This document shows, piece after piece, positions 1-42,157 of a DNA stretch of 42,157 nucleotides (positions within the stretch are counted from its first letter, which is position 1; every line of letters starts with the position of its first letter). The notes beneath the pieces are model-generated. The model was not told where the DNA came from. It saw nothing but the letters and a program-made list of their open reading frames with translations, and searched no databases. Location: assembly GCA_017626555.1 (NCBI GenBank), contig JAGAIM010000132.1, forward strand, positions 1 through 42,157. The letters run 5' to 3'. This DNA comes from Bacteroidales bacterium. GTDB lineage: Bacteria > Bacteroidota > Bacteroidia > Bacteroidales > UBA932. The position numbers were made by a program, and so were the translations under genes.

Positions 1-32
1 AATCGGCCTCTGAGTTATCTCAAAGACCGATT
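1..32 (-). terminator. Probable terminator of the tRNA-Lys transcript
   Basis: Read on the minus strand, two 14-base arms (AATCGGTCTTTGAG and CTCAGAGGCCGATT) pair completely if two G-U pairs are allowed, closing a 4-base loop. It lies about 36 bases beyond the last tRNA. Any U tract would fall outside the window, so the terminator role is inferred from position and fold only. Confidence 0.55.
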
Positions 33-68
33 CATCATACTTTAATAGACTATATAAGACTATCTTTG

Positions 69-141
69 TGCTCCCCCAGGGGCTCGAACCCTGGACCCCA
101 ACATTAAGAGTGTCGTGCTCTACCAACTGAGCTAGGGAAGC
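69..141 (-). tRNA. tRNA-Lys (anticodon CTT), copy 2
   Basis: A 73-base cloverleaf on the minus strand. The acceptor stem is GCTTCCC paired with GGGGAGC, the D arm contains GCTCAGTTGGTAGAGC, the anticodon loop is CTCTTAA (anticodon CTT, reads AAG Lys), and the T loop is TTCGAGC. The discriminator base is A and no 3' CCA is encoded. It is identical base for base to the copy at 176-248. Confidence 0.96.
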
Positions 142-175
142 ATTGCTTCAATATTTTAAGGGGCTTTCGCCTTTG

Positions 176-248
176 TGCTCCCCCAGGGGCTCGAACCCTG
201 GACCCCAACATTAAGAGTGTCGTGCTCTACCAACTGAGCTAGGGAAGC
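176..248 (-). tRNA. tRNA-Lys (anticodon CTT), copy 1
   Basis: Same 73-base cloverleaf as the gene at 69-141, with anticodon loop CTCTTAA and T loop TTCGAGC; no CCA is encoded. The spacer to the next copy is about 34 bases and contains a short GGC-GAAA-GCC hairpin on the minus strand, a possible processing landmark. It is presumably co-transcribed with the other two tRNAs from the promoter at 392-422. Confidence 0.96.
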
Positions 249-266
249 AATGATTTCAGAACTTTG

Positions 267-339
267 TGATTCGTTTGGGGCTCGAACCCAAGACCCCAAC
301 ATTAAAAGTGTTGTGCTCTACCTACTGAGCTAACGAATC
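267..339 (-). tRNA. tRNA-Lys (anticodon TTT)
   Basis: A 73-base cloverleaf with acceptor stem GATTCGT paired with ACGAATC, anticodon loop CTTTTAA (anticodon TTT, reads AAA and AAG Lys), T loop TTCGAGC, discriminator A and no encoded CCA. It is the first gene of the three-tRNA cluster, about 50 bases downstream of the promoter. It has the same length as the CTT tRNAs but differs in the acceptor and other arms, so it is a diverged isoacceptor, not a recent copy. Confidence 0.96.
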
Positions 340-391
340 AATCCGTGGCCGTTTCGTGGGTCTCAAATGAGTTCCTCTCGAATTGGGACTG

Positions 392-422
392 CAAAGGTAA
401 TCTATTTTTCTTAGGATGCAAA
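392..422 (-). promoter_or_regulatory. Promoter of the tRNA-Lys cluster
   Basis: On the minus strand TTTG (422-419) is followed by a 19-base spacer and TACCTTTG (399-392). This matches the Bacteroidota primary sigma factor consensus (TTTG, 19-21 bases, TAnnTTTG) fully. It sits about 53 bases before the first tRNA. Confidence 0.75.
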
Positions 423-460
423 ATTTTTTCAACTTTTTTCATTGCAAAAGTGGCGTCCTT

Positions 461-1534
461 CTATCTTATATTTTCCAATTCACTGATTATCATATCGGCA
501 GAAGAACGAGCCCATTGCACAAAGTCTTCGTTTCTCACAAATGTTTCAGAGAACTCCAGCAAGGCGCTCAGATCAAAGCGATCAGAGGATATGCCGGCTC
601 CTGAACGGATTGCATCAAAAGCATTTATTTCCTGCTCTATGTGCGAGGGAACCATCAGGATCGGCTTCCCCATATACATAGCCTCGCAGACTGACTCAAA
701 CCCTGCCGTGCTGGCGTATGCCCTGCATCCGGCCATCTGACGCAGAAACTCCTTGTCATCAATAAGATAGAAACTCAAGGTATCATCCACAACACTGACC
801 CGTCCCGCCTCCCAGTTGTCCCAGAAGAAACGCAGCGGAATGTCGGGATGCTCATCGTGCCATAGCCTCACATCGCGAGCGAAACCGGAATTGAGCATAT
901 ATCCGTGCACATAATCACCAGCAGAAGGCTGGACATCAAGGACTTCCCTCCTCAGGAGAGGAGGCACAACCACAATATGATGTTCTTCATCAGGAGGCAT
1001 CTCTCTGAATGAAAGAGCAAGATGTTTTACCGAACCGACAGATGTCAGCCTGGAAAAGAAATCCAGTGCCCGACTACCGGGATAATGATGTCGTGGAAGC
1101 CCGAAATCCTTATGCAGGAAAAGATACTGATGTCCGATACTGACCATAGGAGTCTCTATCTCATAGAAGAAATATGTCATTCCAGCCAGCAGTTCATAGA
1201 AATTGATAACAACATCAGCCTCAGAGGTACGTATCTGGTCACGTATCAATTGCATAGATGGATAATATTTATGCATATTGAACGAATTGAACAATATCGT
1301 GCCGAGCATATCAGGTTTCCGGTTGTCGGCAGAAGGCATAAAATTCATACTTTCAAACTGCAGGACTTCCGCTTTGACTCCTTGAACGAAAAACGAAGGT
1401 AACTTCCTGCTGGGACTTTTGCCCACAAGCATTCTGACGACTTCGTGTCCTCTATCTCTGAGTAGTCCTTCTAGTGTCATTGCCTGAGTCAGATGCCCCC
1501 TACCCTCGCCTTGAACTATAAAAAGGTACCTCAT
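461..1534 (-). CDS. Glycosyltransferase of the GT-B, MGT/MurG-like type
   Basis: A 357-residue cytoplasmic protein without a signal peptide. The start MRYLFIVQGEGRGHLTQA is the typical first strand and glycine-rich loop of GT-B enzymes in which the acceptor site begins GxGHxxQ. Near residues 278-300 the segment ASTAGFESVCEAMYMGKPIL is the usual nucleotide-sugar binding motif (G-x-E-s-x-x-E-A-x-x-x-G-k-P). It belongs to the group annotated as 'glycosyltransferase family protein' or Glyco_trans_1_3. Its ATG overlaps the stop of the phosphoesterase gene upstream by four bases (ATGA), so the two are translationally coupled. Donor and acceptor cannot be read from sequence; a membrane or cell-wall glycolipid would fit the LpxH-like partner. 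Confidence 0.8.
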   Translation of the reverse strand: MRYLFIVQGEGRGHLTQAMTLEGLLRDRGHEVVRMLVGKSPSRKLPSFFVQGVKAEVLQFESMNFMPSADNRKPDMLGTILFNSFNMHKYYPSMQLIRDQIRTSEADVVINFYELLAGMTYFFYEIETPMVSIGHQYLFLHKDFGLPRHHYPGSRALDFFSRLTSVGSVKHLALSFREMPPDEEHHIVVVPPLLRREVLDVQPSAGDYVHGYMLNSGFARDVRLWHDEHPDIPLRFFWDNWEAGRVSVVDDTLSFYLIDDKEFLRQMAGCRAYASTAGFESVCEAMYMGKPILMVPSHIEQEINAFDAIRSGAGISSDRFDLSALLEFSETFVRNEDFVQWARSSADMIISELENIR

Positions 1535-2280
1535 AATTCCTTATACATCAATATTTTCCAATTACCGTCAAAATCTTCCGCAAGCGCTGACATCGTCTCG
1601 ACCCAATCGCCTGAATTGAGATATCTGACACCATCTATAAACCTGTCTTCCGGACGGTGTATATGTCCGCATATAACTCCCTGGCATCCTTTTGTCCTGG
1701 CCATATCTGTCAGCATCTTATCGAAATCAGATGCGTTGGACACAGCCTTCTTGACGCTATTCTTTATCGCCTGTGAAAAGGAATAATACGGCCTTCCTCT
1801 CCAGGACTGGATACGGTTATACATAACATTGATCCGCAGAAGGATATTATATACGACATCACCCAGCCGGGCCACCCACTTCATATTGGAAGTGATACTG
1901 TCGAAAACATCACCGTGAGTCACGAAATACTTGTCACTTCCGCTTTCCAGAATCATATCTTTGAGAATATTCAGTTTTCCCATAGACATCGGAATGATCT
2001 TGTCCAGAAAGTCATCGTGATTACCTCTCAGGAAAAAGACCTCAGTGCCGTGTTTTTCCACCATTTTCATAATTATCCTGAAGAAACGGGAATGCTCCGT
2101 CCCCCAGAATGCGTCTTCCTTCTTCTGAAGTTGCCAGCCGTCTATGGTATCACCATTGAAAATAAGCCTTTCACAATCCACAGAAGACAGGAAGTCACCG
2201 ACTTCCTTGACTTTGGAGAAACGTGATCCAAGATGGATATCGGACAGCACCACTGTCCTGTATGAACTTCTTTCTTCCAT
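1531..2280 (-). CDS. LpxH-like metallophosphoesterase (UDP-2,3-diacylglucosamine diphosphatase family)
   Basis: A 249-residue protein with the complete calcineurin-type metal site: D14-x-H16 (SDIH), D44 (NGD), GNHD at 86-89, H122 (THGD) and GHIH at 205-208. Length and motif spacing match the LpxH-like UDP-2,3-diacylglucosamine hydrolases, many of whose Bacteroidota paralogues have unknown substrates. A helical, basic segment at about 135-185 lies where LpxH has its lipid-binding cap. Start: the first Met is only 13 residues before the metal motif and no later Met is usable, so ATG 2280-2278 is fixed. A strong terminator-like hairpin ends three to four bases before this ATG. Whether it is the lipid A enzyme or a paralogue serving the coupled glycosyltransferase is open. 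Confidence 0.8.
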   Translation of the reverse strand: MEERSSYRTVVLSDIHLGSRFSKVKEVGDFLSSVDCERLIFNGDTIDGWQLQKKEDAFWGTEHSRFFRIIMKMVEKHGTEVFFLRGNHDDFLDKIIPMSMGKLNILKDMILESGSDKYFVTHGDVFDSITSNMKWVARLGDVVYNILLRINVMYNRIQSWRGRPYYSFSQAIKNSVKKAVSNASDFDKMLTDMARTKGCQGVICGHIHRPEDRFIDGVRYLNSGDWVETMSALAEDFDGNWKILMYKEL

Positions 2281-2291
2281 AAAACAAAAAA

Positions 2292-2369
2292 AACTTTACA
2301 TCCTGCCGTGTTCCTGCGACTGCCTTCAGGGACACGGAACCGATAGGGCGCGGAACAGGATGTAAAGTT
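2292..2369 (-). terminator. Large hairpin with T tract ending at the phosphoesterase start codon
   Basis: On the minus strand a perfect 14-bp stem (arms 2369-2356 and 2305-2292) encloses a second near-perfect 11-bp stem (2337-2327 and 2316-2306). A run of eight T follows and the ATG of the next gene comes right after it. It has the form of an intrinsic terminator for the gene at 2384-2995, but its position means it could also act on expression of the phosphoesterase. Confidence 0.7.
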
Positions 2370-2394
2370 AGTAATTAATCACATCAGAATGCAA
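2363..2394 (-). promoter_or_regulatory. Possible promoter for the phosphoesterase-glycosyltransferase pair
   Basis: On the minus strand TTG (2394-2392), a 21-base spacer and TAACTTTA (2370-2363) match the Bacteroidota promoter except for the final base of the -7 box. The -7 box lies inside the upstream arm of the hairpin, so a transcript starting here would lack most of that arm and could not form the terminator. Weak evidence, from pattern only. Confidence 0.3.
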
Positions 2395-2995
2395 TTCCCA
2401 GTTTGAATCCGACATTATTCAAGCCTTTTATATCATAACTTTTGTTCCTGTTGCTCGAATAACTGTAATACGCAGCAACCTGGAAGCCAAAATCAGCCTT
2501 ATAAAACGGATAGAACGTCATTCCTATTTCAGGAGATATGTAGAATCCCCAATTGTCGCTTCTGCTCACAAATGTTGACATATAGGTGCTCTGCACGGAA
2601 TATTCAGATCCGACCTTTGCCTCTATGTATGGCTGAATAGCGTCTCTGAGAAATCTATATCGGAATGTCACTCCAAAAGGTACCTGGTAGAGCGATCTGT
2701 CAAGATCTGTCGTCAGAGCAGACTTGTCGTCAAAAACGTATGTCTGTTTAGGGATATATTTGTTGTTTGTATTGAAACTTGCAAAACCTCCCACCGCAAA
2801 CATCGGAGTGACATAATATCCGCCTTCGATATATGCCCCGTATCCGCTGGCTGACTCGACAAAGTCATTGGCTACAGTTCCATTGAACTGCCATCCTCCG
2901 TTGATGTATTCTCTCTTGCCCATCTGGGCGCTGGCCTCACTCGCAGCAAAGGCGAAAGCGGAAACAGCCAGCATCACACATATAATTCTTTTCAT
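2384..2995 (-). CDS. Small outer-membrane beta-barrel protein
   Basis: A 203-residue protein with a type I signal peptide (MKRIICVMLAVSAFAFAASEASA, probable cleavage before QMG). The mature part alternates aromatic and polar residues in short strands (for example GGYYVTPMFAVGGFASF, YRFLRDAIQPYIEAKVGSEY) and ends in VGFKLGIAF, with a terminal Phe as in BAM-inserted barrels. Size suggests an eight-stranded barrel of the OmpA/OmpW or 'outer membrane beta-barrel protein' type. It is last of three closely spaced genes (22-base gap to the DUF4136 gene), suggesting an envelope-related operon. No specific function can be assigned. Confidence 0.75.
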   Translation of the reverse strand: MKRIICVMLAVSAFAFAASEASAQMGKREYINGGWQFNGTVANDFVESASGYGAYIEGGYYVTPMFAVGGFASFNTNNKYIPKQTYVFDDKSALTTDLDRSLYQVPFGVTFRYRFLRDAIQPYIEAKVGSEYSVQSTYMSTFVSRSDNWGFYISPEIGMTFYPFYKADFGFQVAAYYSYSSNRNKSYDIKGLNNVGFKLGIAF

Positions 2996-3017
2996 ATCAT
3001 CATCTTCTTTAATATTG

Positions 3018-3662
3018 TCATTTGCTCTGGTTACGAGTCAGATAGGCCGACTGTACAAAAGCCTGGTCTATTGCGGCTTCCATACGTTTGATATCTCCCT
3101 TCAGACTGCTGCCTGCAGGTCCTCCTATATATGAAGTCCACAGAATTTCAAGCGGCTTGCCTTCCTCCACCTCTCCTGTAAGATTCACTATATCAGTGAG
3201 GAGGGCGTTTGTTGTGTAAGTATAGGTCACAGGACGTGGATAATAGAATCCTGTCCAGTTGCCCCAGTATCCTGCAGGCCAATATCCCGGATAATCAAGC
3301 CACCAATATGGATCATCGTAATATCTGACAAATCTTTCGGTCTTGATCACGTATGTGAGTTGTATTCCAAGATCTGCATCCGGATCTGAAGGAGTGTAGA
3401 TGAATCCCCTTTTCTCCATATTGATCCTGTAGGCCTGTATTAATGCCAATGCGTTATCTGACTGTGAATACACAGGTTTGTCACTCTGTCCGATTACAAG
3501 CAGACTGTCGGCTATATCAAAAGTCTGATACTGAGCGAAATTCACATCCTTGCCCGGTGATGTATATACAAGGTATTCATTATCGCTGTCCTGCGGATAA
3601 GGTTCCTTGTGACAGGCAGCAAGAAGCATAACCGCTGCCGATATAAGTAGAATCTTCTTCAT
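3018..3662 (-). CDS. DUF4136-type lipoprotein
   Basis: A 214-residue lipoprotein: MKKILLISAAVMLLAAC puts the lipidated Cys at 17. The segment 'FAQYQTFDIADS...' followed by a 'INMEKRGFIYTPSDPDADLGIQLTYVI' region and a C-terminal IKRMEAAIDQAF helix is the pattern of DUF4136 proteins, which are periplasmic or outer-membrane-facing lipoproteins of unknown role. A Tyr/Trp/Pro/Gly-rich stretch at about 112-145 (YYDDPYWWLDYPGYWPAGYW) is a feature also seen in relatives. It lies between the DUF4251 gene and the barrel gene with 22-base gaps on each side and probably shares their transcript. Confidence 0.75.
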   Translation of the reverse strand: MKKILLISAAVMLLAACHKEPYPQDSDNEYLVYTSPGKDVNFAQYQTFDIADSLLVIGQSDKPVYSQSDNALALIQAYRINMEKRGFIYTPSDPDADLGIQLTYVIKTERFVRYYDDPYWWLDYPGYWPAGYWGNWTGFYYPRPVTYTYTTNALLTDIVNLTGEVEEGKPLEILWTSYIGGPAGSSLKGDIKRMEAAIDQAFVQSAYLTRNQSK

Positions 3663-3684
3663 AATCTTTTTATATTAAATTGTT

Positions 3685-4314
3685 TTACAGTGAGTCTCCT
3701 TCAAATACATTTGAATTCTCGTATGGCACAATCGTTCCGTCAAGCCATACAGTGTTGGAGTTGAAATTAGGATATACGGTGGCTGTAGCACGGTTCGAGC
3801 CAGGGAACATATAGATTTCTACCTGAGCATTGATACCTATTCCCATAACATTCATAGAAAAGGTTGTACGGCCTTTGCTGTCAGTTCTGATTTCCTTATC
3901 GGAAATCATACCTTCGACAGTCACACCTCCTACTCCGTTAGGTCCTGAGGCGAAGTTGCTCGGGGATATCTGAACCACGGCTCTGTTGCCCTTCACGGAG
4001 ATGAAGTTTGTTGTCGAATTCACAAACACTGTGCTTCCATTACGGAACTGTACATTGTCAGCCTCAAGCACGAAGTCCTGATTGCGAAGAGCAGCCCGTG
4101 CCTGCACCGAAGCCAGCGAGTCAGCGAGTTTCTCCAGTTGACGGTCTTCTGCAGAACGAGCCCTGAATTCGGCCATATCCTTATGCCAGTCGTCCATCAT
4201 TTTCTGTCTCCTCGCGACCCCTTGATTGCGATTGTCTGTCTGTGCAGATATGTCGGGGGCAATCGTCGAAAGCCCTGCGACAACGACCATTAAGGTCAGC
4301 AAGATTCGTTTCAT
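3685..4314 (-). CDS. DUF4251 domain protein
   Basis: A 209-residue exported protein if it starts at ATG 4314 (MKRILLTLMVVVAGLSTIA); a 12-residue in-frame extension lacks signal-peptide character, so the shorter start is preferred. The mature part has a charged helical region (about 30-75) followed by a beta-rich domain (RNQDFVLEADNVQFRNG... through YENSNVFEG) that fits DUF4251, a family whose function is unknown. It is first in the three-gene unit with the DUF4136 lipoprotein and the barrel, and starts shortly after the terminator of the large polysaccharide operon. Confidence 0.7.
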   Translation of the reverse strand: MKRILLTLMVVVAGLSTIAPDISAQTDNRNQGVARRQKMMDDWHKDMAEFRARSAEDRQLEKLADSLASVQARAALRNQDFVLEADNVQFRNGSTVFVNSTTNFISVKGNRAVVQISPSNFASGPNGVGGVTVEGMISDKEIRTDSKGRTTFSMNVMGIGINAQVEIYMFPGSNRATATVYPNFNSNTVWLDGTIVPYENSNVFEGDSL

Positions 4315-4376
4315 ATACTTATCAATTTTTAATTTTTCAAAACAGGACAAAGCAAAGTACAGGCCAAAACAAAAAA

Positions 4377-4404
4377 GCGGCAGAGACTTTCACATCTCTG
4401 CCGC
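4377..4404 (-). terminator. Intrinsic terminator of the large polysaccharide-utilisation operon
   Basis: On the minus strand GCGGCAGAGA (4404-4395) and TCTCTGCCGC (4386-4377) form a perfect 10-bp GC-rich stem around an 8-base loop. Six T follow at 4376-4371. It lies 21 bases after the stop of the DUF6259 gene and so closes the operon 23589-4426. Confidence 0.9.
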
Positions 4405-4425
4405 ACTCGAAGTATGTATATAAGA

Positions 4426-6591
4426 CTATTTTTTCTCGAACACAAGAACAGTTATGCCGTGCTGCCCGAATGAAAGTCTTGATCCATCGGAAGACACCTT
4501 TACATCACCGATCGAAGAGGACTCCACGAAATCATACCCAGGGACATCAAGCCTGCAGGAAGCGCCATTTTCAGCAAGAGTCGTTGCAACTATTGCAAGA
4601 CGGTTGCCATTGGCATATCCTCTGGCTATGACATCATCTGAAGAGCAAGTGAATCCTTCAGTAAATACGAAGCGACCGGCTCCGAGGAGAAGTTCCGGAT
4701 ATTTATGACGGATAGCATTGACTTGAGCAAGATACTGCTGGTAATGCGGTGTCTCGTCAATAAGGCCACGGCAGCGGAACACCTCAATATCGTTAACGAG
4801 GCCTTTCAGAAGTGTATTATTGACACGGCGTTCTATATCAGTATCATCACGAACGCAGCGATCCGACCAGATTACTTCCGGGAATGTGTATTTGAACCAC
4901 TCAGGAAAACTGTAAGGTTCTGCCGTGAACTCTACGATATGAACGAAATCGCAGAACTGAGCAGTACAGTCGTTAAGCCACTCCGTGCCAAGACAGAACT
5001 CCGGATTGACGGCTTTGATATGGTCGCGGATTTCCTTGAGAGCATCAGCCTTATAACGTCCTGTATAGACATCCTGAACAGGGAATTCGCCTGAAATATC
5101 CCAGTTCGGGAACTCCTCGGCAACGCCCAACTGGTCATAGAACACAGCATCCGCTCCGTAAGCCATCGCTCTGTCAGCCCATTGCACAAGCATATCTCTC
5201 CACTCACGGTTGGCCATATTGGCGATTGAGAATGTACGGGTGTCGTAGTAGCCTAGAGTTGTTCCTTCACCGGTAAATTTATAATGCTCGGCAAACTCTG
5301 CTCCGGTATTGTCCCTGTTCACGGCTTTCTTTCCGTTTCCGTGCTTATACCAGTCGCTTTCACGATCCACCAGACGGCCGTTATAATAAAGCACAAGACG
5401 GTTTCCGTCGGCACGATAGTCTGCGATTGCCTTCTTCCAGGCCTCCTCGCCTCCCTGGGTTTCGTCTATATAGTAGTTCGGATATCCGTTATCCATACCG
5501 TCGCTCCACCATCCGAAAGCAAGCACAGCGTTGCATCCGACACTCTTTCCACAGTCATTGATACGCCCCGGAAGATCGGTATATTTGCGGAGATATTCGC
5601 CATACTGATGTTTGAAGATGATACGCTGCCAGCCTGTCATTTCCTTGACCCACTGAGGCACATCCTGCTTGTCCCACCAGGTATTTATCCATTCACGATA
5701 TATATGCGAAGTCTCTGTCCACTCACCCATATACGGCCTCACGACACTTGCATCACAAGTCCAGACATCTCCGCACATAGCATTCGGATAACGATAGAAA
5801 CCGGCTTCCAGACGATCGAACTGATTTGGAGCCGAAGGATAGGCTCGAAGTCCGTGCCAGGTCTGCTGGAGACTCTCGTCGTGGCTTCCGAAATAAAGGC
5901 CGTCTTCTTCTCCGACGAATGCGTAGCAGTTGGAAGCGGCGTGACGCGGATACTGAAGATCATACTGACGGAAGTACTGGTCAGGCTTCATATACAATGT
6001 CTTTGGATTGACATTTACGATAAGGTCGAGAGCATCGTTATGTATCTGTCCGCCAGTGTGAGTAGTGAGGAGTCTATGTCCATCAGGAAGATTCATATCG
6101 CCTACAAGAGGATACTGAAGTTCACGTATGATAGTTCCCTTCTCGTTGTTAGCCACTGATGAGCCGAATCTGACTGCGCCATCCTCAAGGGTGACAGTCA
6201 GAGTAAGATCCATATCAAGAGTCTTTCCTCTATGGACAAGATTCTTATAGGCAATGGTGATAACACCTCCATCCTGAGATACCGAAGGTATGTTTTCAGT
6301 ACCGTCAATCTGCATTTCCTTCTCCTGATGGGTGTTGTAGAACATCCTCCAGAGTCCCGTTCCTGAAGCATAGTTATGTCCGGTACGGGCATTTTTAAGA
6401 ACCATAAGAGTTCCGTCTTCTCCGATCTTGACCTCAGTCATTTCATCGCTCAAGACATAGCCAGGAACTGCCGCAAGACTGTCCTGAAGAGCGTTGTATT
6501 CTGCTGACTGAAGAGGCTCAGTTTTAGGCCTGCTACAGCCGACTAAAAGGATGGCTGCCAGAGCCATTGAAATCTTGATGATTGGTTTCAT
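4426..6591 (-). CDS. DUF6259-type glycosidase-like lipoprotein
   Basis: A 721-residue lipoprotein (MKPIIKISMALAAILLVGC, Cys19). Residues about 45-300 form a beta-sandwich-like region and about 310-640 a TIM-barrel-like region with the series WQRIIFKHQYGE, LAFGWWSDGMDNGYP, GADAVFYDQLG and LGTEWLND, as I remember for DUF6259 proteins of polysaccharide loci; a short beta domain closes the protein. By analogy to retaining barrel glycosidases, D486 (FYDQ) and E537 (GTEW) at strand ends are candidate catalytic residues; this is inference. It is the last gene of the operon, nine bases after a DUF4855 gene. Substrate unknown; predicted location is the outer membrane or periplasm. Confidence 0.7.
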   Translation of the reverse strand: MKPIIKISMALAAILLVGCSRPKTEPLQSAEYNALQDSLAAVPGYVLSDEMTEVKIGEDGTLMVLKNARTGHNYASGTGLWRMFYNTHQEKEMQIDGTENIPSVSQDGGVITIAYKNLVHRGKTLDMDLTLTVTLEDGAVRFGSSVANNEKGTIIRELQYPLVGDMNLPDGHRLLTTHTGGQIHNDALDLIVNVNPKTLYMKPDQYFRQYDLQYPRHAASNCYAFVGEEDGLYFGSHDESLQQTWHGLRAYPSAPNQFDRLEAGFYRYPNAMCGDVWTCDASVVRPYMGEWTETSHIYREWINTWWDKQDVPQWVKEMTGWQRIIFKHQYGEYLRKYTDLPGRINDCGKSVGCNAVLAFGWWSDGMDNGYPNYYIDETQGGEEAWKKAIADYRADGNRLVLYYNGRLVDRESDWYKHGNGKKAVNRDNTGAEFAEHYKFTGEGTTLGYYDTRTFSIANMANREWRDMLVQWADRAMAYGADAVFYDQLGVAEEFPNWDISGEFPVQDVYTGRYKADALKEIRDHIKAVNPEFCLGTEWLNDCTAQFCDFVHIVEFTAEPYSFPEWFKYTFPEVIWSDRCVRDDTDIERRVNNTLLKGLVNDIEVFRCRGLIDETPHYQQYLAQVNAIRHKYPELLLGAGRFVFTEGFTCSSDDVIARGYANGNRLAIVATTLAENGASCRLDVPGYDFVESSSIGDVKVSSDGSRLSFGQHGITVLVFEKK

Positions 6592-6600
6592 TTGAATAAT

Positions 6601-8181
6601 CTATTTTCTCAAAGGGTTTTCGACTATGAATCTACAATATTCCAGATACATTTCCCTGTCTTTCTGATCAGGTGACGTAGCCAGTTCATACATAGCGTTG
6701 GTTCCGGAATATGTCGCTATCCTGGCCTTTCCGTAACAGCCCGCTCGCTTGAACTCCTGCATATAATCGCGCAAAAGTTGCTTGTTCCTTGCAGCCTGAG
6801 GATTGGGCTGTCCTTTCGGTGTCCCTTCAGCATCATTCGAAGTACGTACAGTCTCGAGAATAGATGAACTTGTACGAGGAACGCCAGACTCATACTGGCT
6901 CCATCCCGGTTCACCGTGCGAGCCCTCAAACTCGATCTCCATTCCGTGTCCGTACATATTCATTGTATTGAACACCCAACTCCATTCCTTCTTCTGCTTC
7001 TTCTCCGGATAGTCCCAATATTTGTTAGGCTGGAGCCAGGTATAGTCTATTCCCAGTTCGGCTGTCATATCATATCCGTCGGCCTGATAGTATGGTATCC
7101 AATGCAAGCCATACCTTCTCTCGTGCAGATAAGCGGAAACCGAAGGCAGTATCTGATCCCATCTCTTGTATTGATAATTCCATCCGTCCGGCTTCGCTAC
7201 CAGAATTTCGGAAAGTATATAGAAGCCAGCCAGTTCCAGATTCTCGGGCGAAGCCTTTTCCCAAGCCTCTCTGACATAATCGATATACCAGGTATAAGCC
7301 AGAATCTGATCTGATACATTCCTGAAATCAAGACGACGTCCGTACAATTCTCCCCAATAAGAAGTGGAAGAATTCTTGTCTGAGAAATATTCAAGCATAA
7401 CAGGATCCGGCATAGTAATGACCACACTGTGCCTGAAAGACGGCGAACCGATACGTGCAGCCGCATTTGCTATCGTCTGATCAAGCACATCGACAACACC
7501 TCCATCCTTCAACCAGTAATCCGCAAAATCCTTCCACGCTTTCTGATCCGCAGATTTCTCTTTACCATCAGGGATACATAGAACACTGTTGCTGGAAGCA
7601 TCTTCCCCTCCTATGAGCAGGAATGCTTCGTGCAACCATTGCTCCTTTCCTGTCTCATCTGTGAAAGTCACGTGAGGCAAAAGACGCTGCTCGTCCCACG
7701 TTGAAGGCTGCTTCTTTGTCACTCCCCCGGGAAGAAGATCGAGATCGGCGAAAAACGGTATTTCAGTACGCTCGATTTCCCAGGAATATAACGAAGGTGT
7801 CTTGAAGGAGACGCTGGCGACCTTTCCACACCGGCCTTCCCTCACACCCACTGCATATACTGTATATTCCACTTCTTTTTCAAGACCACCGATAAACAGA
7901 TCTCCATCTTCAACTGATGTCCCTTCCTCCACAATCTCCTCAGCCTCAGGAGCAGGCTCTGACATTTTCCGTGCAATGCCATACACAGCATCCGTATTGA
8001 TGCTCCTGACAGAAAGCAGGACACCATCTCCCTGAAACCGGTCAAAAGAAATCTCCACGACAGGATTAGGAATATACTCCGGCTCTTTCCGATTCTTGTC
8101 ACAGGCAGCAAATGCGAGCATAACACTCATCAGAAAGACACAGCACAAGGCCGCTACCGATATATTTGCTTTGAATCTCAT
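6601..8181 (-). CDS. DUF4855 lipoprotein A (FN3-like + DUF4855)
   Basis: A 526-residue lipoprotein (Cys27 in MLAFAACDKN). An FN3-like domain lies at about 35-130 and a DUF4855 domain at about 140-526. Shared with the other copies are PDPVMLEYFSD, a hallmark GFYILSE (E325), LQPNKYW and GMEIEFEGSHGEPGW (E415, E417, E419). The protein carries an insert rich in Ser/Thr (PRTSSSILETV ... NPQAARNK) that copies B and C lack but the fusion protein has. DUF4855 has no function known to me; the conserved Glu residues at the ends of hydrophobic segments resemble a TIM-barrel hydrolase site. Its ATG overlaps the stop of copy B by four bases. It is most likely a surface or periplasmic glycan-active enzyme. 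Confidence 0.75.
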   Translation of the reverse strand: MRFKANISVAALCCVFLMSVMLAFAACDKNRKEPEYIPNPVVEISFDRFQGDGVLLSVRSINTDAVYGIARKMSEPAPEAEEIVEEGTSVEDGDLFIGGLEKEVEYTVYAVGVREGRCGKVASVSFKTPSLYSWEIERTEIPFFADLDLLPGGVTKKQPSTWDEQRLLPHVTFTDETGKEQWLHEAFLLIGGEDASSNSVLCIPDGKEKSADQKAWKDFADYWLKDGGVVDVLDQTIANAAARIGSPSFRHSVVITMPDPVMLEYFSDKNSSTSYWGELYGRRLDFRNVSDQILAYTWYIDYVREAWEKASPENLELAGFYILSEILVAKPDGWNYQYKRWDQILPSVSAYLHERRYGLHWIPYYQADGYDMTAELGIDYTWLQPNKYWDYPEKKQKKEWSWVFNTMNMYGHGMEIEFEGSHGEPGWSQYESGVPRTSSSILETVRTSNDAEGTPKGQPNPQAARNKQLLRDYMQEFKRAGCYGKARIATYSGTNAMYELATSPDQKDREMYLEYCRFIVENPLRK

Positions 8182-9371
8182 TTTGCTTGTTTCAGAGGAT
8201 TCTCGATGATGAAGCGTCCGAGTTTATGGTACATATCCTTATCAGCGGCATCTTCCGATACTGCAAGTTCATACAAAGCGTTAGTTCCGGTATAAAGTAC
8301 AAACGGAGTGTTTCCATAAATTCCGCGTGACTTCGCATTATCGAGATATTCCTGGAATCTGGCCTTGTTTGCCTCTGCATACGGATTGGCTTCGCCATTT
8401 GAAAGCCTGCTGAGGATTGAAGACTTGAGCGGCTCACCGTGGGTTCCCTCAAACTCCAGTTCCATTCCAAGAGCATTGTCCTTGATTGTCTTTTCGATCT
8501 GATCCCAAGTCCACAACGCTCCCTCCCAATAATAGTTAGGCTGCATAACGACAAGATCAAAACCGAAATCCTTACCCTTCTCTATACCAGGAGCCATCGC
8601 ATACGGTACCCAGTAAAAACCCTCATTCAGGCTATGACAGTAGTCTGCCGCTGCCTTGATGGTCTTATCGTGCTCCTTATATTCATAGCGGAAATCTCCC
8701 GGTGTGGAAAGTTCCTCAGAAAGAACATAGAAACCGATAAGTTCGATATATTCGTAATCCGCCTCAGCAAATCCTGCACGGACAGCATCGATCATCCATC
8801 TGTATGCCTTGACACGGTCATCCACCTTTGAAAAATCGAGTGCGACGCCATCGATATCTCCCCAATAAACAGTGTTCATATTCAAACCTTTCATCGCATC
8901 CGAATAATGTTCGAAATAGACAGGATCCGGCAGTGAGAACACAATACCACGTTTTGAAGGAGGATTACCGATCCTCTGCGCAGCATCAGCAATGCACTTA
9001 TCCAAGGCAGCAAACCCATATTCTTCATCAAACCAGTAATCGATCTGCTCCTGCCAATGCTCTTTTCTTGAAGAGTATCTTCCATCATTTGCAATGGAAT
9101 ATGTCACTTCGTAATCATCTGTCCAGAGTTCCATCATAATCATATTGTCAAAGAACCAATGTTCCTGACCGTTCTGATCTGTATATATGACACTCTTCTC
9201 AAATCTTTCAGGAGTCCAAAGGTATGGATTACGTGCGCTATGACCGCCATAGCATATCGTCATATCCGTAATCTGACGGATTTCATCCTTTTCCCAATCA
9301 TAAAGTCCGGACTGTGTTCCGCAACCCGCCAGAATCGCAGAAGCAACAAAGAGCAAAGTAAATCGTTTCAT
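8178..9371 (-). CDS. DUF4855 lipoprotein B (DUF4855 only)
   Basis: A 397-residue lipoprotein starting at ATG 9371 (MKRFTLLFVASAILAGC, Cys17); a longer reading begins with TTG and would spoil the signal peptide. It has the DUF4855 domain almost from the mature N terminus, without FN3: DMTICYGGHSARNP, PDPVYFEHYSD, a GFYVLSEEL motif, MQPNYYWEG and MELEFEGTHGEPL. Copies B and C share DMxxCYGGHSARNP and the VYTDQNGQ(E/D)HWFFD segment nearly word for word, so they are the closest pair. It is the middle gene of three tandem copies; 17 bases separate it from copy C and it overlaps copy A. Confidence 0.78.
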   Translation of the reverse strand: MKRFTLLFVASAILAGCGTQSGLYDWEKDEIRQITDMTICYGGHSARNPYLWTPERFEKSVIYTDQNGQEHWFFDNMIMMELWTDDYEVTYSIANDGRYSSRKEHWQEQIDYWFDEEYGFAALDKCIADAAQRIGNPPSKRGIVFSLPDPVYFEHYSDAMKGLNMNTVYWGDIDGVALDFSKVDDRVKAYRWMIDAVRAGFAEADYEYIELIGFYVLSEELSTPGDFRYEYKEHDKTIKAAADYCHSLNEGFYWVPYAMAPGIEKGKDFGFDLVVMQPNYYWEGALWTWDQIEKTIKDNALGMELEFEGTHGEPLKSSILSRLSNGEANPYAEANKARFQEYLDNAKSRGIYGNTPFVLYTGTNALYELAVSEDAADKDMYHKLGRFIIENPLKQAK

Positions 9372-9388
9372 ATATAATTCATTTATTT

Positions 9389-10933
9389 TCAATACTTTAG
9401 CGGAGAATTAACAATAAATTCTCCAAACTCGTGGTATAGGTCTATATCTGAAGTTTCCTCAGATACCGCAAGTTCATAAAGCGCATTAGTTCCTGTATAT
9501 AGCACTATAGGCTTCTTCCCGTAAATGCCATATTTTCTGGCATTATCCATATATTCTGTAAAGCGTGCCTTATTTCTTTTGGCAGCGTCTGAATTTCCAA
9601 GTATCGATGTACCGTAGCCGTGCGAGCCCTCAAACTCGAATTCCATTCCCATATCATATCTGTTGATATAGTCACAGGTCACGTCCCAGTCCTTATTGTC
9701 CCAATAGTAATTGGGCTGAAGTATAGTCAGGTCAAACCCGAACTGTCTCCAATTCTGCAGAGCCCTGTTATGCCCCGGATCGTCATCACTGACGCTGTAA
9801 GGGATCCAATATAATCCCTCATTCACCGAGTGGCAGTAATCCGCCACCTGCGGTATAAGTTCCTCGTGCTGCTTATATTCATAACGCCATCCCCCTTGCA
9901 TAGAAAGAGACTCGGAAATGATATAGAAGCCAAGGAGTTGTATATATCTGTATTCCTTCTGCGCGAATCTCGCACGGACTTGATCTATAAACCATCTATA
10001 TGCCTGCAGTCTGTGCTCCATCCTGCTGAAATCCATCGGGGTTCCGTCTATTTCTCCCCAATATACGGTATTTTTGTCTTTCCCCGAAACACCTTTCGAA
10101 TAATTCTCGAAATAAACCGGATCTGGAATCGAGACTACCACATATCTCGGTGATGGAGGAGTTCCGATCTGTGCCGCTGCTTCTGCAATGCAATCATCCA
10201 GAGCCTGGAAACCATATCTGGAATCAAACCAGTAGTCCAGGAATCCTGTCCAATAATGTTTTCTCGAAGAACTCTTACCGTCATTTGCTATGGAATATGT
10301 AACCTTATAATTGTCATCCCAGATCTCAAGCATCAGCATCGAGTCAAAGAACCAGTGATCCTGACCGTTCTGATCAGTATATACGGCAGTCTTCCTGAAG
10401 CGGTTCTTGTCCCATACACGAGGGTTGCGCGCGCTATGGCCTCCATAGCATAATGCCATATCCGCGAATTCAGGCAAAGGATCCCGGCCTCTCTCCCATC
10501 TGTAGAGTCCGTTTTCATCCATTTCCTTGTCAAGAGGCTCATCTGCCACGATATCATTTGAAGGATCGTTCGGAGTGACCAGAGTATCACGCTTGACAGC
10601 ACTGTATCTTCCTTCGGAATTCACTGCAACTGCAAATATATGATATTCAGACTTTTCCTCCAGACCATCAATAGTAAAACGAGGCTTCTCTACTGGAGTC
10701 CCGGCAGAATATATAGCCTCTGCTTCCACATTCCGGACTTCATCCTTCTCTGCACAAAGATATCTGGTCTGGGATGCATTGATGGATTGGATCTCTACGC
10801 AAGCATCGTGTAAACCCACCGAAAGAACACTGATATCAACTGCCGGATTAGGTATATAAGAAGGCTTACCCTCCTCCTCGCAAGATGCGAGAAGAAGGGA
10901 TATAGCCATAAATATACTGAGTCTTCTTGTCAT
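9389..10933 (-). CDS. DUF4855 lipoprotein C (FN3-like + DUF4855)
   Basis: A 514-residue lipoprotein (MTRRLSIFMAISLLLASC, Cys18, followed by EEEG, which fits the acidic surface-export signal of Bacteroidota lipoproteins). An FN3-like domain occupies about 25-110. After a linker rich in Asp and Glu comes DUF4855 at about 145-514 with DMALCYGGHSARNP, PDPVYFENYSKG, GFYIISESL, LQPNYYWDN and MGMEFEFEGSHGYG. Its start overlaps the stop of the DUF1735 gene by one base (TAATG), so it is translationally coupled to the SusC/D part. The likely role is binding or cutting of the glycan at the cell surface; activity unknown. Confidence 0.78.
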   Translation of the reverse strand: MTRRLSIFMAISLLLASCEEEGKPSYIPNPAVDISVLSVGLHDACVEIQSINASQTRYLCAEKDEVRNVEAEAIYSAGTPVEKPRFTIDGLEEKSEYHIFAVAVNSEGRYSAVKRDTLVTPNDPSNDIVADEPLDKEMDENGLYRWERGRDPLPEFADMALCYGGHSARNPRVWDKNRFRKTAVYTDQNGQDHWFFDSMLMLEIWDDNYKVTYSIANDGKSSSRKHYWTGFLDYWFDSRYGFQALDDCIAEAAAQIGTPPSPRYVVVSIPDPVYFENYSKGVSGKDKNTVYWGEIDGTPMDFSRMEHRLQAYRWFIDQVRARFAQKEYRYIQLLGFYIISESLSMQGGWRYEYKQHEELIPQVADYCHSVNEGLYWIPYSVSDDDPGHNRALQNWRQFGFDLTILQPNYYWDNKDWDVTCDYINRYDMGMEFEFEGSHGYGTSILGNSDAAKRNKARFTEYMDNARKYGIYGKKPIVLYTGTNALYELAVSEETSDIDLYHEFGEFIVNSPLKY

Positions 10934-12945
10934 TACTCGACTTTGAAGTCTGGGTTGATCTCGAAGAGTGAAAGACCTACGTTCTGAATCATAGCAGCCA
11001 TATAGACCTTGCCGTTGATCTCACGTACCACACAGTCACCAGTCGAATGAGATGACGGATATGGAGAAACCACTGTTTCGTCAAGTTCATCCTGGAGCGG
11101 ACGATCCATAATGACATCCTGTGCCTGAAGAGCACTGAGAAGTCCCTCAGGAGTTCCTGCAGGATCTGCGATGACTCTCACACTACCCTTGGCAAGTGAT
11201 TCATCCAGAGCAACATACGAAATATAATGCTTTCCGTTGTATGAGAAGAAATTATATCCGTGTGTGAGTGCAAGTCCCAGATCACCTGCCGAAGTGAATG
11301 TGGTTCCTTCGGCATTATTGTAATACTGGCCGTATGCAGTGGATGTCACGAAGAGATACGATGGAACCGCACTTCCAAGACCTGCTGTACCAGGATACAT
11401 ATAGGCATCACCGATAGAGTTGGCATCATTTACAGAAGCATTGTACGACATCGCTCCACGAGCCCATCCGTTTGCACCACCGCCATACCACTCACCGATA
11501 CCCTCGGCTGCAGTCATACCGTGTCTTACGATTACGCCCTGACCCCAGTCTTTGAGATAGATTTCACCATTGCCCCAAGTTCCGTAAACCTGGAATCTGT
11601 CACCGAGACGACGACCTGCAGTTGAAACCGCATACTTGGCAGGAGCGCTGTTGATGCCGTTGAGCCATACATAGTAGAAGATGTTGTTTCCATCAGTCTC
11701 GAGGCTTGAAGCCACAAGCAGATCCTTGCCACCGTTTACTTCCGGATTCTCGTTTGGTATCATTCTCACGCAAGAGAGAGTATGAGTACCGCCTGAAACA
11801 CCTTCCACATTCACATCGATGACCTTGGTAGGGTCAGCGATGCTGATACCCTTGAGGACAGCAGCACCACCTGCGGCCTGAGGAACATAGATATACTCGT
11901 CATCCATAGTGATGTTTCGTACATCGCCTACACCAAGATATGTCTGCCAAGCATTCTCTGATGAAGTAGCATACAGACCCCAGAGACGGTTGAAGAGTTG
12001 AGGTGGAACAGGCCACATTCCTTTGATTGCAATGTATGTGATCTGATTCTGGAGTCCCAGACGTTCAATAGATGTACTCTTGATCTTCACAGGAATCAGA
12101 AAACCGCCGTGGTCTTCCCAAGGAACGATGGCTCCATTCTCGAAGAGTACATCAGTATTGAGAGTCACGGGATATGTCACGTATGCCTCCCCTGCCTTTA
12201 TCGATGGATCGGCAAAAGTAATGAGTCCTTCCGGAGCGGCAACATAATCGGTTCCGTTCTTTTCATTGTATGCTGCAATGAGTTCATTATCTATTTCAAG
12301 GTCAATATTAACATCCAAAGTAGGAAGTGCATTATCGATCCTGATTGTAACATCCATATTCTCGCTTACCGGAGCAGGAGCATCCCAAAGAACAGTCTTT
12401 GTAAGATAGTCAGTCTCCACATTGATGTTCGACTTCACCAGATTAACGATAAGGAACTCACGGCCTTCGTTTACAAGAAGGTCCGGAGAACTGAGACCCA
12501 GAGGAATAGCGTAATTGTAATTGTCAGTATCAGACATAGCGTCATCAACCTTTGCTACATCCCAGGTTACAGCGACAGTCTTGGTCACATCCTCGACACC
12601 GAAATGAACGATGCACTCATCTGCACCATTGAAAGCATACATATCCTTTGAAATCGGAAGATATTCCTTGACCGTAACATCACGGCTATCGTTATATCTT
12701 ACCAGGTCAAATTCAGATCCTGTGATCTTAACGTCAGCCTCTGAGAAGCCCTTACCGCTCTTGATCACAGCAAAGTCATACTGTCCGCTATAAATCGGCC
12801 AGGTTACGACTGCCTCCTGCTCTGTTCTGTTGAATCCGAAAGAGTCATCCGGCAAAAAGTTGTTTCTGTCATCCACACAAGACGCTACGGCTGTAATCGT
12901 CAGCGCAGACGCTAGAATATTCTTAATAATCTTCTTCATATCCAT
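10933..12945 (-). CDS. Surface glycan-binding-type lipoprotein (DUF1735 + propeller-like)
   Basis: A 670-residue lipoprotein (Cys23 in ITAVASCVDD; an alternative start is Met3). Residues about 135-300 hold a DUF1735 module: the segment with IAAYNEKNGTDYVAAPEG and SIKAGEAYVTYPV is its hallmark. The C-terminal 350 residues are repeats such as NITMDDEYIYVPQ and GKHYISYVALDE that look like a beta-propeller (DUF4623-like). Proteins of this design directly after SusD are usually surface glycan-binding proteins that present substrate to the SusC/D pair. It lies eight bases after susD and overlaps the next gene by one base. A propeller enzyme cannot be excluded. Confidence 0.75.
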   Translation of the reverse strand: MDMKKIIKNILASALTITAVASCVDDRNNFLPDDSFGFNRTEQEAVVTWPIYSGQYDFAVIKSGKGFSEADVKITGSEFDLVRYNDSRDVTVKEYLPISKDMYAFNGADECIVHFGVEDVTKTVAVTWDVAKVDDAMSDTDNYNYAIPLGLSSPDLLVNEGREFLIVNLVKSNINVETDYLTKTVLWDAPAPVSENMDVTIRIDNALPTLDVNIDLEIDNELIAAYNEKNGTDYVAAPEGLITFADPSIKAGEAYVTYPVTLNTDVLFENGAIVPWEDHGGFLIPVKIKSTSIERLGLQNQITYIAIKGMWPVPPQLFNRLWGLYATSSENAWQTYLGVGDVRNITMDDEYIYVPQAAGGAAVLKGISIADPTKVIDVNVEGVSGGTHTLSCVRMIPNENPEVNGGKDLLVASSLETDGNNIFYYVWLNGINSAPAKYAVSTAGRRLGDRFQVYGTWGNGEIYLKDWGQGVIVRHGMTAAEGIGEWYGGGANGWARGAMSYNASVNDANSIGDAYMYPGTAGLGSAVPSYLFVTSTAYGQYYNNAEGTTFTSAGDLGLALTHGYNFFSYNGKHYISYVALDESLAKGSVRVIADPAGTPEGLLSALQAQDVIMDRPLQDELDETVVSPYPSSHSTGDCVVREINGKVYMAAMIQNVGLSLFEINPDFKVE

Positions 12946-12953
12946 TCTTCTGA

Positions 12954-14936
12954 TTAGAATCCGTAGTTCTGTGTAAGGTTGGTCATTTCAGCAAGTTGAT
13001 CACTGTCGAAAGGAAGGAGATAATCCCTATCTGTGAACTTAGCGTGCTTTGCAAGAGGGAAATCTTCGCTTGAACGAACCCACGAATCGTGATAATCAAC
13101 AGCATCGTTAAGATTGAGTGTCCAGTTGAGAACAGGGAAATTCTGCTTTGCTGTCATCCAACGTGTATTATCATAGAAGTGCATAGGTCCCTCGATAGCG
13201 AACTCGATCATCTTCTCCTGACGGAAACACCAAGTAAGAAGTTCCGGATCCGCTTCGATGCCAGGATATGCCTCCTTGAGTGAATTAAGACCTGAACGCT
13301 CACGAATCATATCGAGATACTTCACAGCCTCTGCATAGTCACCTGTCGCGATGCAGCACTCTGCATAGTTGAAATATATCTCGGCAAGACGGAAGGCTGG
13401 ATAAACATAATGTATCTGCTGATAATCCGCTCCGACATCGAGAGGGTTGTTTGCCGCATAAAGACGACGCCAAGCATAACCGAAGTAGTTGTTTGTTGAT
13501 GTCTGGTCCCAGCGCTCGCAAAGGGCACCTGATCCTCTCCAGAAATGACATCTCATATCCTCTGCTGTCCAGGTTGTTGAAGATGTCTTAGGGTTTGTCA
13601 TAGTCTTGAGTTTAGGATCGCAAGGCCAGTAATATCCGTTAGGAACAAGAGATGCATAGTAACGTGGCTCACGTCCGAGAGTAGAGTTATGTGCCTCGAA
13701 CTCGCCTGCCCACTCTGCCTCGAACTGGGTAGTCTTGCTGAATCCCTCTGAAACATAACCTGACTGAGCATCGATTACAGGCTTGGAGTAGTCATCCATT
13801 CCGGAAGTTCTGTCGTAGCCTGTCACAGGATAACGTCCGCTCTCATACATAGCGTATGCATCGACAAGTTTGAATGAAGGAGTAAGCGACTGCCATCCCT
13901 CAACGGTGATGTTACGTGGAGCACAGGCACCGATGAATCCACCTGTACGGCCAAGCCAGTCAGTGTAGAAATTCATCCACCATCCCCAGATTGTCTCTTC
14001 GTTCCACTGCTTGAAGAAAATCTGCTGGTAGTTGCGGATACCGTCAACAAACTTGTCACCGGTCTGAGTCTCCGCCTTCACGAGATGGTAGTAATCGAGA
14101 TCGATAACAGCCTTTGCAGCCTTTTTTGCCTCCTCCCATCTTGTAGGATCATACTCCTGAGAGAATATCTTGTCACCATAATAATTGGTCATACCCTTGT
14201 AAAGGTCGTTGCCGTTGTAGAGAGGTGAAGCAGCATAAAGGAGTACTCTTGCCTTGAGAGCCATAGCGGCACCCTTTGTAGCACGTCCCATATCGGATCC
14301 TTCCTGAAGACCTACCTCTGTAATGCTCATAGGAAGTACCTCGATAGCCTTGTCAAGTTCGGAAACTATGAAATTGACATTCTCGTCGAATGTATTTCTG
14401 TCAAGTGAAGAACCTACGACATCGGTAGGAGCGGCCTTGTCTCCCCATACGATTACAGGACCGTATGTACGGAAAAGGCAGAAATAGTAGAAAGCACGCA
14501 TAAAACGAGCCTCAGCCTTGATATAGTCACGAACACTCTGGTTATCCTCGACATCAAGGTGAATATTGTCGATCACGAGCGTACAGTGTGCGATAGCCTT
14601 GTAATAATTCTCCCACAGATTGTAACTTGTGATGGAAGCAGGGCTGTAGTCACCTACACGAAGGTCAAACACGTTGTTCGCGTATGCAGATGCGTTGACC
14701 TGACGCGCATCAGTACGACCTGAAAATCCACCTTCAGTGGTAGCATCTACAGGATTCTCCTCCTTTGGAAGATAAGCATACATATGTGCTGCAAGTTGAC
14801 GGGCTGTTCCTCTCTTGCTGAACATCTCTTCAATGGTTGCCTGATCCTGAAGTTCCACATCGAAGTAGGAGTCACAGGAAACGGCACCGAGCGCAAGCAC
14901 TGCGATTGCTGATAATGTATATAATATTCTTTTCAT
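12954..14936 (-). CDS. SusD/RagB-type nutrient-uptake lipoprotein
   Basis: A 660-residue lipoprotein (MKRILYTLSAIAVLALGAVSC, Cys21). The N-terminal half has the SusD helical repeats (YYKAIAHCTLVIDNI, YIKAEARFMRAFYYFCLFRTYGPV, AMALKARVLLYAASPLY) and the C-terminal part the RagB/SusD signature (YPAFRLAEIYFNYAECCI, YLDMIRERSGL, FRQEKMIEFAIEG). It forms the lid that captures oligosaccharides over the SusC pore at the outer membrane. At about 660 residues it is at the long end for SusD. It follows susC by 15 bases. The ligand cannot be deduced from sequence. Confidence 0.97.
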   Translation of the reverse strand: MKRILYTLSAIAVLALGAVSCDSYFDVELQDQATIEEMFSKRGTARQLAAHMYAYLPKEENPVDATTEGGFSGRTDARQVNASAYANNVFDLRVGDYSPASITSYNLWENYYKAIAHCTLVIDNIHLDVEDNQSVRDYIKAEARFMRAFYYFCLFRTYGPVIVWGDKAAPTDVVGSSLDRNTFDENVNFIVSELDKAIEVLPMSITEVGLQEGSDMGRATKGAAMALKARVLLYAASPLYNGNDLYKGMTNYYGDKIFSQEYDPTRWEEAKKAAKAVIDLDYYHLVKAETQTGDKFVDGIRNYQQIFFKQWNEETIWGWWMNFYTDWLGRTGGFIGACAPRNITVEGWQSLTPSFKLVDAYAMYESGRYPVTGYDRTSGMDDYSKPVIDAQSGYVSEGFSKTTQFEAEWAGEFEAHNSTLGREPRYYASLVPNGYYWPCDPKLKTMTNPKTSSTTWTAEDMRCHFWRGSGALCERWDQTSTNNYFGYAWRRLYAANNPLDVGADYQQIHYVYPAFRLAEIYFNYAECCIATGDYAEAVKYLDMIRERSGLNSLKEAYPGIEADPELLTWCFRQEKMIEFAIEGPMHFYDNTRWMTAKQNFPVLNWTLNLNDAVDYHDSWVRSSEDFPLAKHAKFTDRDYLLPFDSDQLAEMTNLTQNYGF

Positions 14937-14951
14937 TTTCTTTTGAGTCTG

Positions 14952-17900
14952 TTAGAAGTTGATGTTCAATCCAAGACTTACATTACGTGTAATAGGATAT
15001 CTCGCACCTGTTGCTGTCTCAAGTTCAGGATCCCAAAGTTTGAACTCTGAGAATGTAAGAAGGTTGGTACCTGCAACATAGAGGCGAAGAGCCTGGATTC
15101 CTGCCTTCTTTGTCCACTTCTTAGGGAAGGTATATCCGATCTCTGCATTCTTAAGACGGAGGAAACTCATATCGCGTGTCCAATAGTCAGAAGTCTGCAC
15201 ATTGTTGTTTGAACGGGTTGTTCCAAGTCTAGGATATGGTGCATTTACATCTGGGTTATCTACTGTCCAATGCTTCTGAGCCACATCGCGGAACACCTGT
15301 CCTGTCAACTGTGGTGATGAAGATGCACCATAAAGGTTCGAACCACCGATCTGACGTGTGACATTTGACACACCGCTGAAGAATACTGAAACATCGAAGC
15401 CCTTGTATCCGAGGCTTGCACCGAATCCGTAGTTGATCTCAGGGATAGCGGTATAACCGATTGCAACCTTGTCATACTGGTCAACATAACCGTCACCGTT
15501 GATATCCTTATACTTGATATCTCCCGGCTGGACATCACCGAATGTCTGCTCCGGCCAGTTGTCGATATCCTCCTGGCTCTCAAAGAGACCGCAGGAAATC
15601 AGACCCTTTCTCTGGTTGTATGCAAATCCTACGTTGCTGAGATATTCCTCAACCGGTGTTGGCTGGTCATCATATATGAGGCGGTTACGGTTGAAAGTGA
15701 AGTTTCCTCTTGCAGAGAGTGAAAGACCGTTTGCAAATGTATGATCATAAACAACCGACATATCGAAACCGCGGTTGAGCATCTCTCCGATGTTCACATA
15801 CTGGTCTTTCTGAAGACCTACAGCAGAAGGAGTTGACTGACGCATAAGGAAGATACCGTCACGATAGTCGCGGAAGAGGTCAGCCTGGATAGTGAGGTCG
15901 TTGAAGAGACCGAGTTCGAGACCGACATTGCTCTTTGTAGCCTGCTCCCACTCTACCTCCGAGTTACCCATTTCTGATGTAGTTATACCTCCAACAGTAG
16001 CATATCCTGTAGCGTCAGAATTCGGAACAGTACCCCAGGCAGCACCGCCTGCAGAAGTATTGATAGTGGTGTTGTAAGCGAAACGACGGCTACCACCGAT
16101 CTGGTCATTACCTACCGCACCGTATGAAGCCTTGATCTTGAGAAGATTGATCACATCGGAAACAGACTCCCACCAAGGCTCATTGCTGATCATATATCCG
16201 ACTGCGACTGCAGGGAAGAAACCGAATCTGTGACCAGGAGCGAAGTTCTCCGATCCGTTGTAACCCATATTGAACTCGAAGAAGTAACGATCCTTGTATG
16301 AGTAAGTTGCACGTGCCGCAACACCCATTGACTTATAAGGGAATGCTGCGATATACGAGCCTGGGTGAGTATGCGAAAGCGATCTCATACTGTAGAGAAC
16401 CATCGCGCTCACGCGGTGTGCGTATGCGAACTGACGCTCATAATTTATCGAACCCTCGAAGTTGATGTATCGTGTACCGCTGTGTGAAGTTCCGAGAGTG
16501 ATATATCCTGCATAGTCGTCGATGACCTCATACTGGATGTTGCCTGCATCATCTCTACCGATCGCTCTGTAAGTCTTAGGAAGGATGCTGCGGTTGAGAG
16601 TATTGCTGTTGGTAGCGTCGAAAGAGAAAGCCACGCGAGCAGTAAGACCCTCTGTCACGAAATCAGAGAAATCCTGAGTAAGGGACACTGTTGACTGAGC
16701 CACATTACTGCTTGAATTCGAGTAACCTCTCTCATTCAGGAGGTTGTAAGGGTTAGGAGTACCCTTGATGGAAGCAAGTGTTCCGTCAGAATATCTGAGA
16801 GGAATAGCAGTAGGGGTCATTGTCATTGTCTGAGTAAGGAGAGCATCAAGACCTGCTGCAGGAGAGTTTCTCACTGTAAACTGTGTCGATACGTTCATAC
16901 CGAGAACTGTTGACTTGGTAAGGTTGATATCGACATTAGTACGGAAATTGAACCTCTGATAACTCATCTGGGCATCATAACGGTCGTTGGCCGCTGTATT
17001 AAGGATACCGTCCTCAAGATAGTATGAACCACCCACATAGTAACGGACATTCTTTGTACCGCCGGATACACCGATATTGGCCTTTGTAGTCATAGCCTGG
17101 TTCTTGAAAGTCTCGTTCACCCAGTCAACTGACGGATAAAGATCAGGATCACATCCCTCAAGACCCATTGCTGTAGCAAGGTACTGTTCCTTCTGGAAGT
17201 CGTTGAAGATTACGCCCTGGCCGCTATTGACATACATATTGTTGAGGAAGTCGATGAACTCGCCTGTACTTGCCATTTCAGGAAGTTTCACAGGAGAAGT
17301 AAGACCAGTCTCAACCTTGATTGTAAGTTGTGGCTTTGACTCAGAACCACGTTTTGTTGTAATGAGCACGATACCGTTTGCACCACGCACACCGTAAAGT
17401 GCTGTTGCAGATGCGTCCTTGAGGATAGAGAGAGAAGCAATATCCTCTGTATCAACCATATCCATACTACGCTCTACACCATCAACGAGGATGAGCGGAG
17501 TTGAATTGGCTCCGAAGGTACTCACACCACGGATCCAGAAGTCAGCCGAAGCACCTGGCTCACCGGTCTTCTGAATCGCAACGACACCGGCAAGTTTACC
17601 GGCGAGGCTGGTAGAGAGGTTACCCTGGGACTGGGCGAGTGTTCCCATATCCACAGTACTGATGGATCCGATTACGGAAGCCTTTCTCTGAGTACCGTAC
17701 GCCACCTTTACAACTCCTTCGAGTTCGTTGGCAGCAGGGACGAGTTTGATTGTAAGTTTTGTCTGGTCGCCGACTTTGACTTCCTCATCAAGATATCCGA
17801 GGAATGATGCGACGAGCACATCGGAAGGAGAGACACTGATGTTGAATCGACCCTGGTCGTCAGTCATAGCACCACGGGTCTCTCCCTTTACTACAACGTA

Positions 17901-18056
17901 GGCTCCGGCAATTCCTGTATCTGTTTCATCCAGGATGACACCGGAGACGTTTCTGTCTTGTGCGAATACCGGCTGAGCGGCCAATCCTGCACAAACAAGG
18001 ACTGCGCAAGCAGTGAAAAACCGCTTAAGTCCTGTCATACGTTCTGTTAGCATCAT
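14952..18056 (-). CDS. SusC/RagA-type TonB-linked outer-membrane transporter
   Basis: A 1034-residue receptor with a signal peptide ending near VFAQ. A carboxypeptidase-regulatory-like domain lies at about 35-115 (VSGVILDETDTGIAGAYV, GAMTDDQGRFNISV), then a plug at about 120-240 with the typical RGVSTFGANSTPLILVDG, DIASLSILKDASATALYG and GANGIVLITTKRG, followed by a large beta-barrel that ends in NVSLGLNINF with terminal Phe. It imports oligosaccharides with the SusD lid, using TonB energy. The start is either ATG 18056 or Met7 at 18038, the latter directly before the signal core. It follows the ROK kinase gene after 40 bases without a visible promoter, so it probably shares the transcript that begins at the MFS gene. 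Confidence 0.98.
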   Translation of the reverse strand: MMLTERMTGLKRFFTACAVLVCAGLAAQPVFAQDRNVSGVILDETDTGIAGAYVVVKGETRGAMTDDQGRFNISVSPSDVLVASFLGYLDEEVKVGDQTKLTIKLVPAANELEGVVKVAYGTQRKASVIGSISTVDMGTLAQSQGNLSTSLAGKLAGVVAIQKTGEPGASADFWIRGVSTFGANSTPLILVDGVERSMDMVDTEDIASLSILKDASATALYGVRGANGIVLITTKRGSESKPQLTIKVETGLTSPVKLPEMASTGEFIDFLNNMYVNSGQGVIFNDFQKEQYLATAMGLEGCDPDLYPSVDWVNETFKNQAMTTKANIGVSGGTKNVRYYVGGSYYLEDGILNTAANDRYDAQMSYQRFNFRTNVDINLTKSTVLGMNVSTQFTVRNSPAAGLDALLTQTMTMTPTAIPLRYSDGTLASIKGTPNPYNLLNERGYSNSSSNVAQSTVSLTQDFSDFVTEGLTARVAFSFDATNSNTLNRSILPKTYRAIGRDDAGNIQYEVIDDYAGYITLGTSHSGTRYINFEGSINYERQFAYAHRVSAMVLYSMRSLSHTHPGSYIAAFPYKSMGVAARATYSYKDRYFFEFNMGYNGSENFAPGHRFGFFPAVAVGYMISNEPWWESVSDVINLLKIKASYGAVGNDQIGGSRRFAYNTTINTSAGGAAWGTVPNSDATGYATVGGITTSEMGNSEVEWEQATKSNVGLELGLFNDLTIQADLFRDYRDGIFLMRQSTPSAVGLQKDQYVNIGEMLNRGFDMSVVYDHTFANGLSLSARGNFTFNRNRLIYDDQPTPVEEYLSNVGFAYNQRKGLISCGLFESQEDIDNWPEQTFGDVQPGDIKYKDINGDGYVDQYDKVAIGYTAIPEINYGFGASLGYKGFDVSVFFSGVSNVTRQIGGSNLYGASSSPQLTGQVFRDVAQKHWTVDNPDVNAPYPRLGTTRSNNNVQTSDYWTRDMSFLRLKNAEIGYTFPKKWTKKAGIQALRLYVAGTNLLTFSEFKLWDPELETATGARYPITRNVSLGLNINF

Positions 18057-18096
18057 AATAAGGTTAGTTGATTAATATTGATTAAATTTCTGATTT

Positions 18097-18975
18097 CTAT
18101 AAAGACGAAACTCCTGTAAGGACCGTTCCCTGTATATCGTCAAGGACTGCAAGCAGTATATCCTCACCAAGTCCTTCGCGTATATGGTTCTCCATCAGGT
18201 CGAATGATTTGGCGATCTGTCCGGCGAAGAGAACCTGTCTGATGCCAATTTCATCTATGATAGCCCTTGCACCGGCAGCATAATGCCTTCCCGCTGAAGC
18301 AAAAGCCTCGATCGCTGCAGCATCACCCTTTCTTGCCCGCTGGGCAATCTCCTTCACATCCTCCCCTTCTGCCAGCACACCTCCATTTTCCGCATAAAAA
18401 CGGAGAATAGCCCTGCGTGAGACATAATCTTCCAGTATGCCGTCAAGATATGGGAGATTCCATATATTTCTTGCAGGAGAACCTGTAGGCGACTCCTTGA
18501 CCTGCCCATCGACGGAATACGCAAAACCAAGACCTGTTCCGAAAGTTGACAACGCGACATTTCCCTTCCTCAACGACTCATCACGGGTCAAAGCACCCAG
18601 AAGAGCACCATTTACATCGTGAACGAAAGCGAGACGGATATCATCCGTAATCACATCACCAAGAATTTCCCTGAACGACATCCCGTAAACCGCTGCAAAC
18701 TTATGCTTCATCATAAATATCCCTTCCTTATAATTGAAAGGGCCAGGCAGGGCTGCACATACGGAGTCTATGGTAAATCCTTCGGCCTGAGCACGTTCCA
18801 TCTGTAGAAGGACAGCCTCACGAAAAGCCTTTGAAATCTCTTCCGCCGCTGCATCCGACGATATAGGAGTGGAAGCAAAAGTCTCCTCGGCAGCGCCTTT
18901 GCCAGCGATGCCGAGAGAAGACTTCACAAAAGTCCCACCTACGTCAAGAAGGATTATACGACTATTTCTCGTCAT
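18097..18975 (-). CDS. ROK-family sugar kinase, lacking the usual zinc motif
   Basis: A 292-residue cytoplasmic protein from ATG 18975 (MTRNSRIILLDVGGTFVKSS); 40 residues in front of it in frame look nothing like a kinase. The phosphate-binding DVGGT is at 11-15, the catalytic Asp is D120 in HDVNGALLG, and GTGLGFAYSVDG matches the second ATP loop. The usual ROK Cys cluster (C-x-C-G-x-x-G-C) is absent; the region reads NIWNLPYLDGILEDYVS instead. The gene overlaps the stop of the isomerase-like gene upstream by 14 bases. Inferred job: phosphorylating the ketose or aldose made or used by its neighbours. The exact sugar is unknown. Confidence 0.8.
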   Translation of the reverse strand: MTRNSRIILLDVGGTFVKSSLGIAGKGAAEETFASTPISSDAAAEEISKAFREAVLLQMERAQAEGFTIDSVCAALPGPFNYKEGIFMMKHKFAAVYGMSFREILGDVITDDIRLAFVHDVNGALLGALTRDESLRKGNVALSTFGTGLGFAYSVDGQVKESPTGSPARNIWNLPYLDGILEDYVSRRAILRFYAENGGVLAEGEDVKEIAQRARKGDAAAIEAFASAGRHYAAGARAIIDEIGIRQVLFAGQIAKSFDLMENHIREGLGEDILLAVLDDIQGTVLTGVSSL

Positions 18976-20833
18976 TCTCGAATCCCTCACGAAGAGTTGT
19001 CTTATGAATGCTGATAGGCTCCTTGCCGAGATTCTCGACCACATACCTGCCCATATCTGCAGGTACGCATACGATATCCATAAAGTCCATCTCATAGCAA
19101 CGTTCAGGATGCTCTACGCTGCGTACGCGTGCCCTGTCGCCATCAACGAGAGTAAGAACGTGGAATTTCTCATTCTTGGTATCCTGCTCACACATCTTCT
19201 CGAACTCGAGACGACGGAGTGAGATGTACATCTGAGGATTTTCACCTATGATATATTCCTTCCAGCCTTCACCCTCTGCATCGAGACGAGGCTTCTGAAC
19301 GATATAGTCAATATTTTCAGGATCGTGGATCACAGAAGTCCTTCTGTTCTGGTTCACAACCTCCTCACCGAGTCTGGTGTGGATAGGACGCTGTTTGCCG
19401 TCGAAGTCGAGACGGAGATAGTCGTACATCTTATATGTATATGAACCGATTGTAAGAGAACCGATCTCGAGGATCACCTGGTTCCTACCGCTTGAGTGGA
19501 TTGTTCCTGCTGGGAGCATCACCTGGAGGCCAGGTACTGACGGCTCATAACTTACATACTTCTCATAGTCGCAAGGAATCTTCTTGGTATCTGCATCCTC
19601 GATCTCCTTGAAGAACTGAGGAATGTCGGCATCATCACGGAAACCGATATATGTCTTTGCATCCTGTCCGGTAAGAACCACATAGTAACTCTCGTCCTGA
19701 CGTCCGAACTCATTATAGTGCTCGATATTGTACTTTCCGTCAGAATGGCACTGTATGGACATATTACCTGTCGAATGGTATGAGTCATCCCAGTTGAAAC
19801 GGATAGGGAAATAACCCTGATACTTGTTCACAGCCTTCTCACCCATCAGGTTGACACCTTCCTTATGAACGAAAGAGCAGTAGTTGATGTCGAGCATCTC
19901 ATTTCCAGCCTCGACAAGAACGCTGACCTCCATAGGAATGAAGTCGAAAACCCAAGCCGCATTCTTCATCTCTGCAGGAAGGTTACGATACTTCTTCATA
20001 TAAGAACCGCCCCATACGCCTTCAAGATAGCAAGGCTTTGCACGGAAAGGATACTTCACGAGTTCAGAGCAGATGTCAGCAAATGACTCGAAAGGCATCA
20101 TCTGGAGTTTCTTAGGATCGTTATCGAGGAAATAGAAGTCGAGGACATTGCTCTTCCAAAGTTCCTTTCTAAGTTGTACGGCACACTCGAAATCACAATA
20201 GTAGCAACGACGGATGATGCGGTTGATGATGCCTGGGCGTTCCTTGCCGATATTTGCATACTCACCGCCTCTGATGCGAAGCATAGTCTTCATTGGTGTA
20301 AGGTCGAACCAGCACTTCACATCATACATATCGCGCAACTCCTGTATCATAGCACCATAACCGGCAACAACTACGAGTTTGCCCGGAGCCTTCATACCAG
20401 GAACAGCAGCCTTGAATTCAGCAACTTTCGCCTCATCGAAAAGACCGATATATCCTCCGTGATAAAGTTTTCCGAAAAGAAGGGTCGGGTCGATCTCGGT
20501 GTCCCAGATAAGGAGCGGATCGATCATATCGTCAATCTCCTTGCCTGACTTGAGGACAGCCTTGTTCGCGTCAACAGCCTCGAACTCGAAACCGTTGATG
20601 ACGCACTCTCTTGCAAGAAGGTTCACGAAAAGATTCCAGTTTGCCGTCGTATAACCATCGATACCTACGATAACACCCTCGGACTTAACCTTGTCTGCGA
20701 GTTGCGCAACAAATTTCTTTGCGACATTCGGAGTTCCTCCTGTCACTACCGAATTTATAGTTTTTTCTGAAAGTTTCGGTCTGTTGATCGGCTTCGGATC
20801 ATCAAACGGAAACGGATTATACATAAAACTCAT
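18962..20833 (-). CDS. Mannose-6-phosphate-isomerase-like cupin with degenerate kinase-like N domain
   Basis: A 623-residue cytoplasmic protein. The first about 200 residues resemble a uridine-kinase-type P-loop fold (VIVGIDGYTTANWN), but the position where Walker A has GKS/T reads ANWN, so nucleotide binding by it is unlikely. The remaining about 370 residues match class I mannose-6-phosphate isomerases: YLEGVWGGSYMKK, SIQCHSD (in place of QxHP), ESYYVVLTGQDAKTYIGF and LPAGTIHSSGRNQVILEI. Long two-part proteins of this kind are annotated as M6P isomerase in Bacteroidota; the sugar phosphate may differ from mannose. It lies 30 bases after the aldose isomerase gene and 14 bases into the kinase gene, so the three enzymes form one catabolic unit. 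Confidence 0.75.
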   Translation of the reverse strand: MSFMYNPFPFDDPKPINRPKLSEKTINSVVTGGTPNVAKKFVAQLADKVKSEGVIVGIDGYTTANWNLFVNLLARECVINGFEFEAVDANKAVLKSGKEIDDMIDPLLIWDTEIDPTLLFGKLYHGGYIGLFDEAKVAEFKAAVPGMKAPGKLVVVAGYGAMIQELRDMYDVKCWFDLTPMKTMLRIRGGEYANIGKERPGIINRIIRRCYYCDFECAVQLRKELWKSNVLDFYFLDNDPKKLQMMPFESFADICSELVKYPFRAKPCYLEGVWGGSYMKKYRNLPAEMKNAAWVFDFIPMEVSVLVEAGNEMLDINYCSFVHKEGVNLMGEKAVNKYQGYFPIRFNWDDSYHSTGNMSIQCHSDGKYNIEHYNEFGRQDESYYVVLTGQDAKTYIGFRDDADIPQFFKEIEDADTKKIPCDYEKYVSYEPSVPGLQVMLPAGTIHSSGRNQVILEIGSLTIGSYTYKMYDYLRLDFDGKQRPIHTRLGEEVVNQNRRTSVIHDPENIDYIVQKPRLDAEGEGWKEYIIGENPQMYISLRRLEFEKMCEQDTKNEKFHVLTLVDGDRARVRSVEHPERCYEMDFMDIVCVPADMGRYVVENLGKEPISIHKTTLREGFENDEK

Positions 20834-20863
20834 AATTGATACCTTATATTATATATTTTTACA

Positions 20864-22327
20864 CTACTTTATGTTATAGAATTCGAAGCCCATAATTTCT
20901 GCGAAATCCTCGAGTTCATTGCGCCAGTCACCGTCAACGATAGCATAGTGCTGTGTCGCGCCGATGCGGAGCACCTGCTCCCAAAGTTCCTTCACAGGAA
21001 CAACCGGCTTGAATATGGTGTGGCTATATGTTGCAAGCAGATGCTTCTTGTCGCTCTGAGGAGTGTCCTTTTCAGAAAGACTCTCAGCCATAAATGTGAT
21101 AAGTTTGTAATTGCCGTTTTCCTCATAAAGACCTGCCACGGTCTTCATTCCCGGGCTGAAACGATACCAGGCGAAAGGTGCACCTGCATACTTCCAGTTT
21201 GTCTTTGCGAAACGCACGTCACGTGAAATGACAACATTGTCCTGCCACTGAGGATCGTTATGGTCGTTAGGACCTGCGTGTCCGCCAGCGAATGTTCCGA
21301 AGTCATCCTCAATGTGGAAAGGCTCCACGAAATTTACATTCTTTCCTGTCATCAGTTTGAGGATGTATGTGATAAGACCTGCTCCTATGTCAGCCTCAGG
21401 CACGAGAACGCTCACGTTCTCATTGAACCACTGAGGGTAGAATCCGGCACGGCAGCCGGCTGTACGGAATGTAGCCTGATCGATGTCATTATATACATAG
21501 CAGTCGATGTCGTTCTTTTCAGCCAGTTTCCTGATGCCGAGAGTCGCCTTCACGCACCCGATGAACTTATCGTATTCTACGTCGCTCATCATCTTGTACT
21601 TGCCTGTGAGTTCGTCTGCGTATGCCTTTACCTCCTCGTCTGTAAGATTCTCGATCTCGGTACCGTAATCGCTGTATGGAAGATATCGGATTTCCGGACC
21701 GATCTTGGTAAAGAGATCATAATTGTCGATATATGTGCTCCACATAGCCTCGTTCATATTGGCCATAAGGCCCACTGTCGAGTTACGCAGGATCGCGCGT
21801 GTCCTTGCTGCATTAGCATAGACACGGAGTTGCTCCGTGACTTCCTCCCTTGTGCCCATAATGGTCTTCACGTTCTTGCGTGGTACACGTTTGATGCTTC
21901 CTGAGCCTTCGAGAGAACCTACAAGCGTACCTGCACACAGATAATCCACAAAATCATCCTCATCAAGAGTAGTTTCAAAAGTCATCTTTGGCTTAGCGAC
22001 ATTGCAGAAGATGATAGGAATTTCGGGACAGTCACGAAGGAATCTTATCCACGCAAAATCCTCGCTCCAGGACAGGAACTCAGCATAAATGAAGTCAACC
22101 TTTTCAGCATAGAAGAGATCCATCGCCTTCTGAGCATCCTCGCGTTCATACACGATTCCGGGATACACCAGATCAAGGAAGTCCATAGTGCCTATGATTT
22201 CCTTGACCGCCTTTTCTTTTCTCTCGCCGTATGTGCCTCTGTCGGGACCATACAGGTTCTTAAACCTAGGGGAAGCCACAAGCAGCAGACCTGCTTTTGG
22301 CTTCCTTGCTTTACCTTCTACTTTCAT
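20864..22327 (-). CDS. L-fucose/L-arabinose isomerase-family protein
   Basis: A 487-residue cytoplasmic protein. The N part has Rossmann-like strands (AGLLLVASPRFKNLYG, DFIYAEFLSWSEDFAW, IPIIFCNVA), as in the fucose/arabinose isomerase superfamily. The C part has the expected acidic and His metal ligands: E in VPEADIGAG, D in HIEDDFG and H in AGGHAGPND. It would interconvert an aldose and a ketose with a divalent metal ion. Length is close to L-arabinose isomerase (about 500) and shorter than L-fucose isomerase (about 590). Its ATG overlaps the MFS stop by one base (TAATG). The sugar cannot be told from sequence; some members of this superfamily act on unusual sugars. Confidence 0.72.
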   Translation of the reverse strand: MKVEGKARKPKAGLLLVASPRFKNLYGPDRGTYGERKEKAVKEIIGTMDFLDLVYPGIVYEREDAQKAMDLFYAEKVDFIYAEFLSWSEDFAWIRFLRDCPEIPIIFCNVAKPKMTFETTLDEDDFVDYLCAGTLVGSLEGSGSIKRVPRKNVKTIMGTREEVTEQLRVYANAARTRAILRNSTVGLMANMNEAMWSTYIDNYDLFTKIGPEIRYLPYSDYGTEIENLTDEEVKAYADELTGKYKMMSDVEYDKFIGCVKATLGIRKLAEKNDIDCYVYNDIDQATFRTAGCRAGFYPQWFNENVSVLVPEADIGAGLITYILKLMTGKNVNFVEPFHIEDDFGTFAGGHAGPNDHNDPQWQDNVVISRDVRFAKTNWKYAGAPFAWYRFSPGMKTVAGLYEENGNYKLITFMAESLSEKDTPQSDKKHLLATYSHTIFKPVVPVKELWEQVLRIGATQHYAIVDGDWRNELEDFAEIMGFEFYNIK

Positions 22328-23589
22328 TATATTGTTTTGTTTATCTTGTCATAATCCTTCTGATAACTGGTCTTGCTGACGATCAGCATTAGGATTCCGC
22401 ATACAATCCACACTGCTCCAAGCACAGGGAAGGTTGCAGAAAGGCTTCCCATACTATCCTTCATCGCTCCAAGGATCACTGGTGCGAGAGCGCCGACCGC
22501 AAATCCTGTCGTAATAAGAGCACTCGAGCAGGATGCGTGAAGTCTGGATGGAGTCACGTCATACAATACCGTATATATATTTGCATCAAAGAATGCTCTG
22601 AAGAAGCCCCAGCCTGCGAAACACAGATATATGAGCCAGAGGGATGCATTGCTTCCGACAAAGAAAAGGAACGCTGCGCCAAGAATAAGTCCGAATCCTT
22701 GGATCACCATCCTCACCTTGCGGTCACGTATGGCTATCTTGTCTGAAAGAGTTCCCGCGAGAAGGACACCGAAGAAAGCCGCAACGTATGTATAGAACAT
22801 TGAGTTGAATCCTGCAGTAGCCTGAGTCTGGCCGAATTCTTCCTGAAGGAATGCAGGTACCCAGGTCATATAACCCGTAATCACGAAAATGAATCCGCTG
22901 AAACCGATTGTAAGAGCAAGAGCAGTAGGAGTAGTGAACACCACCTTGAAACCGTCAAAGATACCTGGCTTCTTTTCTTCAACAATAGAGTCTGCCCCCC
23001 CCATATCAATTTTTTCTTCCTTCTTATCCTTAAGTCTGAAAGCCATAACAATGCCCCACACAACTCCTGCAGCACCGAAAATTATGAATGAATACTGCCA
23101 GCCGAGTTTGTCGGCAATATATCCGGCAAGCCATCCGGCCAGAATCACTCCCACATAATATGATGTCTGATGTATGGACATCGCGCGTGCACGCGTCTCA
23201 GTATGGTATTGTCCGAGAAGCGAATAGTTCGCCGGGCCGAAGAAGGCCTCTCCACCGCCGGTAGCCACACTTCTGAGAAGTATCAGCATCACGACTCCGG
23301 AAGCAAGTCCAGTGAACATAGTGGCAACACTCCAGAAAAGGATGGCAATAGTTGTCACCCACTTGCGGCTGAGACGATCGCCTGCCATTCCACCGAAAGG
23401 CACCATAAAAGCATAGCATAGATTGAAGATGGTCGCTATAAGTCCGATGGAAGTGTCTGACAATTGGAGAGAATCACGAATTGCCGGAAGAACCGTATTG
23501 AACACCTGACGGTCTGCCTGATTGAGCAGATAAGCCATCCAGAGAAGTCCGAGAACCTCCCATTTGTAATATTTTCCAGTGCCTTTCAT
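22327..23589 (-). CDS. MFS sugar transporter
   Basis: A 420-residue inner-membrane carrier with about 12 hydrophobic segments. The start is ATG 23589 (MKGTGKYYKWEVLGLLWMAYLLNQADR); an open frame of 54 more codons upstream runs across both promoters and is not coding. The MFS signature GGMAGDRLSRKWV between helices 2 and 3 and its repeat LAGTLSDKIAIRDRKV after helix 8 are clear. The NQADRQVFNTVLPAI first helix resembles hexuronate and glycerol-phosphate-type carriers. It is the first gene of the long minus-strand operon and overlaps the isomerase gene by one base, so it probably brings the released monosaccharide across the inner membrane. Confidence 0.88.
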   Translation of the reverse strand: MKGTGKYYKWEVLGLLWMAYLLNQADRQVFNTVLPAIRDSLQLSDTSIGLIATIFNLCYAFMVPFGGMAGDRLSRKWVTTIAILFWSVATMFTGLASGVVMLILLRSVATGGGEAFFGPANYSLLGQYHTETRARAMSIHQTSYYVGVILAGWLAGYIADKLGWQYSFIIFGAAGVVWGIVMAFRLKDKKEEKIDMGGADSIVEEKKPGIFDGFKVVFTTPTALALTIGFSGFIFVITGYMTWVPAFLQEEFGQTQATAGFNSMFYTYVAAFFGVLLAGTLSDKIAIRDRKVRMVIQGFGLILGAAFLFFVGSNASLWLIYLCFAGWGFFRAFFDANIYTVLYDVTPSRLHASCSSALITTGFAVGALAPVILGAMKDSMGSLSATFPVLGAVWIVCGILMLIVSKTSYQKDYDKINKTI

Positions 23590-23614
23590 TGTGTTTGAAT
23601 CAGGTTTTTCAATT

Positions 23615-23634
23615 ATGTGTGGTGTAGTGTGGTG
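23615..23634 (-). repeat. Tandem decamer (CACCACACTA, CACCACACAT), left copy pair
   Basis: Read in the direction of the minus-strand transcript, two 10-base units with core ACCACAC follow each other without a gap, directly after the -7 box. The same core, again as two abutting decamers in the direction of transcription, follows the plus-strand promoter at 23700-23719. Ten-base phasing places both units on one face of the helix. A shared operator or a shared 5' leader RNA element is likely. Confidence 0.65.
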
Positions 23635-23664
23635 CAAAAGTACGCATTTTCTTGCAAATTCCAA
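23635..23664 (-). promoter_or_regulatory. Promoter of the MFS-to-DUF6259 operon
   Basis: On the minus strand TTG (23664-23662), a 19-base spacer and TACTTTTG (23642-23635) match the Bacteroidota consensus fully. About 46 bases separate the -7 box from the MFS ATG. It overlaps the divergent plus-strand promoter by 13 bases. Confidence 0.75.
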
Positions 23665-23683
23665 CACAATTTTACTAATTTTG
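23652..23683 (+). promoter_or_regulatory. Promoter of the peptide/fusion-lipoprotein operon
   Basis: TTG (23652-23654), a 21-base spacer and TAATTTTG (23676-23683) match the Bacteroidota consensus. The 5' untranslated region would be about 60 bases up to ATG 23753. Its -33 region lies inside the spacer of the opposing promoter, so simultaneous occupation by two polymerases looks sterically difficult. Confidence 0.72.
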
Positions 23684-23699
23684 CGGCGTGAAACCAAAA

Positions 23700-23719
23700 A
23701 ACCACACCAAACCACACCA
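23700..23719 (+). repeat. Tandem decamer (AACCACACCA twice), right copy pair
   Basis: Two perfect copies of AACCACACCA abut each other, starting 17 bases after the plus-strand -7 box, inside the probable 5' leader. They share the core ACCACAC with the inverted pair at 23615-23634 on the other side of the promoters. Possible binding site for a regulator not encoded in this window. Confidence 0.65.
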
Positions 23720-23752
23720 ATTTTAAAGAAAATATCACAAAAAAAGAACAAT

Positions 23753-23875
23753 ATGGAACATTACAGTACTCCACAGATCGTGACGATCGACATCCTGGCA
23801 GAAGGCTGCATTATGACCGGAAGTACCGGCGAACAATTTGAAATGTTGGAGGACTATGACGGAACTTGGGCTTAA
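23753..23875 (+). CDS. 40-residue peptide upstream of the fusion lipoprotein
   Basis: An open frame from ATG 23753 to TAA 23875 encodes MEHYSTPQIVTIDILAEG followed by a Cys and an acidic, Gly/Ser-containing tail ending DYDGTWA. Short peptides opening with a Y-x-x-P-x-I-x-x-x-x-I pattern are common before fimbrillin-like or BACON-type lipoprotein genes in Bacteroidales and have no known function. It is the first frame in the transcript and ends seven bases before the start of the giant lipoprotein, so its translation may couple to that gene. It could be a leader peptide or a small precursor peptide. No signal peptide is visible. Confidence 0.55.
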   Translation: MEHYSTPQIVTIDILAEGCIMTGSTGEQFEMLEDYDGTWA

Positions 23876-23882
23876 GAACAAT

Positions 23883-26800
23883 ATGTTGCAGATGAGATCA
23901 ATCAGATTTTTGCTGTCTGCTGCAATAGTTGCGGCTACAGTATCGTGTATGGAAGAACAGGCTCAGCCACAGGTAGAACTGACCGAAAAGACTTTCATCG
24001 GTCATATTGAGGAGAACCCAGAAACAAGGACTTCACTCAATGAAGATTTCAGCATCTGCTGGAATGAAGATGACCATATCACTGTATTCTCGAAAGAGGG
24101 AACCGGCACTGCATTCGAAGACGTAACAATCCTCAACGATGGAAAGACAGCCCGATTCACAGGAAGTATCGCTCTGGCTGATGCTTATTATGCCATATAT
24201 CCGAAACAGCAGGATGCAATATACACCTCTGACGGAGAAAAGATCACTGCAACCCTGCCTGTCGTACAGACTGCGATAGACGGGACATTTGCAGATGGCG
24301 TCAACCTGGCTGTCGCAAAAACCACAGGAGAAGATCTGTATTTCAGGAATGTAGGTGCCCTTCTGGCGGTCAAATGTCCTACTGCATACGCAGAATCGGT
24401 AAAGATCATAAGCCGCGACCCTTCCGTGAAGATGAGCGGAAAGTCAGTCATTGAATTCAACGGTGGAAATCCGGTCGCCAGTGCGACATCCGAAGCCGTT
24501 GAATACGTACAGATGGACGGTGCGCAATCCAAAGCCGGAAAATATCTCTATTTCGTCGTATATCCGGGCACATACACCAAAGGATTCGATATAGTCTTTA
24601 CCAACAGCGCCGGCACACACAGCAGTATCGTAAGTTCGTCGAAACAACTTGACCTTAAAAGGAATGACAACATACTCCTCTATGCGCCGTCCGGTTTTGC
24701 CGGATGGAACGCCCCTTCGGCTCCATACGGCCTGACTGCACAGAACAATACTGAAGGAGGCGCAGGAATAAAACTCACCTGGTCATCAAAGGCTGCAGCC
24801 GACCTTATGAGCGGATACAGAATATACACCAGGCCTGCCGGATCTGCTTCTGAAGCGGAACAGGTGGGAGAAACCACATCCAAGACATTCAATATCAGCG
24901 GATTGACCAACGGATCATATTATGACATAGGTGTCGCGGCCAAAGGTGCGGAGGGAAAGAAGGATTCAGAGATCGTCTGGCTGTACAATATCCTTTACCA
25001 GACATCGGGAGACTCCCCTATCCTCTATCCTTTCGAGTCTGCCAGAACCGGTATCCCTCAATTGGCCGATATGACATTGTGCTACGGAGGCAACCCGACA
25101 AGAGTACCGCAATTGTGGACCAAAGACAGATGGAGAGCCCACGCTGTATATACAAATGAAAACGGGAAAGATTACTGGCTCTTTGATTCTTTCCTGGCAC
25201 TTGAGTTCAAGACCACATACAACGGAACAGAATATGTCTATGATCTTGCCAACACTCAAACGCTTTCTGCCGGCAAGGAACAATGGATCCAGCAGTTGGA
25301 CTACTGGTTCGACAATACCTACGGCTTCCAGGCGCTTGACGACTGCATCGACGAGGCTATAGCGACTGCGGGTCCTTATCCGCACAAACGTTATGTAATA
25401 TTTTCTTTGCCGGATCCGGTTTATTTTCAGAAATTTGCAGACAAGAGTTCTTCTACAGTTTATTGGGGCTCGATAGGTGATGAGGTAATGGACTTTTCAA
25501 AGGTCGAGCATAGGAAGAAAGCATATTTGTGGATGATCGATCAGGTACGTGCCCGCTTCGCAGAAAAGAACTATGAGCATATCGAACTGGGCGGCTTCTA
25601 CATTCTTCAGGAATGTCTTTCAGAGTCTATCAATCCTCAATACAAGAAATTCCAGGAAGTCATATCATACGCTTCCGAGTATTGCAGCAAATGCAACGAA
25701 GGTATGTACTGGATTCCATACGGCTACAGTTCTTCTGACGAAGGTCACAACAGTGCCCTCAAGAATTGGGAGGACTACGGATTCACAAAAACAATCCTTC
25801 AGCCGAACAAATACTGGGATACCTGGAGAGACTGGAGCACGATATGTCAGACATATATATATAATGAAAATATGGGAATGGAACTGGAATTTGAAGGTTC
25901 ACACGGTGAAGGCGGATGGAGCAGCAGCGAGACCCCTAGAACCAGTTCGTCAATCCTTGAAACAGTTATGACAGACTATGATGCCGAGGGTACAGCCAAA
26001 GGAAGCGCAAATCCTCAGGCAGCAAGAAACAAGGCACGATTCAGAGAATATATGCAGAACTGCAAGGACTACGGTATATATGGAAACAGAATGATCGTTC
26101 TCTATTCCGGATCTGACGCTTGGGTAGAGTTGGCCAACTCCACTGCCAAAGCAGACCGGGATCTATACCACGAGACCGCACAATTCTTCCTGAAATCATC
26201 TCTCAAGAGTCAGGTGTATGCCGAGGAAAAACTCGACGCGCCATCCGATGTATTTGCAGAGCAGAATGATGAGACAAGCGTAATCCTTTCCTGGAAAGAC
26301 AACAACACTTCCGAAAGCGGACACAGAGTCTATAAATGCACTGGAGGCGATATGGACAGTCCTGCCACAGCGGACAAGGAATCGAATGTCACCGAATACC
26401 AGTTCAACTGGCTTTCAGCAGGCACATCATACACTTTCGGAGTTCAGGCCAGGGGTTCTGCCGACAACAGCCATTCAGAAGTAGTCTATGCGCCTGCATA
26501 CAAGATGCTGACCTGGGAAGAACTCCAGTCGTTCAATGCGGACTATTATCAAGGAACCAGCACATTCACAGGAACTTACAGAGAGTGCGGCGCGCCTCAG
26601 AGCGCCACTTTCACACAGACAGGCAATACTACTGGAACTCTGAAATGGAACTGCTGGTCATCTGCCGAAACCGGCTTCAACATCTATGTCCGCAAGTTGT
26701 CTGAAACATCCTGGGCCAAGAGTCACCTCAAGGCCACTGCCGAAGTTAATGCTGTTTCATTCGAAGTTACAGGACTCACCGCCGGCGAGACATACACTAT

Positions 26801-28100
26801 CGGAGTCCAGACCAAAGGAAAGACTATGGCACGCAACTCGGGCATCGTCACCGTTGGAACATACAAGATGGCTGTGATGGAAAGTGCAGAAGTAACGATA
26901 TCAGCCGTGACTTCAGACTATGCGTATGTTGCTGTTGACTATAAGATTACAGGGTTGCAGGAGAGTAATCCGGAAACAGGGCTTTGGATAAGTACGGCCA
27001 GCGATGACCCTGCCACTTCAACTGACGGAGTAAAGATCAAAGGGCCTCAAGGAACATCCATCAAGCAACTCATCCCGGCTTCAAGGCTCAATCCTGATAT
27101 GAAGTATTTTATGAGAGCCTATGTATGGGACGGAAGCATATCCAAATATGTTTACAGCGATCCTCAGCAGATCCAACTTTCGGCACAGCCGGATCCTATA
27201 TATCTCACCTGGAACAAGCAGACATACAGCAATCTTCCATCTGCCGTATCGGTTTACAAGACGACTTCACAGATGAACGGGCGCAATTTCAATGCGTGGT
27301 ACGCAATAGCCGATCCCACAGAAGTGGATTTCCGAGTTATGTATCCTGAGACTGTCGGAACGAAAAAGACAGTAGCGACTCAGGCAACAGAAGCAGGAGA
27401 CTGCTACGTGCTCATCAACGGTGCGATATTCGGCAACTACAACATAGGAGCGATAATCACAGAAGGTAGTATGACACAGCAATGGCACGGAGAAATTGAA
27501 GGATGCTACTGGGCTACCAACGACCAGTTATACAACATTACCCGCGCAATGATAGGTGTGGATGCAAACGGTAATCCGGGAGCATATTGGGTCGGTGTCC
27601 CTTATCAGAACAAATTCTATTACTACACGAATCCGATGACCACCGTTGCAGGACAGGCAAAATATGGCCAGGCAACGCCTGACTATCCATATCCGGCTGT
27701 CACCTGGAATCCTTACTATGCAATAAGTTGCGGTCCTATGCTGGTATATAACAACAAGATAATGGTCAACCACGTCAAGGCCGGAGATCATTATATGACC
27801 AATTACGAATGCTGGGATGAATCTGGCGTATATTACGGAAATCCGGACAGAACCGCCATCGGAATTACAGAAGACGGAAAGATCGTTCTCTTCGTCTGCG
27901 ACGGACGAATTACTGCAAGCCAGGGAGCTTACCTCACAGAACTTGCCAAGATTATGAAAGGCCTGGGCTGTAAGTATGCAATGAACCTGGACGGAGGCGG
28001 ATCGACAGGAATGTGGGTGAAAGGCTCCGGAATGATCAATTACAAGGACGGATCCTGGCGTTCAGTCAAATCAACCTGCGGTTTCTTTGAAAAAAAATAA
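23883..28100 (+). CDS. Fusion lipoprotein: fimbrillin-like, FN3, DUF4855, FN3s, phosphodiester glycosidase
   Basis: A 1405-residue lipoprotein from ATG 23883 (Cys22 in VAATVSCMEE; Met4 is an alternative start). Rough layout: fimbrillin-like domain 25-265 (ETRTSLNEDFSICWNEDD), FN3 275-370, DUF4855 390-775 (DMTLCYGGNPTRVP, PDPVYFQKF, GGFYILQE, LQPNKYW, MGMELEFEGSHGE), FN3 780-870 and 905-995, an Ig-like module 996-1100, and a C-terminal phosphodiester glycosidase (NAGPA, PF09992-like) domain 1100-1405 with ISCGPMLVY, GITEDGKIVLFVCDGR and N1368-LDGGGS. NAGPA-type enzymes remove a sugar from a sugar-1-phosphodiester. In DUF4855 the usual LSE motif reads LQE but keeps the Glu. Joining the two enzyme-like domains in one surface protein suggests they act on the same glycan. 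First large gene of the divergent plus-strand operon. Confidence 0.82.
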   Translation: MLQMRSIRFLLSAAIVAATVSCMEEQAQPQVELTEKTFIGHIEENPETRTSLNEDFSICWNEDDHITVFSKEGTGTAFEDVTILNDGKTARFTGSIALADAYYAIYPKQQDAIYTSDGEKITATLPVVQTAIDGTFADGVNLAVAKTTGEDLYFRNVGALLAVKCPTAYAESVKIISRDPSVKMSGKSVIEFNGGNPVASATSEAVEYVQMDGAQSKAGKYLYFVVYPGTYTKGFDIVFTNSAGTHSSIVSSSKQLDLKRNDNILLYAPSGFAGWNAPSAPYGLTAQNNTEGGAGIKLTWSSKAAADLMSGYRIYTRPAGSASEAEQVGETTSKTFNISGLTNGSYYDIGVAAKGAEGKKDSEIVWLYNILYQTSGDSPILYPFESARTGIPQLADMTLCYGGNPTRVPQLWTKDRWRAHAVYTNENGKDYWLFDSFLALEFKTTYNGTEYVYDLANTQTLSAGKEQWIQQLDYWFDNTYGFQALDDCIDEAIATAGPYPHKRYVIFSLPDPVYFQKFADKSSSTVYWGSIGDEVMDFSKVEHRKKAYLWMIDQVRARFAEKNYEHIELGGFYILQECLSESINPQYKKFQEVISYASEYCSKCNEGMYWIPYGYSSSDEGHNSALKNWEDYGFTKTILQPNKYWDTWRDWSTICQTYIYNENMGMELEFEGSHGEGGWSSSETPRTSSSILETVMTDYDAEGTAKGSANPQAARNKARFREYMQNCKDYGIYGNRMIVLYSGSDAWVELANSTAKADRDLYHETAQFFLKSSLKSQVYAEEKLDAPSDVFAEQNDETSVILSWKDNNTSESGHRVYKCTGGDMDSPATADKESNVTEYQFNWLSAGTSYTFGVQARGSADNSHSEVVYAPAYKMLTWEELQSFNADYYQGTSTFTGTYRECGAPQSATFTQTGNTTGTLKWNCWSSAETGFNIYVRKLSETSWAKSHLKATAEVNAVSFEVTGLTAGETYTIGVQTKGKTMARNSGIVTVGTYKMAVMESAEVTISAVTSDYAYVAVDYKITGLQESNPETGLWISTASDDPATSTDGVKIKGPQGTSIKQLIPASRLNPDMKYFMRAYVWDGSISKYVYSDPQQIQLSAQPDPIYLTWNKQTYSNLPSAVSVYKTTSQMNGRNFNAWYAIADPTEVDFRVMYPETVGTKKTVATQATEAGDCYVLINGAIFGNYNIGAIITEGSMTQQWHGEIEGCYWATNDQLYNITRAMIGVDANGNPGAYWVGVPYQNKFYYYTNPMTTVAGQAKYGQATPDYPYPAVTWNPYYAISCGPMLVYNNKIMVNHVKAGDHYMTNYECWDESGVYYGNPDRTAIGITEDGKIVLFVCDGRITASQGAYLTELAKIMKGLGCKYAMNLDGGGSTGMWVKGSGMINYKDGSWRSVKSTCGFFEKK

Positions 28101-28113
28101 AGTATCGATATAA

Positions 28114-30012
28114 ATGAAGTACATTTCACTATTTGTCGCTTTGGCTGCGGCCATAGCCTGTACGGAGAAGCCGGAATCACCGGCAGCATCTGCTCTTGCG
28201 GATCCCAGCGGGCTGAAATCGGAACAGACCGACCTCACCACTGTGAGACTCGTCTGGACAGACAATGCTGACGGAGAGAGAGGATACAGGATTTTCCTTC
28301 GCGGGGAAACAGATCCTTCGACAGTACCTCCTGTTGCTGAGATTGAAGCAGGAGCAACTTCTTTCATTTTTGAAGGTCTGACAAACGGATCCATATACGA
28401 CTTCGGTGTCCAGGCACTTTCAGACGACATCAGCAGACATTCGCAGATTGTCTATCTTAAAGACTGTAAAGTATTGACACCCAACGAACTTGCAGAACAG
28501 GAGAACAGCAGCCGTATTGAAGCGCCCTCAGAACTTGAGGCCGTACAGGAAGGCAACAGAGCCGTGAAACTCACCTGGAAAGACAACACATCGGAAGAAA
28601 CAGGATACAATCTGTATCTCCGTAAAGCGTCTGAAGCAGAGTTTGCAGAGATAGCAGCGACAGTACAGGCCGACGTATGCGAATATTCGTTCAAAGGTCT
28701 GACTGCCGGAGAGGAATATATATTCGGTGTACAGGCTGGAGCATCCAGTGTCCTGAACAATTCGAGCATAGCGACCTGTGTCCTCAGACTCACTGACATC
28801 GAGAAACGTCCGGAAGTGACTGATGTACGGACTGACTACGCCTGTCTTGCTGTAAGTTACAAAGTGCAGAAACTGAGCGGAGCAAATCCTGAACACGGAG
28901 TATGCTTCAGCGCATCCGGGAGCCCTGACGTAAACGGAATCAAGGTTCCGGGACCGAACATTTCCGCAGGAAAGGAAATACTTCAAGTGATACCGAATTC
29001 TCTCCTCGAGGACGGGGTGGAATACCAAATGAGCGTATATGTCAGAAACGGCTATGAATTCGTTTACAGCACTCCTCAGAGCGTTGCACTCGAAAGCCAG
29101 CCTGACGCACTTACATTCGACTGGAAAGAAGAATCATATCCTGAGGCTGCGCCGGGAGTGAAGATATTCAGGACAGAATCCCCTCTCAAGGATCGCCCAT
29201 TCAATGCCTGGTACGCTGTCGCAGACCCTGCGGAAGTGGATTTCAGAGTGATGTATCCGGAAGCCGTAAAAGCGAAAAAGACAGTTACAGAACAGGCTGA
29301 ATCAGATGGAGATTGTCTTGCTTTGATCAACGGAGCCATATTCGGAAATTACAACATTGGGGTCATAATCACAGAAGGACGGATGACTCAGGAATGGCAC
29401 GGAGAAATCGAAGGATGCTATTGGGGAAGCGATTCACAACTCTATCAGATCACCCGTCCTATCATCGGAGTGGATGCAGAAGGCAAGCCAGGTGCGTATT
29501 GGGTGGGTGTACCGGCACAGAACCAGTTCCACTATTACACATCTCCGATGCCTACAGTGGTCGGCCAGGCAAAATACGGCAAAGCCTCTGCCGACTTCCC
29601 ATACCCTGCAGTATCCTGGGAGCCGTATTACGCAATCAGTTGCGGACCTATGCTCGTATATGACGGGAAAATAATGGTAAACCACCAGAAGGTCGGAGAC
29701 TATTTTATGACCAATTACGAATGTTGGAGCGAAACCGGCATTTATTACGGCAATCCAGACCGCACAGCCGTCGGCATAACAGAAGACGGAAAGATCATTC
29801 TCTTCATCTGCGACGGAAGAATCGACGCAAGCAAGGGCGCATACCTCACTGAACTTGCACAGATTATGAAAGGCCTGGGCTGCAAGTATGCAATGAATCT
29901 GGACGGAGGCGGATCGACAGGAATGTGGGTGAAAGGAGCAGGAATGATAAATCACCTGGACGGCAGCAGTTGGAGAGCCGTAAAATCGACACTAGGATTT
30001 TTCAAGAAATAA
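28114..30012 (+). CDS. Phosphodiester glycosidase lipoprotein with FN3 domains
   Basis: A 632-residue lipoprotein (MKYISLFVALAAAIAC, Cys16). Two FN3-like modules lie at about 25-125 and 135-225, an Ig-like module at 226-330, and a phosphodiester glycosidase domain at 333-632 with NLDGGGSTG from residue 595. The last about 400 residues are nearly the same, by eye, as the C-terminal end of the preceding fusion protein (for example GCKYAMNLDGGGSTGMWVKG in both), so this gene arose by duplication of that part or the fusion by joining such a gene to DUF4855. It starts 13 bases after the fusion gene. Predicted role: release of a sugar from a phosphodiester at the cell surface. Confidence 0.82.
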   Translation: MKYISLFVALAAAIACTEKPESPAASALADPSGLKSEQTDLTTVRLVWTDNADGERGYRIFLRGETDPSTVPPVAEIEAGATSFIFEGLTNGSIYDFGVQALSDDISRHSQIVYLKDCKVLTPNELAEQENSSRIEAPSELEAVQEGNRAVKLTWKDNTSEETGYNLYLRKASEAEFAEIAATVQADVCEYSFKGLTAGEEYIFGVQAGASSVLNNSSIATCVLRLTDIEKRPEVTDVRTDYACLAVSYKVQKLSGANPEHGVCFSASGSPDVNGIKVPGPNISAGKEILQVIPNSLLEDGVEYQMSVYVRNGYEFVYSTPQSVALESQPDALTFDWKEESYPEAAPGVKIFRTESPLKDRPFNAWYAVADPAEVDFRVMYPEAVKAKKTVTEQAESDGDCLALINGAIFGNYNIGVIITEGRMTQEWHGEIEGCYWGSDSQLYQITRPIIGVDAEGKPGAYWVGVPAQNQFHYYTSPMPTVVGQAKYGKASADFPYPAVSWEPYYAISCGPMLVYDGKIMVNHQKVGDYFMTNYECWSETGIYYGNPDRTAVGITEDGKIILFICDGRIDASKGAYLTELAQIMKGLGCKYAMNLDGGGSTGMWVKGAGMINHLDGSSWRAVKSTLGFFKK

Positions 30013-30024
30013 ACACATACAAAG

Positions 30025-32040
30025 ATGAAACGAATACTGATATGCATTGCAATTGCAGCATCGGCAATAAGTGCCGGGGCACAAGACTACATATTCAACC
30101 GCTATCCTCTTGTGCCGACCGGATTCGCAGAACTTCCTATAGGTGCCATCAAGGCAGAAGGCTGGCTCTATGACCAACTTCTCAGGCAGAAGGACGGAAT
30201 GACCGGACATCTTGACGAACTGTACAGCGAAGTCGTGGGAGCCGATAACGCCTGGATCGGTGGAGAAGGCGACACTTGGGAGCGTGGCCCGTACTGGCTG
30301 GACGGACTGGTTCCCCTCGCATACATCCTTAATGACGAAGAACTGATCGTCAAAGCGAAAGTCTGGGTCGAGGCAATGCTCACCACCACATACGAAGACG
30401 GATATTTCGGCAACAGGATCTCCCGTCCATACATAGAAGGATTCCAGCGTGGAAAAGCAGAAGACTGGTGGCCTAAAATGGTGGCTCTCAAGATATTGAA
30501 ACAATATTATATGGCCACTGCCGATGAGCGTGTGATCACGGTTCTCACCAACTATTTCAGGTATCAGTTGGCTAACCTGCCGGAAAAGCCTCTTGATCAC
30601 TGGACATTCTGGGGCGAATGGAGAGGAGGAGACAATCTCGACATTGTGTATTGGCTCTACAATATAACAGGAGAAGAATTCCTACTTGAACTCGGCGACC
30701 TGATCCATAGTCAGACCACCCCTTGGACTGCAATGTTCTGGGGAGAGACCAACGAACTCAGGACTCAGAATTCAATGCATACAGTCAATCTGGCGCACGG
30801 TTTCAAGGAGCCTGTAATATGGTGGCAGAGGTCACACGATCCGAGAGACCTCAACGCTCCGAAGAATGCCCTCGGAATCATAAGACATACCTTCGGACTT
30901 CCTACCGGACTTTGGGCAGGAGACGAGCAGGTTCATTTCGGTGATCCGACACGAGGATCGGAATTGTGTACCGCTGTGGAGATGATGTATTCCCTCGAGG
31001 AAATGCTTCAGGCCACTGGTGACCTGCAGTGGGCTGATCATCTCGAAAGAGTGGCATACAATGCTCTCCCTACCCAGGCCACAGATGCATACGACGGCCG
31101 TCAGTACTATCAGCAGACCAACCAGATAGCCTGCTCACGTGAATGGCGTAACTTCGTCACTCAGCACGAAGACAACGACAATCTTTTCGGAGTTCTCAAC
31201 GGCTACCCTTGCTGTTCCTGCAATATGCACCAGGGATGGCCTAAATTCACTCAGAATCTATGGTATGCCAGCAAGGACGGAGGTCTGGCCGCATTTCTTT
31301 ATGCTCCATCTACTGTAACTGCGACAGTCGGTGAAGGAACTGAAGTCATCCTGAATCAGGAAACCTTCTATCCGTTTGACGAGACCGTAACCATATCCAT
31401 CAATTTCCCATCAAAGAAAGTGAAGAGTGTCTGGTTCCCGTTATATTTCAGAATACCAGAGTGGTGTTCAGATGCCAAGGTAATGATTAATGGAGAGGCT
31501 GCCTGCCAGGATCCACAGCCGGGAGAGACCGTGCGTCTGAACCGCAGATGGAACAAAGGGGACATAGTCACTCTGACCTTCCCTATGGATGTCCGCATAA
31601 GCCATTGGTATGACGGAGCAACTGTTGTGGAGCGCGGTCCGCTTGTTTATGCTCTGAGAATGGAGGAAAAATGGGAAAAGCACGAATTCGAGGCTTCATA
31701 CGAAGGAAAATATGGCCCATATTATTATACCTGCGTATCCGACACACCTTGGAACTATGGCTTCCGTCTCAAAGATATGACTCCGGAACTTATGAAGGAC
31801 AATTTCAAGGTAGAAGTCAGGACAGATAATGGCGCATATCCTTGGAATCTGGAAAACGCTCCTGTCAGCATCAAGGCCAAGGCAGTAGTCATCAAGCCTT
31901 GGAAGGAATACAACGGCTCCACAGGACAGATTGCATACTATCGTGAAGACGGAGACGACACCGGAGAAGAAGTATGGATCGAACTGATTCCATACGGATG
32001 TACTACCCTCCGCATCGCCGAATTCCCTACCAGACTTTAG
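30025..32040 (+). CDS. GH127-type beta-L-arabinofuranosidase-like protein (DUF1680)
   Basis: A 671-residue exported protein with a type I signal peptide (cut near ISAGAQ). The (alpha/alpha) barrel part spans about 35-430, followed by beta-sandwich regions. The zinc-thiolate site of GH127 is conserved: E313-L-C315 (GSELC) and C396-C397 (YPCCSC), corresponding to E338, C340, C417 and C418 of Bifidobacterium HypBA1; E301 (GDEQ) fits the acid/base E322, with a loop four residues shorter. An extra Cys at 399 (CCSC) replaces the usual Pro-containing sequence. Characterised members release beta-L-arabinofuranose, but many DUF1680 proteins act on other or unknown sugars. It follows the glycosidase gene by 12 bases. 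Confidence 0.8.
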   Translation: MKRILICIAIAASAISAGAQDYIFNRYPLVPTGFAELPIGAIKAEGWLYDQLLRQKDGMTGHLDELYSEVVGADNAWIGGEGDTWERGPYWLDGLVPLAYILNDEELIVKAKVWVEAMLTTTYEDGYFGNRISRPYIEGFQRGKAEDWWPKMVALKILKQYYMATADERVITVLTNYFRYQLANLPEKPLDHWTFWGEWRGGDNLDIVYWLYNITGEEFLLELGDLIHSQTTPWTAMFWGETNELRTQNSMHTVNLAHGFKEPVIWWQRSHDPRDLNAPKNALGIIRHTFGLPTGLWAGDEQVHFGDPTRGSELCTAVEMMYSLEEMLQATGDLQWADHLERVAYNALPTQATDAYDGRQYYQQTNQIACSREWRNFVTQHEDNDNLFGVLNGYPCCSCNMHQGWPKFTQNLWYASKDGGLAAFLYAPSTVTATVGEGTEVILNQETFYPFDETVTISINFPSKKVKSVWFPLYFRIPEWCSDAKVMINGEAACQDPQPGETVRLNRRWNKGDIVTLTFPMDVRISHWYDGATVVERGPLVYALRMEEKWEKHEFEASYEGKYGPYYYTCVSDTPWNYGFRLKDMTPELMKDNFKVEVRTDNGAYPWNLENAPVSIKAKAVVIKPWKEYNGSTGQIAYYREDGDDTGEEVWIELIPYGCTTLRIAEFPTRL

Positions 32041-32078
32041 GCTGCCGTCCATTTCGCTGAAGTTCAGGAAGAATCGCT

Positions 32079-32969
32079 ATGATAAAAATTTCCAACAATA
32101 CTCTTACATTGACCCTTCACATTCCGGATGGAGTGAAGGGTTATTATCGTGGAACCCGCTTCGACTGGGCTGGCGTATTCGAAAGCATCGGATACAGAGG
32201 ATGCAATTATGCAGAACCCTGGTTTGAGAATTATTCTCCGACAATGCACGATGCAGTATGCGGACCTGCAGAAGAATTCAGTCCTATCGGGCTGGAAGGA
32301 ACATCTGCGGGAGATCCTTTCCTGAAGATCGGGGTCGGCATCCTGGAAAGGCTGGACGATCAGCCATACGACCGTTTCAGACTCCATAAGATCCTCGATG
32401 AAGGCAAAAGATGGACAGAAACAACGGATACAAGCGTCAGATTCGTTCATAAAATAGACTCTGCTACCGGTTTTGGATATGAATATATCAAAGAAATATC
32501 GATTTGTTCAGACAACAGTTTCAGTATCAGTCACATACTCAAAAACTGTGGCGAACGAAGACTTGAAGGAGACGTATATAATCATAACTTCTTCACCCTC
32601 GGCAGGATGCAGACAGGCCCTTCACGACAGATCGTATTCCCATTCAAACCGGAAGGAGATTGGAGATCCGAATATACAGAAGTAGGCTTCATTGACGACG
32701 GAATACGCTTCACACGGGAACTCCGCAAAGGCGAATCAGTTTTCACGGGCAATATCCACGAAGCAGGTAAAGGCCTCGAAGGAAGCCCTAACGGATTCAT
32801 ATTATCAGAGGCATCAAACGGAAGAAGCGTAAAGATGAATTGCGCCATCCCGATGTTCAAGACCGTATTCTGGTCCAACCACAGGATCGCCTGCCTGGAG
32901 CCTTATATCGGCTTTGACATCAAGCCCGGAGAAACATTTGCTTTCGATATTTCATACACACTGGCCTGA
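32079..32969 (+). CDS. Aldose-1-epimerase-like protein
   Basis: A 296-residue protein without signal peptide, hence probably cytoplasmic. It looks like a galactose mutarotase-type beta-sandwich: H169 in YNHNFFTLG matches the catalytic His of GalM, and E274 in CLEPYIGF matches the catalytic Glu near the C terminus. Overall similarity to GalM is weak, and many such proteins are annotated only as hypothetical or DUF4432-like. It is the last gene of the plus-strand operon, 38 bases after the GH127 gene. The inferred job is anomer conversion of a released sugar before the isomerase or kinase acts. Confidence 0.6.
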   Translation: MIKISNNTLTLTLHIPDGVKGYYRGTRFDWAGVFESIGYRGCNYAEPWFENYSPTMHDAVCGPAEEFSPIGLEGTSAGDPFLKIGVGILERLDDQPYDRFRLHKILDEGKRWTETTDTSVRFVHKIDSATGFGYEYIKEISICSDNSFSISHILKNCGERRLEGDVYNHNFFTLGRMQTGPSRQIVFPFKPEGDWRSEYTEVGFIDDGIRFTRELRKGESVFTGNIHEAGKGLEGSPNGFILSEASNGRSVKMNCAIPMFKTVFWSNHRIACLEPYIGFDIKPGETFAFDISYTLA

Positions 32970-33001
32970 CGTACGAGCGTATATGACTGGCCATCAACGC
33001 C

Positions 33002-33048
33002 TTATGCGAACTGCGTGCTGCACCAAGTGCAGCACGCAGTTCGCATAA
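33002..33048. repeat. Perfect 22-bp palindrome with 3-base loop
   Basis: The arm beginning TTATGCGAACTGCG (33002-33023) is repeated in perfect inversion at 33027-33048 around CAA. It sits 32 bases after the end of the plus-strand operon. No T tract follows on either strand, so it is not a standard intrinsic terminator; it may still block the transcript end from exonucleases or be a dispersed repeat. Confidence 0.85.
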
Positions 33049-33110
33049 CTCCCTATCGGACAGCGAATTAGCATCCGACTATTCCTTTCAGAAAAATAAC
33101 TCCCGCGGCA

Positions 33111-33140
33111 TTGAGTTATAAGGAAGTTTTCGTACATTTG
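33111..33140 (+). promoter_or_regulatory. Promoter of the GH3 gene
   Basis: TTG (33111-33113), a 19-base spacer and TACATTTG (33133-33140) match the Bacteroidota consensus fully. A 5' leader of about 33 bases leads to ATG 33180. Together with the palindrome before it, this marks the GH3 gene as a separate unit. It does not carry the ACCACAC decamers of the divergent promoters. Confidence 0.78.
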
Positions 33141-33179
33141 TAAAATGTATTGAGAGCCAATAATTTTTAACACTAAGAT

Positions 33180-35417
33180 ATGAAGAAGACCATTATCCTT
33201 TCAGCAGTTGCACTTGCTCTTGCAGCCTGCTGCTCACAGCCGAAATTCGACGGCCCGACCTACCTAAACCCTAATGCTCCTATCGAGGAAAGGGTGGAGG
33301 ATGCTCTCGCTAGAATGACTCTCGAAGAGAAGGTGGGTATGACCACTGCACAGTCCAAGTTCAGTTCACGTGGAGTTCCACGCCTTGGTATCCCTGAAGT
33401 ATGGCACACAGACGGTCCTCACGGAATCCGTCCCGAAGTGCTTTGGGATGAGTGGGATCAGGCAGGATGGACAAATGACTCCTGCACAGCCTTCCCGGCA
33501 CTCATCAACCTTGCAGCAACTTGGGACAAGGAAATGTCTATGCTTTATGGTATCAGCATCGGAGAAGAAGCACGCTACCGCAAGAAGGATATCCTTCTCG
33601 GACCAGGAGTGAACATCTGCCGTACTCCTTACAACGGACGTAACTTCGAGTATATGGGTGAGGATCCGTTCCTTGCAGGCCAGATGGTGGTGCCATACGT
33701 TCAAGGAGTCCAGAAAAACGGTGTTGCAGCCTGTGTGAAGCACTATGCAGTAAATAATCAGGAGTTCCAGCGCACTCAGTCCAATTCGGTAGTTGACGAC
33801 AGAACACTCCACGAAATCTATCTCCCAGCCTTCAAGGCAGCCGTTCAGGAAGGTGACGCCTGGGCTATTATGGGATCATACAATCTCTACAACGGACAGT
33901 ACAACTGCCACAATAAGAAACTCCTCTGCGACATCCTCAAGGGTGACTGGGGATTTGACGGAGTTGTAGTCAGCGACTGGGGCGGATGCCGCGACAGCGA
34001 AGAAGCCGTCCTCAATGGTCTCGACATCGAGATGGGTACCTGGACAAACGGTCTGACAGGGGCTGCCAGCGACAGTTACAGGAACTATCATTTGGCAGAC
34101 CCTTATCTCGAAGGACTCAGAAGCGGCAAATACACAACCAAGGAACTCGACGACAAGGCACGCCGTATCCTCCGCACTATCTTCCGCACAAGTATGCGTC
34201 CGGAGCCTAATTACGGCCGCTTTGTATGTCCTGAGCACTATCAGGCTGCAAGAGATATCGCAGCAGCAGGTGTAGTTCTCCTCAAGAACGAGAACAATAC
34301 CCTTCCGCTCAATGTACCGGAAGGTGGAAAGATCCTTCTCGTCGGAGAGAATGCAGTGAAGAAGATGGTAGTTGGAGGCGGTAGTTCGAATCTCAAGACT
34401 GCATACGAGGTCAATCCTCTCGAGGGTATCCGGAATGCATTTGCAGGTAAGGCTGATGTACAGTGGGTACGTGGATACGTAGGTGACACTTCCACATCAT
34501 ACAATATGGTGGATACAGGTCAGGATCTTACCGACAACCGTACTCCTGAAGTACTCATCGCTGAAGCAGTAGAGGCTGCAAAAGATGCAGACTACGTTAT
34601 CTTTGTAGGAGGTCTCAACAAAAGTGCACATCAGGACAACGAAAGTACTGACCGTCTGCAACTCGACCTTCCATACGCACAGGAAGATGTGATAAGGGCG
34701 CTGGCTCCTGTAGCAAAGAATCTCGTGGTCGTGAACATTTCCGGTTCACCGGTATCAATGCCTTGGGCTGACATTGCAGGCGCAATCGTTCAGGGATGGT
34801 ACGGTGGTACCGAGTCAGGAAATGCACTTGCAGACGTGCTTACCGGCAAGGTAAACCCATCAGGCAGAATGCCTTTCACAGTTCCTTACAAATATGAGGA
34901 TGGCCCTATCAAGACCGAGCGCCAGTATCCAGGTATCAAGGAAGAGGGCGACGAATATTGGCAGACTCATTATGACGAAGGCGTATATGTAGGTTACAGA
35001 TGGTATGACACTAAGGAAATTCCTGTTCAGTGGCCATTCGGACACGGACTCAGTTACACCACATTCGAATATGGCGAGGCTAAGGCTGCAAAGGCTTCTA
35101 TGACCGCTGACGGAAAGATGACTGTGACTGTAGATGTCAAGAACACCGGAGATCGTGAAGGTGCTGAAATCGTCCAACTCTACATCGCTGACCCAGTAGC
35201 CGGCATTGACCGTCCTGCAAAAGAACTCAAGGGCTTTGAGAAGATCACCCTCAAGCCAGGTGAAAGCAAGACAGTATCATTCGAGATCGACGCTGCAGAC
35301 CTCAGTTACTACAGCATCGAGGATAACGGATGGAAGGCAGAAGCCGGTGAATTCCAGGCTCTTATCGGTCCTTCATCAGAAGATATCAGAACTACTGCAA
35401 GTTTCGAACTCAAATAA
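33180..35417 (+). CDS. GH3-family glycosidase (beta-glucosidase-like) lipoprotein
   Basis: A 745-residue lipoprotein (Cys17 or Cys18 in ALAACCSQP). The GH3 barrel spans about 35-340, with KHYAVNNQEFQR and the nucleophile D266 in VVVSDWGG. The alpha/beta sandwich domain lies at about 360-590, with E488 in DNESTDRLQLDLP as probable acid/base, and a C-terminal FN3-like domain at about 645-735 (VTVDVKNTGDREGAEIVQLYI). Motifs and order match GH3 beta-glucosidases and beta-xylosidases. It is monocistronic: own promoter upstream and a strong terminator downstream. The preferred sugar is not known. Confidence 0.93.
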   Translation: MKKTIILSAVALALAACCSQPKFDGPTYLNPNAPIEERVEDALARMTLEEKVGMTTAQSKFSSRGVPRLGIPEVWHTDGPHGIRPEVLWDEWDQAGWTNDSCTAFPALINLAATWDKEMSMLYGISIGEEARYRKKDILLGPGVNICRTPYNGRNFEYMGEDPFLAGQMVVPYVQGVQKNGVAACVKHYAVNNQEFQRTQSNSVVDDRTLHEIYLPAFKAAVQEGDAWAIMGSYNLYNGQYNCHNKKLLCDILKGDWGFDGVVVSDWGGCRDSEEAVLNGLDIEMGTWTNGLTGAASDSYRNYHLADPYLEGLRSGKYTTKELDDKARRILRTIFRTSMRPEPNYGRFVCPEHYQAARDIAAAGVVLLKNENNTLPLNVPEGGKILLVGENAVKKMVVGGGSSNLKTAYEVNPLEGIRNAFAGKADVQWVRGYVGDTSTSYNMVDTGQDLTDNRTPEVLIAEAVEAAKDADYVIFVGGLNKSAHQDNESTDRLQLDLPYAQEDVIRALAPVAKNLVVVNISGSPVSMPWADIAGAIVQGWYGGTESGNALADVLTGKVNPSGRMPFTVPYKYEDGPIKTERQYPGIKEEGDEYWQTHYDEGVYVGYRWYDTKEIPVQWPFGHGLSYTTFEYGEAKAAKASMTADGKMTVTVDVKNTGDREGAEIVQLYIADPVAGIDRPAKELKGFEKITLKPGESKTVSFEIDAADLSYYSIEDNGWKAEAGEFQALIGPSSEDIRTTASFELK

Positions 35418-35425
35418 TGACTATC

Positions 35426-35475
35426 ATAAATACAAAACTGCCGCCTCAATCGTGAGGCGGCAGTTTTGTATTTAT
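35426..35475. terminator. Bidirectional terminator between GH3 and AGE genes
   Basis: A perfect 23-bp inverted repeat (35426-35448 with 35453-35475) closes the 4-base loop ATCG. The GC-rich core CTGCCGCCTCA is flanked by an A-rich side and a T-rich side, so an A/U-rich arm end with U tract follows in either direction. It separates two convergent genes that stop nine bases before it and seven bases after it. Confidence 0.92.
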
Positions 35476-35481
35476 ATTCCT

Positions 35482-36645
35482 TTATAATGTTTCAAGAATC
35501 TGCCAGATCTGGTAGAGGCCTCTTGGAACGTGGAAACAACCTTTCCACTTTCCGCCCTTGAGAGTCAGGAGAACTTCTCCGCGGCGGTTGAGGTAGCCGT
35601 ACCACTCAGGATATTCCTGATCCTTGAAGTGAGTCCACATATAATTGTGAATCTTCTCGAACCACTCCAGACATTTCTCGTTGCCTGTAAGTTGGTATGC
35701 CTTGATGAAGCAGATTGCTGACTCAAGGTGTACCCACCAGAGTTTCTGATCCCACTCAAGTTTCTGCATCGGTGCACCCTTGAGATCCTGGAAGTAGAAG
35801 ATTCCGCCGTACTCCTTGTCCCATCCGAACTCGACCACGCTCAGAGCGATCTCTACGCACTTGTCGATGAGAGCCTTGTCGTTTCTGCGGATACCGAGGT
35901 TCATCATAAACCATAATGCCTCAAGATCGTGACCCGGATTGATCTCACGGCCTTCAAAACAATCTATAGGAGTTCCGTCAGGAGCCACATTCTCAAGCAT
36001 CACTCCCAGTTCGGGATAATAGAATACATTGAGAATCTCGCTGAGGCACTCATCTATGGTCTGGTCAAGCAATGACTTGTCAGGGAGGATGTTCTCCACC
36101 TCAAGAGCCATATTGCAGATAATCATAGGGAGTGCGAAACCCTTCATCGGACGTGTTCCGGGATATGACTTCTCCCAACGTCCCTTAGGATCGTTACGAC
36201 GGTCAAGAATCCTCTGGAAAGTCTTCAGCGCGATCTCCTTGTACTCTTCGCTGCCGGTAGCCTCTGCAAGTTGCGCAAAAGCCATACAAGCGAATGTATT
36301 AGAGAAGATGTTATATGGCTGGATGATAGGCTTTCCCTCACGGGTCACCGAGAAATAGAAGTCATAATTGCCATCGTGCGCATATTTCTTCAGGAACTCC
36401 GCTCCCTGTATAGCGCAATCAAGCCACTCCTGTTTCTTCTCAACCTTATTATACAACATCGCGAACATCCACACTTCCCTTCCCTGAAGCCAGATGAATT
36501 TATCCGTATCAAAAACGCTTCCGTCACGGTCGAGGCAAGAAAAGTATCCGCCATACTCCAGATCCTGTGACTTCTCAAGCCAGAAAGGAAGGACGTTGTC
36601 CAAAAGTTCGCTCTTATATTGAGCAGCAAGTTTCTTGAAATCCAT
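35482..36645 (-). CDS. AGE-family epimerase (N-acylglucosamine / cellobiose 2-epimerase family)
   Basis: A 387-residue cytoplasmic protein that forms an (alpha/alpha)6 barrel. Conserved family residues are visible: R56 in QGREVW, H239 and E242 in NPGHDLEALW, H306 in WWVHLE and H372 in CFHVPRG. These match the catalytic His pair and substrate-binding Arg of AGE enzymes, which epimerise at C2 or isomerise free sugars (GlcNAc/ManNAc, cellobiose, mannose/fructose). Size is typical (about 390-400). WWVHLE is closer to the monosaccharide AGE type than to cellobiose epimerases, but this is a soft call. It has its own promoter-like sequence and lies between two terminators, so it is a single-gene unit. 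Confidence 0.85.
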   Translation of the reverse strand: MDFKKLAAQYKSELLDNVLPFWLEKSQDLEYGGYFSCLDRDGSVFDTDKFIWLQGREVWMFAMLYNKVEKKQEWLDCAIQGAEFLKKYAHDGNYDFYFSVTREGKPIIQPYNIFSNTFACMAFAQLAEATGSEEYKEIALKTFQRILDRRNDPKGRWEKSYPGTRPMKGFALPMIICNMALEVENILPDKSLLDQTIDECLSEILNVFYYPELGVMLENVAPDGTPIDCFEGREINPGHDLEALWFMMNLGIRRNDKALIDKCVEIALSVVEFGWDKEYGGIFYFQDLKGAPMQKLEWDQKLWWVHLESAICFIKAYQLTGNEKCLEWFEKIHNYMWTHFKDQEYPEWYGYLNRRGEVLLTLKGGKWKGCFHVPRGLYQIWQILETL

Positions 36646-36687
36646 AATTATTAATTTTATATCTTCGCGAAATTAAAAATTATTTCG

Positions 36688-36720
36688 CAATTATACCAAT
36701 GTTTTTAAAATAATTTCAAA
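36688..36720 (-). promoter_or_regulatory. Probable promoter of the AGE epimerase gene
   Basis: On the minus strand TTTG (36720-36717), a 21-base spacer and TATAATTG (36695-36688) match the consensus with one change in the -7 box. A leader of about 40 bases separates it from ATG 36645. It follows the terminator of the upstream operon closely. Confidence 0.5.
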
Positions 36721-36735
36721 ATCACATATAAAAAA

Positions 36736-36766
36736 GACTCCGGGAGGCTGAAAGCCATCCGGAGTC
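36736..36766 (-). terminator. Intrinsic terminator of the DUF5018-to-BACON operon
   Basis: On the minus strand GACTCCGGATGGCT (36766-36753) pairs with AGCCTCCCGGAGTC (36749-36736) with two mismatches around a 3-base loop. A T-rich run (TTTTTTATA) follows at 36735-36727. It lies about 35 bases after the stop of the BACON gene. Confidence 0.82.
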
Positions 36767-36801
36767 GGTTATATCTGAGTATTCTCAGTTATAGTAAAGG
36801 A

Positions 36802-38367
36802 TTACTGAAGCGGGAAGAGATACTTCTCAACAGAATCCATAAAAGGATCAACTGCGTAAGCAGCAAGTTTACCATTCTCAGCTTTTACGAATATATCACA
36901 ATAATAGAATGCATCAGCATTAAGAGTATGAGGAGTCATCTGAGTATGATACAACATCTTAGCAGCCTTAGGATCATCAATATTCAAAATTGTTACTTTA
37001 CTGTAATTATTCGCAGCGAAGCTACCAGTAAGAAGTCCTAAATATTTCTTACCATTAACCTCTGCTGTAGAAATACAGTTATGATTATCATCCCAATCGG
37101 TATTTGTCACATATGACTCAGTCCACTCTGTACCATCATAGTAGAAGAGGTTGTAAATAGCACCATAGCTAATAGCGAATAGACCATCAGCAAGAGTTGG
37201 ACCAGCTGGAGCTACAACACCTGTTGAAGCATCCCAAGAACCTTCTTTAAGATCCACATATTTAGGATCGGCAACAGCACCGTCAGTAACTTCCCAAATG
37301 ATGGCATGTCCGCCACCATCACAAATATAAGCTGTAATTACGGCATTCTTAGTAACATCACCCTTTACACGGAAGTTACCCATCTCTGTTGAATAGTAGT
37401 TAGCTGAGTTGTATGAAACCAGGCTCTGATAAGTACCATCCTGATTAACCTTATAAAGCTCAATAAGAGTACCATCGGCAACCCGATCTTTGTCACTATC
37501 CCACAAAGCATCTGGAGTAGAAACCAAAAGATTACCTGCGTCGTCTACGTGAACACCACCTGCTACGAATCCCGCAGGAAGAGCAACTTTCTGAGCGTTC
37601 TCACCAGTAGCTTCATCAACTGTCCAAAGTTCACCATTTGCAGTGAAGTATACCTTGTCACCAAGAACAGCAATACCTGCACGTCCAGCTGTAGCTCCCA
37701 TTGCAGAAAGTGACTGAGTCCATGTTATAGCACTCCATTGCTCCTGAGCAATAACGATAGTCTCAACAAGTCCGAGTTCACTATATACGTAGAGAGTTGC
37801 TTTTCTTTCAGCACCGTTGACTTCCTGTGCAGGAGCTGTAAAGACGAGCTTATCTATAGCGTAAGCCTTAGTCTCAACAAGCCAAGGCTCAACACCATCA
37901 GCGTAAACTACCTCGTAAGTATAGTCAACGTTGTGTCCTACTTCGATCTCTAGGGTCTCACCCTTGAAAGAGAGTGTGTAAGTAGCATCAGCATTCACGT
38001 CGATAGCGTTCTTCTGGAGCTGAACTACATTGACGAGAATTGGCTCAAGACCCTCAACTGAAATTTCGAGGGTAGCTTTACGGTTCTCTTTGCCGGTATT
38101 AGCAATGGCGTCAAACTTGATTGAAGCATCACCAGCCTCACCGGACTTTGGAGAGATAGAAAGCCACTCTGCAACACCTTCACCAGTGAGCTGTGCAGTC
38201 CAAGCTGCATTTGCATTGAATGTGAAAGTGAGTGGTGTCTCAAGATTTTCAGTACCTGCAGTAGGAATTGTCACCTCTGCCGGTGTAAAATCTACGTGAG
38301 GAACAAATTCCTCCTGACAAGCGACAACAGCAAAAGCTGCCATCAGAAATAAAGCAATTTTTTTCAT
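36802..38367 (-). CDS. BACON-domain lipoprotein with propeller-like C-terminal part
   Basis: A 521-residue lipoprotein (MKKIALFLMAAFAVVAC, Cys17, followed by QEEF, an acidic surface-export signal). A BACON domain lies at about 25-120 (TFTFNANAAWTAQLTGEG, WLSISPKSGEAGDASI, NRKATLEISVEG); a second beta module follows at 120-215, then a propeller-like region (VLGDKVYFTANGELWTVDEATGE, VHVDDAGNLLVSTPDALWD, NGKKYLGLLTG). BACON modules bind carbohydrate or hold other domains away from the surface. It is last in its operon, 28 bases after the GHL10 gene. It is probably a surface glycan-binding protein; an enzymatic propeller is less likely because no catalytic motif is visible. Confidence 0.75.
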   Translation of the reverse strand: MKKIALFLMAAFAVVACQEEFVPHVDFTPAEVTIPTAGTENLETPLTFTFNANAAWTAQLTGEGVAEWLSISPKSGEAGDASIKFDAIANTGKENRKATLEISVEGLEPILVNVVQLQKNAIDVNADATYTLSFKGETLEIEVGHNVDYTYEVVYADGVEPWLVETKAYAIDKLVFTAPAQEVNGAERKATLYVYSELGLVETIVIAQEQWSAITWTQSLSAMGATAGRAGIAVLGDKVYFTANGELWTVDEATGENAQKVALPAGFVAGGVHVDDAGNLLVSTPDALWDSDKDRVADGTLIELYKVNQDGTYQSLVSYNSANYYSTEMGNFRVKGDVTKNAVITAYICDGGGHAIIWEVTDGAVADPKYVDLKEGSWDASTGVVAPAGPTLADGLFAISYGAIYNLFYYDGTEWTESYVTNTDWDDNHNCISTAEVNGKKYLGLLTGSFAANNYSKVTILNIDDPKAAKMLYHTQMTPHTLNADAFYYCDIFVKAENGKLAAYAVDPFMDSVEKYLFPLQ

Positions 38368-38395
38368 AATAATTTAATTGGGTTAGTATAAATGT

Positions 38396-39799
38396 TTATA
38401 ATGTTTCCAAATATTGGTCGAAGGCCTTCTTGATATCTGCCCAATAATCATACATCTTGATATGACAGAGATCGAAGAAGAACATCCCCTCAGTCGAAGC
38501 GTTGATGCAGGCATCAACGATGTCAGGCATAAGATGTCCCTGCTTTCCGTCAGTAAATCCAGTCGAGTTTCCGATATCAGGTCCACCGATGAAAGGAACA
38601 TCACCCGCAAAGATTGTCTTTGCCCTGTTGCAGAAGCCCTGCATTGTCCATTCGCTGTTGCCGTAGATAGACTGGGTCGAAGCATAGGCGCCGATAATCA
38701 TAATGTCACAATGATCTGCATATCCGAACTTGTTATACTCGGCAGAAGCCCAGTTATACACATTGCAGGCATTGTAGTTCGGACTTGCCCAGTTGACCCC
38801 TGAATAGTAGTAACTGCTGTACCAAGCTCCGACATATGCGCCAAAACGGATGTCAGGATTGACGGAGTGCACTCTCAAAGAAGCCTTCTCCATAAAATCG
38901 TGGATGTTCTTGGCACGGAACTCCATCCATTTCTTCTGCATCTGAGTTGCCGGACTACTTAGTTTTTCTGCTCCTGGAGCAAAAACATCAGATGGCCAAT
39001 TAGCCACCTTAGCACCTATATACTCCTCAAATTTTGCCCGTGAAACATCTGAAAAGTCGCTCTGCAGGTCATTATCATCATAACGGCAACGATCGAGGAT
39101 GATACCCTTTACATCATATACAGCAAGATCCTCAAGAATACCGAGGAGATACTCGACGACCTCGTCATTCGCAGGATTGAGGAACTTTGTGCCGTCACCC
39201 ATATCCATACAGTTTACAAGCCCGTCGGCAGTGTTCACGACAGATGCCCACTCCTTCTTCATAGAACCGTCGAAAAGCGGACCGTTGTTACCAAGGCCAT
39301 AAGGGCATTGCTTACCGCCGACCATTGTGTTGATGGCGGCATATACATCCAGTCCCACGTCCTTTCCGGCATCTATGAATGCCTGAAGGTAGTCAAAACT
39401 CTCAGTCCTTTTCAGCCATACATATCCACCGGTAACCCAGGCATCAACCTGAGTGACAGGACCTTCAACGTCTGATTTGAAGAGAACACCAGCGGTAGTA
39501 GGACGGACTTCAACGATGACACCGGTAAAGCCAGTCTCCTTGAGACGTGCCATATCCTTGGAGATATTCTCCTTGCTGTTAGCATAGTCCTTGAAATTGG
39601 CGGCAGCATCTATCCATACAAGACGAGCCTTGGCTTCCTTTACATCTGGCTGAGGATCTTCAGGACCTGGTTCTTCCTGATCTGGCTGTGGAGTCTGTTC
39701 TGCCCAATTATTATTCCACAGAGGGTCATCATTAGGGTCATCACAAGCGACAAAAGCCACAAGTGAGAGAATCAGCATTATGTTTCTTAAAATCTTCAT
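38396..39799 (-). CDS. GHL10/DUF187-type glycoside hydrolase-like lipoprotein
   Basis: A 467-residue lipoprotein (Cys19 in VAFVACDDPNDDP, with a strongly acidic export signal). The barrel begins at about 55 with ARLVWIDAAANFKDY and shows the series TGFTGVIVEVRPTTAGVLFKSD, GLDVYAAINTM, DVKGIILDRCRYDDND, SVNPDIRFGAYVGAWYSSYY, DHCDIMIIGAYAST and GMFFFDLCHIK. This is the pattern of the 'glycosyl hydrolase-like 10' family, whose few studied members cut polysaccharides or peptidoglycan. D and R in LDRCRYDD and acidic residues at strand ends are candidate active-site residues. It follows the phosphodiester glycosidase gene by five bases. Substrate unknown. Confidence 0.72.
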   Translation of the reverse strand: MKILRNIMLILSLVAFVACDDPNDDPLWNNNWAEQTPQPDQEEPGPEDPQPDVKEAKARLVWIDAAANFKDYANSKENISKDMARLKETGFTGVIVEVRPTTAGVLFKSDVEGPVTQVDAWVTGGYVWLKRTESFDYLQAFIDAGKDVGLDVYAAINTMVGGKQCPYGLGNNGPLFDGSMKKEWASVVNTADGLVNCMDMGDGTKFLNPANDEVVEYLLGILEDLAVYDVKGIILDRCRYDDNDLQSDFSDVSRAKFEEYIGAKVANWPSDVFAPGAEKLSSPATQMQKKWMEFRAKNIHDFMEKASLRVHSVNPDIRFGAYVGAWYSSYYYSGVNWASPNYNACNVYNWASAEYNKFGYADHCDIMIIGAYASTQSIYGNSEWTMQGFCNRAKTIFAGDVPFIGGPDIGNSTGFTDGKQGHLMPDIVDACINASTEGMFFFDLCHIKMYDYWADIKKAFDQYLETL

Positions 39800-39804
39800 C
39801 GATT

Positions 39805-40839
39805 CTATTTTATCATTACTGTACTTCCAACTGCTCGCTGAGAACCGTCAGAAACCTTGATTGTCTGCTTTCCGTTAACAAGCATACAACTTGATCCGCC
39901 ACCATCAAGATTGATTGCTTCAACACATCCCAGGTCGAGAAGAACATTGGCAACATCAGCAGTTGTCAGTCCCTTTACCCCTTCTGTCATCTCACGTCCT
40001 TCGCAGACAAAGGTGATCATTTTTTTATCAACTGTGATACCGATAGCAGTGCGAGGCTGATCAGAATCCGGTCCTATGCCTGAAGTGCCGTTGAAAAGTT
40101 CTTCCACATATGAATCTCTGAACTTACCTCCATCGATAAGAAGAGGGCCACCACCGATAGCAGTCTTAGCTGAAAAAGCCTTTGCTCCTTCAGGATATGA
40201 CGCAGATGGAGTAGCTGCAGGCTTGGCTTCCCAAGTGTTGTCCGCAGGTGATGGGTACATATAATGATTGCCCCCAGTTCTATAATATGTCCAGCAAGCA
40301 TCAAAATCTCCTCCCTCCGACATCAGAAAAGCCGCACGGGTAGGATAATATATGGTGACCCAATCCTCTGATGCATAGTTGATATTATATGCTAGGACCT
40401 CCGAATTTCTCACAGCCAGACTGGAAGAATAGTTCTTCCCACCTGAAGAGTAGAAGAAGCCTGCATTGATCACTATCGGCCAATTTGCCTCAGCATATAC
40501 GGCAGCAGGTGTCTTGAACGCATCTGTCGTACCCTCCATAGCCGCATCATTGATGCTCCATATATCCCATTGTGCGGAAGCCATATCCGCCACTGCGATA
40601 TATGCAACAACTTTCTTTCCTTCAAGATTCTCCGGAGAGCGATATACCCTGATATATTCCGGCAAATCATTATAATCGGCCGAGACATCTGTCCACTTAT
40701 CCAAAGTGGCATCTTCAGGAGTTTCCGGAACTTCCTGCTCCGGCTCCTGACCCTGCCAAGGCCAATCAGGTTGCTTATCGGATGTTTCCGTACATCCGAT
40801 AAGACCTGAAATAAGTAATGCTGCAAGAATTATCTTCAT
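39805..40839 (-). CDS. Phosphodiester glycosidase lipoprotein (third copy, diverged)
   Basis: A 344-residue lipoprotein (MKIILAALLISGLIGC, Cys16). After an acidic linker the NAGPA/PF09992-like domain covers about 55-344: VYRSPENLEGKKVVAYIAVADM, INAGFFYSSGGKNYSSSLAVRN, KTAIGGGPLLIDGGK, GIGPDSDQPRTAIGI, KKMITFVCEGRE and the hallmark N310-LDGGGSS near the end. It has no FN3 modules and differs clearly from the two plus-strand copies, so it is an older paralogue. It lies between the DUF5018 gene and the GHL10 gene with gaps of five bases each. Predicted reaction: hydrolysis of a sugar-1-phosphodiester bond at the cell surface. Confidence 0.82.
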   Translation of the reverse strand: MKIILAALLISGLIGCTETSDKQPDWPWQGQEPEQEVPETPEDATLDKWTDVSADYNDLPEYIRVYRSPENLEGKKVVAYIAVADMASAQWDIWSINDAAMEGTTDAFKTPAAVYAEANWPIVINAGFFYSSGGKNYSSSLAVRNSEVLAYNINYASEDWVTIYYPTRAAFLMSEGGDFDACWTYYRTGGNHYMYPSPADNTWEAKPAATPSASYPEGAKAFSAKTAIGGGPLLIDGGKFRDSYVEELFNGTSGIGPDSDQPRTAIGITVDKKMITFVCEGREMTEGVKGLTTADVANVLLDLGCVEAINLDGGGSSCMLVNGKQTIKVSDGSQRAVGSTVMIK

Positions 40840-40844
40840 TTTAA

Positions 40845-42157
40845 CTACATCTTGATACAGTTGACAGAATATCCTCCGATAGTCTGAGCATAATGATCGA
40901 AGTAGTAAACAAACATCTTGAAGCCGTCGGCTGACTGGCTGATTACCACGTCACCTGAAGCATTGGACTCTTCTGCATTCTGCGCATTGTATTGAGTAAT
41001 CGACATATTCTTGACAACAGGATCTGCCGCCTTGATGCTGGCTGGAGTTGAAATATCATAGATATACAATCCAGGGTTCTGGCCCCAGGCAGGGAACTGT
41101 GTAGTAACGAAATGTGCAAGATATGTCGCATTATTGAACCTCTTGGCATCCATTGAGTTAGGACTCTTGCCCCAGTTACAGTAATCAACATCAAAGAGAT
41201 CCTTCTCTGTCTTGTTCATCTTACCGTCAATGTACGCAAGATAATAATGCGAATCCTCGCCGATCGTAACACTATTACCATAATGAGAAACCATCACGCC
41301 GGATGCAAGATCAACTGAAACAGGAGTAACCTTGGCATAGTGGGTTGCTGTCTCTCCCCAACCCGGATAAACCGAAAGGTAGTCAACGGAAGTCTTCTCC
41401 ACAACCTGACCACCACGGATTACAAGTTGAGTGACAAGACCTGATGAAGTCACACCTGCAACTCCCTCGTGGGTCAGAATCATACGTGCATCTGACTTGA
41501 TGTCACCTATGACTCTTACTACATTACCCACCACGAGTGTAGACTCATTTGTGAATGAGTAGAAGAGTTCTGGAACTGCTGTCAATGAATTGGTTGTATA
41601 GATATTGACTGTTTCACCACCTGCAGCCTTATTTGTAAGGATAAGGTTGCCTCCCTCGTCACTTGTCATACCATCAGCCTTGGCAGCACCAAGATTCAAC
41701 TCGCCTTCGAGCACTCCTGTAATACCGTTGAGATACTTAGGAGCAGTTCCGTTACCCATAGAAATGACCACCTTGGTCCCTAGAACTGCGATTGAAGGAT
41801 TGACAAGTTCTGTATATGCCGGGAAGCCAAGGTTTCCTGGGTTGACAGAGAAGAGTTCCTTAGCCGATCCGGCATTGAATCCATAAGGAATCTTTGTTGG
41901 AGCCTCCTTGGTAATGGTATACTCTGTCTCAGTCACTCCGTCCTGTGCAATGACAGTGATTGTCTGAGGCTTGTTATAGTCTTTTGGCTTGGCCAGTTCT
42001 TCAGGATTCTTGATGTTTGCGTGAACACAGGCAGTTGCTTCTGCAGTATATCCTGAAAGGTCGTCGTTTGTAAAGAGATAGACCTTGCGGAGTTCATTAT
42101 CGATAAAGCCCTCGCAAGGGAAAGTTCCGACAACATTGAACGACATCAAGTCTGTTC
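40845..42157 (-). CDS. DUF5018-like surface protein, 5' end outside the window
   Basis: The C-terminal 437 or so residues of a larger protein; the frame is open to the window edge without a stop, and the first Met codons near the edge are inside a domain, so the true start lies beyond. The visible N part (ending KPQTITVIAQDGVTETEYTITKEAP) matches the end of DUF5018, a Bacteroidota beta-sandwich module. The rest looks like a beta-propeller (NPSIAVLGTKVVISMGNG, MTSDEGGNLILTN, DGFKMFVYYFDHY). It resembles in design the DUF1735 and BACON proteins of the window and is probably a surface glycan-binding lipoprotein. It is first among the visible genes of the four-gene operon. Confidence 0.72.
   Translation of the reverse strand, partial: TDLMSFNVVGTFPCEGFIDNELRKVYLFTNDDLSGYTAEATACVHANIKNPEELAKPKDYNKPQTITVIAQDGVTETEYTITKEAPTKIPYGFNAGSAKELFSVNPGNLGFPAYTELVNPSIAVLGTKVVISMGNGTAPKYLNGITGVLEGELNLGAAKADGMTSDEGGNLILTNKAAGGETVNIYTTNSLTAVPELFYSFTNESTLVVGNVVRVIGDIKSDARMILTHEGVAGVTSSGLVTQLVIRGGQVVEKTSVDYLSVYPGWGETATHYAKVTPVSVDLASGVMVSHYGNSVTIGEDSHYYLAYIDGKMNKTEKDLFDVDYCNWGKSPNSMDAKRFNNATYLAHFVTTQFPAWGQNPGLYIYDISTPASIKAADPVVKNMSITQYNAQNAEESNASGDVVISQSADGFKMFVYYFDHYAQTIGGYSVNCIKM

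Follow-up and report, generated by a model that had tools for sequence, protein, structure and literature searches.

A Sus-type locus of a Bacteroidales bacterium with DUF4855 and NAGPA-type domains and a possible role in the use of phosphate-linked aminosugar glycans

Introduction

A described system close to the locus analyzed here is found in Bacteroides thetaiotaomicron, where the operon BT0439-BT0443 encodes a DUF4855 protein (BT0442) and has BT0438 and BT0446-BT0454 as neighbors (PMC10434189, PMC6989115). According to the published annotation, this gene set shares DUF4855, a TonB receptor, SusD, a sugar-porter MFS protein and family-10-like glycosidases with the window, i.e. the whole stretch of 42,157 nucleotides that was analyzed; this likeness is one of family names alone. 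An alpha-N-acetylglucosaminidase and a calcineurin-like phosphoesterase are also annotated there, whereas the available portions of both sources, which give regulated genes only, name neither NAGPA nor a GlcNAc 2-epimerase (PMC10434189, PMC6989115). A gene row similar to this B. thetaiotaomicron set, plus NAGPA, is present in genome G726.

Fusions of NAGPA to extracellular calcineurin-like phosphoesterases have been reported, and the authors expect teichoic acid, DNA or lipid head groups as targets of these phosphoesterases (PMC11488536). Human NAGPA (6pkg) and the structures 3ohg and 6ozd have the Pfam domain in common with the window copies, and the motifs RTA(V/I)G and NLDGGGS align, but the similarity amounts only to about 27-41 bits. 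The window proteins, in contrast, are bacterial lipoproteins, two of them with fn3 repeats and one fused to DUF4855.

The sialic acid route of Bacteroides fragilis comprises a GlcNAc 2-epimerase and a ROK kinase. The window likewise contains a GlcNAc 2-epimerase and a ROK-family gene, but lyase and sialidase families are absent from its Pfam matches. With Sus-type polysaccharide utilization loci (PULs) of Bacteroidota it shares SusC, SusD, lipoproteins and glycosidase-like, transporter, kinase-like and isomerase-like genes; in contrast to these loci no described substrate class could be assigned to it, and it is built on the domain families DUF4855, DUF6259 and DUF4985. The literature found assigned no function to DUF4855 and did not name the accession PF16147.

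Results

Gene content of the locus

A preliminary description of the window had claimed four DUF4855 and three NAGPA domains next to a SusC/D pair and a set of import and catabolism genes. Pfam-A searches recovered all of them (Table 1). The DUF4855 matches reached 175, 203, 212 and 164 bits and the NAGPA matches 98.7, 100.6 and 91.3 bits, far in excess of the curated thresholds of 27 and 25 bits, respectively; SusC, SusD, MFS, ROK, GH3, GH127-like and GlcNAc 2-epimerase genes were found as well. SusC and SusD are adjacent, as expected of a Sus-type PUL, and the genes of the BT_3987-like protein, three DUF4855 proteins and the DUF6259 protein follow the pair on the same strand. Lipoboxes were found in the translated DUF4855, NAGPA, DUF6259, GHL10 and GH3 proteins. 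No phosphatase was identified within the locus.

Two reading frames extend beyond the starts given in the table: the second DUF4855 frame spans 8178-9392 on the minus strand, and the start at 9371 agrees with the lipoprotein signal; the fusion gene spans 23838-28100, and the start at 23883 fits. Read from 23838, the fusion protein carries PF16147 at residues 411-782 and PF09992 at residues 1286-1416. The ROK protein matches the solved structure 3mcp, named glucokinase, with an E value of 5e-9. Homologues of the BT_3987-like protein and of the 623-aa protein occur in 50 and 31 loci, respectively, the window counted in both cases, and those of the 296-aa protein come after GH127-like genes in relatives.

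Table 1. Features of the locus, with strand and supporting matches.
Feature	Coordinates	Strand	Evidence
DUF6259 lipoprotein	4426..6591	-	PF19773 E 2.9e-23
DUF4855 lipoprotein, diverged copy	6601..8181	-	PF16147 E 2.6e-51; lipobox FAAC in translation
DUF4855 lipoprotein	8178..9371	-	PF16147 E 6.5e-60; lipobox LAGC
DUF4855 lipoprotein, N-terminal extension	9389..10933	-	PF16147 E 1.2e-62; lipobox LASC then EEE
Putative surface glycan-binding protein with BT_3987-like N domain	10933..12945	-	PF08522 E 2.1e-16
SusD-type protein	12954..14936	-	PF07980 E 1.8e-32, PF14322
SusC-type TonB-dependent transporter	14952..18056	-	Pfam plug and CarboxypepD_reg domains
ROK-family sugar kinase-like protein	18097..19095	-	PF00480 E 3.5e-10; true start probably ~18975
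623-aa protein, C-terminal half with mannose-6-phosphate-isomerase-like region	18962..20833	-	1qwr E 5.5e-5
Sugar-isomerase-like protein with very remote similarity to L-arabinose isomerase	20864..22327	-	NCBIfam PRK02929 E 2e-5 (falls well short of cut-off); 4lql E 0.013
MFS transporter, presumed inner-membrane sugar importer	22327..23751	-	PF07690 E 7.2e-55
Fused DUF4855 - fn3 repeats - NAGPA lipoprotein	23883..28100	+	PF16147 E 5.2e-48, PF09992 E 5.5e-28; lipobox TVSC
fn3 - NAGPA lipoprotein	28114..30012	+	PF09992 E 1.5e-28
GH127-like protein	30025..32040	+	PF07944 E 4.9e-24, PF20736
296-aa protein without Pfam match (E 0.001)	32079..32969	+	
GH3 lipoprotein	33180..35417	+	PF00933, PF01915, PF14310; lipobox LAAC
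GlcNAc-type 2-epimerase (GlcNAc/ManNAc interconversion)	35482..36645	-	PF07221 E 1.4e-76
BACON domain protein, presumed glycan-binding	36802..38367	-	PF13004 E 1.3e-9
GHL10 and DUF4985 lipoprotein, glycosidase-like	38396..39799	-	PF16373 E 5.4e-32, PF02638 E 6.5e-12; lipobox FVAC
Single-domain NAGPA lipoprotein	39805..40839	-	PF09992 E 1e-25; lipobox LIGC
DUF5018 protein, probably cut by window end	40845..42157	-	PF16410 E 2.9e-43, profile positions 145-352 of 352 only

A search across the assembly to which the window belongs (222 contigs with 3.09 Mb in total; completeness 95%) found no further DUF4855 or NAGPA domain. The NAGPA half of the fusion protein and that of its downstream neighbor are 53% identical over 637 residues and represent tandem duplicates; the third NAGPA protein is 27% identical to the second. 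Because of this duplication and of the 58% identity between the second and third DUF4855 proteins, the copies in the window are not independent of each other.

Neighborhoods of DUF4855 in other genomes

The pairing of DUF4855 with NAGPA, for which the preliminary description had proposed a genome count, survived that count. Within a distance limit of 20 kb, in an evenly drawn sample of 14 other DUF4855 genomes, six of 28 NAGPA copies were located near DUF4855 compared with 0.40 expected (Poisson P 4e-6). Two proteins combine both domains, one in the window and one in a relative (L036:11176-15249). NAGPA was not found within this distance in eight of the 14 genomes; two of these have short contigs (G668, 7.7 kb; G556, 17.3 kb), and four (G679, G748, G162, G377) are without NAGPA in the whole genome. 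DUF4855 is therefore not bound to a phosphodiester step. SusC/D-type genes were nearby in nine of the 14 genomes, so some loci with DUF4855 are not PULs.

Further families were chosen for counting after the neighborhoods had been viewed. Within 20 kb of DUF4855 in the same genomes, GlcNAc 2-epimerase was enriched (5/22 copies, 0.27 expected, P 1e-5), as was DUF6259 (5/9, 0.17 expected), GH20 was weakly enriched (3/62, P 0.05) and NAGLU was not (1/14 copies, 0.23 expected). Four of these five epimerases are 40-78% identical to the epimerase of the window and the fifth 27%. DUF6259 often adjoins DUF4855 or is fused with it.

Aminosugar-related genes

The epimerase of the window scored 515-527 bits with the two best solved GlcNAc 2-epimerases (515 bits with 2gz6) and 81.5 bits or less with cellobiose 2-epimerases, which assigns it to the GlcNAc type. 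In a genome of the same genus (G757) GH20, DUF4855, GH89 and NAGPA stand in a row, with an epimerase 12 kb away. The window itself has neither GH20 nor GH89 genes; its genome carries three copies of GH20 and one of GH89, all on other contigs. In three genomes without DUF4855, all from a single family-level group, NAGPA lies less than 2 kb from a GlcNAc 2-epimerase gene and beside a BT1-type MFS gene. The one epimerase tested from these loci is of the GlcNAc type and shares 65% identity with a second one. An N-acetylmuramoyl-L-alanine amidase domain is nearby in two of the three loci, and two also contain a GH38 alpha-mannosidase-type gene. Because of the GlcNAc-type epimerase in the window and the GH20/GH89 row in G757, an N-acetylhexosamine (HexNAc) is indicated. 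This aminosugar theme, which the preliminary description did not emphasize, offers the strongest hint of what the substrate is.

Discussion

The locus can best be explained as a PUL for an N-acetylhexosamine-rich glycan with GlcNAc and ManNAc, probably linked by HexNAc-1-phosphodiesters, a reading to which we assign a probability of roughly 45%. A phosphate-linked, aminosugar-rich glycan as food is suggested by the grouping of DUF4855 with NAGPA relatives in the cluster. Surface lipoproteins would bind the glycan, and DUF4855 would cut it together with DUF6259 and GHL10 as putative glycosidases, using conserved glutamates. The NAGPA-type domains would release a sugar from a sugar-1-phosphodiester, and the pieces would be imported via SusC/D and then the MFS transporter. 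GH3 may trim them, the epimerase may interconvert ManNAc and GlcNAc, and the ROK kinase may phosphorylate the product. The absence of an identified phosphatase from the locus, of GH20 and GH89 from the window and of NAGPA from eight of the 14 DUF4855 neighborhoods speaks against this reading, as do the weak enrichment of GH20, the missing enrichment of NAGLU and the GH38 genes in two of the three loci that pair NAGPA with an epimerase.

The preliminary description had inferred a system for a glycan with phosphodiester-linked sugars. The pairing behind this idea holds beyond chance, whereas the chemistry is predicted at the family level, from the NAGPA name, with a score of only ~36 bits between a window copy and the human uncovering enzyme. 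Two kinds of polymer that combine ManNAc or GlcNAc with a sugar-1-phosphodiester are candidate substrates: wall teichoic acid, through its ManNAc-GlcNAc-1-P linkage unit, and sugar-1-phosphate capsules.

A PUL for a mucin-, heparan- or sialoglycan-like HexNAc glycan without phosphodiesters, with NAGPA domains as ordinary alpha-HexNAc glycosidases and an epimerase that takes ManNAc from sialic acid, is possible, at well below even chances. It would fit the GH20 and GH89 neighbors in relatives, the epimerase and ROK kinase of the B. fragilis type and the origin of many related records from the ruminant gut, but sialidase and sialate-lyase families are absent from the Pfam matches of the window, and the same epimerase type adjoins NAGPA where an amidase gene is nearby.

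We consider it improbable that the locus serves a mixed or plant glycan, with GH3, GH127-like, GHL10 and DUF4855 proteins acting on a plant polysaccharide and NAGPA as side-chain or accessory enzymes. The GH127-like and GH3 genes, for which an aminosugar glycan offers no obvious task, would then be accounted for, and the eight genomes without nearby NAGPA, the herbivore-gut relatives and the neighbor proteins with GH3 (5/133) or a rhamnosidase-type Ig domain (Ig_Rha78A_N, 2/133), among the families listed, point the same way. However, GH43, which is common in plant-glycan loci, was not enriched near DUF4855 (a count by eye gave one sub-cut-off row among 99, compared with 0.87 expected), and NAGPA was the largest family in the first set of neighbor proteins (5/73, among families listed).

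DUF4855 itself is probably an enzyme, and probably sugar-cutting, because three glutamates are invariant or nearly so among 131 sequences, a set with many close relatives (Glu226 131/131, Glu313 130/131, Glu311 129/131); a Trp and a Tyr are also invariant. This conservation is consistent with catalysis, not proof of it, and the profile search found no relative with a solved structure. Together with the lipoprotein signals and the SusC/D context, it lends sequence-level support to the earlier suggestion of a new glycan-active family. DUF4855 could instead be a surface glycan-binding protein, with the cutting left to NAGPA, GHL10, DUF6259 and GH3. Three diverged tandem copies behind SusD and the BT_3987-like gene, and two in many related loci, agree with this, as the position after SusD is usual for glycan-binding proteins. 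But acid residues are seldom kept so strictly in binding proteins, and we regard such a role as unlikely. That the co-occurrence reflects shared descent and local duplication without a functional link is very improbable: there is tandem duplication in the window, and at 60% identity two groups take in 56 of the 67 related loci, but the NAGPA neighbors come from six genomes that each represent a separate family-level group, one genome being of the same genus as the window, and two fusions exist.

A broader proposal, which we make tentatively and hold to be rather doubtful as a whole, is an undescribed PUL class for HexNAc-1-phosphodiester glycans (for example the ManNAc-GlcNAc-1-P linkage units of Gram-positive wall teichoic acid or the sugar-1-phosphate capsules of other gut bacteria), with DUF4855 as a new glycoside hydrolase family that acts beside a bacterial enzyme of the uncovering type and is joined to it in two proteins. 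A limited literature search found no description of a PUL for phosphate-linked wall or capsule glycans. The links of DUF4855 to NAGPA and GlcNAc 2-epimerase by count, and to GH20 and GH89 in relatives, narrow the question of its function to a few substrates. If the phosphodiester reading is true, gut Bacteroidota would scavenge phosphate-linked wall or capsule glycans from other microbes.

Copies of DUF4855 and NAGPA in the window

Pfam-A scans of the window proteins bore out the four DUF4855 domains and the three domains of the phosphodiester glycosidase family NAGPA at the places given in the preliminary description. The gene starts proposed there at positions 9371 and 23883 are internal ATGs and match the lipoprotein signals more closely than do the mechanically assigned TTG starts. 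A search of the window's own 3.09-Mb assembly detected no DUF4855 or NAGPA beyond the window copies. Some of the copies of both families are local duplicates: two DUF4855 proteins of the window are 58% identical to each other, and the neighbouring pair of NAGPA proteins is 53% identical across 637 residues. The remaining NAGPA is remotely similar (27% identity). Both domains were found within one protein in two cases, the window protein 23883-28100 and the protein L036:11176-15249 of a related locus, where the order is DUF4855, DUF6259, NAGPA.

Since the DUF5018 gene lacks the first part of its profile and reaches the window end, the locus probably extends past the window. The tandem genes at 461-2280 and the genes following them probably lie outside the locus.

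Domains and further genes in the window
Feature	Position	Remarks
Tandem glycosyltransferase and calcineurin-like phosphoesterase genes	461-2280	followed by outer-membrane beta-barrel, DUF4136 and DUF4251 genes
DUF4855 (PF16147)	6601-8181	Pfam-A, well above curated cut-off
DUF4855 (PF16147)	8178-9392	Pfam-A, well above curated cut-off
DUF4855 (PF16147)	9389-10933	Pfam-A, well above curated cut-off
623-aa protein with mannose-6-phosphate-isomerase-like region	18962-20833	N-terminal half of unassigned nature; identity of 75-95% to nine aligned relatives
Sugar-isomerase-like protein	20864-22327	resembles L-arabinose isomerase only faintly; identity of 90-96% across eight related loci
DUF4855 (PF16147) and NAGPA (PF09992)	23838-28100	Pfam-A, both well above curated cut-offs
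NAGPA (PF09992)	28114-30012	Pfam-A, well above curated cut-off
NAGPA (PF09992)	39805-40839	Pfam-A, well above curated cut-off
DUF5018	40845-42157	

Recurrence of the pair in other genomes

DUF4855 is rare: an even draw of 395 genomes from the phylum contained it in 5, and one of 393 from the order in 11 (the window's own genome is included in both counts). NAGPA is commoner and was present in 69 of 198 phylum genomes, again including the own genome. In the 14 other DUF4855 genomes of the even draws (the even sample), 6 of the 28 copies of NAGPA are no more than 20 kb from DUF4855, where the fraction of each genome within that range predicts 0.40 (Poisson P = 4e-6). The association of the two families suggested by the window is therefore real and recurrent. 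The distance is 18 kb in genome G240 and less than 5 kb in G726, G744, G745, G757 and G766; G757 belongs to the genus of the window and the other five genomes to other genera. No NAGPA was located within 20 kb of DUF4855 in 8 of the 14 genomes. Two of these, G668 and G556, have DUF4855 on a contig of 7.7 kb and 17.3 kb, respectively, and in four, G679, G748, G162 and G377, NAGPA is absent from the whole genome. GH43, a family common in plant-glycan loci, was used as control and was not enriched: only one of 99 rows, itself below the family cut-off, lies within 20 kb of DUF4855 (0.87 expected). The NAGPA, GH43, epimerase and NAGLU counts omit rows from the own genome and the DUF4855 fragment G757:C11:126579-127106, the adjoining row being kept, and near-counts of DUF6259, GH20 and GH43 were made by eye.

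The pair was also searched in a related set of 68 DUF4855 loci, mostly from Bacteroidales metagenome assemblies, many with ruminant-gut titles. Using the NAGPA profile, a copy was detected in 21 of these loci within flanks of up to 10 kb, which were often ended by the contig. At 60% identity the NAGPA-bearing loci are spread over four of nine groups (67 of the 68 loci tabulated).

Other partners of DUF4855

The strongest partner in the even sample is DUF6259, with 5 of 9 copies near DUF4855 (0.17 expected), and the two domains are fused in the related loci L044 and L036. Of 22 GlcNAc 2-epimerase (GlcNAc_2-epim) copies, 5 lie within 20 kb of DUF4855 (0.27 expected, P = 1e-5); this P value, like those of all partners except NAGPA, is exploratory because the families were picked after the neighbourhoods had been seen. 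Four of these five epimerases share 40-78% identity with the window epimerase and the fifth, in G377, 27%. The window enzyme scores 515-527 bits against the two best solved GlcNAc 2-epimerases and at most 81.5 bits against cellobiose 2-epimerases, and the latter assignment was rejected.

A protein group whose representative Pfam assigns to GH20 was present in 28 related loci, and in the even sample GH20 is weakly enriched near DUF4855 (3 of 62 copies, P = 0.05); one further copy in G744 is 20.6 kb away, just beyond the 20-kb limit. A group with a NAGLU (GH89) representative occurs in 10 related loci. One protein, L071:18199-21102, combines NAGLU with an Exo_endo_phos domain and is possibly a glycosidase-phosphoesterase fusion. 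As a general partner of DUF4855, GH89 is unsupported: 1 of 14 copies in the even sample is near, no more than chance. In the window's own genome the GH20 and GH89 copies are on contigs other than that of the DUF4855 locus. The sole GH89 of this genome is situated about 3 kb from a GH20 on one such contig (G000:C43:117139-122218).

Nine of the 14 genomes have SusC- and SusD-type genes close to DUF4855, and the family therefore also occurs outside polysaccharide utilisation loci (PULs). G757 contains an aminosugar row of GH20, DUF4855, GH89 and NAGPA; GH3 is close by, and there is an epimerase at a distance of 12 kb. The row in G726 consists of GHL10/DUF4985, NAGPA, DUF4855 and a calcineurin-like phosphoesterase, followed by one further gene, an ADP-ribosylglycohydrolase-like gene and DUF4434 (L119:3159-5783). 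A tally of 133 of the 186 neighbour proteins, hand-chosen and mostly the nearer ones, with the 25 commonest families per set, contained NAGPA and GH3 at least five times each, DUF6259 at least four times, GH20, GlcNAc_2-epim, GH92 and a rhamnosidase-type Ig domain at least twice each and NAGLU at least once. SusC-, SusD- and DUF4855-type genes, proteins shorter than 220 aa and proteins across a join were left out of this tally.

NAGPA loci without DUF4855

In the NAGPA-bearing genomes among the 198 phylum genomes, 3 of the 38 epimerase copies kept for the test are located within 5 kb of a NAGPA (0.13 expected, P = 3e-4); extending the distance to 20 kb still yields 3 of 38 (0.52 expected, P = 0.016). 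The three pairs are not independent because all come from one family-level group. For this test 18 weak or fragmentary epimerase rows and two rows from the own genome were dropped; inspection by eye located none of the 18 near a NAGPA. The three loci (L134 of G065, L135 of G127 and L136 of G046) have no DUF4855 and share the order MFS (BT1-type), NAGPA, GlcNAc_2-epim, and their NAGPA protein carries Golvesin_C and a type IX sorting tail. DUF4434 is inserted between NAGPA and epimerase in G065 and G127, both of which also contain a GH38 alpha-mannosidase-type gene. G046 and G127 have an N-acetylmuramoyl-L-alanine amidase domain in the vicinity, as may G065, whose flank was scanned in part. The epimerase of G046 is of the GlcNAc type, the one of G065 is 65% identical to it, and in G046 a Glucosamine_iso domain is fused to a PIG-L domain. 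These loci tie NAGPA to aminosugar genes independently of DUF4855, within one lineage and with a mannosidase gene alongside. A published study reports NAGPA domains fused to extracellular calcineurin-like phosphoesterases, which its authors expect to act on phosphoesters in lipid head groups, teichoic acid or extracellular DNA (PMC11488536).

DUF4855 as a candidate enzyme family

In the open-access texts searched we found neither PF16147 nor "phosphodiester glycosidase" together with "polysaccharide utilization". DUF4855 itself is named there by one paper, for BT0442 of B. thetaiotaomicron, near which it lists genes for an alpha-N-acetylglucosaminidase, a TonB receptor, SusD, family-10-like glycosidases and a calcineurin-like phosphoesterase (PMC10434189).

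Conservation was analyzed with 131 DUF4855 sequences, a set with many close relatives taken from the related loci and the even draws, using the numbering of 8178-9392. No variation was seen at Gly178, Trp199, Gly220, Tyr222, Glu226, Trp261, Pro263 and Tyr349, nor at Gln284 and Pro285 among the 130 sequences that span these two positions; 130 of the 131 have Glu313 and 129 have Glu311. Glu226 and Glu313 are retained in all 25 distant sequences. DUF4855 fits a glycosidase, since the strictly conserved acids adjoin aromatic residues. A profile of 74 domains revealed no solved relative in the PDB (best E = 0.22), and Pfam scans with E up to 10 found no second family in more than two of the 74 members. 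Comparisons by hhalign with single DUF4434, GHL10, DUF6259 and epimerase proteins gave probabilities below 1%, which are uninformative with one-sequence targets. A barrel fold and catalytic activity are presumed for DUF4855.

Proposed function of the locus

In the proposed pathway, lipoproteins, presumably located at the surface, would capture the polymer, on which DUF4855, DUF6259 and GHL10 would act as putative glycosidases, and the NAGPA domains would split sugar-1-phosphodiesters, freeing the sugar. The pieces would be imported by SusC/D and next by the MFS protein and trimmed by GH3, and the epimerase and a ROK-family protein would pass ManNAc or GlcNAc on to metabolism. Such a locus would be expected to include an epimerase only where degradation yields ManNAc. 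ManNAc or GlcNAc and a sugar-1-phosphodiester occur together both in the ManNAc-GlcNAc-1-phosphate linkage unit of wall teichoic acid and in sugar-1-phosphate capsules, and either may be the substrate, on an equal footing. The substrate may also be a HexNAc glycan free of phosphate. The preliminary description had proposed a system dedicated to a phosphodiester-linked glycan, with DUF4855 as a new glycan-active family, and this reading is partly supported. The association of NAGPA with DUF4855 stands, and the phosphodiester link is possible. The GH127-like and GH3 genes and the isomerase-like proteins 18962-20833 and 20864-22327, whose roles are unclear, hint at a part for further sugars. Taken together, the substrate indicated is a glycan that contains aminosugars and possibly phosphodiester links. 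We regard the locus as an orphan type of PUL that probably includes a new enzyme family, rather than as a wholly new kind of system.
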